DNA from: Kalaharituber pfeilii
Lineage: Eukaryota; Ascomycota; Pezizomycetes; Pezizales; Pezizaceae
Length of the DNA: 64,000 nt
NCBI GenBank assembly: GCA_015179045.1
Contig: WHUZ01000014.1
Coordinates: 806,001 to 870,000 of the forward strand
Reading direction: 5' to 3'
In this document: one piece after another, positions 1 to 64,000 of the stretch
How the letters are laid out: each line of letters begins with the position of its first letter
Position numbering within the stretch: the first letter of the stretch is position 1
Translations under genes and position numbers: made by a program
The notes under the pieces: model-generated
What the model saw: only the letters and a program-made list of their open reading frames with translations
Database searches by the model: none
What the model was told of the DNA's origin: nothing

Positions 1-317
1 CCGCATCCGTCCCACGTGCACACTCACGGGCACCAAATCTCGCCGTATGGTGTGCCATCAGCGTACGCAGAGCCGGATCCTGAGTTGTTGCATGTGGGGG
101 GCATGGACATAGAAGTGACAGGAGCCGCAGCAGGAGCAGGGTGAGGAATGAGTATGTAGAGGTGGAGTATGCGGTGCCTGTGCCGGTGGCGCCGATGCCA
201 CCGAGTATGGAAGGGTACGCGAGGAAGGAGACAGACGATGGGGTTTATGGGCCCCATGGTCACAGTGGATATGGAGAGGGATGGGCAGGGAATTACGGGA
301 AGGATTATGAGTATTGA
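1..317 (+). pseudogene. 3' end of a protein gene, frame broken at a G run
   Basis: This is the last part of a gene that enters from the left edge. From base 1 the first frame reads PHPSHVHTHGHQISPYG and stays open to a TGA at 142-144. The frame that ends at TGA 315-317 reads RSDRSRSRSRVRNEYV, then P/V-rich and G/Y-rich sequence, ending NYGKDYEY. Both pieces have protein-like composition. They would be continuous if one more G stood in the G run at 96-101, so a single-base deletion or an assembly error there explains the break. The R-S dipeptides and H/P/G/Y-rich low-complexity tail suggest a disordered C-terminus. No domain is visible and the function is unknown. No plausible intron joins the frames. 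Confidence 0.5.
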
Positions 318-2072
318 TTGATTAGATCGTGGCGAGTTTTCGAGGAGGGGGATGGTCCAAGGAAGAAGATATGAGGAGGTGGGTGGAGGGAGGCAAAGTG
401 GCGATGGTATGTATTTGTGTGTTTATCTGGAACGGTCCTTTGTTAATTGCTTGGGCCCATGATGTGATTCATGGTTATTTTGCTCAAGTCCGGTAAATGG
501 ACGTGAAATGGGAATCTCTTCATGGAATTTTTTCTTTTTTTCCCTTTTTCATGAGGTTGGGAGGAAGCTTGTTTACTTGTAGTATTCGAAATTTCGAATC
601 CTTACCGTGCTCACCGTGGTGCAATCAAAAATCAACTTGGTATACTAACTACGTAGTTATGTTACATTAAAACTGAAAAAGTTGCCCAAAATTTTTATTG
701 TCACAAAGCAAGACAGGAGGGTTGAGGAGTGAAGTTAATTCCTGGCTGCAGTTTGCTGAAGTTGTAGCGCTATCCTATGAGGAAATTCCCGATACCGTAT
801 TTCTCCCTTCACATATACTCAGTTGCTGACCATGCAGCCTTTATTCTCAATCTGCCGCCACCACTGCCATAGTCTTGCATGGAACAGTGACTAGTCTTCT
901 ATTTGTGATGATATTTCCTCCCAATCTAACTACTTAGCAGGAATGAAAATCGCCGAATGCTTTTCAGTCAAAAAAATCTATACCAATCAAATCACATGCA
1001 AACGTATTCGAGGGAGAGGCCTGTAATTGTTAAGAAATCCAGTCATGTACTCGCGAATGCTCGCAGGATACGTCTGACATACTTACGCGTACATTGTCAA
1101 GTATACCATGAAGTTTTGAGTAGGATACTGTAGTTTGTGTAACTACACAGCACCGGCACCAAGCTGAGGCCAACACAGCAAATAATGAAGATGCTTGTTT
1201 TACTAGCAACCGGGTACGAGTCCAAACTTTACGTATGAATTTGGCAACTATTCGGTATAAGTATTTAATGTTAAGTATTTACCAAAAGAGAGCTGGCACA
1301 TTCCGAACAGAGAGGATCTCATGATAGAACACGTCGGGCATGACGATTTCGGGATACCTCTAGTCTGAATATCGCTATATGCTAGTCTAGGTGAGGAGTC
1401 GTTCGTTGCTGTCCTGACTTGGCAATGTCCCTAGGAATAATGATTTGGGGTAGATGCGCAACGGGACAGTAGCGTAAATGAATTCAAAGCAGGAACGGGT
1501 ACGTCTTGCTCATATAGCTCCGGACCCAGAGTTGTAAACTGTGAGAATTACGATCCATTACCAAATAGCAGTTTATCAGCGCTGTACGCTGGGATTCATA
1601 GCAGCTTATGTAACCTTCACTACGCGGCATCGCATGCAGGCGGTCAGCTCAAGAACGCTCTGATATATCGTCCCGGGTTATTCAGTCGCGGGGGCCACAA
1701 GGTAACGCTTGAGCCAATGAAAAGCAAGCCATATACAGCACCCACTGGCGCCCTACAAACATCCTCTGGGAGGAACGCAAATGCTCCACTGATAACTCTT
1801 GCTAATCAGGGAAGCTTTCATTGTCCACTAGGAACGAAAAGTGCCCTTACGATAGAGATAGGTAGCTAAGATGCATACTCTGAGTGGCTCCGGTCTGCTG
1901 AGTGGCCGGGACTAGTGGTGACTGGCTCACATTATGGGTGGCACGGAACACTTCCCACTATCAGCTGCCACATGTTGAAGATTGGTTGCAAAGGAGATAA
2001 CTAAGAGAGAAAAAGGTAGAGAAAAAAGGCAGAGAAACAAAAGGGGCGTAAAAGCCCAATCCTAAGGGAAGA
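318..2072. other. Non-coding stretch without recognisable feature
   Basis: I see no credible open frame, repeat or RNA gene here. The left end directly follows the stop codon of the first gene and presumably holds its 3' untranslated region. The last about 80 bases are A/G-rich and probably form the 3' end of the LINE relic that follows on the minus strand. Confidence 0.4.
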
Positions 2073-3052
2073 TTATCTCTCTATCCACCTCATCAGTTCC
2101 ACCATGGGGTGCCCTTTCCTTTCTCTTGCCCCCGGGGGCCTATACATCGCCTCCAGGCCTTCAGGCCACTTCCTCCTCCATACCTCGCATCTATTCCAAA
2201 TGTGTGCGGTGGTCTCCTCCTCCTCCTCCTCCTCGCACCACCTGCATTCCAAGCTATCTGCCTTACTCACTTTATGTCTCCATTCCTCAGGCCTTTTCCT
2301 ACTAAAAGGCCCTGCCAAAGTGCGTACCCAGCTACCCATTCTCTGCAACGGTCTGTAATCTAGGCCCAGTCTGTTCCTTTCCTGGGCTTGCTGTGCTTTG
2401 GCTGCCATGCGCATTCCCTCCTCCGTGACCACCTCATCCTGGTAGGGTGAAACTGTTCCTATCTTTACCACCTTGTCCGCCTCTTCATTGCCTCTCAGTC
2501 TCTTATGTCCTTTGACCCACATTACCGTCACATCCAGACCTCCCCGTGCTATCCTTCCTTCCCAGGCCCTCCGAAATATTCGACAGGCTTCATCCGGTGT
2601 TGGCTTTCCTCCGCAATCCCCTTCAGTCTGTCTATTGCCACTTTCGAGTCCGAAATGATCGAACCTTCCTCATCCTCATTTTCTAGGGCCTTGGCCACTC
2701 GGCTATTAGCTCTGCGCCATTGGCTGTGGCCCTTGTCCCTAGGTAGGTGGATTCCAGCCCTGCCACCCAGCCAGTATCCTGCCACAGTCCTCCCCTCGAT
2801 CCTGCTGCCATCTGTGTATACTGCTGTCCAACCTTCATCTTCTGCAAATTGCGGTTTTCCTTTCCCGCTCTCTTCTCGCCGATGGTGGCAGGTTTGGGAG
2901 TATTGCCAACGGGAGCGGCTCCTTCCAATTCAAAGTACCTCTCAGGTAGACATAACCCTCCTCCTCCTCTGACATCTTCTCCCCTTCGATTTTCAAGGCC
3001 CTGCCCTCCACCCTGGCACTTCTACTTCAACTGGTTCGAAAACTGCAGTTAA
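2073..3052 (-). pseudogene. LINE relic: RNase H domain and C-terminal zinc knuckle
   Basis: Degenerate end of a non-LTR retrotransposon polyprotein. Read on the minus strand it gives EDEGWTAVYTDGSRIEG (first RNase H Asp), GAELIA (Glu), ISDSKVAIDRLKG (second Asp) and VMWVKGHKRLRGNEEADK (His and last Asp). These are followed by a Cys-rich segment CRWCEEE...TTAHIWNRC typical of Tad/I-type LINEs. The motifs lie in at least three frames (about 2.8-2.9, 2.55-2.79 and 2.07-2.53 kb), so frameshifts have broken the reading frame, although each RNase H acidic residue is still readable. Reverse transcriptase is absent, so the copy is 5'-truncated. The 3' side lacks the stem-loop and poly(A) tail found on the other LINEs here. 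It matches the 18-kb copy closely in protein (TVYTAGSRIEGRT there). Confidence 0.85.
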
Positions 3053-3381
3053 GGCGGCAAACCGGTTTTTACAGTAGGAACTCTGTACCATTCAGGTATA
3101 TATCCTCTTGGTGCCGCAACGCGCGCGTAAATTATTTGGTACAAGAAATGTACGAACCTTCGCGTTGCGTACTGGAACTGGCTGGCCGATGGTACGGACA
3201 TGTTTATAAGCCAGTCTAGGCAGCTACAGTCCTTCCACCTCTTTCCTCCTTTTCACTCCCCCATAAGTTATTTTTCTCAAGCTCACCCAGTTAAGCTTTC
3301 CAAGTCCCCAAAAATCTTTGAAGCAATCCCTCACTCACCGCTTTGTATCTTCTTTTTGACCCAGACTGGTTTTAGACCACC

Positions 3382-3591
3382 ATGGAAAAGCTGCAATTCT
3401 TCCACAGCTTCCGAGCACCCGCCTTCTTCTGCATGTTCGCCGCTGTTGCGGCTGACTGCTAGGACAGCAAGTGCAGCATCGTGGCTTGGCTACCTTCGCA
3501 TGCTCTCACGCGTGCGACAGGAAAGGCTACAAATCCTCCGGCTAGAAGCTTACACTCACTCGGGATGGCCTACTCGTGCCAATACTGGTAA
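3382..3591 (+). pseudogene. Possible secreted-peptide relic with in-frame TAG
   Basis: An ATG at 3382 in a good context (CCACCATGG) opens a 26-residue frame with a hydrophobic, signal-peptide-like run ending FAAVAADC, then TAG at 3460-3462. The same frame continues open for 42 codons with further cysteines to TAA at 3589-3591. A CT-rich tract lies upstream, as in fungal promoters. A GT donor-like site (GTAAGC) overlaps the final stop. This could be a broken gene for a small secreted protein or chance. No homology is recognised. Confidence 0.2.
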
Positions 3592-4140
3592 GCTCATCCT
3601 AGTCTCTCCTGTTTGTTTTTTCAACGCATACGGCATTGATCAATGGTGACTTCAACTCTAGTGTGCACATGCGGAACGTAGACTACCATTCTGATAATTG
3701 TGGTATCTGCCGTGAATGTAGGAGTGAGGGAGGAAGAGTCGAAGGACTTCTACGCTGGACTAGTTTCTGAATGTTAAGAAAACTGGTTCCCTCAAGTGGT
3801 TCAGTATCTCCCATGAGATGAGCTGGTAGTTATCATCAACAACCATTTCTTAAGCTTACTGTATATTTGTATTTGCCGAAATTATAAAATTCGGTTTTCA
3901 ATGGCCCCATATATTTCTAAAATGACACTACTTCGCGAGGCCCCTGGTACTCAGAAATACAAAATCAGAGGAAGTTTCTGAGTTTGTTAGTAATAAGTCT
4001 TCTTCATATTGCAAAGCAACGACTTCTGGGTCTTTCTCAGTCCTTTAAAATCCTCGACTTTTGCAATAACCACTTGGTTCAGAGGCTCCGGCATCAAAGT
4101 TACGCAACAGTTCAAGCTGCTACTTCTCATGATCTGCGGT
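3592..4140. other. Intergenic, nothing recognised
   Basis: Mixed-composition DNA without a convincing frame or repeat. It ends at the duplicated target of the next small insertion. Confidence 0.35.
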
Positions 4141-4217
4141 AGTGAAGTAGTTTTTTTTTTTTTCGGTCGGATAACCCTAAATACAGGCTACCAGTCTATG
4201 GCAGGGAAGTAAAGTAG
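4141..4217 (-). mobile_element. Mini-retroposon, form A stem-loop plus poly(A)
   Basis: A 57-bp insertion (4151-4207) read on the minus strand as CCCTGCCATAGACTGG, then GGTAGCC, AGGG and a poly(A) tail (poly-T at 4151-4163 on the plus strand). It is flanked by AGTGAAGTAG (4141-4150) and AGTAAAGTAG (4208-4217), a target-site duplication with one mismatch. The outer stem is CCCT/AGGG and the inner hairpin is formed by GGCTACC with its partner. It belongs to the family described at 19581. Confidence 0.75.
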
Positions 4218-5262
4218 GTTAGCTAAGGGTGAGAGCGCAGGATATACTTGAGGAGTTCAGAAAGGCAGAGGTCTGAGTTTAATGTCGATGCAAGGAAGCG
4301 TGAGAGGGTGCTGGTACTGCTGGAGGTCGAAAATAAAATCCTTGGTTACGAGACTAGTGCCAGCCATTGAAGAGTGCATTTTGCCTCAAATCGAAGTCAT
4401 GTGAGCTGACAATTGCCCAAGGAATGGAATGACTCCCCCGAGACTAACCTAATGGAAACTTCGTTACCAATTGAAATTAGCAACCAAAAATACAGTGAAT
4501 GATATTTATTATTATAGGTCTCTATGGTGGCATTGCAGGCCGGAGACGTAGTGTGGGTAGCTGGTGCTGCCTTCCGGTTTGAGAACTTGTATAATGCGAA
4601 TTCGAATATTCCCTAAACTAGGTGTTAAAATATATATCGCATTTTTACGATGAATTTCAAAGTACGATCTTTTTCTGGTGACAAACATTCCAAATATGTT
4701 TGTTTTCCAACTTGCAGTTTGCACGTTGGTAACTGTGTTTTCACCATGTAGCGGCGCACACCACGTAACGATGCACGTTTTACACCAAATCTGCACAACT
4801 CCAATGCCCGAAGTCTCGATAACCACAAGAGAGAGGTTTTGCAAACCTCGAACTTTTCAGGGCTGGGAAGAAGAATATGTTGCCTTAGCAACAATGTATG
4901 TATAAATGCCAAGTCTTCAAAATTTCCCTTCTAAAATCCAGAAGACTGACCCTTAAACTGTCATATTCCCATAACACTCAATTCTGCGGATATTTACATC
5001 AAGAAAAAGTAATAAATGAGCCAAAGCACCGCTCTATCTGCTCAAGAAAATTCTATTCCAGTACGATGTTGTGGGCGCTCATCATAGGCCCCTCAATCTC
5101 CGCCCCTCAATTCTGCTGCTGGTATATCACAACCTCCATCACAATCTACGCTAAAAATCTGATCCAGCTTGAATTCACCCAGATGGTACTGCCAAAAGGA
5201 GCCCAGTATGGAAATGTGGTTCTTTGTTCCTGCTCTCGCTCTTTAACTCTCCTCTGTAGCTA
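4218..5262. other. Intergenic, nothing recognised
   Basis: Overlapping short frames occur on both strands between 4.5 and 5.26 kb, but none has protein-like composition or splice support. I call nothing here. Confidence 0.35.
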
Positions 5263-5394
5263 GTGCTACGCGGTCACGTCGGTGGATGTACGCGCGCATA
5301 TGCGATGCAGGCGATATGCGACAGCAAAAGGCGTGGCAGTCGAATAAATGAGTGCTATATGAGCTATGCAGAGGACTTATTTTGCGAGCAGTTG

Positions 5395-5530
5395 GTGAAA
5401 TGGCTGCTGACTAAAATGGCTATCAAAACGGCTGCCAAAACAACAGTCAAAATAGCTGCCAGAAATTTACGGTCAGAGCATCTGCTAGAACGACGGCCAA
5501 AACAGCTGCGGAGGGACGGTCTAAAACAGG
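5395..5530 (+). repeat. Degenerate short tandem repeat around AAAAYRGCTGCC
   Basis: The stretch repeats variants of a 14-16 base motif such as AAAATGGCTATC, AAAACGGCTGCC, AAAATAGCTGCC and AAAACAGCTGCG. Copies are diverged and spacing is uneven. A similar motif set (AAAACGGCCTCC, GGAACAGCCTC) occurs at 60117-60210. It is probably an old minisatellite. The open frame across it is a by-product of the repeat. Confidence 0.45.
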
Positions 5531-5913
5531 TGCAGAACAACTGCTGCAGGTTGCTCACACTTGACTAGTAGCCTCGTCCCCAGCTTTGCTAGCACGTTGT
5601 CTAGAAGTGGATTAGTGCATGCCATACACTACATTAGCGCATAATTTGCATTAGTCAGGTGTCCGAATACTTTTGAAACTGGCTAGTAACCAAGAGGCTT
5701 CTTGCAATGCTACACCCTTGACCTTTCTACTGTAGTCTCTTCCTGCACTGTAGCCTTTTCCATACTCTATATACTACCACCTGTTCAGATTATACGTTAA
5801 TCGGGTCGCCGATGGTTGAGATATTTCAAATTTCGTTCACATGGAACCTGCCACCGTGTGCGCTCAGGTCGCTTTCACCAAGACTTTTGTTCAGGGACCT
5901 GTAGGTGCTCAAA

Positions 5914-6170
5914 CCTGATCCGGCCAGATGGGTCCCTGCCATAGGCTGGTAGGCCATTTGCATTCACAGTTTGCCTGCATTGTACGGAGTACGACTCCAG
6001 TCCTGGGTCTGTCTACTGTTTCCTCTCCCGCACTAGGTTCATCATCTCCGGTACTTCATCTGTGTGTAAGTACAGTGCTTGAAACCATTTGCCAAGATTT
6101 GTGGCGTGATCCCAGCTTTTCTTTTTTTTTCCCTCCACACGCGCCAGCCGCTCATTGGGCTATGGCAAGG
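5914..6170. mobile_element. Two remnants of form A and form B stem-loop elements
   Basis: At 5914-5955 the plus strand carries GGTCCCTGCCATAGGCTGG, the 5' half of form A, preceded by sequence like that upstream of the stem-loop at 15.8 kb, but the 3' half differs and no poly(A) follows. At 6118-6170 a T-rich run is followed by a diverged form B end on the minus strand (ATTGGGCTATGGCAAGG on the plus strand). Neither has a clear target duplication. Confidence 0.35.
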
Positions 6171-7043
6171 ACTGACCCTAGCATTTCTGAAACAAACTTT
6201 TGTTTTTGTCGACGAAATTAAGAGTTTGTATAAGAATTTATAAGAATTTCTGGCATAATTGTACGCTCAAGAGCACTTCTCTTTATGATATTGGTGGTGA
6301 TAATGGTCGTGAACTGCTGATATGCAAATGAAGCGCTAAATATTCACAATGTAGATGCTGCAGCTGATGCACTAGCAGTAACCCGAAAGTTTTTGATACT
6401 GCAGATATATGAAATCGAGGAGGTTGTGGAAATGCCAGGGTTATTCTCCCAGTTCCTCATTGTTGAGCACATTATCAGTTCCTTGATCAGGTAGTCTATA
6501 TCACTAGGAGCACTCAGGAACGAAGACTATCTGAGACAGATATACGCATGGGAGTGTGGGGTTTTGGTTCACAGTAGATAACAGCAATCCTAGATGCACT
6601 CACAGGCAGCAAATTTTTTAGAGGTTCCAATAGGCTTTCTTTTCTTATTCTCTTTTTGTTAGGTGGATATCTCCTGCCTTCATGTCTTAGAACTATCATC
6701 AAATCAACAACCGTGCACAGGAACAGATGAAAATGAAGAATCTCAAATATACACTAGATTCGATTCCCGCTAACCTACCAGTAGTCGCTCAACCAGGAAT
6801 CCACCTAAGGCAGAATTCTTAGGTTAGCGAGCAAATTCATGAGTGTAATTCCCCACCTCTAGGATAAGCCATCAAGAACACCTGTAAGTTTGCCTCCCCG
6901 CAGAGCGAATTAAGGAAATAGCTGTGATATGTCATTGGCAACTACGTTGCCAGTCTCAATTGGTATCATAACGGATTTTCCATTGGTTTGTTCAGGGCTG
7001 TTCTCGTAATATCTTGGTAATTTCTGAACAGATCCCGTGACGC
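6171..7043. other. Intergenic, nothing recognised
   Basis: No convincing frame or repeat seen between the form B remnant and the coding-like fragment at 7.04 kb. Confidence 0.35.
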
Positions 7044-7268
7044 TCAAAAAATGTTAATGTGACTCTGCCAACTTCGCCTTGACCATCCATCCCTCGACGC
7101 GATTTTATATTTTTCACAAATATCTGCATCCTTGTCCATGAAATCAGCCACTGGCCGGTACTGACCCTCTCCATATCTGAGCGACATCTCACATTCTTGC
7201 ATGTGCATACGACTCAGTCTGCTCTTGCTGCTCTCGGAGGCATGATGCTGCGATGTGGGCGAGCACAT
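7044..7268 (-). pseudogene. Coding-like fragment, copy 1 of a duplicated segment
   Basis: The minus strand reads MHMQECEMSLRYGEGQYRPV, then ADFMDKDADICEKYK and a W-rich segment (GWSRRSWQSHINIF). A second, more decayed copy lies at 7913-8070 in the same orientation, with GQYWPVVSLLIKDADI in place of GQYRPVADFMDKDADI. Conservation of a peptide between two diverged DNA copies argues that it once coded for protein, probably in a repeated element. The family is not recognised. Confidence 0.35.
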
Positions 7269-7585
7269 GGGCCCCGCATAAGGGGCGAATGAATACGTGC
7301 GATTCTTGTCGCAGTAAGTGAATTGTGAAGTTCCTCATCTTCTGTAAAAACACAAACTAAAGATAGTCGTCGATGATAATAGGTGAAGAGGGAAAAAAGC
7401 CTAGAACAATGCTTGAGACCGTGCAGGCAACACCTCGTCGTCCCACGCCCATGACCATGGTACACACACAAAGCCCTCTTCCCCAACATACAATAGCCAT
7501 AGGACTCAGTTCCCATTATCATTAGCTCGACACAGGCCAGAGTCTGCATCTTGGTCTCCAGGGCGCCATCATCGCTATCTGTTCT

Positions 7586-7634
7586 CCCTGCAATAGGCTG
7601 GAAGTCTGTATTTGGGGTTACGTGGCCGAAAAAA
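7586..7634 (+). mobile_element. Mini-retroposon, form A, diverged
   Basis: CCCTGCAATAGGCTGG, then GGGGTTACGTGG and a short A run. Flanking TATCTGTT (7576-7583) and TATCTATT (about 7635-7642) look like an imperfect target duplication. This is an old copy of the family at 19581. Confidence 0.5.
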
Positions 7635-7742
7635 TATCTATTTGCTCTCCGTTAGCAGTGCTCCCAATGCCCCTCCCCAGCGGGTCATTGATCGCAGTCT
7701 CTGTTTCGCCTCCTATATGATTCCCATTCGGCATACCTTAAT

Positions 7743-7793
7743 CTCGCCATAGCCTAGAAGGCGGCATGCGAGTAATGATATATATATAAAAGA
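7743..7793 (+). mobile_element. Mini-retroposon, form B
   Basis: CTCGCCATAGCCTAGAAGG, then GCATGCGAGTAATGATAT and a TA/A-rich tail. Outer stem CTCGC/GCGAG and inner pairing GCC/GGC are intact. Target duplication is unclear (CCTTAA on both sides at slightly different distances). Confidence 0.6.
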
Positions 7794-7912
7794 ATCCTTA
7801 AATCCACCTCAGCTCCGGATCTGATGCGCAGGAATGTTGCAGTTGAAGGCAGTACGCAGTAGTCTCAATGCATTTACTGGTGGGCATCAAAAATGAAACT
7901 AAGTGACTTCTC

Positions 7913-8070
7913 AGTATGTGAAGGTGCGGGAATTGGTAAGGCACGGGTTGATGGCTACACCAATATCTGCATCTTTGATCAGGAGACTAACCACTGGCCA
8001 GTATGGCCAATACAGTCAAACCGGTCATAACGTCGGGACCGGCGGGTTCTATCAAATAAGACAGGTTATT
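7913..8070 (-). pseudogene. Coding-like fragment, copy 2 of a duplicated segment
   Basis: Minus-strand translation gives GQYWPVVSLLIKDADI, matching GQYRPVADFMDKDADI of the copy at 7044-7268. A stop codon follows nearby and the rest is diverged. It is a relic of an unknown repeated coding sequence. Confidence 0.35.
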
Positions 8071-8229
8071 ATCCAGGTTGGAATGGAGAGGTCAAATTTT
8101 GTGCTATATACATGCAGTCAGAGCTATAGCAGATACGTACATTGGATAATAAACTATATACAGCAGCAAAATAAGAGGTAATAGATGCCTGTTTCAAAGG
8201 GGCACTTCATGAGATCACAAGGTATAGGA

Positions 8230-8400
8230 ACACCCTATTGAAATCGCATAAACCACTTGTCGATTGAACAATTCATTCTTAAGTTCTTCTAAAAACACCT
8301 GTAGCTCCCGTTGTTTAAGCTTTGAATGCTGCTGAGCATAACAGAATAGTTGGTACCGTTCAGCCTCAGTAGGATCTTCATATTCGCAACTACAACGCTT
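8230..8400 (-). pseudogene. Fragment of pogo-type transposase N-terminus
   Basis: On the minus strand the frame reads CEYEDPTEAERYQLFCYAQ, then QHSKLKQRELQVFLEELK and NELFNRQV. The sequence aligns with PTDAEQYQLFLHDQAHP, then ISQHKLQEWFQATFDKQI, from the pogo-type relic at 55.5-55.7 kb. The pattern resembles the N-terminal CENP-B-type helix-turn-helix of fungal pogo transposases. No downstream DDE domain is attached. Confidence 0.45.
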
Positions 8401-8417
8401 GGTGCTTAACCTTCGAA

Positions 8418-8694
8418 AGGGCAGCCCTTTTTTTTTTTTTTTTTTAAATCACGTAACCCCACTTGCAGCGCCAAGCCATGGCAGGGTCCCTGGGCAAGCC
8501 GGAGACAGGCATAACAAAGAAATTTCTATATACACATCCCCGTTCCACCCCCCCTCTCCCCTTCTAGAAACCTGATTCCAGAAACTTCCGGACGGTTCTT
8601 CTGGTTTCTGCATCAGGGAAGCTCCTCTATATCTCTCCACCTCTCCCCCCTCCCCTCTCCTCCACATCTTCGCAGCCCGGAGAGGGTAGCCCTT
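8418..8694 (-). mobile_element. 5'-truncated LINE-end retroposon, form A tail
   Basis: An insertion at 8430-8682, read on the minus strand, ending CCATGGCTTGGCGCTGCAAG, then GGGGTTACGTGATTT and poly(A). The upstream part (AGAAATTTC, a purine-rich GGAGAGGGG tract) is shared with the 24.6-kb copy and with the 3' untranslated region of the LINE at 50.9 kb. Flanks AGGGCAGCCCTT (8418-8429) and AGGGTAGCCCTT (8683-8694) are a 12-bp duplication with one mismatch. It has no coding capacity. Confidence 0.8.
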
Positions 8695-8753
8695 GCTGTC
8701 CCTTCTTATAGTCAATCCTGCGTGCCTTCCATCTATTGTCTAACTTGCTACAT

Positions 8754-9109
8754 TACACTCTCGATATAAGAATACCCGATATAAGAGTATGTTCGATGTA
8801 AGAATGTGTGCGACCCTCTCCCCTACAGATTAAGAATATTTCGTTTAAGGATATTCTTATTTTTTTCTGCTTAGTCATGTACAATCTTATTTTACAACTG
8901 CATATGCAATGCCTAACTGCGTTCAGTGCCGCATACGGATTGCATATCATCCCCTGCCGATGCAATACCATTGCATAACCGACCTCACTTGTCAGGCCTT
9001 ACTCCATACAGTTAGTATAGGGACTGCCAAGCAATTTTAGTATAAGAACATCTACAATATGATGTAAGAATATACACCCTCCCGAGGACATTCTTATATC
9101 GAGAGTGTA
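8754..9109. mobile_element. TA-flanked MITE with 18-bp inverted ends
   Basis: The element spans 8756-9107 (352 bp) between TA dinucleotides. It begins CACTCTCGATATAAGAAT and ends with the exact reverse complement. Inside the left end the motif CGATATAAGA recurs (CGATATAAGAGT, CGATGTAAGAAT), and partial copies occur near the right end. TA target and short inverted ends fit a non-autonomous Tc1/mariner or pogo derivative. No transposase is encoded. Confidence 0.85.
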
Positions 9110-9119
9110 CTGTTATGAT

Positions 9120-9414
9120 ATCATGATCTTCTATCTATAGATATTCCTCAGCCACTTCCTCGCCACATCTAAAGGTCCATCCGGTGGCTTTGCTCCTGGA
9201 GGTCCATTCGGTCGGAAGCCGAGGAGACAGCGGCACATTGGGTAGGCGCCAGACGGCACTGGGGATGGCGGGAGCCGAGGGCCCGACGTGGGATGCGCTG
9301 AACCTGTGGCCGGCTCCGAGGACGGCGGGGGGAGGAACAGAATCAAGTAGTTGTTGATACAGCGGTAGATTATATATATAGGATACATTTTTTACAATAG
9401 TTCTTATATACAAT
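9120..9414 (-). other. GC-rich segment with proline-rich frame, uncertain
   Basis: A GC-rich island inside AT-rich DNA has a minus-strand frame with GPPGAKPPDGPLDVARKW. A related, inverted segment at 9815-9870 reads CKPPDGPLGKSKATEW on the plus strand. These are probably two diverged copies of a repeat rather than a gene. Confidence 0.25.
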
Positions 9415-9581
9415 AATGAGAATTCATTCATATTCCATAGTTTTCTTTTCTTTTCTTTTATCTTTCTTTATTTTATATTCTCTCCTTAACCATCATGTAA
9501 CTAGACCTCGCCATAGCGCATGCGAGTACTGATATATATATATATAAAAAAAAAAAAAATAAAAAAAAAAATGAGAATTCA
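9415..9581 (+). mobile_element. 5'-truncated LINE-end retroposon, form B tail
   Basis: The insertion covers about 9427-9569, ending CCTCGCCATAGCG, then CATGCGAGTACTGATAT and a TA/poly(A) tail. It is flanked by AATGAGAATTCA at 9415-9426 and 9570-9581 (12 bp, identical). The pyrimidine-rich body before the stem-loop resembles the 3' untranslated region of the 18-kb LINE. Confidence 0.75.
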
Positions 9582-10689
9582 AGAATGATACTTTTCTATG
9601 AACACTGGTCATGTGTTTTTTTAATGTGCTGTAGCGTCACTGTTGTTGTCATGGCGAAGATACACTTAGTACTATTTAAAAAACTAGATGGGTGTTTCAA
9701 GGACGTCCGTGTTGTTTTCAGGGTACTGTACAAAAAAACCTTTTCTCGGCAAATGAAACATGGGTCGGGCACGGATGTGTATTGCAAGGATCTGGGCATG
9801 GTCATAGCACAGTGTAAGCCACCGGACGGACCTCTAGGTAAGAGTAAAGCCACCGAATGGCAGAACCTCTCGGGGCAGTCACATTCTGACTGCGGCTCTC
9901 GGCCCGCATCAGATGATAAACTCTTGCACCATGACACTGCAACACAGGTAACATTGTGGGGGACTCTACCGGCATGTGGAAAGACATGTATCAACATGCA
10001 GTAACATTGCATCAAATTGTGACATCTATCCAGAACTTCTAGCACCCGCGCTCGGCTCGGTTTCCAAGTCAGTTATTTCGGTCCAAATCGGCTTCCAGTC
10101 GGTATCACGCCATTTTCAAGAAACTGGCTTGCCTATCGGTTCGATTTGTCACACCTTGACATACATTGACTGGCGTACACTGACACAAGTCAGTGTAAGA
10201 GTTTAAGGCAGGTACGAACTTGTTATTAAGTTGAGCTCATGCACCATCCCATCGTGACAAGTCAGTGCCAGGAGGAGGAGTTCAAGCGGTATCCACCGCC
10301 GAAGGGGAAGTGAATTGCTCTGGAAATTTCTGGAGGCAGTGGTGGACATCCTGATGCAAAAGGAGGGGATGGTATTTAATTAGCTCACGTGCCTAACACC
10401 TACAAGGCACTGGGTATTTTGACCTTCGCCCAGAATGTAATCCTCCTGGCTACTCGGTATTGGAATTTCTCCCATTCCTTCTTCCACGCTCTCGCCACCT
10501 GCCCAATGAACCGGCGCCGGTGCTCCGCTGGCCTGAGAATCAATGCATACAGCTGCCCGAGCTTCTACCACCTAGCCCCGTAAAGATGAATCATGATTGG
10601 GTACTAGAGTGGACGAAACTGACATGAGGCTAAAGTCATGTTACTATTCATATCTTCAGTGCAGGGCAATTTCCTGCCAAATACAGCAA
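9582..10689. other. Intergenic, nothing firm
   Basis: A 139-codon plus-strand frame from 9585 overlaps a longer minus-strand one. Neither has protein-like composition throughout. The only notable feature is the KPPDGPLG segment at about 9820, related to 9160-9200. Confidence 0.3.
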
Positions 10690-10701
10690 GAGATTACCTG
10701 G

Positions 10702-10735
<34 letters not shown>

Positions 10736-11246
10736 TCAATACTCGCGTGCCGCCCAACGGGCTATGGGGAGGGTCTTATATTAACTAAAACAAAAAAAAA
10801 CAAAAAACAAAACACATCAAACCTCAACTACGTACAAGTGATGCCCGTGATGCCCGCGGTGCCTCTCAGTGATGCGGGAGTCGTCCGGTATCCCCTACTT
10901 CCGTCCCCTCTCCGGCTCATACAGGACCGATCTGAACCATCGCCCACTAAGCCTGACCCTCTCGACCTCCATCTCCTTTCCCAAATACACCACCACCGAA
11001 CTTGTCTTCTTCCCCTCCTCCTCGAGTATTGTCCTCTTCCTTAACCAACGAATCCCGCTTATCTTCCCCAGTTCCCGATTCGCGGCTTCCAGCCAAAGTT
11101 TGATCTTCCCCAAATCCTTCCGCAAGGCGATCCCGTGTATTACGATGCCGTATTTTCCTCTGGTGGTGGCATCGGTTTTGGCTGGTGAAGAGGTGGCGGT
11201 GGGACCCTTCCGGGTAGCTGCCAGGTGACGCTGAGATTACCTGGTC
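10690..11246 (-). mobile_element. ORF1-only LINE derivative (HAL1-like), form B tail
   Basis: The insertion spans 10704-11232 with GAGATTACCTGGTC duplicated at 10690-10703 and 11233-11246. On the minus strand it begins inside a frame reading KYGIVIHGIALRKDLGKIK, KISGIRWLRKRTILEEEGKK and SSVVVYLGKEMEVERVRLSG, which resembles the gag-like ORF1 segment of fungal LINEs (IRWLR followed by GK, SS and VVV). The frame stops at about 10895. Downstream is not a zinc knuckle or reverse transcriptase but GT-rich untranslated DNA, then the form B stem-loop (CATAGCCCGTTGGGCGG, then CACGCGAGTATTGATAT) and 27 A. It is either a half-LINE family or an internally deleted LINE. Confidence 0.7.
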
Positions 11247-11417
11247 AGCGCTTCAGTGGAGTGAGTACACTAGTCAGTTTCCATGGTTTGCGCAGTCATT
11301 AAACTTGAATGTTTACCTGTCTACCAGCGGCGTGACCAGCTGCAGCATAGTTTTACGAACAGGCATCCAGGGCTTCAGATATTGTTATGAAAGATGCACT
11401 TCTTGCGGTTATAGCAC
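11247..11417. other. Short unassigned spacer
   Basis: Nothing recognised between two insertions. Confidence 0.3.
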
Positions 11418-11494
11418 CAGCGTCAGAACCTCGCAATAGCCCATAGGGCGGCATGCGAGTAATGATATTAAAAAAAAAAAAAAACAGCGTCAGA
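11418..11494 (+). mobile_element. Mini-retroposon, minimal form B
   Basis: A 57-bp insertion (11428-11484) of ACCTCGCAATAGCCCATAGG, then GCGGCATGCGAGTAATGATA and A-tail, between two copies of CAGCGTCAGA (11418-11427 and 11485-11494). It begins exactly at the base of the stem: CTCGC/GCGAG outer, GCCC/GGGC inner. No other sequence is carried. Confidence 0.85.
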
Positions 11495-11804
11495 TCCATA
11501 CAAATCACGGGCGTACCCCCAGCAGCACATGGTGGTTGACATATATCGGGCGTTTGCGCCTACGAACACATTGATAACTAAGCTGGAGGTGGTCTTTGCC
11601 ACCCTACATAATGATAGGTAGCGTTGCTATACCACGCCTGCCCAGACTCCAATGGACGACTTCGCGGGGGGTGAATCTCACAAAGTGGATTTAGAGTACG
11701 CAGATTATACCTCATTCCACGCTTGCCAAAGTTGGATTCTTCATTGTGATGTCGAGATAAAAGCAAACTAAAGTCGCATGATTTCATCTCCTCAGACTCA
11801 AGCT

Positions 11805-12730
11805 TACTGTAGTTCACCACTTTCCCGGACACCCCACTTTCCCGGACACCCCACTTTCCCGGACACCCCACTTTCCCGGACACCCCACTTTCCCGGACAC
11901 CCCACTTTCCCGGACACATTTACCACCCAAACTGCGCAACTTTCGCACTCAATATCTCAACAACCACAACAGCATTTGTGAATGCGCTTTGTATAGCTAT
12001 TAGACAAAGTGTAATTCTTGCTATCAAGCACTTTTCCTTCATCAAAAATTGTGGGTGCAAAGAGATTATGGCTTGTCGCATTTTTGTTGGAAGGCTTGGC
12101 ATTTATTTGTATGGGATCTCCATACAAAACGTTCATAAGACTTGAATATAGTCCTACTCTTCAACGCTAATTACAATAGCTATGATAGTATATGTCAAGA
12201 ATCACCTGAAGAGTTATAGTAAGGTGCTGCATTTAGTTTACTTTCATTTGTTGAATTGTAGAGTTGGTGTACAACTATCTACTTTTGGGTGTGTTTCTCG
12301 TACAAATGGTTTCTATGGGAAATATGAATATTGTGAATAATTTCACAACCGCTACAGGTATTACTTAACTACGTTGCTCATAGTTTCCAACTGAGTGATC
12401 CTATTGAATGTGAGTGTCTGAGTTTTTTTCATGAATTGATTGCATGTGTAGCATGCAGAATTCGGGGGTGGTGACATTTGTATGGAGATCCCATACAAAT
12501 AAATGCCAAGCCTTCCAACAAAAATGCGACAAGCCATAATCCCTTTGCACCCACAATTTTTGATGAAGAAAAAGTGCTAGATAGCAAGAATTACACTTTG
12601 TCTAATAGCTATACAAAGCGCATTCACAAATGCTGTTGTGGTTGTTGAGATATTGAGTGCGAAGTTTGAGCAGTTTTGGTGGTAAATGTGTCCGGGAAAG
12701 TGGGGTCCGGGAAAGTGGTAAACTACAGTA
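11805..12730. mobile_element. Fold-back DNA element with long inverted arms, TA target
   Basis: A 922-bp element (11807-12728) between TA dinucleotides. It starts CTGTAGTTCACCACTTTCCC and ends with the matching inverted sequence. The arms (11807-12128 and 12477-12728) are near-identical inverted copies. They differ mainly in the number of 17-bp repeats near the tip: six on the left, fewer than two on the right. The 348-bp centre has no open frame. The TA target suggests mobilisation by a Tc1/mariner or pogo transposase. It could form a very long hairpin RNA or DNA. Confidence 0.85.
11817..11918 (+). repeat. 17-bp tandem repeat, 6 copies
   Basis: Six exact head-to-tail copies of CCACTTTCCCGGACACC starting at 11817, 11834, 11851, 11868, 11885 and 11902. 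They lie at the tip of the left arm of the fold-back element. The right arm holds only about one and a half units in inverted orientation, so copy number changed after the arms formed. Subterminal repeats of this kind can be transposase binding sites (inference). Confidence 0.95.
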
Positions 12731-13525
12731 ATAATGACATTGGACACTAGTTTGGCGGCATCTCGGATGTTCACAAGTTGTCTTCCAACGAGAAAGTAGT
12801 TTCCAACCAATGGGCCCAACGAAAGTGGTCGTGATACTATGAATCACTGGGCCTGTAGGAACAAAAATAGCAGTTCGAACCACTTGACATTGTGGCTGCA
12901 AATTTCTGTATCATGGGATTGGTCGCAGCCGCATAAATGGATCCTACAGTTAATATATCGATATCGGATCGAAGAAAATATGAACTATAGTCCTTTATCA
13001 GAGCGTTCCGAAATCGCCTAATCTTAGTTATGGTCTAACCAACATTTTTAGGACTGTAATTTGTTCATCCACAAACACACTCACATTAGCCCTAGCAATC
13101 AATAACAAAGCATGCCGTGCACTGTTCTTTCTTCGGTGTGCTGCTAGCTTCTAAGTGGTGCTTTTATCTCATCATATTAATAAACAACCCCTAGTATTTG
13201 GATACTAGGTATATTCAATTGTTGGACAGATATGCGAGAGTAATTGAATGCATTCGCGCATAAACTTAAGCAAATCCAGGCACTACATAACCAAACATTT
13301 GGCTACCAGTGAATATGCTGGGTCGTGATTGGTATTGACTCTTGTGGAGAACCTGGTCAAGATAGAAAAGTTGCACTGGCAACGGGAATTCGAAATAGTT
13401 CATCACAAGGAAATATGACTGGGTTCGCGCTGTTTAGTTGGTCAACCTTCGAGCTCTATATTTGGTCAATCTTGAGCGGAACTACTTACTAATACTGGCA
13501 TCTTTGTGAAGACTAGTGCTGTCCA
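12731..13525. other. Intergenic, nothing recognised
   Basis: AT-leaning DNA between the fold-back element and the LINE target duplication. No convincing frame. Confidence 0.35.
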
Positions 13526-13538
13526 ATGGCTATAGCGG

Positions 13539-14197
13539 GAGGGGCTCTCGAGGCGGTGGATGGCAGGGTGAAAGTGTTACTGCTTGCAGACTCTCAGGCA
13601 GCAATTAGCGCAGTTGAGACAGCAGGGAAAACTGGAAAAGCGAGGACTGCGAACCTGGCGCGAGTGGTAGAGCTCGTGGCAGAAAGGCGGCGGAACTTGA
13701 GGGATCCCGGAGCTCTGAGGCTTGCATGGGTTAAGGCCCATGTGGGGATAGAGGGCAATGAGATCGCAGATGAGAGGGCCAAGGAGGGGGCCAGATGCAT
13801 GAGGTACGATGGGCAGGCCACTGAGGGCGGTCTGCGCCAGGAGTTAGTTCGAAAGAGAAAGGAGGAGTGGGAGCGAGCTGGGTTCTGGAAGGGCAAGTTC
13901 GTGAAGTGGTGCAGAAGGGCCCTCACCAACTACACCTGGCTGCGAACTGGGAAAGGTGGAGCCATGTGGAGGAGGAAAATCAGTGGAGAGGAGGCGCGGT
14001 GCTCTTGTGGAGCAGCTTGGAGTGCAGAACATGTGGTGTTCGAGTGTGGTGAGCTGGAGCGGCCCAAGAGAAAGAAGGAGAGTGGCAAGATAGTCACCTG
14101 GCAGTGCTGGGAGGAATTAGAGGAGAAGGGGTGGAAGCAGGAGGGGGTAGAGGGCAACCCAGTCGAGGTATGGTTCGCCAGCCTCGATCTGGGCTAG
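13539..14197 (+). pseudogene. RNase H C-terminal part and zinc knuckle of a LINE polyprotein
   Basis: The frame begins inside the RNase H fold because of 5' truncation. LLLADSQAAISAV holds the second catalytic Asp, and LAWVKAHVGIEGNEIADERA holds the His and last Asp. The first Asp (DGS) and Glu are missing. A C-terminal Cys/His segment CSCGAAWSAEHVVFECGE follows, as in Tad/I-type LINEs. The frame is intact to TAG at 14195-14197. The ATG at 13526 belongs to the duplicated target, not the LINE, so the frame's start is an accident of insertion. Alone it cannot act as a retrotransposase. Confidence 0.85.
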
Positions 14198-14222
14198 CTG
14201 AACGGCCGAAGGGAGCGGTGTG

Positions 14223-15754
14223 TATCAAGCCGGGATGTCTCCGGACAGTCCTTTTGGACTGTCCTGACTGTCCTGACTGTCCCGAAGGTTGCATAACTGA
14301 CTGTCCCGTCTTGCATATGGTGCGGCTGAGCTCACTGTCTTGGTGTGGCAGACTGTCTGCAGATATTTTCGGTGCAGGGTAATCAGTGCGCCTGACTCTC
14401 CGAACTGGGAAATTTTTCTTTGATAATTCGCACTGTAGCTACTGGTTTTGAGATTTTCATTTTTGCAAGACTCCAACACAATTACAAAGGCTTCACGCAC
14501 TTTACATCCCAGATATTTTCCAGCCGATACATATATTCATATAGTACTCGCGAGTCCTTATTTAATTTTTCTGCCCTATACTTGCTTTGCGCTCACTAAA
14601 ATGTCACTCTCCACTGCAACCAGTACCTTGAGTGCGAAACAGACCTGGACTCCACACCCGAGCCTTCCAAAGGCGCTTGTTTCGGTAGTAATAAAGGTTG
14701 TAGAAGAGATGCCTGAATTACATTGTGAAGACCCTATGGATGGCGAGCAATATGCATGGCCAAATATGGCTTTAGATAGACTCCGGGACTATGCATATAC
14801 CAAAGGCTTCGCTGTGGTGACTTTGAGTGGGTCTGAAAAGAAAGGTCGTATCCGCTATGGATGTGTACATCATGGCAAGCCCCGAGATACTAGAAAACTA
14901 GATGCAGAGAATTCTGAAGGTATGTCAATTAAGACTTATGTACTAATATATATATAGTACAGCGCAGACACCAGACCAACACACAAGCCAAAGAATGTCT
15001 ATGGGCAATATCTATCAATTTGCGAGTAGATATAGATAGTGGAACAGATACTTGGGTGCTTGCGATATCAGATAAAATCCATACTCATCCTTTGGCACCA
15101 AATCCATTAATATATATCCAGCATAAACGTCGCAATACTGATTATCAGCAAGCAGTAGGAGATGCTATACAGTATAGGTGAGCAGGATTGAGTTACAATA
15201 TGTCCTTACACCTTCGTACAGAAGAAGGAATGCAGTTGAATCCTAAAGCATACTATAACAGCCGTCATAGCAGTAAAATTCCTATTACTGTTGAGGAAAG
15301 AATCAATCGGATATTAAGAGAACTAACAACAGCTGGTTGTCATATCACTGATCATTTCACAGTACCAACAGTACCTCATCACTTTGCACCAGTCGTATCT
15401 TCCAGCATATTGCCCCAACGTAAAAATAAAGAAAAAGTAGCTGGTCGTACCTTGACAGGAGCTGAAATGGCAGAAAGGCAGCGAAAGTGGGCTCGGACAG
15501 AGAGTGTGGAGCGTAATAAGAATTGTATCACTGTATCTTCTACTGCATCACTATGATGTATCATTCTGTATTTCGTACAATCATGTATTTAGGTACTTCG
15601 CTTTTTTAATGAATTCTCGCTAGTGGCCAAGTTTGAGACAGGCAGCTCAGCCGCACCATATGCAAGATGGGACAGTCAGTTATGCAACCTTCGGGACAGT
15701 CAGGACAGTCAGGACAGTCCAAAAGGACTGTCCGGAGACATCCCGGTATCAAGC
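14223..15754 (+). mobile_element. DNA transposon with 103-bp terminal inverted repeats
   Basis: The element covers about 14230-15746 and is flanked by TATCAAG(C) at 14223-14230 and 15747-15754, a 7-8 bp duplication (one base is ambiguous because the end repeats it). The terminal inverted repeats, 14230-14332 and 15644-15746, match over 103 bp with one mismatch. Each contains a perfect hairpin GGACAGTCC-TTTT-GGACTGTCC and direct repeats of CTGACTGTC. Target size and long ends fit a Mutator-like or hAT-type element. It carries one gene with a FAR1-like domain and no visible DDE core, so it may be non-autonomous. Confidence 0.9.
14601..15556 (+). CDS. FAR1-like DNA-binding protein of the TIR element, TGA in frame
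   Basis: Start ATG 14601 (MSLSTATSTLSAKQTW). Exon 1 is 14601-14919. A 38-nt intron (GTATGT, CTAAT branch, TATAG end) runs 14920-14957, and exon 2 starts at 14958. The spliced protein has RDYAYTKGFAVVTLSGSEKK, IRYGCVHHGKPRDTRK, then KECLWAISINLRVD and TWVLAISDKIHTHPL. This Cys-Cys-His-His layout with the W-x-L spacing is that of FAR1/WRKY-GCM1 domains found at the N-terminus of Mutator-type transposases. TGA at 15179-15181 ends a 180-residue product. The same frame then continues open to TGA at 15554-15556 with a charged, H/P-containing tail, so either this is a nonsense mutation or the short form is used. The catalytic transposase domain is missing. Probable role: binding the element's own ends (inference). 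Confidence 0.6.
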
Positions 15755-15845
15755 GTGTACATAGTGTAGATAAGTAGCTGCTTTAACCTGACCCGGGTAT
15801 ACGGGTCCCTGCCATAGGCTGGTAGCCTGTAAGCGGGGTTACGTG

Positions 15846-15876
<31 letters not shown>

Positions 15877-15890
15877 TATGGCTATAGCGG

Positions 15891-16626
15891 CATAGACGAT
15901 TTGGTTCTTGAAATAAAATATGGTGGCTGTCCGGAACTGGACCAAGCAGTTGGTATCCTGTATGCGGATTGGATAATTTTGCATTGGTTCTGTCCAGCGG
16001 GTTGAAGGTTATCAGTCATTGCAACCCTGTAGCTGTGAACCGATTTGGATCAGTCGATTATCAAAGAATGTTAAAATCATTCCTTAACTATCTTTTCTTT
16101 GCTCCTTATTGGTGGATTGCCACTCATATTTGTAAAGACAAAGTCATAACAAAACATTTATGCGCATATATGGGAGAGATTTGTATTGAATAAAAGCTTT
16201 CTCCCACCTGATAGTGCGAACAAAAAAAGTCATTTGAAGTCTCCCACAAGGCTGAAGGAAGCTACGTATACAAATGGGTACCAATGCATTTATTTCCTCA
16301 AATAATACTCCCACCCTCAACCTATTAAACGGCCTTCTGCGGCCCCAAGTATGCTACAATGGAGAAACATTCAGCAGTTCAGACGACCTAGTTGTCAAGA
16401 GGGAATGAGCAAGTTCTTGCTGCAGCTAACCCGCACACAGGGTACGAATAGAAAATATGATCCTGAAGCGTTAGACCTACCCTCTCTGATGCAGTGTCAT
16501 ATAAATGAGACTAGACGGAGAGTTCTATGCCACCCCATTATGATCAAAGTAGTCTACGCATATGTTTGCAACCACCCTTTTTCATCTATAATGGCACAGA
16601 AGGGGAATAATAGATAAATATTCTAT
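15891..16626. other. Intergenic, nothing recognised
   Basis: Short frames of 74 and 88 codons at 15969 and 16351 have no protein-like features or splice support. Confidence 0.3.
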
Positions 16627-16714
16627 AGTAGGGAGGCTTGCCCTGCCATAGCGAGTAGCAAGCGGGGTTATGTGATACTACCTAAAAAAAAAAAAAAAAA
16701 AGTAGGGAGGCTTG
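16627..16714 (+). mobile_element. Mini-retroposon, minimal form A
   Basis: A 60-bp insertion (16641-16700) starting CCCTGCCATAGCGAGTAGC, then AAGCGGGGTTATGTGATA and 18 A. It lies between AGTAGGGAGGCTTG at 16627-16640 and 16701-16714 (14 bp, identical). The outer stem CCCTGC/GCGGGG is intact. Confidence 0.9.
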
Positions 16715-16881
16715 GCGTGAGACTAGATACATACTTCTAACATTCGATCACCTGCATCCTGCGTACAACGAGCACCCATACGACTTCGCTGAGCACATTA
16801 AAAGTGCGTGTACTCTACAGCAAGCTGCATGGGATAAACTGATTAAAGTACGTGAACAGCACAAAACCACAAATTGTCAGA

Positions 16882-16969
16882 TTCTCAGTACTGTAGGTTT
16901 TTTTTTTTTTTTTTTTTTCTTTCACATGACCCCGCATGCAGCTGTTCGCCAAGGCAGGGCTTCTCAGTA
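16882..16969 (-). mobile_element. Mini-retroposon, minimal form A
   Basis: Minus-strand copy with poly-T at 16898-16918 on the plus strand. It reads GCCCTGCCTTGGCGAACAGC, then TGCATGCGGGGTCATGTGAA and poly(A). TTCTCAGTA occurs on both sides (16882-16890 and 16961-16969), but the left copy is seven bases from the tail, so the duplication is only tentative. The 5' end again falls at the base of the stem. Confidence 0.75.
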
Positions 16970-17985
16970 GCTTAATAAAGAGAAACTGTGGGTAAGGTCT
17001 TACACTCTCACAATGAAGAGTCGGCACAGTATTATCTTGCTTATGTACAGAAGTAGACAGATAAAGCCACGCAAATGCCAAATATCTGCTCTCAATTGGC
17101 CGATTTCGAAATCTGAACATCCCGAGCCCGTTGCCAGCTAGCCCACAATCACAATCGATACATATCAGCCGATATACACGCACTCACTCACTCGTACTCA
17201 TACGCATCAGACATGTCGCTCCGCAAACCACGCACTGCTGTTCCATGTCGCACCAAAAAAAAGGCTACATAGCAGTATACTCCAGTGGTTGAAGAGGGGA
17301 TCTCTGGATAAAGGCGATGAGCTAAAGACAAGAGAGGAGGTTCAAGTTCAGGAGGCATCTAAGAGATTGCTTTGTTGTACGTGCAAGAAAGAAATTTGTA
17401 ACCAATACCTACCATGAAGTAAAATTTCTAAATTCGAAGCGATTATACAATTTGGCGGCCACTTCCATTAAAAGAGAATGAAGGCCATCGAAAGGATCCT
17501 GAAAATATGATGAAGGTGGAAAGTCACTTGGAAGAGGAATTGCTGAACTTCGGTGAAATCTGAGCTTTAGATTGCTGCTGAATTTTTGTAGAATTATTCA
17601 ACCACCACTTTTGACTAACCGAGCAAACTATGTACTTACATATTTCCTTTTTTGTCTGCATGCAACCGCTCCTTTACCTTAGGCAGCGTGTTGTTTTGCT
17701 GCTTTGTGGCGTTCAGGAGTTGGAGTACAGACTTATAAGTCTGCCTTAGTGCGTTTCCTTCCACAAGTGCACATTTTCCACTCCACTGCAGACTTGCTAT
17801 CAAGAATGCAGGTGGTTTATAATGTCCGATGAATGGAGCATGATTCATTTACCAATGTAAAACAAATTGCGCGCAGCATGTTGTTTGAGTTGACAAAGGG
17901 GAGGGCTTCCTAAAATAATGTTGCCACTATACTGCAAATGGATAGTGACAAACCATTGTGTTCTTTAAAGCTCAACTCCACATCA
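16970..17985. other. Intergenic; one weak minus-strand frame
   Basis: A 70-codon frame on the minus strand (17636-17848, starting MNHAPFIGHYKPPAF) has reasonable composition but no recognisable domain or splice partner. A Pol III-like stretch at 17290-17380 was considered and rejected as a tRNA. Confidence 0.25.
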
Positions 17986-18966
17986 CTTTTTTTTTTTTTT
18001 TTTTTATATCATTACTCGCATGCCGCCCTAGGGGCTATAGCGAGGTTATGTACATATGAGATAACTAGATAGGAGATAAATATAGCAAAGGGAACGAATT
18101 AAGCATCAAACACTGGCTCCTCCCTACTCTTTTCCTGCCCATTCCAGCATGATCGCTAGTGTGTCCGCTCCCTCCTCCTCCGCCTCCGGGGGTTTTTTCA
18201 CCGTAGCCTCCCCCTGGCCATTTCTGGTCCCACGTCCGGCACTCTTCCCAGATGTGTTTCGTCGTTTCTGCCCCTCCTCCGCACCAGCGGCATTCCGGGC
18301 TCTCCGCCTTGTTGATTCTGTGCTTCCATGCTCGGAGGCCCTTGCCTCCTAGTAGCCCCGCTAGGGTGCTGTCCGTCCGCCTAGATGTTTCAGTGGTCGG
18401 TAGCTCAAGCCCAGTCGACTCCTGTCTTCGGCTCTTTGGGCCCATGTTTCTGCGCGCATCCCGACTTCGGTGACCACCCCCGTTTGATATGGTAAGAAGG
18501 CGCCGATTTTGGCCGCTCTGTCTGCTCTCTCGTTTCCCTCCGTGCCCTTGTGGGCTTTGATCCACATCACTGCCACATCTAACCCCCCCGTTTGTCTCTT
18601 CTCCCAGGCCGTCCTGACCGTGTGAGCTGCCCCCCCCCCGGGTGTTGGGAGTCTTTGGGATATCATTTTCAGTCTCTGGATAGCCACCTTTAAGTCGGTC
18701 AACAGCAAGATCTCCTCATCTCCTTCGTCCAAGGCTCTTGCCATGGCGATAAGCTCGGCGTCACTCACTGTGGCCCTGGGGCCTAGGTAGTGTGATTCCG
18801 GTTTGTCTTTCCATAGTCCCACCCCCGTCCTCCCTTCGATTCTGCTGCCGGCCGTGTACACCGTCTTCCAGCCCTGGTCTTCTTCTTCCTCAATCCTTCT
18901 TTCCCATTCGTGCTTTTCTGCCTGGGCGTCTAGGGTGAGAGAGAATGCATGCAGTCCTACATGCAC
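17986..18966 (-). mobile_element. 5'-truncated LINE, form B tail, with decayed RNase H
   Basis: Minus-strand LINE end. Poly-T at 17987-18005 (plus strand) is followed by the form B stem-loop (CCTCGCTATAGCCCCTAGGG, then GCATGCGAGTAATGATAT on the minus strand). Upstream are RNase H and a Cys-rich end: EDQGWKTVYTAGSRIEG, SDAELIAMARALDEG, LLTDLKVAIQRLKM, VMWIKAHKGTEGNERADRAA, SPECRWCGGGAETTKHIW. The first catalytic Asp is Ala (TAGS instead of TDGS), and the frame shifts between the RNase H part (18361-18966) and the Cys-rich part (about 18120-18400). No clear target duplication was found, so the 5' boundary near 18966 is approximate. Confidence 0.85.
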
Positions 18967-19566
18967 CTAGCTGTTCATGCTCCCTTGACTCCAACTTGAC
19001 GGGCAGCTGCTATCTAGGAGCACAACTAATTCAGGTAGCTTTTGCTCTGTTACACAGCGATCCCGTAATTACTGATTGTATTTGTAGGTTCACTTGATCT
19101 CAAGCCCTTTGGCAATATTAGTGATGCCAGTGTGACGTCCTTGCCTGCAACAGTGTCAACACACATGTTAGTACAAGAGGCCCAGAGGCCCCACTTTAGC
19201 TCCGTATCGTAATTCCTTAAGGTATCAGACAGCCTGCATTTAGAGCTGCCATTTCCTGACTTAGAGTGGTGGTTCCGTTGTTGCAGATTAGGTTTGCAGA
19301 TTTGAACTGGCTTGGATCCCACGTTCTTGATAAAGGACTGTGCATGCAATTCCAAGTGTGGTATGCAAAACAGGTGCATTTTACAGCTTCTATGCGTCTT
19401 CTGAATATATCTCATAGGCAGGTCACCTTGTCCCCATTAGAGGTCGATAGAGAATCAAATCAGGACAGCCAGGAATACTCAGTGAACTAACTACCTCCAA
19501 AAAATGATCTGTTGTGTCCAGCCATGTGAGCAATACAGCTGACAGATATGTGAAAGTTACTTAGTT
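18967..19566. other. Intergenic, nothing recognised
   Basis: No convincing gene, and no partner for a LINE target duplication was seen near its left end. Confidence 0.3.
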
Positions 19567-19654
19567 AGGTTGGTAAAAGTGCCCTGCCATGGCGAAAAGC
19601 TGCATGCGGGGTCACGTGAAATAAAAAAAAAAAAAAAAAAAGGTTGGTAAAAGT
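19567..19654 (+). mobile_element. Mini-retroposon, minimal form A (type example)
   Basis: A 60-bp insertion (19581-19640) of GCCCTGCCATGGCGAAAAGC, then TGCATGCGGGGTCACGTGAA and poly(A). It is bracketed by identical 14-bp AGGTTGGTAAAAGT at 19567-19580 and 19641-19654. The outer stem CCCTGC/GCGGGG pairs fully, with one T:G. The whole insertion is a stem-loop plus tail. The same sequence ends the LINE at 50.9 kb, so it moved by target-primed reverse transcription (inference from tail plus duplication). Confidence 0.95.
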
Positions 19655-20560
19655 AGCACTAAAAAGGGGATTTCGAGCCAGAATTCTGATAAATGATCCT
19701 GAAATCTTAGCAGCAGACTTAAATACTGGCTCACGCTGCAGCAGCTTTCGTACCTGCATCGGTATCTGCTCCAGTAATTTACAATTTCTCAGCCGGCTTT
19801 CTGACCGCAAAACAGGTGTTTGAACATTAACTAACGGAGTGTAGTAGAATCACTCATTTCAATACCCTATATATGCGGGCAATTGCTGCGTTGGTTCAAG
19901 AGGTCAGTATTAGCGGACATCATAGCACGTCAAACAAAACCGTTGGTATCCATGGTGAATCTTTGTATACATTTGAGCAGGCAGTATGGGGAAGCTGAAA
20001 GAATTAGCGTTGCGCCGGAATAGGGTAAGCTTTGTGATATCGGGTTGTCACTCTGGCATAAAAGATGGAGCTTTCTCTGGCTTCTTTGATTATTCTTCTT
20101 TAATTAATTCGAGTTTTTTCGTTATTGAAATTCTTTGACATAGAATCTTTCTTTACTTTGCGAGTCAAGTTACTGCTCTCTTTGCTTCCTTTGTTAATAT
20201 ATATATTAAAGTAGCATGTTTGTTCTGTAATTAGAATACTTTCGGCACTCTCACAACACTGCATTTTGTACCCACGCTTCGCACTCGAAATTCATCATGT
20301 GAATACAAGTCTTGTGTGTATTCCGCCAGTTCTCAACCTTCTGGTCATCTCTGAGTGTGGCCTTACAGCAAGTCAGTTACAGAGGATTGCCAACACATAG
20401 GTGACCCGCACATTGCAAACTTTAGAACGCTTTGGTGCAATTGCTGAGATGGATGGATATGAGAGGACCAGGTTTAGGTTATATTGTATTGGTTTTATTT
20501 CTTGCGTCTTCGTAGGCGAATTTGGCCATTGCTACTGTCAAAGGTCGGGATGCGTTCTTT
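19655..20560. other. Intergenic, nothing recognised
   Basis: AT-rich DNA with a TA-rich microsatellite-like patch near 20195. No convincing gene. Confidence 0.3.
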
Positions 20561-20612
20561 CCATTGTTCCATTACTCGCATACCGCCCTATGGGCCATGG
20601 CAAGGTCCATGC
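20561..20612 (-). mobile_element. Form B remnant without tail
   Basis: The plus strand reads CATTACTCGCATACCGCCCT, then ATGGGCCATGGCAAGG, a recognisable form B stem-loop in minus orientation. No poly-T remains, and no target duplication was found, so it is old or lost its tail. Confidence 0.55.
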
Positions 20613-21412
20613 CTATTAACAGAGGAAGAAGAAAAACAACCTAATGCAAAATCCGAATGTAACACTCATGCTTTACACTCTAGGTTACCACTCATCCTTC
20701 TACACACTGGAACAGCCCTATCTGGACCTCGGCATGCCGCCACTTGTTGTTATTGCCTGAGCACTACTAGCTACATAAATGGAGTATAGTTACACTCGTA
20801 GTGAATATATACAGGCTTTATTCCAGGTAATTTATTACATTTTAAGCCAGCAACACTTGCATTATCTAGATACTTACTCTATAGCATGGGAAAGACCTCA
20901 TATGCATTCTGCGTATCTGAAATCTGAAATATATTGTTGTCCGGTGTTTCATGATCATCTTTGGTCACGTGCTATGCGTCCCAGGATGCCGGTTGCACTA
21001 GTATCGAAACGTTTCAGATTGCAGAGATATAGACTTCTCGCAATGGAAGGACGAAGTCATGTAGATTAGGGTTAATAATTTAAGGGAGAGTAAGTTTCCA
21101 ATCCTCCTTGAAGAAAAACAGAATTTAAATAGTTACATAGGATATATTTTTGCATACACATCGATCATAGAAAGTATCTATGTAATGAGTTCGCAGCGTC
21201 ATAACACGGTAATTGTCCAATAGGACTGAAGGTCAGAATCATAGTCTCACGCTAAAGTGGTTGTGTTTATATGTCTGACCCTCCAGATGCTACAGTCATT
21301 TGGGTATATTAGTGCTTCGCTGCGTCGCACGTACATGCGCGCTGACCACATGTGATTTTAACTCTTGAAACCGAGTTTGAGTAAAAGCTCCAATGGGGCT
21401 AAACCTGTATTT
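20613..21412. other. Intergenic, one weak plus-strand frame
   Basis: A 96-codon frame at 20779-21069 ends RFRLQRYRLLAMEGRSHVD. It has mixed composition, no domain and no flanking exons, so I do not call it a gene. Confidence 0.25.
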
Positions 21413-21664
21413 CTTTTTTTTTTTTTTTTTATATCATTAATCACATGCCGCCCTAAGGTCTATGGCGATATTTAGTTACATAAAGGAAAGTAAAGAAGAA
21501 TAGTAGGTAGAAAATTTACGTGCGTCCTGTCCCGCCCATTCCAACAGATCCATCAGCGCCCCGCTTGTATGCGGTGAAACTAGGTTATTCCTTTTTCCCG
21601 CCTTACTACTAGAGGCTGCAGGATTGTTCATAGAGCCGACGACATTTGTAGAACTGTATTGCAT
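21413..21664 (-). mobile_element. LINE 3' fragment, form B tail
   Basis: Poly-T (21413-21430) is followed by the form B stem-loop in minus orientation (ATCGCCATAGACCTTAGGG, then CATGTGATTAATGATAT). Upstream on the minus strand a 62-residue frame ends SGALMDLLEWAGQDARKF, like the C-terminus of the 18-kb LINE (AIMLEWAGKE). It is therefore a very short 5'-truncated LINE copy. A weak duplication CTGTATT flanks it. The stem has A:T at the second pair where the 11.4-kb copy has C:G. Confidence 0.65.
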
Positions 21665-22170
21665 TGTACGTGATCCGCCGCGATCGGTGGTATCAGCTGT
21701 GCTCTTGATGGCAGAAAGTGCTTGTTAGAGGTAGGTTACAGGGTCATCTACTGGATCCGGGCTCATAGCTCCGCTGGGTCTGCTTCAGAGGACTAATTGC
21801 TGTCTCATGATAATGCCAGCCCTGCAGTATTGGTTACCACTGATCTGTAGCTGAATTCATTGGCATTTGCCATATATAAATTGAGGGAAGCAGGTTATGT
21901 CTGCAATATTCTCTCAGACCCACAGTGCTTAACCCTCCTTGAAGTAGTTGCAAAGTAGTCCGCTTAAAGAATCACAGGCAGGCGGCTCATGAGTTTAAAT
22001 CCCAAACTTTTAATAAATGACCATCTACACATCAGATTTCCTGGGGCCATACAGCTTGGGTACTCTTTAACTGTTTCTTCTACAAAAAGATCACTCACCT
22101 CTCTCCGGCCAAAATCGAAGTCTGAATACAAACAGTCATAATCATTACAACTCATATTCACTACTCCACA
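21665..22170. other. Intergenic; possible minus-strand exon
   Basis: A 65-codon minus-strand frame (21964-22161) starting MNMSCNDYDCLYSDFDFGRR has plausible protein composition and diverges from the frame at 22171. No domain or splice partner is recognised. Confidence 0.2.
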
Positions 22171-22449
22171 ATGTGTTTACCAGAACACGACAGAACTGAT
22201 AGCATCGATCACATCAATTCTGCAACGTATTCTGCACAACTTGAATTGGTGGAACATTACAATAAGAGGAGTGAAGAGTTGCAGGCCATCTTGAGTGCAT
22301 GGGACAGCGCCTTTGCTAGAGTTGCACAGTTGGACTCGGTGAAGGCTTATGAAAGTACACCAACTTTAAGCAAGCGCCTTTGGGAACTTCAGGATTCTCA
22401 AGAACCAAATGTTCTGTACAGACATGCAGTACATTTCTCCAATAAGCAC
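22171..22449 (+). pseudogene. Isolated exon-like frame, unknown protein
   Basis: ATG 22171 opens a frame reading MCLPEHDRTDSIDHINSATY, then a helix-rich stretch (EHYNKRSEELQAILSAWDSA) and ending HAVHFSNKH just before GTAAGT at 22450, a perfect fungal donor. Codon choice looks coding. No acceptor with an open downstream exon was found, and the pogo-like element begins at 22870, so the rest of the gene may have been lost. Function unknown. Confidence 0.35.
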
Positions 22450-22869
22450 GTAAGTAACAGCTGCTAGGTGGATTTTCCTGAATTTAATACATATGCTGAC
22501 TGAGGAGTAAAGCTTGGGAGTAAGCACGACTCTCCACGCGCAAATGAAAGAAAATGATTTTATGAGCTTCTGTTAGTAGTCGAGGCCCAAAAATGAGATG
22601 TAACCCTGGTTGGTGTTTGTCTGCAGCTGGAGCATCAGTAGGACGTACCTGGGGGATACTGTTGGGACTATTTGGGAGTCCGGCCACCTGAACCAAAGAT
22701 GTTGAGTACATACACACTTCCCCGCTGTAGGATATATCACAGTTTGCTTGACAGGCTGCACCGTACTACGCGAAGAGATGCCTCCTGATGCAATTGGCGT
22801 CAGAGAACAGCTAAAGAGGAGGTTGACTGCTTTTTGATTTGATGTAACAGTTTTGGCGGTGTCCTGGGC
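22450..22869. other. Spacer before the pogo-like element
   Basis: No gene or repeat is evident. Confidence 0.3.
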
Positions 22870-24456
22870 TACCGTATTAACTCACTTAAGAGCAAGAAAA
22901 TGAACGCGCGCTAGTTCGGTCTTGGCATGGCTCAGGCGCCATTAATCGCACTAGCGCGCGGTTCGTGCAATCTTGGCATTACTAAGCACAGGAATGCGAT
23001 TATACATGGGGGCTAATCTCCAGCTTCTCTACTCTGTCACGGAGGTGGTAAACGCAGAGATTACCGTCCGCCAGGCCAAAAAGACACTTGACTAGTAATG
23101 CTCACTAATTCTCTATGTATCTCATATAGCTATTGTGTAACTGCGATGCATTTGCGCATTTGCGCATTGCATTTTTCACATTTTTTTGCTTCACCAGCCG
23201 TCCACCCTACGGTCGACGTCCTCGAGCTAGCTCGTGCCGCTCACTATTTCCGTCTGCAAAAACTGTAAGTTGAATTGTTGCCTGCCGCTTCCCCCACCCA
23301 GATTTTTGGCTCTTTACCCATACAGTTTTGCTTCCTTTAAACTCATATGATTTGCCCTCCAAGTATTCCCAAGGCAAGGGTGTTTGATCCATGTTCACGA
23401 TATTGGAAATTGAATATCGTCCAACTCTCTGCATAACATCGGTAGTGCCATCTCGTAGTTGTGAATTCCGGCGATTGAAGCATAAAAAGTTGATAATAAG
23501 TTCATGGTATTCCTCAGGTGTTTGTTGGGCCTTGTTGGTTATTGCACGGAGGGTAATTTCGTTACGAGCTAAAAATCGCCGGAACCAGCCTTGAGAAAAT
23601 CGAAATTGGACCGATGAATCAGGATAAATCTCACTAAATAGCTGTTTTGAAGTTCGCTCAAACCACCGGTAACGTACAACGCGGCCAATTTGTCGTCTTG
23701 CTGTAAAGGCGGTAACAAGTGCTTTCTCAAGTTCTTTCCATCGCGGAATGTTTTGTCGTATTCGCCGGGATTTTCCATGTGCTTTTAAAAGTAGCTCTTC
23801 ATTCTATCTAATATTAGCTTTAAGTAAATAGGTAGTATATAGTAAGAAAGGATATAAACCTTTCTCCATTTTGATATTGTAGCTGCATTTTTCAATCTGA
23901 ACCTCTGCCGAATCTCTTCCAATGTAGGTTTTCTAACTCTACCTTTACCATTATCAACTTGTGTATGGCGTGCCCAAGAGAGTACACCAAGCTTGAACTC
24001 AACAGTTCTACTCCGTTTGCTTTTAGAAGGTGATGCAGACGGTACAGGGACCCAACGTGGCCTTGCTGCAATAGGTTGTCTATGTGGTCCAGGGCGTTTT
24101 TTTAGTGCATTCAATCGATTCTTTTGTAAGGAGGTTTGTGAGAGCTTAGCTGCCAACTCATTAACTTGTGTTTCAATAACTTGTGGGTTATTAAGAATAG
24201 AAGAAATCATGATGCTCCAGTATAGGTACCTATGGTATAATGATGATTTCATTAACACTCCACAACGTTTATTTACTCCCCTGATCCCGTCTCCTACTTC
24301 TGTGCTCAGATCCATCGTGGTGTTGAGGTTAGCATCGCGGTAATTCGGGAATCATTATGCGCCCGTGCGTGATACACGCGCACTGGCGCTGAAAGGTTTG
24401 CCAAGACCGAACTAGCGCGCGTTTGATTTCTTGCTCTTATGTGAGTTAATACGGTA
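22870..24456 (-). mobile_element. Pogo-like DNA transposon, internally deleted
   Basis: A 1583-bp element (22872-24454) between TA dinucleotides. It has 56-bp terminal inverted repeats (22872-22927 and 24399-24454; ends CCGTATTAACTCAC) differing at a few positions. A variant of the repeat core (CACTAGCGCGCGGTTCG, CTTGGCA) is found again just inside the left end. TA target, CENP-B-type helix-turn-helix and the DDE fragment place it with pogo/Tc1-mariner. The transposase stops before the third catalytic residue and about 250 bp of non-coding DNA follow to the left end, so it cannot transpose itself. Confidence 0.9.
23207..24210 (-). CDS. Truncated pogo-type transposase
   Basis: Two-exon model on the minus strand: exon 1 24210-23860 (start MISSILNNPQVIETQ), a 56-nt intron 23859-23804 (phase 0, ends GATAG), exon 2 23803-23207, 315 residues. 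Exon 1 gives a first helix-turn-helix (VEFKLGVLSWARH, RQRFRLKNAATISKWRK). Exon 2 gives the CENP-B-type DNA-binding half (RWKELEKALVTAFTARRQIG, RFSQGWFRRFLARNEITLRA) and the start of the DDE domain: SNIVNMDQTPLPWEY (first Asp), GSKTVWVKSQKSGWGKRQAT, LTVFADG. The frame ends at TAG 23207-23209 soon after, without the second half of the catalytic core. It probably binds DNA but cannot cut it. It may encode a repressor-like fragment, or simply be dead. Confidence 0.75.
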
Positions 24457-24538
24457 GTTTAACGAGTCAATATTTTGTTTTCAAAGTTCACCTTCTTTAT
24501 CACGAATCTCAGACGGCTATCTTGGGCAATTAATGAAT
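24457..24538. other. Short spacer
   Basis: Sequence between the pogo-like element and the next insertion pair. Nothing seen. Confidence 0.3.
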
Positions 24539-24574
24539 AATATCATACTCGTGTGCTGCCCTATAGGTTATGGC

Positions 24575-24608
<34 letters not shown>

Positions 24609-24880
24609 TACATCACATAACCCCGCTTGCAGCGCCAAGCCATGGCAGGGTCCCTGGGCAAGCCCTCGAAGCCCGGAGACAGGCTTAACAAACAAAGAAA
24701 TTTCTATCTACTTCTAGAACCTGAGGCTCCACTATATCTCCCCCTCTCCCCCCTCCCCTCTTCTCCACACTTTCGCATCCCGGCAAGCAAACTTCCCCGA
24801 CGGCAAATTTTTTCCCGACCCGGGTCGGCAAACCGCATGGCGCACTAAAAACCCTCCAATAGGTTATGGCGAGATAGGCT
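24539..24880 (-). mobile_element. Form B copy split by a form A LINE-end insertion
   Basis: A form B stem-loop in minus orientation (24539-24576, ATATCATACTCGTGTGCTG on the plus strand) is interrupted by a 282-bp form A insertion (24577-24858). The insertion duplicated 14 bp of the form B copy itself: ATAGGTTATGGCGA at 24563-24576 and 24859-24872. The inserted copy has poly-T (24577-24606), the form A end (GCTTGCAGCGCCAAGCCATG on the plus strand) and a body shared with 8430-8682, extending further 5' into a GC-rich part (GACCCGGGTCGGC). No protein is encoded. Confidence 0.9.
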
Positions 24881-26691
24881 GTTTTTGGTATGGAGTTATG
24901 TCTGAAGAGCAAGTTGCTATGCTATTGTGGGAGGGTTATTTTAATGGTTAAGCCAGCATGGACTAGTATTGTTTGTATGTCAGGTAACCTCGGAACCCGC
25001 AGGCATGGGGCTGTGCTAGAGATGGTGAGTTGTTATAGCATTGAGGACAGGAGATTTTTTATTATTATTTTGAAGCGTCTAGCTTTTCTGTGATTATGAT
25101 TGCTTCCATCTTCAATTGTCAATTAATTTCTAACCACTTCCACCTTAATACATTTTGCAGATATTATTATAAGTATCAACCTGCAAGGTTCAGACGTGTG
25201 TTCTAGTACCTAGCAAATTGCGGTTGCTGGTAAAATTGCAAAGCGAACCACAGTGACATGGGTTACCTTATTTACTGTACTCGAGTACAACCTCGTTGTA
25301 GGAAGCAAATAGAACAGCGACTCCTGCACGGTCAAGTGAATCAATCATTATGCAACAGATATGGTGGAGTGCGCCTAGAAGGGACCACTTGTTACATTCC
25401 GTCGCGCGCTGACTAATACACTTTTTTTTTTGGGGGGGGGGGGACTGACACACAAGCTCCCAGTCCGCTTGGTCGCAATACACTCACATCATCTTCGCAA
25501 TCCAATACCGGACAACCTGGAGCGCATGGGCATTTGGTATTATTCTATCATTGCTTTTATCATGAGCTCACCTTTAATGAATTTTTTGGGGCAGCTGCAA
25601 AATGCTATATTCACAACAATTGTGAGTATAACTTCGAAGCATTACAATTGACAATTCCATGTAGTCTTGAGTCTGTTTCTGATATTACAATCAATCATTT
25701 TGTATAAATGTTACGCTATGCATGCATATCGAGAAGGTTGTGACAAAGGAACATGTAGATCAGTTCCAAATAAAGTAAGTTCTTTCTGTACTAGTACTGA
25801 TTTGGTGTTCTTGGCACGTTGCATTTTTCGGCTTTCCCATACAATGTATCTCCATTTCGATCTACTTCTACTCACTCCTTAACTAACTTTTTTTTTTCAA
25901 GTGAAGGACATAAAATTGTAGAGCAGTTAAAATGCTACATATTAATGCCCTTCAGGTTTCAATCAGGTGTGGTTTGGTAATGTAGAAGGTCTTCAAATGT
26001 GGTGGTTGTAAGTGGTACCTTCTAGGTGCATTCTACTATACTCGGGTAGTGCAACCCAGATTACGTGCTTAGTAACATGGCTTCTTCCTCCTTTTGGCAC
26101 TAGCACTGCCTGGCGTGAGACTAAGCACTGTCATGAGACAGCATTGCATGTACTAATGCCTATTCTTCAGGCAATTGATAGACTGGGCATAGACAACGCA
26201 TCACTCACAAATACGGAGCAAAATGACCTTTCTTAGGGTGCTTTGTTGCCACGTCGATTCCAGAACATGTACAATACCTCATGGCCTTGTGATGTATATA
26301 TCTAAACGAAAGTAAAACGGTGGAATCAAAGATTGTAAGTTTGTCAGATTTCTACTTTACCACCGTCATGATAGAAATGCTTGTGGAGGATTTTACGAAG
26401 GTTCGTCAGGTATATTTTATCCAGTTCCTCATTTCACAGTTAGAATTGCGATCCACAGGTATCTTTGCGTAGGGTATATCTTTATTAGCTTCTTTGATTT
26501 ACCCCCTTACTGGCTTCCCGAGACAACTACACATATAAACAAACTGTCTAATTCACAGTATCATAGAAGGTGCTATGGTTCAAGTCTACCCGAACAATTC
26601 CGCATCGCTACCGGATCACGCGTCAGCTCACCCTTATCAAACTCATCCCCCTCGATAACCGCTGTGCTCGACTTATCACGCCGAAGCCGAA
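24881..26691. other. Intergenic, low-complexity patch at 25421
   Basis: No convincing gene. A T run followed by about 13 G lies at 25421-25443. Short frames at 25.4-26.2 kb have no supporting features. The last about 200 bases presumably hold the promoter of the next gene. Confidence 0.3.
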
Positions 26692-27434
26692 ATGAGCGAC
26701 GATTGGGAGGATATCGACTTGAGTGAGGCGAATATACACAATTTTATATATTGTCAAGGAATGAGAGCTACCCGCGCGAGAGAGCTCTATCAATTATGTA
26801 TAAACAACATCATCCCGTACCCGTGCCCACTTGTTTTCGGAGATGAATTCGATCGCGACAAAGTGGCCTTGCGGAGATTTCGCAATGATCTATGCATGGA
26901 TCAAGTCCCCAACATACAGTTCGCATATCAGCAATGCGGACTAAAAGATGATGGTCAAGGAATGACTTCCGAAGAGCTCGAAAATTTGAAAAAAATGTCG
27001 GAAATGTCGGAAATGTCGCTTACGGAGGAGGGGGTCGCTCGAGCTCAAGAAAACAAACAGGAAAGTTCAGGCAGCTCTAAGCTTAAATATCCAAGAGGCC
27101 AGAATAAGGCTAGTGACGGATTTGCTAGCAAGGGTAACGATACGGACAGTGAAGTGAGGACACAAACATCGTGTAGAAATTCAAGAATCTCTAGTCATTC
27201 GTATACCCGCAACATGTGCCCGAAGGAGAGTACTATGGTGCCGATGTCTAGCAGCGGTCGATACACGATACGACGATCGCAACATATCCTCCCGATGTCG
27301 CGGCCAAACGCACACACAAAAGTATCGGCAGCCCCAAGTCGCGCGCGACACCTCCACTCAAAAGGCGACGGAACACAGGTCCTAGGCACACAGTCGTTGA
27401 GGGAGCGACAAAGAACTGTGTTAGGTGCACATGA
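26692..27434 (+). CDS. Hypothetical protein, probable two-exon gene
   Basis: ATG 26692 starts MSDDWEDIDLSEANIHNFIY, followed by a compact N-terminal region (RATRARELYQLCINNIIPYP, RRFRNDLCMDQVPNIQFAYQ) and a charged S/Q/K-rich linker. The unspliced frame runs 261 codons to 27477, but its second half looks random. Removing a 98-nt intron 27154-27251 (GTGAGG donor, phase 0, TCTAG end; 27254 is an alternative end) switches to a frame with much better composition, DVAAKRTHKSIGSPKSRATP, PLKRRRNTGPRH and a NCVRCT end at TGA 27432-27434, giving 214 residues. The K/R-rich end could be a nuclear signal. No domain is recognised and no neighbour suggests a role. Confidence 0.5.
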
Positions 27435-27787
27435 GCTTCCGAATTCATCTGATTTTCCTCCTCGGCGATTGTGTTGAGAAGTCAATGAGCTACCATGTAC
27501 CAATAGACTTCCCAATTCCAGTTTTCCCCAGGTGGACCTTGGGTGCGTGATCTCACATCTGGACATTAATATCACCCTCATTTGCTGACTCGGGTACAGT
27601 TACGTGATTCACCCCCGGCTTCACTTGTACGACCGCCTAGTATATTGACGGTCAATACAAAATTGGCGTCTATTAACCCGACAGGGTCAAGTACAGAAAA
27701 CGTCGCTGCCTTGGAGCCACGTCGGTAGCACTACGTGGTAGTGAGCATAGTTCCTTCCCGCTTGTTGATTTACTCCGCAACTTCAAT
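27435..27787. other. Spacer, nothing recognised
   Basis: 3' flank of the preceding gene. Confidence 0.3.
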
Positions 27788-28051
27788 TTATTTCATTTTA
27801 GTCCGAGGCTGATCGGAGAACTCTTGTGGCAGCCTTTCATCAAGTGCAGCATAGGTTTCTAATGCTACTGGTGGACTGTTAAGAACATAATTTGTATAAG
27901 GATAAGCGCGCACCGTGCGAAGTTGATCTTGTTTGTTTCTTCGCCTCTCCTTCATCTTTTCCTGTTGACCATAAGTAAGTGGAGGATGATGACATACAGT
28001 GGCACGGCTGACAACTGCAAGGTGGAGCTTACCCATGTCACGTCCTTCCAC
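27788..28051 (-). pseudogene. Exon-like frame, unknown protein
   Basis: An 87-codon minus-strand frame starting MEGRDMGKLHLAVVSRATVC has a basic middle (QQEKMKERRRNKQDQLR) and an ordinary tail (NSPPVALETYAALDERLPQE). Composition is protein-like. No domain, no splice partner and no paralogue in the window. It may be a relic of a transposon protein or a lone small gene. Confidence 0.25.
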
Positions 28052-31000
28052 TAAATGATAAACCGCTTACTGTACTTCTGTGTCATCCACATGCTCTTCT
28101 TAGAGTTTAAACATCTTCCCTGTGCTTCGGTTCGTTTCGCCCTATGCCTGATGATCGCGATCGGCCCTACTTTCCACCGGTGCCTTGGATATGGAACTGC
28201 CGGCCGCTTGGTGCGACCCGAGATGGCACAGCTGTGTACTGTTTCTCAATGTTTCATAATATTGTTGATCCTGCACATCAAATGGGAGGGGGTGCACGTA
28301 GGTCAGAGTATACATAAACGCCGTCGCTGAATATTCAGGCTATTTATGATTTGGCCCTCTTATCCAACAATAAGATAAAGAAGCGATATGATGAAATTAC
28401 CAAAAGGCCCTTTTTACTAGTTTCATATATTTATATATATATAGATCACAGAAAAATAGCAGTCTAGCTCGTAGTAAGCAATCCTGACTGGTATCGATAA
28501 CGATTTGCGATATGCAGGTATCTGGTCAATCAGAACGGTGTCCAACTCGCATTGAAAGCATGATTGTCCTAGGGGTACGAACGGTCAGGTTTCCAGACGA
28601 TTTGGACATTGTGCTATAGCAGGTTACACATGTGCCGTACTACAGGTAAGGAAGATGGATTACAGCTTGGTAATTCATAACTTGTAGGTCGACTTGGAGG
28701 GCGATGGATGCGATTACGCACTGTGCGCCTCCTCTAGTCCCATCAGGCTTCCCGCAGGAAAACAGTTGAAAGGATGCTCAAGCTGCTACTAATGGCGTAT
28801 TACCGAATGTATGCTTGCATAGGATACAGCTTCACTGGCAATAACTTTGCAACTGTACTACATCAGCCGCGCAAGCACTATCCGATTGATTTCGCCATTT
28901 TCCTCCTCAGATGTTTCCATTTCAGTTGAAGGGCACTGTATGCCTTGCCATATCTCTTTAACGCATGGTATTGGGGCTGTACAGCTCTGCGACTAACCCT
29001 TATTGCAACTCATTCAGTCTGACACAAATCTGACTACTGGAGTCAGCTCTGCAGGCGCCAAACCCGGCGTCAACCAAATGCATATGCCAAGACCCTTTTT
29101 GCACCTCCATAACTAAATTTTACCTCCACTTGCAATTCATTTCTGTTGCCGCCACTGTCACAGCCAATGTTAGGATTTTCCGGGCTGTGGGTGCAGTGGT
29201 CTTGTGCGGTGACCTGGTTGCGAATAGTCGCCATCCAGTTCGGGCCAATACATAGTGGTGTATACTGCACCAGTACAACGTAAAGTAACGTCGATGGTCG
29301 GTGCACATTTCCTGAGAGTGGGCGGGGTAATACCTTAGTTACTTTTTTCTTTTGCTTGGCAACCTGAGCAGAGTACATACAGCACAAAAAGCACAGAACT
29401 GCGGAATGGCCCAGGCAAAACGATAAACTCGAGTGCAAGAGCCTCATTAGCTTAACAGAGGGCGCTAGCGTGAAGGCAGCAAAGATACATCTGCCACATA
29501 TCCTCCATCACTGGAGTTGGATTACGTCCTTAACCGGTGGCCCGCATTGCGCTCATACAGTGATACATAAAGTCTCCTATTTGATTCGCATCCGCTTTCA
29601 TTGCTTTAAGCATGCGTATACATGAATTTAATGGAAATCACATTGGCATCGCATGCATGTTTTTCTAGATCTTTTGCTAGAGAAATCCGCTCGTGCACGT
29701 GAACTTCCCATCGAAGTACTTTGCTACCTCTCCATCCCCCTTCAGCCAGCCGGGATTTCTATTATAAATGTTAAACAGAAATGGGCTCTTACAAGCTGCC
29801 AGTAGTAACCGTTGTCGTCATGTGGATATAACTGCATCAATGGACGCAGGCTGACTAGTTACGTCACTACCTCGTCGATGCTAGAGAAAGCAGGTGCTCA
29901 TGCAATCTCATATAGGGCTGCGGAGGGCAATTACAAGACAAGAAAGTAGTGTTAAAGGCAACTGTCAAACCAGAGCGCATGAGTTGAAGTAAATTATCGT
30001 ACATAGCATTGTCGTATACGGGTGCATTGTTGACCGCCGAGAACCTTGAGGGCGTGCTTGTTTAAATTATCATTGGGTTACATTCCGGGCCAAGGCAGTT
30101 TATGGGGTAATCTTATAGTAGGTATGCATGCATATGTGCAGAAACACGAGTAGACAACTAGTTTGGAACAACAGTCCGCGTAGTATTGTATCTACCACTA
30201 TCTGGATTCTTACCCCATATTCGTATGAATATTCTTTCTATTACATATCTTTTGGAGAGCATGCTTAATGCATGTAGCTTTGGATCGATAAAGGCAATCG
30301 CAGCCTAATCATTCTGCAGCGTAAGATGCAGTCAACATTCGGCCTAGCTACCCATCGAAGTTGGCTTCTACTCCCCTGAAACCGATCGTGAACCCCTGTC
30401 AATGAGGAATGCAGCCCTACGAGCAAAAACAAGTGCGCTAAGAAATGGAATGCGGCAGAAGCAAGTCTTCATCAGCCGTTGGCAGGAGCGTCTGACCGAA
30501 CACTGGTAAATGTGAAACCTCACTGCCCAACATCAGGAAAGTATGACTCTGCGTGAACTGCGGCTGTAGGTTAGGAACGATAGAAAATTTCGTTCTTACA
30601 GAGACTCGAGAGGAATCTAAGCTTTCCTTTCGCACGGATTTGGCGCTGAGAGAAAAAAAATATTGAGCGATGGATGCAGGGTAGCAACGACGCAAACTTG
30701 TAACGTAGAAATGTAGGTACCATAATACCATGTACTTATCCTCCCGGTTATACATGTGGGGATGCTTGCATGGTGTACCTGATGTACACGAAGTTGACAC
30801 AAAAGGGTACATCTTCATATATAGGAAAACTGGCGCTATCTAAGGATGGTAACACCAAGGGAACCCTGGGAAGAGCGCCGTCCGATGCAATCTGAAAACC
30901 TGCGCGCCAGCCCGTTGTTCGTATCATTCCTCGTATTAACTTATCGTAGTAGTCCGATTAAAATAGGTAAAGCTCTATCGATAGTTTTCTGCAGCTGGGT

Positions 31001-31725
31001 GAAGCGTTGATTCGATTGGTAGATTCGCTGCATATGAACCGCTATTGTTCAGCTGAAGAGGGCCGCGGAACCCTTTTTTTGGTTTTGTATCACTCCAGAA
31101 GATTAAGGAGATTGACGCATTCCTGACCATCACAAAGGAAACAGAAAAACAAATTAACACAAAACCGAGCATGGTGTCATATGATCATGAGGTTGCATTG
31201 CCGTACATCTGGTTCTGTTTCGTGCTACTACTTTGCAATTGTCAATGTGTTTGATTACATCTAAGTCACAGCCAATTAGAGTTCTTCAACAGGGATACTC
31301 GTCACGTTTACCTACTTGCAATCGAAGAACGTTTTCTTCTTCTGAAATTAGTACTTGCAGGTACAGGAACTTTACCTACGGTATGCGCTACAACAGCCTT
31401 GGTTTGGTTGAGGATGGAAGGTGTGAAAGGCTTCGACGCAGCCTTGTCATTTGCTTGCTTTGTTATGCATAAATCTGCAGCACCTAAGCATTTCTCTCAT
31501 TTATCGCCAAATTGGCAGGCACTTTGCATCAAGTGCCACCTGCCGGTCAAATCTTCGTCTAACTTGCTCTGTCATAGGCCCCCACCACTTCGCAGGCAGT
31601 GAGGCTGATATGCTTTGGCAGAAGTAATTCCGTTGCTTCTGACCACGAAACAATCTCACCGTCAAATAAGTCTACCTCACAGCGCCTTCCGTTTTCGTGC
31701 TGTAAGTGGAACTGTCAAAGCTTTT
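28052..31725. other. Long gene-free stretch
   Basis: About 3.7 kb without a convincing frame, repeat array or RNA gene on either strand. Frames of up to 126 codons exist, but they overlap on opposite strands and lack coding character. Nothing can be assigned. Confidence 0.4.
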
Positions 31726-32130
31726 TCAATAAACCCCATATTCCCCAGCCTCGAGGCATATGTTCCCCACAAGTTCCAAGGCATGTGCTCGCGCAAGCAA
31801 GAGCTGGCTATAGGCGCAAACAGCACAGGGACTGATATACCCCTGTGCACTGTATAACTTTGGTGGAATATAGGAACTAGGGCTCTCTAGCACACAGGCC
31901 TCCCGGCCTTTACACTCCTTGGTATATGCATCCAAGTTCCCGGGCGACCCGCCTGCGTAATACCGTAATACTAGCTCCATGGCACCCGATGCGACAGAAA
32001 GATGTCCCTCCAGCTGATACCCCATCCGGTCCACGGCCACGCACCTACCATCTGCCCCCAAGCCTAAGAACTCCCGCGTCCGGTGCCTTGTCATACATGA
32101 AGCCGAGGGGCTGGGCCTATAATGCACCAT
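31726..32130 (-). pseudogene. Coding-like frame, unknown
   Basis: A 134-codon minus-strand frame. The stretch from MTRHRTREFLGLGADGRCVA through MGYQLEGHLSVASGAMELVL to GSPGNLDAYTKECKGREACV has GC-rich, even codon use like a real protein. The part after IPPKLYS is less convincing. No domain is recognised. It could be an exon of an undetected gene or a transposon relic. Confidence 0.25.
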
Positions 32131-32879
32131 GTCACTTGCATGGAGCGCGGCCAGAGCTAGGCTGGTAAGACGTTAGAAACAAACACCACACTTTGACCAC
32201 TTGACGTGCAATGGTGCTTGCAGCGCTGGTTAGGAACGCATGCATCGGTCGGGGCACTAAGGACTGCATGTTTTATTCAGTCACAGAACTGAATGCTGCT
32301 CGCTATATGGATAAGTAGGAACATCGCCAGGCTTATTAGAATGAATTCGCAGCTTTTCCAGATCCTTGAAACGCAACTAGCAATTCCGGATTCAGTATTT
32401 CTCGCGTGGCGTGATATTCTAGTATTAGGCTGCGCGTGGGAAACCGCCTCTGGCGCCAGTCAATCTACTTGATATCTATCGACTTCCATTTTGTTTCTTT
32501 GGAAGATTCATTAAGACGCTGGGATTCCCACTGGCTGAGCCAGAAGAGAAGCAAGGGGCGTTTGGGGTTGGGATTTCCCCACGCAACTGTCTGCTTACGG
32601 CCTTGTCAACAGAGCCGCCCGCAACCATAATCCAGGTAAGACCGCCCAAAGATCCAATCAGAGGAGGAAGTCGAAAAAAATAGAAAAGGGGGGGCTTCGG
32701 AATAGACAGATTCCTGAATTATAATTAAAGTGAATGAAAGGGAAGTTGAAAGGAACAGACAGCAAACTTCCGGTAGCACTCGCTCGTGTTGAATCTCCTG
32801 GCGTCGTCGGCCTTGGTCCAGTCAGACCTCTCGCGGCAAGCTTGCAAGGCGCCGAGCTGTTCAGGGGAGTGTCGCATAC
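32131..32879. other. Upstream region of the zinc-finger gene
   Basis: No gene seen. The right part presumably contains the promoter and 5' untranslated region of the gene at 32949. Confidence 0.3.
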
Positions 32880-32948
32880 AGTCACCTAGTCCCCAGGATT
32901 TACTGAGTCTTTTCCCTTTCCTCCTGCTTGCTCTTCCATTTGAAGGCA
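32880..32948 (+). promoter_or_regulatory. CT-rich tract before the zinc-finger gene
   Basis: The 40 bases before the start codon include GAGTCTTTTCCCTTTCCTCC, a pyrimidine tract like those near transcription starts in filamentous fungi. No TATA box is obvious. Confidence 0.35.
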
Positions 32949-34615
32949 ATGGCGTCCTGCTGTGAGCCCGAGAGTTTTCAAAGTCGCCCCCGAAGTGACC
33001 TAGTCGCATCGTTATCTCCGGACACCTTCTCGACGAAACCAACATCAAAAGATAGATTTCCTATTGAAAATACTGCTCACTATTCCACCACTCTAAGCTT
33101 TGTCAGCCACGATCGGGTCCTACCGCTACTGAACTGTTTGCAGGCGAAGACGACGGAGTCTGTTAGTTCCTGCTCTCCTTCAAGCAGAAAGCGACCTTCA
33201 CCCCTCCGTCGTTCACGCTCGGGTATACGAAAGAATATGAATTATCACCAACGTTCCCCACAAATACCCTCTTTTGTCAATGCCTATTATCTAGATTCGA
33301 AAAAAGAGAATATCGCGGAGATGGCCGTTTCTCAAGCCCCCGCAGTAACGCCAGATCCTGCCTACTACTCTCCAGTCTTGACAGAATCTGCAGTCAGCAG
33401 GCAACAGCGCTCAGGAGGGTTCCAAAGCCCAGGTTACGAGCAGCTTGGATACGCAGAACAAGAGAATTCTTATCCTACTACATCAACAGGATTGGGACAC
33501 TTCCCTTCGGTGGTCAGGAGGTCGGAATCCAGCACGTCCCTTACACAGGCTTATCATACAGGAGAGATAGAAGGTGGGATGTACAATCAACAAGACTCTA
33601 TAAAGTTAGAGCATCCCATCAAGCTCGACAGCTCGCATGGTGAGTAAATACACGGCCTAATATTGTGAAGCTGCAAATGTGACATTAGAGTTGGTTAAAA
33701 GACAACCTCTCTGCATTTTCATTATCAGCAGAGCCTAACAGCTGGTTACACTTTTAGATATGGCAGGGGACTCATGGGTCTACCAAATCTCGCAGCATCC
33801 GATGCATCCGTATGAAGGGCAATCTTCAGGAATTCTACCGACTCACTCAGTTCCACTGAACACAAATGTGGCCCACTTGCCCTTGAGTGATCCAAACTCA
33901 GCCCCATCCGACAACTCTAGCAGTCGAGGGCATAGCCCTGGGGCCTTTACCTATCCACCTTCATCCACCCATAACATATATCGTAGCAATGATCTACCAC
34001 CTTCCAGGTCATCTAGCTTCCAAGAAGTTGATCTTGCATCAGAACATCGTTTACCAAACAACAGCTCTTACAATATAGGGCCACGAGTAACTGTTGGTTC
34101 TTCGTTGCCCGTGGAACAAACGAATTACGTCGAGTCGCGGTCAACCGGTGTGCAATTGCTTCAATGCACTCAATGCACTCAACGTTTTGCTACTCATGAA
34201 CACTTCATGTGAGCGGCCTCTCATTGCGGCAACAGCAGTGATAATCTCACAGATCACAATATAGTTGACTAACATATGCATCAACAGAAAGCACCAAACC
34301 AAGCATCAAAAGCTTCACCGTTGCCGTGTTCAGGGTTGCAGCAGGATAGAGGGATTCACCACACCTAATGATAGGGATCGCCATGAGAAATCCGTCCACA
34401 AAACTCCAGGGATGTACTTTCGCTGTATGGATGAAACTTGCACTTCATTCATGAAAACATTTGCAAGACGAGACAACTTGAAGGATCATCTCAAGAGGAT
34501 GCATAAAATGCCACCAGAGATGGACGAGGCAGAGGCAAATGAACGGCGTAACGAACTAGCAGACAGATGGAGAGTCGATCTTACGCCTGCACTTACACCA
34601 CCTCCCGGACTTTGA
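32949..34615 (+). CDS. C2H2 zinc-finger transcription factor, three exons
   Basis: Exons 32949-33639, 33758-34208 and 34288-34615 give 489 residues. Introns of 118 and 79 nt have GTGAGT/GTGAGC donors, CTAAC branch sites and TAG/CAG ends, and all phases agree. The N-terminal two thirds are disordered S/T/P/Q-rich sequence with a basic patch (SSRKRPSPLRRSRSGIRK). Three C2H2 fingers sit at the C-terminus: C367-C370-H383-H387 (completed by the second splice, CTQCTQRFATHEHFIKHQTK), C393-C398-H413-H418, and C427-C432-H448-H453 (FARRDNLKDHLKRMH). This layout is common in Pezizomycotina regulators, so a nuclear DNA-binding role is likely. The target is unknown. The ATG chosen is the first in the frame. 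Confidence 0.85.
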
Positions 34616-36051
34616 TAACATACGGAGAACAGAGGCAGTGAAGATACCTTATTAACTTTGATCAAATCATGAGGGGGATGCCTTTAAAGCCCACCAAGCG
34701 ACAGCTCTAGCCTGTGTTAATTTCCTTTATAGCACTCAGTCATCTAGCTTCATTAACATTGTTTCTTAAATCTTTTTTTTTTTCAATGCCTCTAAAACGG
34801 GACTCTTACCAAGCGCGAGCCCGCTGGCCGTTTGTGTTCCATGAAGAGGCTAACAGTATTCTTATCCCTAGGCGATGTTTCATATAGAGTGGGATGCATG
34901 GAAGGTTCTATGACAGATTTTATCATATCTATTATTTTATAATCCACTGGGGTACACGGAGAAAACGGCGAAGTGTTTAGATTGAATATGAAAGGGGAAC
35001 TTACTGCACGTAATGGGTATTTGGGAGCATTATACGGCATGGGATTCTTATCATAAATGGGCTGAAGGGATCAAAATCTGGGTATCGTTCTTATTAATTT
35101 TTGAATTTCTTTGATTGTCTTGGTTTGTTGTTCTGATTTGTCGTCATATCAATTGCTTACATCTCTTTTGGGGAATGGAGATTTCTTCTCTATCTTAGTG
35201 GCCTGCCTATTTCAGTGCTCGGTGTAGTTGCCCTATCATAAGCGGAGACACACACAACAGTGACCTTGAACATCAAATTCTTACCTTTTGGTCTTATACC
35301 ACATATAATTTTATCAACCAAAAACCTACATGCAATATGTGAGGAGCTGTCGGCCGAATAGTTCCTGGGTAGAAACCATACGTGGAAGACTGTTGCCTGC
35401 TGTGATCTCAGTCAGCTTAGTACTGCACCGGGATATGTTACCTTAAGCTTAGGGACTTGCCTTCAGTTCACTAACTCAATGCTTCTGACTAAATGTTGTT
35501 GGTTATACCACGAATACGACGGCATCTACACTGTGAAGCGGGTCCAGTAACAGGTGCAAGAATCGATACAGAGCGAAGGGAAATCGAAATTACCTGTCAT
35601 ACATGAGAATATCAATTCATCAAAACTATCCCAAAATGCCACCGGGAGCTTTGCCTCTACCGCCCGTCGTTGAATGCTGCAAAATTTCCATGCACGATTA
35701 TGCTCGACTACCATGGGGCCTGTCGCGCTGAATTCACTGTTACGAGGGTGGAAAAACCGATTCATATAATCCAATATCCAGATATAGAGATGCATTGTAA
35801 GAGGAACGAACCCGATGCAAACATCCAGTTATAGAGGATCCCGCCAGACAGGCTCAACGTAGAAAGAGGAAGAGATAGGAACGCCAGCCTGATTAAGAAG
35901 CAGGGCACGCTTTGTCATCTTATATAGGCGAGGTACGACTTGGGATGTGAGGTACTCATACCAATAAACATTATTGAGAATGCGGGTAGATGGATAACGC
36001 ATACATTCTTCTTTGCTGAGTTACAACCCCAACACTGTTGATGCAAGTCGC
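34616..36051. other. Intergenic, 3' flank of the zinc-finger gene
   Basis: No convincing frame. The first few hundred bases probably include the 3' untranslated region. Confidence 0.35.
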
Positions 36052-36063
36052 TGCGAGGTTGAA

Positions 36064-36095
<32 letters not shown>

Positions 36096-36149
36096 CATTA
36101 ATCGCTTGCCGCCCTATGGGCTATGGCGATGAAGATGCGAGGTTGAATT
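36052..36149 (-). mobile_element. Mini-retroposon, minimal form B
   Basis: A 70-bp insertion (36066-36135) with a long poly-T on the plus strand. On the minus strand it reads ATCGCCATAGCCCATAGGG, then CGGCAAGCGATTAATGATA and poly(A). Identical 14-bp TGCGAGGTTGAATT flanks it at 36052-36065 and 36136-36149. The stem is ATCGC/GCGAT, a compensated A:T in place of C:G of the 11.4-kb copy. Confidence 0.92.
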
Positions 36150-39100
36150 GCTTACATGTATAAATGCGTCAATAGGTGAATGTCACGAAGAATTCGCGCG
36201 GTCAGATGGAGCCAGCTGACAACACCAAATATAGTGTGAGTAAATTCCACTCACTGGCCGGCCCTTGGAACGAGACTAACACTTGGCCCGCTGTAGATCG
36301 GGTATCACCAGCTGGGTACGGATCAAAGGAGGTGATGTTGGACGGTTTGATGCAGTCGAATTGGTAATAATTGGGGTGACGGAGTCTAGCGCAGGGCACT
36401 TGGTTTATTAGCTTAGTGTCTATTGTTTCACACTAACACTACACCAAAGCTGAGACCCAAGACTCGAGGGTTTCAATTCATAAGAGACTACAACGACAGG
36501 AGCTTAGCTTGAGGTTGTCTCAATCGTATTTAGCCATTCAGTTTCTTAATTGCAAACTGCTGCTAGCATTTCGAAAAGTAGTGCCGACGCATTTTGTTCC
36601 CATAATTTTTATCACGCTTCATTCTGGATTATCTCGCTGGAGCTTTGTACGTAATTCCAATGCAAACATTATTGTAATGAAATATTGCTGGCTTTTCCGT
36701 GTTTTGTGTGCCATATTAGAAATATAGCCCGTGCTGTGAGCTCAGCTTCACGTACTCGCGAGCCACTCACTCTAGAGATGATGAAGCAGTGCATTTGTTC
36801 GTAACCATTCACCGCATGAGCGATTCGGCAGAAGATTGTGCTACAAAAAGCTGGTTATCACATGTTGGCTCAAAAGTCTTCTTGACGCTAATCCAGAGAA
36901 TATTTCCTATGCGCCTAGATCATTTAAGCAAACGCTTCTGTATGTGGAACGACGTACATAATCATGATAGAGTTGCTTATCACAGCACTGCTGTAACGTG
37001 GATATGTGTTCCAGAATCAGACGTTGTAACTTTCCTGAATGGAGGGCAGGGTGAACAATCTAATTCAAATATTGATCGAGTGTCTGCTGTTATTTGGTTC
37101 CAACACCTTCTAAGGTCGAGAATTGATTTCCCTGTATAGTAGCGCAACATATGGGGAGTCCGAACAACCTTGTCAAGCCCTAGGGAAACATATGTTGTAA
37201 TTGTTCCTCCAGGGCCTGTTTATCTTGAACTACATTGAAAGTGCACTTGCTACATTCGCGACGGAACCGCAAACGCTGTACCTGCAGTTATGTCGCGCAG
37301 CTATACATACTAGTAGCTAGACATACATTATCGGGCGACGCAACATGTATCGTCGCTGATAAGGATTACTTCTGTTCCGAACCGTTCTTGGACTACCACC
37401 GGTTGAGGTCAGCCACGTTTTGTTACTATTTCTACTTCAAAACGTGATTTTGGTACCTCTACCACCAAAAACTACTTGTAGTAAACCATCGTTGAACAAA
37501 GGTTGTCTTTCAAACCTCCAACAAACTAGAAAGCTTGCTTTCCAGACACACCATGACTCACCTCACCTCATGGGTCTATTGTATAAAAAAGTACGTAATG
37601 TAAAGTAAGCTGGCTTTGGGCTTGTGATGTGCAGAGCTTGTAGATGGCTTTTTGGCCGTTAGAACGTTGTGCTATTGCACCTGCCAGTGAGAGTAATTTT
37701 AGACAGTGTACTGAAGGACTAGTCTAGTTGATTTTTAGCACAATTGAAGGCTTGGCGAACTGGTGGGGGCCTTCTGTGACTGTTAGAAAAAAAGAAGATT
37801 ACAGAACTGCGGAAGAATGAAGAGCGTTCTAGGCAACTAACTTTTGGCGACCCCTGGCAAGCAGTCGTAGCTATGTACCAGGTGTGTGCAACCATAACGG
37901 AGACAAGTTACCGACTTGCCTCCTCGGGACCCTTCCCACAAACCATCCCCATCAGTGGTCCTTGCCACTTCACTCGCTGCAAACTTGGTAAAGTGTTTGG
38001 GCTATGGTTGAGGAACTTCAACTAGTGTGATATATAACAACCACTACAGGTATTTATACATTAGTTAACCGCTAGTTTTCCATGATGCTTGCATAACTAC
38101 GGTAAGGGGCTCCGAAGTGCTCGATACAAGTTAGTGCGGAGGTTGCAGCTCGGAGTTACGCTTGCTTATCCGCGATCATCGAGTACATGCAGCTTGGAAT
38201 TAATTCAACGAACGTAATCAAGCCATACGTCACTTCACTGCATATTACGACCGATCCTAAGCTCGACGAAGATCCCCTTGCGATTTGCAGAAAAGAACTC
38301 TAGCGAGATAATCCAATGAATTATGCTCTAACCCTAATGAAACTCCCCCAGAATATGTTAGATGTTCACTTCCTCCTACCCCTGCAGAAACTAACTGTCA
38401 TAATCTTTCGCCGTTGTGAGAGAGGCGGGGTGGGGATCACGCGATAGCTCATTTTTGCATTGCCGCCATAACGGGCTTAACTGCGCAGACATGGAGGACA
38501 ATGCGTCGGTGAACATCCAAAGCAGTGGTAAGAGGAGAGAAGTAACCAAGTTTGAGGAGCTGACTAGTGTCCATTGCTAATGATCTTAAAGTACAGTTAA
38601 CTCCAGAGCTCTTGACTTGGCTGGCTTGCGATGGTTAAAATGCAGGGGCAACTGACATGTTTTGTGTCCACAAGCGCAGACAAACCATCCCAGCCCATAG
38701 ATTCATACATAAATTTCGGGATCGTGAGCAGCATTTCAGTATACTACGCACTGAAATATTTCCGCAGCAATCCCTAGAGCATATCCTTTTTCTTGAAGCA
38801 GCCTTGCAGGTTTACTTGACATCCACTTCCCTCCCGCAGGTCGAGATAAGGGTAATCCTGGGCTCTTCGCACTGCAACAACTGTGTTTGGTTTACGCACT
38901 GCTTATCACGTAGGCAGTTGCAATTAGACGTAGACTAGTTTTCGTGCGGGGTAGTGTCTAATTTATCGCGCTCCAACAGGAATGTATGAAAAGCAAAACA
39001 CATATAGAAATAAGCAAATTTTGTATCAAATTTGATGAGACGTAGAATGTCGTAATGACTGGAACTGTTGTATTCATTAAGCCTTCAAAGAGTTCTCCAA

Positions 39101-39825
39101 TTGCAATGTATTCTATTGCATGATCTAACTCCCTTGAAGTATTACCAATTCACTTGATATTGCACTGATCTGCCCACGTTTCATTTAGAATGCCCACAAC
39201 ATTCAGCACTGGTAGCAATGCAGTCTCAAGCATGGGTTGTGAAATGTATACTTACCCATAATATATCCATGTATGAATGTTGTAATTACAAGTGTGGATA
39301 TAGATCGAAGGTGTATCCCCAGATATTGCAAACACCGATATTTATGTATATCGTGGATCCAACCAGGGCTGCTTGCATGCGGTTAATATATAGTGGAATC
39401 CTTCATACACCCCCTTATCATTGAAACAACGCTTCAGTCTTTGAATTGTTTTTATTTTGAAGCAGTGAAACCCCTCATTAGATAATGCTGCTCAAATCTG
39501 ATAGGCCATCTATCAAGATTATTCCATACGTCACTCCAAATAGGGCAACTGAATGTGCTATATTTAGCTATCACTTTGTCTAGCTTTCAATCGGCTTTAT
39601 CCACAATCATACTTCATACGAAAATACCAATCTGATTTCGTGCATGCGCGTACAAGCGAAATTCTTATAATTTCAGACAACCAACGTCTCGACAGCTCTA
39701 GAAAGGGCATCTTTGTGCAGAACGGCAGCTATCCAACACAGATTATGCCACGAAGTTCTCCATGAAAGCTATAGCTTTGAACCACATACAGGTCAATATG
39801 CTCGAGTGCAGGAGATGTATTGCAG
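36150..39825. other. Long gene-free stretch
   Basis: About 3.7 kb with no convincing gene. The 116-codon frame at 36789 and the 93-codon frame at 38657 have no recognisable domain or splice context. Confidence 0.35.
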
Positions 39826-40353
39826 GTTACACCGGCTGTGCACTGCCTAAAAGAAGCTGCTCATGCACAGACTGACATTCACTGCACTTATTTTAGCGCT
39901 GCTCCGAATAAATGCTACAACTGCGCTTTTGAATTATCTTTCCACTCGAACTCAAGCTTGCTGCACCACAATCGGCTGATCTTCCCTAAATCCCACCAAA
40001 GGTAAGTTATACCTTCTGCACAAACCCCCCTCACCTATACATGTTGCGCTCTGTTACACGTCGGTACTATCCGGCTCTTTTGAAACAAGCTCGATCCAGT
40101 CCGTACCAGGCTTCGTACTCGATCTGCCGACGACGCATGCAGGTATTTGCGGGAAAGTAGAACCCTATATGTCTCAGGTCAGATAGCAAGACAGAAGAGC
40201 GGAGTCTGTTCCGCATCCACAGGCTTATCTAGTAACACAAGCCCCAGAGTTTTACAATTTCCCTCCTGGCCACGAAGTCGAAGGCTTGGTACAAATGAAT
40301 TCAGAAATACCCCTTCCGACGCAGTTATGGACGTGTCTTTTGACTTCCTCTGA
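39826..40353 (+). pseudogene. Possible exon pair with a C2H2-like finger
   Basis: An open stretch preceded by an acceptor-like TTGCAG (39820-39825) contains KCYNCAFELSFHSNSSLLHH, a near C2H2 pattern. A GTAAGT donor at 40002 and an acceptor GCATGCAG ending at 40142 keep phase and join it to YLRESRTLYVSGQ and an S/T/P-rich stretch ending SDAVMDVSFDFL at TGA 40351-40353. No start codon or upstream exon was found. It could be part of a gene or a relic of a gag-like zinc-finger protein. Confidence 0.3.
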
Positions 40354-43300
40354 CAAAGACATTGAAGAATCCACTGACCGTGCTGCGGCATGGAATCGTC
40401 CAAAATTGGAGTCACGGTGTTTCTTGCTGCAATTTGCGATGAATCAGAGCGAAAGTAAACGTTCTGGATGCCCCTGAACAAACCTTCCGTCAATGATACC
40501 GCGTCACAAACTAGGGAAGCAAGTACGGTCAGCGAACCTCCATTGCTATCTTGAACAGCCAAGAGCTACCAGCTATTTCATTGCCGCAGTGGTTCTTACC
40601 TTGCCGCTTTGGAGTTCTTAATTAACCTAGTCTTCATCAATTCAAGTTCAGAAACACCATGGAGGAACCCGGGGCCGACATTAGAGCTGTGAGAATCAGT
40701 TTGGGCCTCCTTTACCAGCCTAACCACGTGAAGCGCTTGTTAGGACTGGAACTTTGTTGGGTAAGATTGTTGTGCTTTTATCAGAATGAACACGAGTAAC
40801 TCCAACTGTGTCAGCGTCATGAATCATTCAGGTAATACTTAACGGAGAAGCAACACGTGCAGCAGCCTCACTGCCAGAGTTAGGTAAGTAGGTCCACCCG
40901 TCAATGTGCGCACCCTCTTGCACTTCCACGCGAAATTCACCGCCATCCTCGGTTTGGTTTAGGTGCTTCGACGTTAGCGGGATAGGTCTCCTATCACCGC
41001 GATGCTGGCTGACACATCAACCATCACATGTCCAAAACATTACGAACCAGCTACGATCAAGGAAGGTGCTTATGCAGTGTAAGGGGCAGCATCAAGCATC
41101 TATCATCACCCGGTGAATACCTGCGTTGCTAAAACATTGCATACCTCAAGTTCTAGGTTGGCCTACCTTTATATATGAGTACTAGTATGTTCCCTGTTTT
41201 TCCTTCTTCCACCCGTTCAAATTTGTGACACTCTTATCGCTTGCTATGGATAAAGCACGTTTGCAAGCAATGAACACTAGAAATGAGAACTGATTTGCGC
41301 CGTAGTCGGAAGAAGTTCTAAATCGATGCTGCTACTCCAACCCATTGCGACGAAAGTAAGCGAAGGATTGGAAATGTTAGAACAGTTCTCTCCACTCCTC
41401 TGGACCCCTGGAACAGCATGAAAACAAAATTTTCGAAGCCTATTCACTAGTTGCCGTGGATTGCTTCTCAGATAGCTGTTCGCCGTCTGAATTCTTTGAC
41501 TGCGCCGACACATACCAATCCAGATTATATTGGTTAAAAGCTTTTTTCCCTTCTTAATATTTTTTTTCTTTTTGATGCCATTACTAGGTGAAAAGCATTG
41601 CAGTGTTACTGTAAACGGCATCGTTGCACCGTAACAGTGGGTTCGTCGGCGACAGTTGTGGATTTTGAGGCGTCCGCGGATCGGGAGCACATGATCAGTG
41701 AGGGAAAAGGTTAGGAGAGCGGGGGAAGGGCCATCGAAAGCTAACAGAAACAGACAAGAACTCACTAGCAAAGGTCAACAGCACTTCGAAGTGTTGGGAT
41801 AGTAGTGGCATTAACGAAAGCAAGTGCTGCCAGTGGTCCAGCCTCATCCCTGCAGCGTTGAAATCAAGGCATATAACATTCTTTGGAGTCCACTTGGGCC
41901 CTATAAACAGGAGTCCAACTCGTCCAGGAAGTAATGGAACACTGCGTGGTATGTCCCAAGTCTACCGAGCCGTATTGAGATTCTTGAATAATAGCAGAAA
42001 GCGTTTCTAGACTACTCAAGCAGACACCCCGCCATTGCCTTGCGTCACGGCACCGAGTGGATGGCGTTGATGGCAATGCACCGAGTTGCCGATGTTGCAT
42101 TATATTGCAGACATTCGATTCTCGTCTGTGGACTTCCAAACACCAAATTTACTGAAAATGATTTTCTTTCGCAAATGCGTTCGATAACCGAGCAATCTGA
42201 CTTCGACTTATGAGCACCTATTGGCCTGAACGCTTCCTTCTTCGAAAGACTTGTGTTTCAGATAGTGAGGTTGACTAGAAACTCTCCACACCCATCCGGT
42301 TGGCACACAACCAAGTATGCAAGCTCGACGTCCAGTGACCCACAAGGATTTATTTGGCCTGCCGATGACCAGTGCGTATTGTAACAATACAGTTTTACAA
42401 TTCTCATCGACCGGTGATATAAGGCAAGGAAACAAAAATAGTACTCTCTGGGATGAGTCTGTGATGCAAGGGTGCAGCCAGTACATGATGTCGAATGTCG
42501 AATTGGAACGATAAACTCAATTTCAGAGCAAGACGACGGGAGAATCTAGCTCTCTAGCCTATATCACTAACCTTCCGCAGAGCAGAACAGAACACTTCAG
42601 TAGGTACGCAACTATCAGAGAGCCTGGTGCGGTAAGTAACAAGCAATTTGAGGGTAATGTTCCAGCTTGCAGAGTCGAAGCCGTTTCATTTTGAGAGTTG
42701 GCATATCTATCTATGGGATAGTGAAAAGCTCTATTACAAGAAAAATTGTGAAGGGAGCCGAGCCGGTACAAGAGAAAAGTTGTATTGGGAACAATAGATA
42801 CTGTGAAGACGGCTCGAACCATGCCAAGGTAATCGATGGTTGAGCATCGCCGTCGTCAGCCTCAAACACATCAGGCAAAAGGTGCGTTACGAGAGGTAAG
42901 TGAACAGGTAAGTGAATGTCAGTGTAGCATGGGATTGAGCGTATTATTTCATCGGAATTAGGAATTTACCCTCAGAAACTGTGTCAGGGGCTCGCAATTT
43001 TTCCGCATAACTGGCCACGGATTTGCACTTTTCTTAGGTAGGACATTATTATAAAATTGATGGATGTTGACAGCTCAGGAACTTTCTTGCAAACAGTACG
43101 TTGCGGGATGCTGAGTCGCGTAAGAGCGAAGGAACTGGTAGTATGGCTTCAGGCTACGCAAGAGGGATGTTTCTCACGAGGTGGATGGAGATAATGGCGG
43201 TGCAGCAGCAGCTCGCTATCATCCCGGTGACTATAGGCCTCCTACCCAGGATCACCGCATACTCATTGGCAAGTTTGTATTAACTCTTCAGGAAGTAATT

Positions 43301-45699
43301 TCCGGACAAATTACAAACGAGGAAAAAGAATTGAAAATTGAACGGGGAGAGCTCGGTGTGTCAGCAAGCCTTGCGGAATGAAAAAAGCAGGAAATTATCT
43401 CTTACTACACATTTTGAAGGGCCGCTACAGCACGCGAAGCTAGTGCCGGTTATCCCATCATCATAAACTTGCATCGCTCGACTGTCCAGAGGTATCATGT
43501 GAGGAAATTTGATAAGATGCATGCGAGTGGGTGGCATATTTTGGAGCTGACTGGACCTCAATAATAACTAACGATGGCTGGTCTTTGCTCAACAGCTGGG
43601 GCCCCGAGTGAAAGTAGCTGGATACGCGATTGTAGTTCGCAAGCTTGAAAATAGCTTGCGTGTTTGAAGGTTTGCATTAAGATGACTGGAGCCTAGAATG
43701 TTAAAATTCGGAAGCAAGTTTATCCAGGTAGGTGGGTGGGCAGAGCCATGGCCGATGGGAGATTGAGGTGTTGGTGCCGACATACAAGGTCCAGTAGAAT
43801 ATCAAATCGGCGAGGTTGTACGAACCATGCCCCGCGCGCTGCTTCACTGATGCATATAGTGGAAACCCATCCGGGTATATTGATGCTAGATGATTATTGT
43901 TGACTGGGCTGGCGGCTGAGGCACAGCCGGCGGGTGGGGAGGGGGGGGGGGGGGGGGGGGGGTGTAGCTCTGTCGCAGGTCACAACTAAGGCTTGTCGAT
44001 TGGTCGAAGGTGATTGGTTAAGAAAGAATAAACGTGGGACTCCTGCTGTTGCTAGTGTTTTCTGGCTGCGTGCTCTCTTCAGGAGATTCAGTGGACCATC
44101 TACACGTTGGGCCCTTAGAAGTCTTGATACTACCCGCTTCATCTTGCCAAAAAGAGGTGGATGCCAGTGCCAATAGTCCGATCTGAGTTGGTAAATATTC
44201 CCTCATGTGGTACCTGGAGCGCGGCGAACGAGGTGTACTAGCCAGATCTAAGACAGTGTTGCCAGGTCGGGCGGAATCCACTCGGGGTGCGGCAGTCGAG
44301 TTGAGTTGTTCCGGTTTACTCTTTCCTTTGCACAGCCTGTGAGTCAACTATTGCCCGCTTGTGATTAAAGCGCCGATCAAACACTGCCTGACGCTACACG
44401 AGACGCGGAGAAAACGCAAGCAAAGCTCGCCGAAGCGGTGTGGGATGTGCTTTGAACGTTAACCAGTTGATGCTGTCAAAGCTTCAAAGCAATACTCAGC
44501 CGGTTGGTGCGTGCCATCGAGCTTGTCAGTAAGGCCTCCGGGCGCTCAACGTAGAATGAGGTTCAGGCAGAGGACGAGTTACAGTAAATAATCCATTACA
44601 GGAGTTTGGGTCCCGAGTTGTCTGGAATCGATGCAGGTATGAGCTAGAGAAGTTCCATCTTTAAGTGGGATGGAGCTGCTGTTTGTCAGCATTTAACCGA
44701 AAGGAACGAGCTACCCATGGCCAATAAGAGGAAGAATATTGACTATGGAGAAATAAACAAGCTCGCCTCAAAAGCACACGGAATGGGGCGGGGGAGGCTG
44801 AATATAGCCAGACCAAGTCGTATATTTAGCTCCCACAAAAGCCTCTACTCTCCCGGTTGGTTTTTATGTGCATGATGAGAGATAATCGAAGCCAGGCGGG
44901 GGCTGGTCAATCATTACCGGATGAGTGATTTTGTGTTACCGAGTGCTTTCTCCACCTGATAACTTAGCCCCACTTGCCGTGCTCTAGAGTCGCTATTCTA
45001 ATTGATATGAGAGGTAAAAGAAATTCATGGGAAAAGCATTAGGTTCAAATCAAACAATAAAGAAACTAGAAAACTCTAATCCGGGCCCGCATGATCAATA
45101 AGCATATTAGATCCTATTCCATCCTTACAGCATTGCCAATTTTAACTGTCTTGAAATGTAAGTCCATCCAACCTCATAATCCTGGGGATTCCGACTGTGT
45201 CCCAATCTGTTGAATTCCCTTTAATCCAACAAAGTGACTTTACAGCTTCATCCCAGTTTGAAGCTTAGTATTCGACTTCAGAGCTGCTCGCCACCCAAAT
45301 GCGCAATCCCGTCCCAAATTCGCCATGCAAACAAACGTCTGGCCCATAATACTAGTTGGAACTCTGGATACCGAGTTGTCAATCAAGCGCCGTCTTTGAA
45401 GTCTTGCGGAATGTTGTTGGCGGCGACTAGATGTAGACATCTCCTGATCAGCCATATAGTATCAGCTAGAGCCTTGGAAGTATACATAAAAAACACCAGG
45501 TCGAACTATACCATATACGATTGAGTCTTTTCTCTTGTTGTAGCTTTTATAGAGAATAAGAGTGTAGTACTCGGTGTTCTTAAACTGGAATGTAAGCATG
45601 ATGAGGAATGTAGCGTGAGATCCACCATAAATTGCTTTTAAGCAACAACATACCGTTGAATTAGTCCATGAAATCACGGCTCCCATAAAACTTCTGTGG
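40354..45699. other. Long stretch without assignable gene
   Basis: Over 5 kb in which short frames on both strands (up to 164 codons, minus strand, 41277-41771) lack coding character. One long G homopolymer occurs at about 43941. Nothing else is recognised. Confidence 0.35.
43930..43964 (+). repeat. G homopolymer, about 22 G
   Basis: GGGTGGGGA followed by an uninterrupted run of about 22 G, then TGTAG. It could fold as a G-quadruplex. Exact length is likely to be unreliable in sequencing. A 13-G run after a T run at 25431 is similar but shorter. Confidence 0.85.
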
Positions 45700-47809
45700 T
45701 TACGGAGCCCCTCTACCGCGTCCCCGACCGCGCCAGACTTCAGTAGGCTTCCAATATGCAGCCATTGCGCTTTCTGCCGACGGATTGTAATATATATTGC
45801 CAAGCGGAAAAGAGCCTGAAGGACGCTCAGTGGGAGTCCAAGTGTTAATGCGGGATCGAGAGCTGCCGGCAGTCGGAGTAGGAATCTGCGGTGAAAATCT
45901 TGCAGGTCTAGGTTCCGCATGAACCCTCGTGGACGATGGAACTTCTGCGTTCTCAGATTGCCCACTGTATATCTCCATATCCTCCTCATTGTCTTCCTCG
46001 CTCTCAAGCTCAGAGTCATCGGCCTGTTCCTCATCCCACCAGGATTGTTTTCCCATGTTACCTGCGGTGGAACCTTCAGGAGCTTAAAGTCGCAATTTTA
46101 TTAGCTTGCACACGCATATTAGGAAGATACTAGAGGGAGGAGAGTCGAAGGTAAACAGAAGTAGTACTAGTACTTACGTTCGACATAATCATTCCATTTC
46201 GGAATAGGATCCACACGATCAAGTGAACTAGTGGCAAATCTTCCCATAATGTGGAACAAGTTTTCCCACAATTGCTGCTTTGCTTCAGACTTCATATTTG
46301 TACGAAACTTTAGTTCCTTCAGATCCTGAAGGCATTGCTGCTGTTCTGGTGTAGATTGTGAGAAGATCGTGTGAATTTCTTGTACCACCCGACCGAAAGG
46401 GTCCTTCATCTTGGGTCTCGTTTCCAGCGTGTTCCAATCTCTCTGTTCAATGCACTCTTGAAGCCTGTTGAGGTCTGCTCCATATTTGCTGTTGATTTCG
46501 CTTATAGATTGACCCCGCTGAACGATACTTTGCAGACATGTTAAGCGTTGCTTAGGGCAAAGAACGTGCCGGACTAAGTTATTCAAAGTCACAAAATCTT
46601 TATTACAGTCTGGAGCTAGACATTTGAATAGAACATGCTGCCAGTGCGAAGTTGTGATGTGCTTTCTGTAAACTGTTAGCAGGGTGGACCTGAGTTTATT
46701 TTACCCTGCGCACACACCTCAGCTTGTACATTTCCTTAAACCTGGTATAGCATTTCGCATCGAGATCATCGGAGTTTGAATGAACATGAGGACACTGGAA
46801 AAAGACCTCGTGACTTCTAGAGCGAGTTGGGGGAGCTCGTTTACGCCTTTTGGCTTCAGTGGGAATGCGCGCCGCAGAATCCCCAGCAGTTTTCCTTTTC
46901 AACGGACTGTTATCACTGTTCCTGCTTGAAGCAGATTGGTGCAGCTGTGGACCACCAGCATGAGGTTCTTGTTGATCGTGGCGTTGCCGGTGTTGATTTT
47001 TTACCTGAGCTGTCCGTGGTCGGTTCATGCCGCTATTATTGACCGGATCGTGTGCGGGGGAAGGCGTTTGGTTGTTATCATTCGGAGTGTCACGCACTTG
47101 TTCAAGGGATGATAAAACCTCATCGAGTTGCTGAAGTGCTGTCGCAGGAGGTATGTTACCTGACTGTACCCTTCTCTGTCGTACTCTGTGTCGCATCTCA
47201 AACATTGCTTCCTGGCTCCAGGTGTTAATATCCTTCACAATCTTCTCACATTTCCAGGCCTTGATCGCGGTAGCAAGGTCCGCTGTGAAGCGATCTCCAT
47301 ACATATCTATATGCTGGTCTAGCTCCTCAACCGATGGTTTATAACCTTTTTGTTTGTTGATGCTTGTCAAATAAAACGCTAGGGCGTGCTCTATGAGATC
47401 ACATGGCGGAATACGGCTCTCAAGCATCTGATTATGTCGTGGATCCACAGCAACCATTCGTGGTATGAGGGCATACAGGTATTTTGCCCGATGGTTGCAG
47501 TTATTCGGCAAGAAGGTAGAAAATACTGTTTTTGTTTCCTCTTCCATTTCCTTGCATTTTTTCTCGATCGCCTGTAAATCTTCTGCCCTGTTATTAAAAT
47601 CAGCAGATAAAAATTTAACCTGGTTTATCCCTTTATCTGTATGGGAAGCGTGTATGCACATCAACTGCTATCACAAAGCCGAAATATACTTACCTTGGTG
47701 GAAATAAACTAGAGGCGGGCAACATCCTAAGTGTATTGTTACCAGTGCCGTATACCTTAGCAGCGTTTGGTTTCTGTGGACCCGGAACATCTCGGGGGGT
47801 TGACAACAT
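45700..47809 (-). CDS. Zinc-finger protein of unknown function, four exons
   Basis: Exons (minus strand) 47809-47694, 47587-46718, 46665-46178 and 46082-45700 give 618 residues. Introns of 106, 52 and 95 nt have GTAAGT or GTGTGT donors and in-phase joins. It starts MLSTPRDVPGPQKPNAAKVY. Residues about 40-210 are helical with no known domain, and then come an S/P/N-rich linker and a basic patch (AKRRKRAPPTRSR). The exon 2/3 join completes a finger C304-x13-C318-x12-H331-x4-H336, and C344-x4-C349-x12-H362-x2-C365 follows directly. The C-terminal third is helical, then acidic (ELESEEDNEEDMEI) and ends GRGRGRGAP. Nuclear nucleic-acid binding is likely. An alternative first exon from 47790 with a later frame is less protein-like. 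Confidence 0.75.
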
Positions 47810-48452
47810 ATTTAATTGAATTTTCGTATTCAGACTGAAAATATTGCGATTGCTAGTATTAATATGGTTGCCGAAGGCGCGAGTTGGGCTTGGAATAGGG
47901 CTTCAGAGACTGAAAGCGGAACTTATGGTATGATTCTGTATTAAGGCTTGCCGACGTGTAACTTCTTCAAGGTTCAGTAGCGGTGTTTTTGTATACTCTA
48001 CCTAATTATTGTTCACACGCGGTGGGAGATACAGGTATAAGAGAAAATTCGGGCCGCACCCTCTAGGTCAATGGAACGGGTTATCTCGCCGAAAATTAAT
48101 GAATTTGTTGATTTTCCTGCTAGATTCTTTTTATTTTCAACGGAAAAAAAAAAAAACCTGGTCTAAATCTGCGTGAAGAAGGTGTTTCCTTTGCCGCCCA
48201 AACATCAGTGGGCAATGAAGGCCGAGCTTGATGCTGGGTTGGCGACTTACCATATCTTATAATTACAGTACTTCTCTACCGTTTGCAGTCCTCGGGGGGG
48301 GTACTCTAGGCAACGTTCTTGAATCGACAACTGTACTTCTGCCTCCACCAATAATCTCTGGAGGGACATACCACCTCCCTCCCTCGCCTGCCAGTTACTA
48401 TCCTAGAAAACGAACACAACAAATCTCCAAACCTTGCATGCTCAAGCTTATT

Positions 48453-48547
<95 letters not shown>

Positions 48548-50164
48548 TTTGCCCTTTCTCTCTATTTTTATAATTGTGATTGCTCGTATACAACGATAAG
48601 CTTGTATGGCGAGAATGAAGTTGCACGCGAACAGTCCATATAAAAAGGACATGGCGAGATTACTTCATAACCCCATCGGGGATATCTGCCCAATTATCAA
48701 CCGTCTGGATGAAGTTTTGTTTGGAGCCTCGATACTGAAGCCCCGTTACTCCAGTAGGAAGTCTCCATGAACAAGAAGCGGCTCTTCATCTGAGAGAGTG
48801 GAGACATCATCAATACATCTGACCTTCAGTTGGGGCAGATAGGTCCAGTGCATTTCATCCAGATCTAGCGGCATGCAGGGGTGATCAGAATCTGTATCAG
48901 ATCACTCTGCTACATTACCAGGGCGCCCTTGTGCTAGAACACAAGGCAGTTCCGCAAAGTCTGTTTCGTCGCTTGCATGGCGTTGTATTTTTCGCAACCA
49001 GGATTGAGTTTCTCCTTATTTTTTGTTTTTGAAGATTCGAAGACATTTCTGTATATGCACAATTTCTGTAAATGCACAATTGAATTGCGAATCACATATC
49101 TACTATGCAGCTATCTCCTAGATTCATGGGCGAGGAACTGACTGTCAGCATTTAAACTGTCTGCTCAAAGCTTTGATAATCTCGATATTCATCCACCTGT
49201 TTTGAGGAAGCAACTATATGCTTAGTTGGGTTCGTTGTGGGGAAGCCAGAGGGGCGGAGCACACTCTGAACTACTCGACCGCAGCTGCAGGTTCGCCACG
49301 TACGTTTGCGAACACACGAAAGTATAGCTGCCTACTTCTAATTGCCTAATTTCACCTACCAGTAGTTGACAGTGTACGTGTACTGGTCCAGAATCGGAGT
49401 GCGGAAAAGGTCTGCGTGAAGCTATAGCTACAACAGTTAAAAAGACCCCGGGAGCAAGAATATGTAAAGCTGACCAGGGTCGTAGCGGCCCCCATGGCCA
49501 GTTCAGGTTTCCGCTTCCTCTAGTGAATCGGTTATTGCGAAGGCGCCTGTAATTGATCACTCAGTGATTCACAGAGGTTATAGCTTTTGGTTTCAAATCA
49601 CCTACATACTGATGCGTTTGTGCCAAGCAAGTTTTCTCTCGCTTGTTCAATTTCCCAGAGCGTTACTATGTACGTCTTTGCATAAGTAAGGCACGTGAAT
49701 TACCGGATACATCATCAGAATTGCTCTGCAATTTTTGCTAAGTCCAAAGGGGCTCAGGTATCTAGAGTGCCCAATGTGGTAACGATCTGCCCCCCTGTAA
49801 CGATCTACTGTCTTGGCACTCCTCGTCATGCATTCCCCACTCTACTACTTCTATTTGGATATATTGCAACTATAAAAATTGTATAACATTATACCAATTT
49901 GACATCGCTGAATCAGAATTTGCCACCATAATAAGGAAAAAATCAAAATTCCACTATTTACAACCAAACTCAATATTATTTACCTGATTTGAGCCCTCCT
50001 TGTATATAGCATAGCCCAACATCCTCGAAATCAGGAAAATAATATAGAAAACTAGTAGTTCTCATGCATCTAGGGCTGGTCTTTTTATTAAAAGCCAATA
50101 ATTGCATATACAGATCATGTGGGATGCAGTGCACCTTCAAATGTATAGAAGTAGTTTATGTTCC
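47810..50164. other. Intergenic with a TTTA microsatellite
   Basis: No convincing gene. Frames across 48.2-48.6 kb are produced by the TTTA repeat. Confidence 0.35.
48452..48549 (+). repeat. TTTA microsatellite, about 24-25 units
   Basis: An almost perfect array of TTTA tetranucleotides about 98 bp long between CTTAT and GCCCTTTCTC. Long perfect arrays of this kind are usually variable in length between strains. Confidence 0.95.
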
Positions 50165-50640
50165 TGAGCTAATCTCCATACCTTAATCTGACCTTCAGTA
50201 TTCCTAGACTCCTCAGGTGATTCAGGAATACTGGGACTTGAAGTAGTAGTAGTTGAAGCACTAGAGGTGGTAATAATAACTTCTTCTGAGGTGCCAGGTA
50301 TGACAGAAGAGACCTGTGGCTCAAATCTGCTGCTGGAACCTGCTTCTACCTACCCCCTCTTCTAGTATTTAGACCCTCCTATCTTATGAACTAAAGGTCT
50401 TCCCCAGCCTCAGCCTCGCATGTGAGTTCTCCCATGGTGTCTTTTTATAGCTTGCTCAGTTGCAGCCATCTCTCTCTGTTTTTGTTCCTCTTTTGCCTTG
50501 CTTTCTCGCTCCATCGCTGCTAACTGCTTTGCATATCAGCGGCTTCTTTCTTATCCTAAACTATTTTCGCACCTTCTGGAGTTTCTGTTCCTCTTTTCTT
50601 TGCTTATGCATATGCAGAGGAACATTGGACTATTATGCAG
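50165..50640 (-). pseudogene. Decayed transposon-protein C-terminus
   Basis: The minus strand reads, with stops and frame changes, KEEQKLQKVRK, AMERESKAKEEQKQREMAAT, EQAIKRHHGRTHMRG and then VSSVIPGTSEEVIITTSSAS, TTTTSSPSIPESPEESRN. The K/E/Q-rich coiled-coil followed by a basic patch is typical of the ends of fungal pogo-type transposases, but this is only an analogy. At least four in-frame stops are present. Confidence 0.35.
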
Positions 50641-50924
50641 TGTAAAAGCATTGTGGAGACTCTCTCAAGCTATAAAATAGGATCACATACATAATAAAGA
50701 TTTTCTGAACTGCTGGCAGTACTAATTGATGGATTTGAGCCATTGGGCATTATCGTGTAAATTGTATGCACAAGTGTACTAAGGGTACTCACCAGCTCTA
50801 TATGTAGCTCCATGGTACTTGCAACTATGGTACTCGTTACTGCTGTTGCTTCTCTCGTCATGTACTATCATCTATAGCTGATATATATACTTATTATACG
50901 TCGCTCTCACTGCATCCGGCATCT

Positions 50925-50937
50925 CTGCTTACTCAAG

Positions 50938-50974
<37 letters not shown>

Positions 50975-53596
50975 TCACGTTACCCCGCTTGCAGCGCTAA
51001 GCCATGGCAGGGTCCCTGGGCAATGTTGAAGTGTATATTCCTCCTTGTCCTTTTCTCGAGCTCATTTTAGAGTTTGGTCCGCGCTAATTCAATGCCCTGC
51101 TTCCTAAAACAGCATTTCCTCACTCGAGTTGCCACACCTGTCCTGCTTCCTTAAGCAGCAATTCCAGTTCCTACAGGCTAAACGAAATTTCTATCTACAT
51201 GACGTCACCTCCCCCTCTCCGCCCCCCGCCGCTACAACTTGAGTCCAGAAAAGAACCTTTCCAACTCATCCCACTCCTCTCCATTCTCCGCAGTCCTTTT
51301 CCAATTCTTTTCCATGTCACTCCACCTCTTGAAGCCTTCTGGACGGTTCCCTACTCCACTCCATGACCTTCCCTCCTCCGAACCCCTCTATTTCCCTTCT
51401 CTCCTTCCTCCACGCCTTTATCCTCTGGCGCACCCCACTCCCGGTGGCCACCTCTCTCCCCCTCTGCGCCGTCCCCTTCTTTGCCATCTCGTCTGCCATC
51501 TCGTTACCTGCGATTCCAATGTGAGCTTTCACCCACATCAGTCTCACCTCCCCCCCCCCTTTCTCTTTCTCCGAGCGACCTTGTTCACCACCTCCCTCAC
51601 GTCCTCCGTCTTCCCCTTGCCCTCCCTGCCCGCCTTCTGGATCGCCATAACAGCTGCTTCAGAGTCCAGGCATACCAGCAATGGTACTTCTTCCTCCACG
51701 CTCTCTAGTGCTCTCCTTATCCCTCTCACCTCTCCATCAAATACCGTCGCCGTTTTCCCCACCACTTCTGCCACTGCTGCCGACCTTCCCCACACTCCTG
51801 CCCCCACCTTGCTATCCTCGATTTTGCTGCCATCTGAGAAAAGAATTGCTCTCCCCCTTCCGGCCTCCTCCACCGAGGTCTTCCATTCTTCTCTCCCTCC
51901 CCTTTTCCTCCCCAGCCTTTCCGCGCACTCCACCTCCACCTTCTCGCACCCCCTCCCTATGATACCCTCTCCTCCTCCTCTGAGAACCTTGACCACTGCC
52001 CCTGCCCACGGTCCAAAACACTCTCATACCCATCCCCTTCTCCTAGTGCCCACTGCACCCCCCAATCCCTCCAATTTCTTGCATCCTCTTCCCTCTCCTC
52101 GTTCCCCCTTCTGAAATCCCCTGTACATAAATCTGCAAGCTCGGGTGGTGCCTCCACTTCCCGTACCATCGCTCTTGCCTGCGCTCCGTCTAAAATCACC
52201 TCCAACCCCTCCACTCCGCACATTGCATTCACCCCCTCTACCCCTGTGCCCCTTCCTCCTCCGGCTGCCTTCTTCAGTGCCTGCAGCTGAACCTTTTCCA
52301 TCTCCCTCCTCCACTCCTTCTGCCCCCTCCACCCTATCTCACTGCCCCACATGGCCACCGCCCTAATCATGCCCGTATAAATCTTCCCCACGCCAAAGGT
52401 TATCATCTCCCACTTCGACTCTTCGAGTGGGATTCGATCCTCCTCTGCCACCACCTTTGCCTCCTTCTTCACTTTCTCTCTCAGCCTCGCCATGTCCCAA
52501 TAGCTATGCCAGTCTAGGATGGTCACTGCTATATCGTCCACGTATGAGGGTGCCTCAATCTCTACCCCCGTCGCTATCTCCCTAACTTCCCTCTCGATCT
52601 TCTCCATTGTTGGTGCCATAAAGATCAGGAAAAGTACTGGCGATAAGGGGACCCTTGTGGGACCCCCACGTTCGCCTTTCCTCTTCCTCTCACTCTCCCA
52701 TCCCACTCCACGCTGAATTCCCTCATCCCCTTGAAGTCCTCCAGCCACCCCCTCTTTCTTCTCGCCTCCTTGCTCCCCTTCTCTTCTATCCTCCTCAATA
52801 CCACCTCCTTTCTGACGATGTTAAACCCCCCCTTCACATTTGCTGTGACCCACGCTACACCTCCCCCCCTGTGCAGGCATCGCTGTGTTTTCGTCACTAC
52901 CCTCGCCATAGCCTGCACCGCGTTTCTCCCCTTTCTGGCCCCCAACTGCAGTCTATGGAAAAGTCCAGCCTCTTTCTGGAGCCTATTTGCCATGATCTTC
53001 TCTCCGATCTTACCTATACATTTGATCAGGTTGATGGGTCTCCATGCCTTTGTTGTCTTGATGTTTTTGCCTGGCTTTGGTATCATGATGACCTTCATCT
53101 CCTTCCACTCCCTGGGTGTTGAGTTCTGGATCCACTTCTCTGCAATTTCACCTACCAGCTGGCCTCCCAATGGGGTCTTCAATGCCGCTTTAATGAGGCG
53201 GTACCCGATTCCATCTGGGCCCGGTGCTGATGTGTTCTTTGTTCTTTTCAGGGCCTCTCTCACCTCCCCCTCCACTCTCCTTCTCTCCCCCTCGCTCACG
53301 TCCCGCCTGCCCCTCTCTTCTCCTCCAACCTCCTCACCCCCCCCCTCTCTTCTTCTTCGAAGGCAAAATTCCTCTTTACTAATGCTTCTGCCTTCTCTGA
53401 GTCTCCCACCAGCTCCCTCCCCTCTTCATCTGTAAGGGCCCCCATCTTATCTCCTCTCCCGAAGGGGTCCTTTGCTACTCTCACTAACCTCCATGGATCG
53501 CTGATCCCCTCTTCCTCCACGAAATCCCTCCAGCACCTTCTCTTCTCTTCTCAGATCTTCCACTTCATCTTCTGCACCGCCGCTGCTTACTCAAGT
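50925..53596 (-). mobile_element. 5'-truncated Tad/I-like LINE, form A tail
   Basis: A 2.65-kb insertion (50938/50939-53582) flanked by CTGCTTACTCAAGT at 50925-50938 and 53583-53596. On the minus strand it carries the reverse transcriptase, RNase H, a 3' untranslated region with AGAAATTTC and purine-rich tracts, and the form A stem-loop (CCATGGCTTAGCGCTGCAAG, then CGGGGTAACGTGATTT) before the tail at 50939-50973. The endonuclease and ORF1 are missing. It is the longest LINE copy in the window and ties the form A mini-retroposons to an RT-bearing parent. Confidence 0.92.
51317..53585 (-). pseudogene. LINE reverse transcriptase and RNase H, frameshifted
   Basis: Order on the minus strand: DPWRLVRVAKDPFGRGDK (linker before RT), SAPGPDGIGYRLIKAAL, MIPKPGK, AWRPINLIKCIGKIGEK, ANVKGGFNIV (motif A), GVPQGSP, then after a frameshift LSPVLFLIFMAP and SYVDDIAVTI (motif C intact). 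A second frame change leads to RNase H: AILFSDGSKIED, TVFDGEVRGIRRALESV, LLVCLDSEAAVMAIQK and, after another shift at a C run near 51550, LMWVKAHIGIAGNEMADEMA. The motif A Asp and the following Asp are Asn (AAT, AAC), both explicable by G-to-A changes. The copy is dead as an enzyme. Confidence 0.9.
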
Positions 53597-53791
53597 GGCC
53601 ATATAACATCTGAACCAATCAGCCAGTGCTGCCAACAGTTTAGGAAATACCTCATTATATGTGTTTCTATTTTATAGCTTGAGAGAATCTCCACACAATT
53701 CTTTTACACTGCATAATAGACCAGTATTCTCTGCATATGTATCAGCGAAGAGGTAAGCTTCAATATAACGGCGCCATTCTCTGCATAATAT

Positions 53792-53924
53792 CCTGAGCAC
53801 CACCAAATATCCTGAGCACCACCAAATATCCTGAGCACCACCAAATATCCTGAGCACCACCAAATATCCTGAGCACCACCAAATATCCTGAGCACCACCA
53901 AATATCCTGAGCACCACCAAATAT
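53792..53924 (+). repeat. 19-bp tandem repeat, 7 copies
   Basis: Seven exact units of CCTGAGCACCACCAAATAT beginning at 53792 with a 19-bp period, ending before CCTATACTTTC. They adjoin the right inverted arm of the interrupted element. Frames through the array on the minus strand are repeat artefacts. There are no unique spacers, so it is not a CRISPR array. Confidence 0.95.
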
Positions 53925-55304
53925 CCTATACTTTCTGAATATTGGCAACAAAGTATAAACTAGAATCATTGACACATGGTGACTCAAGGTATCGATATTG
54001 TATATACCAAATAGGTCATCACTTAAATGCTACAAATAACCCTAGAAAATGTGCGCAAAATAATTCAACATATTATCCCAATTTGAGCTCACTTGAGGGT
54101 CAGTTGCACTCGTAGTAATTTTTTATTGTGGTATTCGGAAAGGGGGCAATATGCCGGTAGCATGCGTTACTCCTGTATCGGGAGTTGCAGGGTGCAATGG
54201 GAAACGAAATTATGAAATCCAAGCCAATATCCCACAACGTGTAAGTCAAACGTGTAAGTCAATGCGCATTTATAAAATGTACTTGCATTTGACCATACAC
54301 AGAGCTTGGATTGCCTGTCTTCTGAACAATGCCAACATTGACGGGTTCGGACCCGAACCATTCACCGATGCATTGGTAGGTGGTCCGAACAATACAACTA
54401 TAGCCAGGATTGGCGTATGGTTCCGCTGAATCAGCTGAATTTATGTGACGCACTGTGAGGTGGGTTGACCGAGATGACAACTTCAAGTTCGTCAGCAAAA
54501 ATCGCCAGGCTCATCACGTACGCTTCAGATTCACTTCATTCGCTGAAACATTAAAAAAAAAAATAGATAGCAAAAATCAAAAAACGCTGCCCTGGTTGCA
54601 CTAGGTTTTAATCACATGGAACTAGAGTATTAATATGTAAAGGACATTCATCTCGTCAGTATACAGTACTGTTTCTAAAGATATATTGTAACTTTGAATT
54701 AATCAGTCATGCACCACTGCTAGATGGGTTGAGATTTATCGCATTGGCGAATGGTTCCGTCTGCGCTACATTGATGAATAAGTTGAACCATCCAGCACTT
54801 CGAACCATTCGGCAAGATTGGTGGATAGGCTGCCCTATTGCCCAATTGTATCCATTGATGTATGAGTCAGAACAGAAATATACCATTTACATAATTGCCC
54901 CGAGTTATCCTGATATGCGTCGTGTCTTCTAAGTCGTGATGATCCTTCAAATAAATCTAGGCCAACATCATGTCGACAGTCTGTAATTGGCACAGTCACG
55001 CCAGACTTGACGATTTGGTGAATGCGTTTCATGATGCTAGTTCCTAGTATGTCTAAATGAGTCTGCAGTTTCTGGATAGACTTGTCAGGCAATGTTTCTT
55101 GCTTTTTTATCTCAATTCTTTGGCGGCCATCGTTCATGACTTTGAGACTTACTGATCCACGCAGCACTCATCCATTGCCGGGTATTGATCCAGAATGGAA
55201 GCAACCGTACCCTGCCAAAGTGTATTGGACTATGAGCATAGTCCAAAGCCTCCAGAATATAATGATAGTTATATACATATGTATGCACTTGCATTGAGCC
55301 ACCC
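53925..55304. other. Intergenic; one weak minus-strand frame
   Basis: A minus-strand frame at 54835-55167 (starting MLRGSVSLKVMNDGRQRIEI) has fairly protein-like composition, but no domain or exon partner. Nothing else is seen. Confidence 0.25.
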
Positions 55305-55504
55305 TACAGTCGAACCTCTCATATTGGATATCGTTGGGGGCGGGCCTTTTATCCAATATCGCCTCATATCCAGTAAGAGAGGTTTATTAAGCGGAGAGTC
55401 TATCTACATACAAATAGTGTCAATGCATGAATAGGAGTGAGTTAACAATATACAGGCTAGATAATAGAGTAAACAAGGTAGGCTAAGTGCCTTAAGATTT
55501 AGAG

Positions 55505-55720
55505 GAGATGCCTTTGCGGTCCTGAAGAAGTGCCCTGAGGTCCGGCGCTGCGCAATTTGCTTATCAAATGTAGCTTGAAACCATTCTTGCAGCTTATGCT
55601 GAGAAATTCAAGGATGTGCTTGATCATGGAGAAAAAGTTGGTACTGTTCCGCATCTGTAGGGATCCTGATACCTGCGGCGTGAGGAGGAGCTTGAGTTTG
55701 AGGCCATGATTGCAGATACC
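55505..55720 (-). pseudogene. Decayed pogo transposase N-terminus
   Basis: The minus strand reads IPTDAEQYQLFLHDQAHP, a TGA, then ISQHKLQEWFQATFDKQI and AQRRTSGHFFRTAKASPL. The pattern is like an N-terminal CENP-B-type helix-turn-helix and matches the fragment at 8230-8400. The DDE domain is absent. Confidence 0.5.
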
Positions 55721-55985
55721 AGAGTATTGGTGCCAGAGTGTTCGAGTTTGAGTACAATTCAGATATTCTTCACATGATAGCTTGAGACAAAGGCCTATAA
55801 ACTATATTCGCTTCACATATTTTGCCCACGAGTGTCATATACGAAGGGTTAGTTGATTGCGCTATCCAATATGACAGGGAAACATTGTTAGTGATACCCC
55901 GGTCTGGGCAGCCGCACAGGCTATCCATCCAATAATGCCAAATATCCAATATTCCCCATAGTCCAGAGCTCTGGAGAAGACCCCC

Positions 55986-56059
55986 TATCCAATATCGTCT
56001 CGGCATAGACTTAGGGCAGTATGCGAGGAATGATATAAAAAAAAAAAAATATCCAATAT
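55986..56059 (+). mobile_element. Mini-retroposon, form B, inside the pogo relic
   Basis: A 54-bp insertion (55996-56049) reading CTCGGCATAGACTTAGGGC, then AGTATGCGAGGAATGATAT and A-tail, between TATCCAATAT at 55986-55995 and 56050-56059. The target is one of the element's own subterminal motifs, so the motif's other copies make the duplication slightly less certain. Confidence 0.75.
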
Positions 56060-56097
56060 CCAATAAGCAAGGATTCAATATGAGAGGTTCGACTGTA

Positions 56098-56301
56098 GTT
56101 AACGTCTAGTTACGAGGCTGGTACCACCCCATTGATTATTAGCTACTGCTAGAAAGATTCTTAATAAAAGCACTGGACTCAATGAAGCACTCGAGCTACT
56201 GTAGCTAAGGGGGAATAGTGAACTCCACAGCTGAAGTCCCGGACCCTAGTGCAGTCATACAGAGACCTAGTTTAGCCACAGAATGAAACCTCCAAGAGTG
56301 T
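56098..56301. other. Short spacer
   Basis: Nothing recognised between the pogo relic and the next insertion. Confidence 0.3.
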
Positions 56302-56376
56302 GCCTGCTCCCTGCCATAGGCTTGTAGCTTGTATGCGGTCTTATGTGAACCAAAAAAAAAAAAAAAAAAAAAAAAA
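56302..56376 (+). mobile_element. Mini-retroposon, form A, diverged
   Basis: CTCCCTGCCATAGGCTTGT, then AGCTTGTATGCGGTCTTATG and about 24 A. The 5' end is again at the stem base, but no target duplication was found, so the insertion may be longer or old. Confidence 0.65.
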
Positions 56377-56467
56377 GGGCTTTGGATTCACTTGACTGGT
56401 TGCCTGTCCCTCCCTACATACAATCTCTTATCGTGTGGCACGGTCCAGGCGAGGGCAATTGTAACAA

Positions 56468-56695
56468 ATGCCAGTATGCCTTAGCACGAAAGGACTATGG
56501 CAGGAACGCACTGTGCATGCCACTTGCACATGCCAGACATATTTGAACCGATGTTCAGATAAGGTAGCTGAGAACCCGAGCCTTCTTATCATGAAGCGGA
56601 ACTGCCAAGGTTTCACCAAAGGGGGTCGTAGATGTTATTGTAATACATGTAAACGTAGTAGGGGCTTCCTCTGTTTATCAAACAAAATCAGGTAA
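56468..56695 (+). pseudogene. Cysteine-rich exon-like frame
   Basis: A 75-codon frame with CTCQTYLNRC, then RNCQGFTKGGRRCYCNTC and KRSRGFLCLSN. The segment C-x-G-x-T-K-x-G-x-x-C resembles short Cys motifs in some fungal proteins of unknown role, and a GTAACT donor-like site overlaps the end. No start or partner exon is clear. Confidence 0.25.
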
Positions 56696-59600
56696 CTTAC
56701 AGGTAGCCATTGTTGAGATATCATAGCTTCTATGTGAGACTAATGGCAGTCCCCAATCATAATTTTCAGCAGGGCCATATATCAGGCATATGGCCAACCC
56801 TAGTGCGACCCCTGTATCTTGCAAGCATCAACCTAGCAGGAAAGGCACGGTTCATGTGAACGCAGAGTCAGGAGAATTGCAACTAGCTATAGTCCAGGCA
56901 AACCTAGTCTCGTAACCAGAGGCAAACCTTCAATTAACAAGCACGGCTACAACTGACTGGCGTCCAAATTTTTCTGCATGTATGACAAGGTACAAACATA
57001 TTTATCTTGCAAATTGGACGGTCTTATATCTTCCTATTTACTTGCGGTACAGATGTGGTTTCTTCTCCTACCTGGTGAGCACCTGTTAGGTAATGAAACT
57101 GGGCACAAGATTACGGTAGTACGCAGCCCAGTACAAATTCTTACTTAGTCACTAATGTTCTAGAGTAAGTGTAGAGTAAGTAAGTAGTTTCATATTGGTG
57201 ATTCCCGCATATATAATTGCAATTTTGATATAGATGTCGGAAAGACGTGTCGACTTTGGAGAGAGAACAAGCTGAATAAATACCCTTGCCACCCCACCAA
57301 CCTCCTCAGGCCGTACTGGAACCGCTCGCCGCGCCTAGCTTCGTTACCTACTTCCAGAGTCAAGAGCGTATCGAACGCATAAGTACACATAACTAGCTAA
57401 TGCAGCGGGGGGCGGTACCCTGGGAGACCTCAAGCTTCATGAATCACATAGTTAGAGCTACACGTACGATGTTCTCGTACCCAGAGCGAAATGTCTAAAG
57501 GAATAGGCCAGTGAATTGGCGGAAATAAAACACACAGACCCAATTGAATCGAGCCTCGAAAACAAGAAATTCCCTCCAGTAGATTCCTTTACTAGTCCCG
57601 GCGAATTCACTAGTCTGCCGCCCGCGGCGGGAGAAAGATTTTCCCACGTGGCTAGAGTGGGGATGATCCCAGTGAGTCCTGAACCATCACAAATTGAGCT
57701 TGATCCTGATCTCTTCATGCCTGTCATCCAGTCTAGCCCATAAAAGGAACTTTTGAGCCGATCGCACCCATTCCAGAAGATCTTTTGGTCGCACAAAGAC
57801 ATATGAACCCTAACCGGGAAGCAAGTTAAATGAGCACTTCTATAATGCCATTGTTTTGACGCTACCATCAATGCATGAAATGGTCTTTGGAAGTTTTCAC
57901 ACCTCGGAACGGCAATACGTGGCCAATGAATGTCAGAAACCTTCCAATAACTAGAAACTCTGGGGACGTAATATCCTTGTCCAGCACCGCTGTTTGCCTT
58001 TTGCTGATGCCGATGCGTATGAAATACCCATAGTCAACTTCAATTGCAGCTCGGCTTATGATGATGAAAAACATGGTATCGCATAGTTGAGGTATGCTTA
58101 TATAGTGATGTAAAACCATCTCCCAGTGCTTCCTGAATGATAAAAACAGGCTATTCGTAAGTCGCTGAGCTTCCGTTAGCAGAGCTACAACCAGTCGGGC
58201 TTGGCACCGGCCCCTCGACGTGATGCCGAACAATTAGTGGATATGAGATTAACAAATTAGCACAATTATAGTCAGTATACTTATTGCACAGCACCAGAAC
58301 CTAATGAGGAATTGTAATACACCACATGAATTCTCTCCCCTCAGAGCTGCAACTGCCCAAACAAGATAAGTCTGATGTTCTCAAGAACAACATTGAGATA
58401 GACTATTTTGCGACGGTAAGCTGTTGTATCGTAACCTAGGAAGATCCCTCCCAAATGGGGTAGTTATTGCCCGGTCACTTCTCGAATGGGGACTAGTCTG
58501 GAATAAAACAGATCAGCTGACTGAATCTTAATTTTCTACACTTAGTGATGCCAGGAAAAAGTAATTGAGGAAAATAAAAAGAAACGATGCCTCACTCCAA
58601 TTGAGCCATGTCTAGACGTGATCAAGTCCCAAAAACATAGCAGATTCGCGCTCAGATTGCCGTCCTTGCGAACGAATTGAACTATGCATAGGTTGTGCAG
58701 GCCAGATACCAGCCCCCTCACGTACCGTTTACCAGTGGTAGCACTTAGCCCTAGACTCTTTTTTTATTTTCACAGCCGCCGGCACCGCCTGCCACCAGCG
58801 AAAATATAATGTGCGCCCACTCATGGGACAGCTGTCAATGCAGGAATGCAGTGGGCTGCTGTTAAGAAAGTCCGTCAACCCTTGCCTCAACAGATGTTGT
58901 GGAGCATCCCTTAGTCGCGCAAGTCACTGGCAAATCGAGATGCCGAGCCTGTACTTGACTTCCCCAAACCAAACCGAAAACTGTTTGATTTGGCCCGATG
59001 TGCCTTTGATGTGTGGCTTTCCACTGGGACTCGGTATCCAGCATCTATGGGGGGATCTGCGAAGTGCTTGGACCATACAGCATCTAGTTGCATTTGAGTA
59101 GTGGTGGCGGTCCTCGGGCTTATGTGCTAAGCATCAATGCCCTTACGTATACGACGTATCAGTATCATATAATTTGGTTTGTTGCTAACACCCATCTTGA
59201 CGCAGTGATATATTCCTTGGTAGGAGGCTAGATACCTGCATCCTTGACAATAAGAAATGAACGAAAATACGGAATTTCAACGTAGATTATAACTACTGTA
59301 CTTGGCAATATGATATGCACTGCTGAAAAATACACGTACACATATGTTGACATGTTTTGAAGTTTGGGGATCTGGTAAAAATAGTAACAATATGGAAGGA
59401 CGAGAGTAGCCATATCTCAGCAGGTAGATGTGCGCGCATCCTAGGGAAACTTAGAAAGCACTATCGGGCGGGTTGAGGTCACAGTATGATTTAATAGTCT
59501 CTGTTCGGAATCGTGTAAGCATTCTTGGAGGCCTATGTTGTTGTGTCTATGCAGTTGTATATCAACAGCTCATTATATTACCCCTAGAGATCCTCAATCA

Positions 59601-62600
59601 TTCATGATCAGATGCTCTTACTATTAAATTTGAGCGCACTCAATTTATGTTTTTATTTCTAGCAGGGAACAAATTTTGCGACCCCTGAGGAGGGCTGTTT
59701 CTGCAGTTCCTCGCATGTCATCAGGTACAATGCAGCAAGTTGTAATGCCACTGCATATTGCCCCATCCATGCCCAGGCCAGCGGCATTGCCCGATTATGC
59801 TATACTAGATGGCGTTTAGTGCAGCGCCATTCCGACGCCAAGCGAACCGGTAAAGGTGCCAAAGAAAATTTGAGCTGTCAATTATGCCTCAGCATTCAGT
59901 TACAAGCTAGCATTGGAATAGTAAAACCAGTCTTGAAGATGCAATTAGAGTTGTGTCCATCCTTTGTATATACTCTTACTACAATACTATTGTCTTTGCT
60001 TCCCAGCGGAACAGCATCATGTAATGCTGGTCACAGATACGCCAGATACAAATTGCAGCTGCAATTGAGACATTCATGCTGATAATTAATTTGAGAAGAT
60101 GCCTTTAGTAGTAGAATAGCCTCCTCAAAACGGCCTCCGGAACAGCCTCAAAAATATCGCCCTTGAAAATAGTCCTCTGAGCGGCCTCCAAAACAACCCT
60201 CCGGAATGGCCCTTGAAGTATTACAATTCTTATGCTTCTGAGATCCAAAATCATAATGTCAGCTGTCCAAATACTTTCTTACATAATGAAACTTTGGACT
60301 ACCTATCACGATATTTCGACTAGTCTCATGGCTATCAACAGCCAAGCATACAGAAATATGCTAGTTTATGCCGAAATTGCATAGCGCATAAATATGCGTA
60401 TATCCCCAGTCCAAATACTTATTTTTCTGTCTAGTACCTACAGTAACGTAATGTAACGTAACGCATAACTGATAATCACTACATAATAGGTTGCATCACT
60501 AAGCCTCACGGTAATCGCCGCTGCGTACTCATACAACTTAGATGATGCGTATTTTGCCTGCCAGGAAAATGTCGGAAATGAATGCACTCAGGTAGAGTAC
60601 AGTCGCGGGGCTACATTTTATAGTCTAGGCTAGGTTTACTTTCCTCGAAACTGCAATTCAAAACTGGGAAGTTATATGCTCAGCCACACTGACAGCTAGC
60701 AGTGCCAAGACGGTTGCGTGCGCTAACATTTACAGTGCGCACGGAAACTCTAGGCTTCGATACCGTATGATATTGCATTCAAGGGTTCTCTATTGCCATT
60801 TACCATAGTAATCAAACCTTGGAATTCAGATTACACAGCTTCTATACATCACTCATACATCAATCCATTCCCTCTTATCCAGACAAGAGCAGGATACTCA
60901 ACGCCGGGAACGCAGCGATGCAGAACAACCTTCCTTGCAAATAAGTAAGTCTCCCTCTGCAGCATAAGAAGCCGGGATGCGCAGTAGAGACAAAAAAAGC
61001 CAAAACTCTTAGATCGACTGACCGGTTGACAGGGTCTCATCATGAAACAAAAGACACAGCCTTTCTAGCTTCCGACGGAATACTCCAGGCCCACTAAGAG
61101 AGAATTTGGGAAGCACATACATACATGTAATGCAATGTTCTCTTTATCTATGTCGCTAGTTATCAATTGGCGACCCTGCATACCAACAATTAATTCAATA
61201 GGCACTGGATAAATGCGAAATTTTTGGAGTCTCGTGCCTGAAGAAGATTTCACGATTTTTTAACTTCAATCACACTTTCCTCTATCGTTCATTGGAATGC
61301 AACCCAGCCCCGTGATAGGCGATATGAATGCGACGCTAATCTGGGGTAACCCTGATGAACAATGTCTCTGAACATACTCCGTGAATTCTCCGAAGACAAG
61401 GTAAGTCCTAAGCACGTGATGATCGAGAATACGGGAGCTCTTCAGGATTAGCGTGACACTTCATGGAGGTCCTCACGGCTACTACTTTGCAGCAATGTTG
61501 GTACTTTCTCACGAACTAGGTCGTACAGTTGCGTATACGTATGAAATGATTCCCTAGAGAAGTCACGTTGTAGAGTACTCGAGTACCGCACATACAAAGA
61601 ATCATCCATCGAATATGAATCATTATGTCCGCAGAGGTACCAAGAAATTTAAAGTTCGACCTCCCGTGCCGTCATTAGTACTTACAGTTATGTATCTTGC
61701 CATAGTTTACGGTAGAGCTGTTTCCGAAACGTAAACCAAATCCTGGAATTGTTCCGGGTATCACCTTCGTGAACCCTTCCTGAGTCAGCAAACCGAAGCG
61801 GAATATGTGCATCTTTAGACGGGCTGCATCCCTAATATGCTACATACAATAGCTCCTATACTGGTCATAAGACTAACTCCTACGTATACCTATGATGGTA
61901 AGAGTTACTTTACATTCTTTGAAGTTCGCTAGTCACACGTCAAGACCCCTTGCTTTTGAGGTCTTGGCATTAGACTACTGATAGAGCTGTTTGCTGACGA
62001 CTTCTTCAGTACGCTACATACAGTGACTCGTAAAAAGTCTTGGGGATTAGGCAATATTGGGGTACGTGTATCATGCAAGCATAAATGACGGGTCACTGTA
62101 AAGAATTCCTAGCGCAGTTTACGTAAATAAAACATGCTGGGTCATCAACAGGAGACCTGGTTTCCGGGACTAGAGCCTCCTTACGGTTAAGTATGATTTC
62201 GTGATCTACTGCAAATTGTCTATCTTGAGAATTGACATGAATTGTGAATAGTCTTATTCATCTACTAGTGCAACCGCAGGGACTTGGCATGACAATAATT
62301 GTTACTACATAACTTGGTCTCGGCCTCTAGAGACCCCATTCATCAGTTGGGCAGATATCAAGTCCTCTGATTACATTAACTGGATTTACAGTTCTCACGT
62401 CTGCTCCAAATTTAACACTTGTATACAGTGTTCTTTTGTTTGTATTTTTGATCCCCGGACAGTTCCGTATGCCTGTTCCCAATAAACCAAAACTTGATTA
62501 CGTTTTCATCCGGATCATTCGTGGGAGGTTTGGCATGAGACTAACGCAGCGGGGAATATATGCGGAATTTCAAACATTGACTTCGTGCTTATTAAGGCCG

Positions 62601-64000
62601 CCTGTTCAACCCTTCATATGTAACAAAAGCAGAATGGCATTGGATGTTTCCAATTTCGGAATTTTGGCACCGCACCTGACGGGTTACATACAGCTTAAGA
62701 TAGCAACAAATAACGCCTACGCGGTACAACATCTTCGAAGCTTAGGTTGTACACTATGTTTCCAATGATAAGATATTGTCCCTTTTGGGCTGTAGTCGAC
62801 ATTATTGACAGTATATCCCCTTGAGGTGTAGTTTGTTATACCCCTCGCAAATACCTGAGGTGATTATGACGATGCAGGATTATGCTTTGACTTGATCATT
62901 TAATACAGATTAAGAGACAAGGCATTTTATTTGGGAAACAGGAATATCAAAGATATCTAATTAGGAAATCACATCCTAAGTATCTTATTCCTTAGTAGTA
63001 ACCTGTGTTGCATATTTTCATGTGCGGAAAATGTTTTTTCCGTTATCTTCCCCTTATCTAGTATCGGCAGGTATCCAGGCTCAGAAATGGGCCTAGCATA
63101 TCCTAATAGAGCAAAAACATCAAGAAATTGAATGTCTCATCTGACCCAATAGGGAATATCTCTGTGAGTCAAAAAAAGAAGAGAAAAAAAGAAACATCCA
63201 GAGCATTCCTTGTCTGTTACTGTGTTTAGTGTGTGCCTGATGATACATGCGTCAATTATTCCTGCCGAAATTAAACAGCTGGTCGAACCGCGGAGAGCCC
63301 CGCAGATCGGGGTTGCAGATCTAATCAGGCGCTCACTGCAGTCTGCCTCGGGGTATCCCCGCTTCCCAAGGAATTGGCGAGCGTGCAGCTGATAGTTATT
63401 ACTCCTTTTTTTGTTCTCCTTTGCTTTACAACTAGAGTTACAGCAACCAGAACACCTGAGTAGGCACAACCAGCTAATGGGTAGAGCTCAAGAAACGTAA
63501 TCCCATGCTACTATGATCATATTTAAGGCACAGTTAAGATATCGCACTCTCTTTGGCCGTCGTGGGAGCAGGCGAACTGAAAACAGCTCGAGGTGACGTA
63601 CATTGATAGATTGGAGGGATAGAATATGCACCATTTTTCCCAGTATGGTATAGAATTGTACAGGGCTATTTCGACTGGATCGTCCAATTAAAAGGCGACT
63701 TTACTGCTAGATTCGACATTGTTGAAGGGGCGAGAACCACACAGACAAAAACAATAAAAGCAACATCACCATGGCAATCGCCGCCTACGCAAACTTTGGG
63801 GCCTCCAAACCAGTGGGTAAACCGTGCAATTTTATCTATGCTAAAACTTGTCATACCCATCTCGTGAGTACTTTAGGGTTCCAAGGCTTCTGTGCATTGT
63901 TAATGAGAAATCCCTTTCATTCCATGAGAAAATACATAAAAATAGCTCGTGTGTGTGTATTATTCCTATTAGCGATCATGACACTTTCTGGTACTGTTGT
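56696..64000. other. Long stretch with no assignable gene
   Basis: About 7.3 kb with only weak frames. The best is 57510-57743 (plus): after an acceptor-like AATAG, it reads ELAEIKHTDPIESSLENKKF, then PPVDSFTSPGEFTSLPPAAG and ends FMPVIQSSP, with protein-like composition but no partner exon. A degenerate CGGCCTCC-type repeat lies at 60117-60210. No RNA gene or mobile element was recognised up to the right edge. Confidence 0.3.
60117..60210 (+). repeat. Degenerate repeat around AAAACGGCCTCC
   Basis: Variants such as AAAACGGCCTCCGGAACAGC, GAGCGGCCTCCAAAACAACC and CCCTCCGGAATGGCCC repeat with irregular spacing. The type resembles the array at 5395-5530, and both may derive from one kind of minisatellite. 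Confidence 0.4.

What the first reader, a model, noticed from the sequence alone, without database searches (positions are those of the whole stretch)
4151..56376. Family of about ten 50-75 bp retroposons that are just one stem-loop plus poly(A)
Insertions at 4151, 7586, 7743, 11428, 16641, 16898, 19581, 36066, 55996 and 56302 consist of about 40 nt that fold into a stem-loop, then a poly(A) tail. Those at 11428, 16641, 19581 and 36066 have perfect 10-14 bp target-site duplications; others are imperfect. They occur on both strands and nearly all begin at the base of the stem. Mobile units this small, well below usual SINE length, would be unusual. They either form a true micro-SINE family or mark a fixed stop point of LINE reverse transcription. 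Insertions, tails and duplications are seen directly; the mechanism is inferred.
Basis: partly seen in the sequence, partly recalled or inferred. Interest (0 to 1): 0.88.

Follow-up and report, generated by a model that had tools for sequence, protein, structure and literature searches.

The report
Hairpin-only micro-retroposons of LINE origin
This eukaryotic genome carries what appear to be hundreds of mobile DNA insertions that are only a roughly 40-base RNA hairpin plus a run of A's, probably copied by a LINE-type reverse transcriptase and cut off sharply at the base of the hairpin; one lineage seems to have spread in this tiny form by itself.

Summary
The 40-nt units are 3'-terminal hairpins of two LINE groups (RT or RNase H remnants precede two long copies in the window). 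Exact 3'-arm-plus-tail patterns occur 402 (type B) and 259 (type A) times in the 78-Mb genome, 0 in reversed controls. In 80 copies sampled by 3' arm alone, an unclassified search finds target duplications in 29 (swapped flanks: 3 of 240); 15 of the 29 begin within -2..+3 nt of the stem base (16 with L033 read by hand), 10 at scattered points +50 to +240, the rest inside. Smooth 5' truncation does not fit. These carry a diagnostic TCA (184 copies, against 3 with A), have no fixed base at -2, and gave 0 exact matches to LINE upstream sequence. This suggests a micro-SINE lineage rather than mere LINE debris. Best reading: hairpin-delimited reverse transcription makes such units from several LINE subfamilies, and one has become self-perpetuating. 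Whether the RT or the template's 5' end sets the limit is unresolved. No RNA data exist here.

The parts
4151..4207 (-). micro copy, type A1 hairpin plus A13 tail
   Evidence: TSD 9 of 10, below threshold
7586..7634 (+). micro copy, type A1, tail of six A's
   Evidence: TSD weak
7743..7794 (+). type B hairpin, degenerate AT/A tail
   Evidence: no TSD test
11428..11484 (+). micro copy, type B, TSD CAGCGTCAGA
16641..16701 (+). micro copy, type A, TSD of 14 ending in G
16898..16960 (-). micro copy with G at -1 and TCA (GCCCTGCC...TCATGTGA), TSD only with an indel
19581..19641 (+). micro copy with G at -1 and TCA (GCCCTGCC...TCACGTGA), TSD of 14 ending before the G
36064..36135 (-). micro copy, type B2 (AUCGC/GCGAU stem), starts 5 nt upstream of stem, TSD of 14
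55997..56049 (+). micro copy, type B, TSD TATCCAATATC
56309..56376 (+). type A1 hairpin plus A25, no TSD found
15774..15876 (+). longer A1 copy (upstream repeat shared with 5901-5952) ending in the same hairpin and tail
17987..18966 (-). LINE remnant: RNase H ORF 18361-18966 followed by type B hairpin and poly(A)
   Evidence: PF00075, 1e-12
50938..53425 (-). LINE remnant: RVT_1 ORFs 51957-53299, RNase H-like stretch near 51320-51658 (by eye), type A3 hairpin and tail
24577..24650 (-). A3 hairpin plus A30; LINE-type upstream sequence continues above it
8428..8486 (-). A3 hairpin plus tail of a long copy
10704..10773 (-). type B hairpin plus A29; upstream T-rich, length class uncertain
21410..21469 (-). 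type B2 hairpin plus tail with LINE-like upstream (by eye)

Best explanation
These are hairpin-delimited retroposons. The LINE enzyme of this genome recognises a conserved 3' hairpin next to an A-run, primes on the A-run at a nicked target, and copies the hairpin. In a large share of events the cDNA ends 0-2 nt beyond the stem, giving a unit of about 40 nt plus A-tail flanked by duplications of about 10-14 bp. This happens from several LINE subfamilies (A1, A2, A3, B). One such unit, with G at -1 and TCA, CATGC and GAAAAGC variants, has spread as its own lineage: a micro-SINE that is the LINE tail and nothing else. Since no Pol III box was found in it, I infer that it is copied from read-through transcripts, its 5' end set by the hairpin and its 3' end by the A-run. 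Shown on samples: anatomy, duplications, the sharp 5' end. Shown by genome-wide counts: lineage-specific base, lack of exact LINE context. Inferred: LINE enzyme in trans, read-through source, hairpin as limiter, that uninspected G copies are micro.
For: Unclassified TSD search on all 80 sampled copies: 29 score >= 9 (swapped flanks 3 of 240), 15 of 29 within -2..+3 of the stem (P about 2e-18 under a uniform spread over 300 nt). Among 45 micro candidates with tails 30 pass (17 of 26, 13 of 19; swapped means 0 and 0.15), 26 of 30 within -2..+3 by script, 28 after hand reading. Stem-base copies occur with A1, A2, A3 and B hairpins and mostly carry the LINE's own base at -1: T (L009:8484), A (L053, L086, L087), C or AC (six type B). 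G lineage: 326 non-A copies, 97 of 100 listed G; 276 with A; TCA in 184 G copies, 3 with A; G copies have T at -2 in 142 and G in 69; of 100 listed G-TCA copies T 51, G 21, A or C 28; LINE upstream joined to G-TCA: 0 exact, 5 at one mismatch. Type B hairpin: 11 cells changed on both sides against 2.8 in shuffles. No A or B box in the two sequences tested.
Against: 15 of 45 tested candidates lack a scored TSD. Four type B copies begin in the loop or 3' arm (L016, L020, L026, L061; two TSD-confirmed), so the end point is not exclusive. The number of hairpin pairs with a change on both sides (2) does not exceed shuffles (1.5; 238 of 500). 18 copies with G at -1 were seen with flanks: 15 micro, 1 long (L044, TTA), 1 probably long (L039), 1 unclear (first copy in L037, with TCA, preceded by a LINE-like CAGGGGCCCTGCCATGG piece): a LINE-like G tail, perhaps a parent, is thus not excluded. 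A at -1 is not proof of a long copy: 3 of the 27 fetched A copies are micro. RVT_1 frames include LTR elements and were not sorted, so an intact LINE was not shown. No transcripts, second genome or empty sites. Two of the four short hairpins folded (A2, A3) are within 1 SD of shuffles.
Confidence: 0.58

Rival explanations
1. Fixed end point on LINE RNA only: every micro copy comes straight from a LINE transcript whose copying ends at the hairpin base; the G/TCA variants come from a minor LINE sublineage with few long copies.
For: Stem-base copies do come from A1, A3, A2 (with A at -1) and B LINEs. Long copies with G at -1 exist (L044; up to 5), and the first copy in L037 has TCA next to a LINE-like piece.
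Against: 0 exact LINE-context matches against 184 G-TCA copies, while copies with A at -1, mostly long in the sample, number 276.
Confidence: 0.22
2. Template-side origin: the enzyme copies short 3' fragments of LINE RNA whose 5' end was made by an exo- or endonuclease halted or guided by the hairpin; copies starting in the loop come from cuts at unpaired bases.
For: 5' ends sit mostly at unpaired positions: just outside the stem, and in or next to the loop of type B (L020 by TSD; L016 and L061 by eye). A stop after the whole hairpin has been copied is not the usual place for an RT pause (general knowledge).
Against: L026 starts inside the predicted inner stem; numbers inside the hairpin are small (4 type B and 1 type A of 80). 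Needs a further account for the G lineage.
Confidence: 0.35
3. Classical SINE logic with an external promoter: one or a few genes make a short RNA starting at G, and the copies are its dead offspring.
For: Near-constant 5' G, diagnostic variants in many insertions.
Against: The same 5' limit is seen for LINE subfamilies without the G; no internal Pol III box in the sequences tested; no source gene was found, though none was searched for beyond the counts.
Confidence: 0.2
4. Ordinary 5' truncation of LINE copies with a smooth length decay.
For: 10 of 29 TSD-scored ends are scattered from +50 to +240.
Against: 15 of 29 TSD-scored ends of the 80 sampled copies fall in a 6-nt window.
Confidence: 0.03

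Closest known systems
Stringent-type LINE/SINE pairs (eel and zebrafish LINEs; plant L1 with maize and sorghum SINEs), PMC4176376 (passages) and PMC3747384 (passages and one section)
   Same: 3' hairpin shared by LINE and non-autonomous partner, compensatory stem changes in the plant case, LINE protein recognition of the hairpin in zebrafish
   Different: SINE 5' ends there come from tRNA, 5S or 7SL RNA with Pol III promoters; here the unit is the tail alone
Fungal SINEs with Tad1-type tails (SINE2-1_BG with Tad1-24_BG, table in PMC3747384; AfuSINE2-1a, PMC5063351; passages)
   Same: SINE 3' end similar to that of a LINE; 4-14 bp duplications in A. fumigatus
   Different: tRNA heads with degenerate A and B boxes, 140-493 bp
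snoRNA-derived short retroposon of platypus (one sentence in PMC3747384)
   Same: short retroposon without internal Pol III promoter
   Different: has a snoRNA head; said there not to go through many rounds, whereas a lineage is inferred here
R2 non-autonomous internally deleted elements (PMC3414825, title and abstract start)
   Same: small non-autonomous element using LINE 3' sequence; R2 lives from 28S co-transcripts
   Different: R2 makes its 5' end with a 5' ribozyme, and that the deleted forms keep it is recalled; R2 is site-specific
5'-truncated LINE copies (PMC3747384 gives 100-1,000 bp)
   Same: LINE 3' end, duplications
   Different: Sharp end at the hairpin base and a population with a base rarely found in LINE context

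Membership tests
SINE | non-autonomous, A-tailed, target duplications, many copies | tested here: met
   (duplications on samples)
SINE | 3' end shared with a LINE | tested here: met
SINE | small-RNA head with internal Pol III promoter | tested here: not met
   no A or B box by consensus in one G and one B sequence; no tRNA or Rfam gathering match in the window
SINE | own lineage with diagnostic variants | tested here: met
   TCA 184 with G against 3 with A; parent not fully excluded
5'-truncated LINE copies | variable 5' ends with continuous spread | tested here: not met
   (sample of 80)
5'-truncated LINE copies | sequence found in the parent LINE | tested here: inconclusive
   met for A- and T-context and type B copies; 0 exact LINE-context matches for G-TCA
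Stringent-type LINE | conserved 3' hairpin with compensatory changes | tested here: met
   type B: 96.2% of cells paired (shuffles 92.9), C-G to A-U and to U-A changes; 38 of 52 distinct hairpins used; number of covarying pairs not above shuffles; type A not counted
Stringent-type LINE | LINE protein binds the hairpin | not testable with these tools
   needs protein assay
Tad1-type LINE | RT and RNase H domains | tested here: inconclusive
   PF00078 and PF00075 on different remnants; fits Tad1 but is not specific to it
Tad1-type LINE | placement in an RT tree, endonuclease domain | not tested
   that this genome's LINE is Tad1-like is recalled, from no call

The most novel reading that the evidence does not exclude
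A promoterless, headless SINE lineage of about 41 nt whose two ends are set by the reverse transcription step (hairpin base and A-run), not by transcription, so that any transcript running through a copy can be mobilised with the same boundaries: a minimal self-delimiting mobile unit.
Probability: 0.33. Interest if true: 0.92.

Novelty: new variant of a known kind. Interest (0 to 1): 0.78.

Why it matters
SINEs are normally thought to need a promoter-bearing head to supply RNA with a defined 5' end. A lineage made of the LINE recognition hairpin alone would show how small a sequence a LINE enzyme can spread. It would make testable how a hairpin fixes the end of first-strand synthesis, and it would offer a dense set of very small insertions that repeat maskers may overlook.

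Tried and rejected
Ordinary 5' truncation: rejected on the sampled 5'-end spectrum. Segmental duplication of micro copies: rejected for those with their own flanks and duplications; L021 and L023 do look like paralogous copies of one site. Pol III SINE: no A or B box. BLAST with the 319-nt LINE A2 end gave no length spectrum, because only 40 of 1301 first-look candidates were scored, the best first. Protein search with the RT ORF gave 18 unnamed relatives and no organism. Dropped or moved rows: L039 and L030, first counted as micro and as truncated inside the hairpin, score duplications about 234 nt upstream of the stem and are treated as long (L039 stays in the 26 as a failure). Two sample candidates without a tail (20604, 7743) were not tested. 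Hand readings changed L033 (-5 to +2), L042 (+4 to +1), L036, L095 and L010:7946 (to 0); only the first two change the count, 26 to 28 of 30. The first P value used a hand tally of 27 ends; replace it. The homology threshold for type B was inflated by long copies in the null; type B classes were then set by eye on upstream LINE motifs. Covariation used 38 of 52 distinct type B hairpins; truncated and length-variant ones were left out. No print of such a unit was found by searches (no relevant hit) or in listings 16, 52, 53, 59, 66, 72; subscription papers and Repbase were not available.
Full report
Setting. The window is contig C46, bases 806001-870000, of an unnamed 78.03-Mb, 360-contig genome. 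Degenerate remnants with reverse transcriptase and RNase H domains lie in it. Of 1113 first-look candidates for RVT_1 in the genome 150 were scored, many without a stop, in frames up to 1290 aa; RVT_1 covers LTR elements too and these were not sorted. RT plus RNase H would fit a fungal Tad1-type LINE; this is recalled, not tested.

The units. Two tail types occur. Type A: (G/A/T)CCCTGCCATGGCGAACAGCTGCAAGCGGGGTTACGTGA followed by AAT or the like and poly(A), with subtypes A1 (GGCTGGTAGCC inner stem), A2 and A3. Type B: ACCTCGCCATAGCCCATAGGGCGGCATGCGAGTAATGATAT and poly(A). They fold as an outer stem of 5-6 bp and an inner stem; the fold energies are not remarkable against shuffles for A2 and A3 (z -0.8 and +0.4), more so for B and A1 (-1.7 and -2.4). 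On 38 of 52 distinct type B hairpins, C-G goes to A-U at the base and to U-A next to the loop: 11 cells with both sides changed against 2.8 in shuffles (0 of 500 reach it), 96.2% of cells paired against 92.9; but the number of such pairs (2) and of pair types (6) is not clearly higher than in shuffles (1.5 and 5.5). Both types are ends of longer elements: in the window a B tail follows an RNase H ORF (17987-18966, minus) and an A3 tail follows RT ORFs (50938-53425, minus).

Sampling. Exact patterns of the 3' arm with tail found 402 type B places and 259 type A places, none with the pattern reversed. From the top of these lists, leaving out places already held, I fetched 40 of 402 and 40 of 259 with 300 upstream bases. 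The pattern favours well-kept copies and clean tails but no 5' end upstream of the arm. By upstream homology, duplications and eye the 40 B copies are 27 long, 9 at the stem base, 4 inside the hairpin; the 40 A copies are 23 long, 16 at the stem base, 1 inside.

Duplications. First, without any classes, the best duplication in about 330 upstream bases was sought in all 80 copies: 29 score 9 or more, against 3 of 240 with flanks swapped. Of the 29, 15 start within -2..+3 of the stem (16 with L033, whose match runs on into the hairpin by chance), 3 others inside the hairpin (L020 -15, L026 -18, L037 -10, the last A-rich), and 10 lie at +50, +71, +83, +121, +142, +212, +234, +234, +237 and +240. 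Under a uniform spread over 300 nt, 15 of 29 in 6 nt has P about 2e-18. The other 51 copies give no scored end; many probably begin beyond the fetched 300 nt. Second, near the stem only: of 26 pattern-sampled micro candidates 17 pass (swapped: 0 in 200 rounds), of 19 further copies from the window, loci and by-place pieces 13 pass (swapped mean 0.15, at most 1), of 6 candidates inside the hairpin 3 pass (swapped mean 0.23). Of the 30 that pass in the first two sets 26 lie within -2..+3 by script, 28 after hand reading; with hand readings the offsets are +1 in 12, 0 in 8, +2 in 5. The two left out are +5 (36066) and +11 (L011:9491).

The base next to the stem. Stem-base copies of A1 have T, of A3 and two of A2 have A, of B mostly C or AC: the base of the respective LINE. 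So the copy usually includes one or two templated bases beyond the stem. But most A2-like micro copies have G, where the LINE has A. In the fetched A copies -1 is G in 14, T in 4, A in 3 of 26 micro copies (5 without an intact CCCTG), and A in 24, G in 2 (L044 and the moved L039), T in 2 of 32 others (4 without).

The G lineage. Over the whole genome the pattern with a non-A base before the stem occurs 326 times, and 97 of the 100 listed have G; with A it occurs 276 times, and the 66 rows printed with letters all read CAGC, AAGC, TTA. TCA instead of TTA occurs in 184 G copies and 3 A copies. The base at -2 of G copies is T in 142 and G in 69, and in 100 listed G-TCA copies T 51, G 21, A or C 28: the base at -2 is not fixed, apart from a T preference; in the few copies where it can be read, that T belongs to the target duplication. 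The LINE upstream (GGTCCAGGG) joined to G-TCA occurs 0 times exactly and 5 times with one mismatch; at least two of the five are G-TTA copies listed. A LINE with diverged upstream would escape this test. Eighteen copies with G at -1 were seen with flanks: 15 micro, L044 long, L039 probably long, and the first copy of L037 (with TCA) unclear, as a LINE-like CAGGGGCCCTGCCATGG piece precedes it. A diagnostic base shared by many copies and rare in LINE context is what a lineage copying itself would show; most of these copies were counted, not read.

Mechanism. Shown: hairpin, A-run, duplications, sharp 5' limit on samples; lineage-specific base by counts. Inferred: the LINE enzyme in trans, since tails are shared; and read-through templates, since neither an A box nor a B box is present in the two sequences tested. 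Two accounts of the 5' limit stay open: the enzyme lets go after the hairpin it holds, or the template RNA ends there after decay halted by the hairpin. Type B copies that start in the loop (L020; L016 and L061 by eye) lean to the second; L026, inside the inner stem, does not.

Known relatives. LINE-SINE pairs sharing a 3' hairpin are established (PMC4176376 passages; PMC3747384 passages and one section), with fungal examples sharing Tad1-type tails (table in PMC3747384; PMC5063351 passages). The fungal SINEs named there have tRNA heads. A platypus snoRNA-derived retroposon without Pol III promoter is mentioned in PMC3747384. Internally deleted R2 elements are the nearest case of a small element living from co-transcripts (PMC3414825, title and abstract start). 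Searches for a hairpin-only or shortest SINE gave nothing relevant.

Verdict.

Noticed in passing
11800-11934 and 53768-53946: Tandem arrays of 17-bp (CCACTTTCCCGGACACC) and 19-bp (AATATCCTGAGCACCACCA) units.
   Followed up: no
11899-12128 and 12477-12706: Inverted repeat of 230 nt, 97% complementary, 348 nt apart: a possible DNA transposon or hairpin locus.
   Followed up: no
14230-14340 and 15636-15746: Inverted repeat of 111 nt, 97% complementary, between a LINE RNase H ORF and the A1 tail at 15876.
   Followed up: no
24541-24650: A type B hairpin lies directly after the poly(A) of an A3 tail: a possible insertion into, or next to, an A-run.
   Followed up: partly
L037: Several A-type hairpin pieces in tandem: a partial LINE-like one, a G-TCA one, and after an A-run a third truncated inside the hairpin.
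   Followed up: partly
L030: Long type B copy whose hairpin 5' half is repeated, as if the copying jumped within the hairpin.
   Followed up: no
L009-L015: Hairpin matches are uneven: 8 and 7 in two 10-kb pieces, 2 and 1 in two others, none in three.
   Followed up: no
genome-wide, -2 of G copies: T is over-represented (142, against 326 non-A copies in all) just before the G: a possible second-strand cleavage or microhomology preference.
   Followed up: partly
50938-50974: The A3 LINE tail reads T13 then A24, an odd mixed tail.
   Followed up: no
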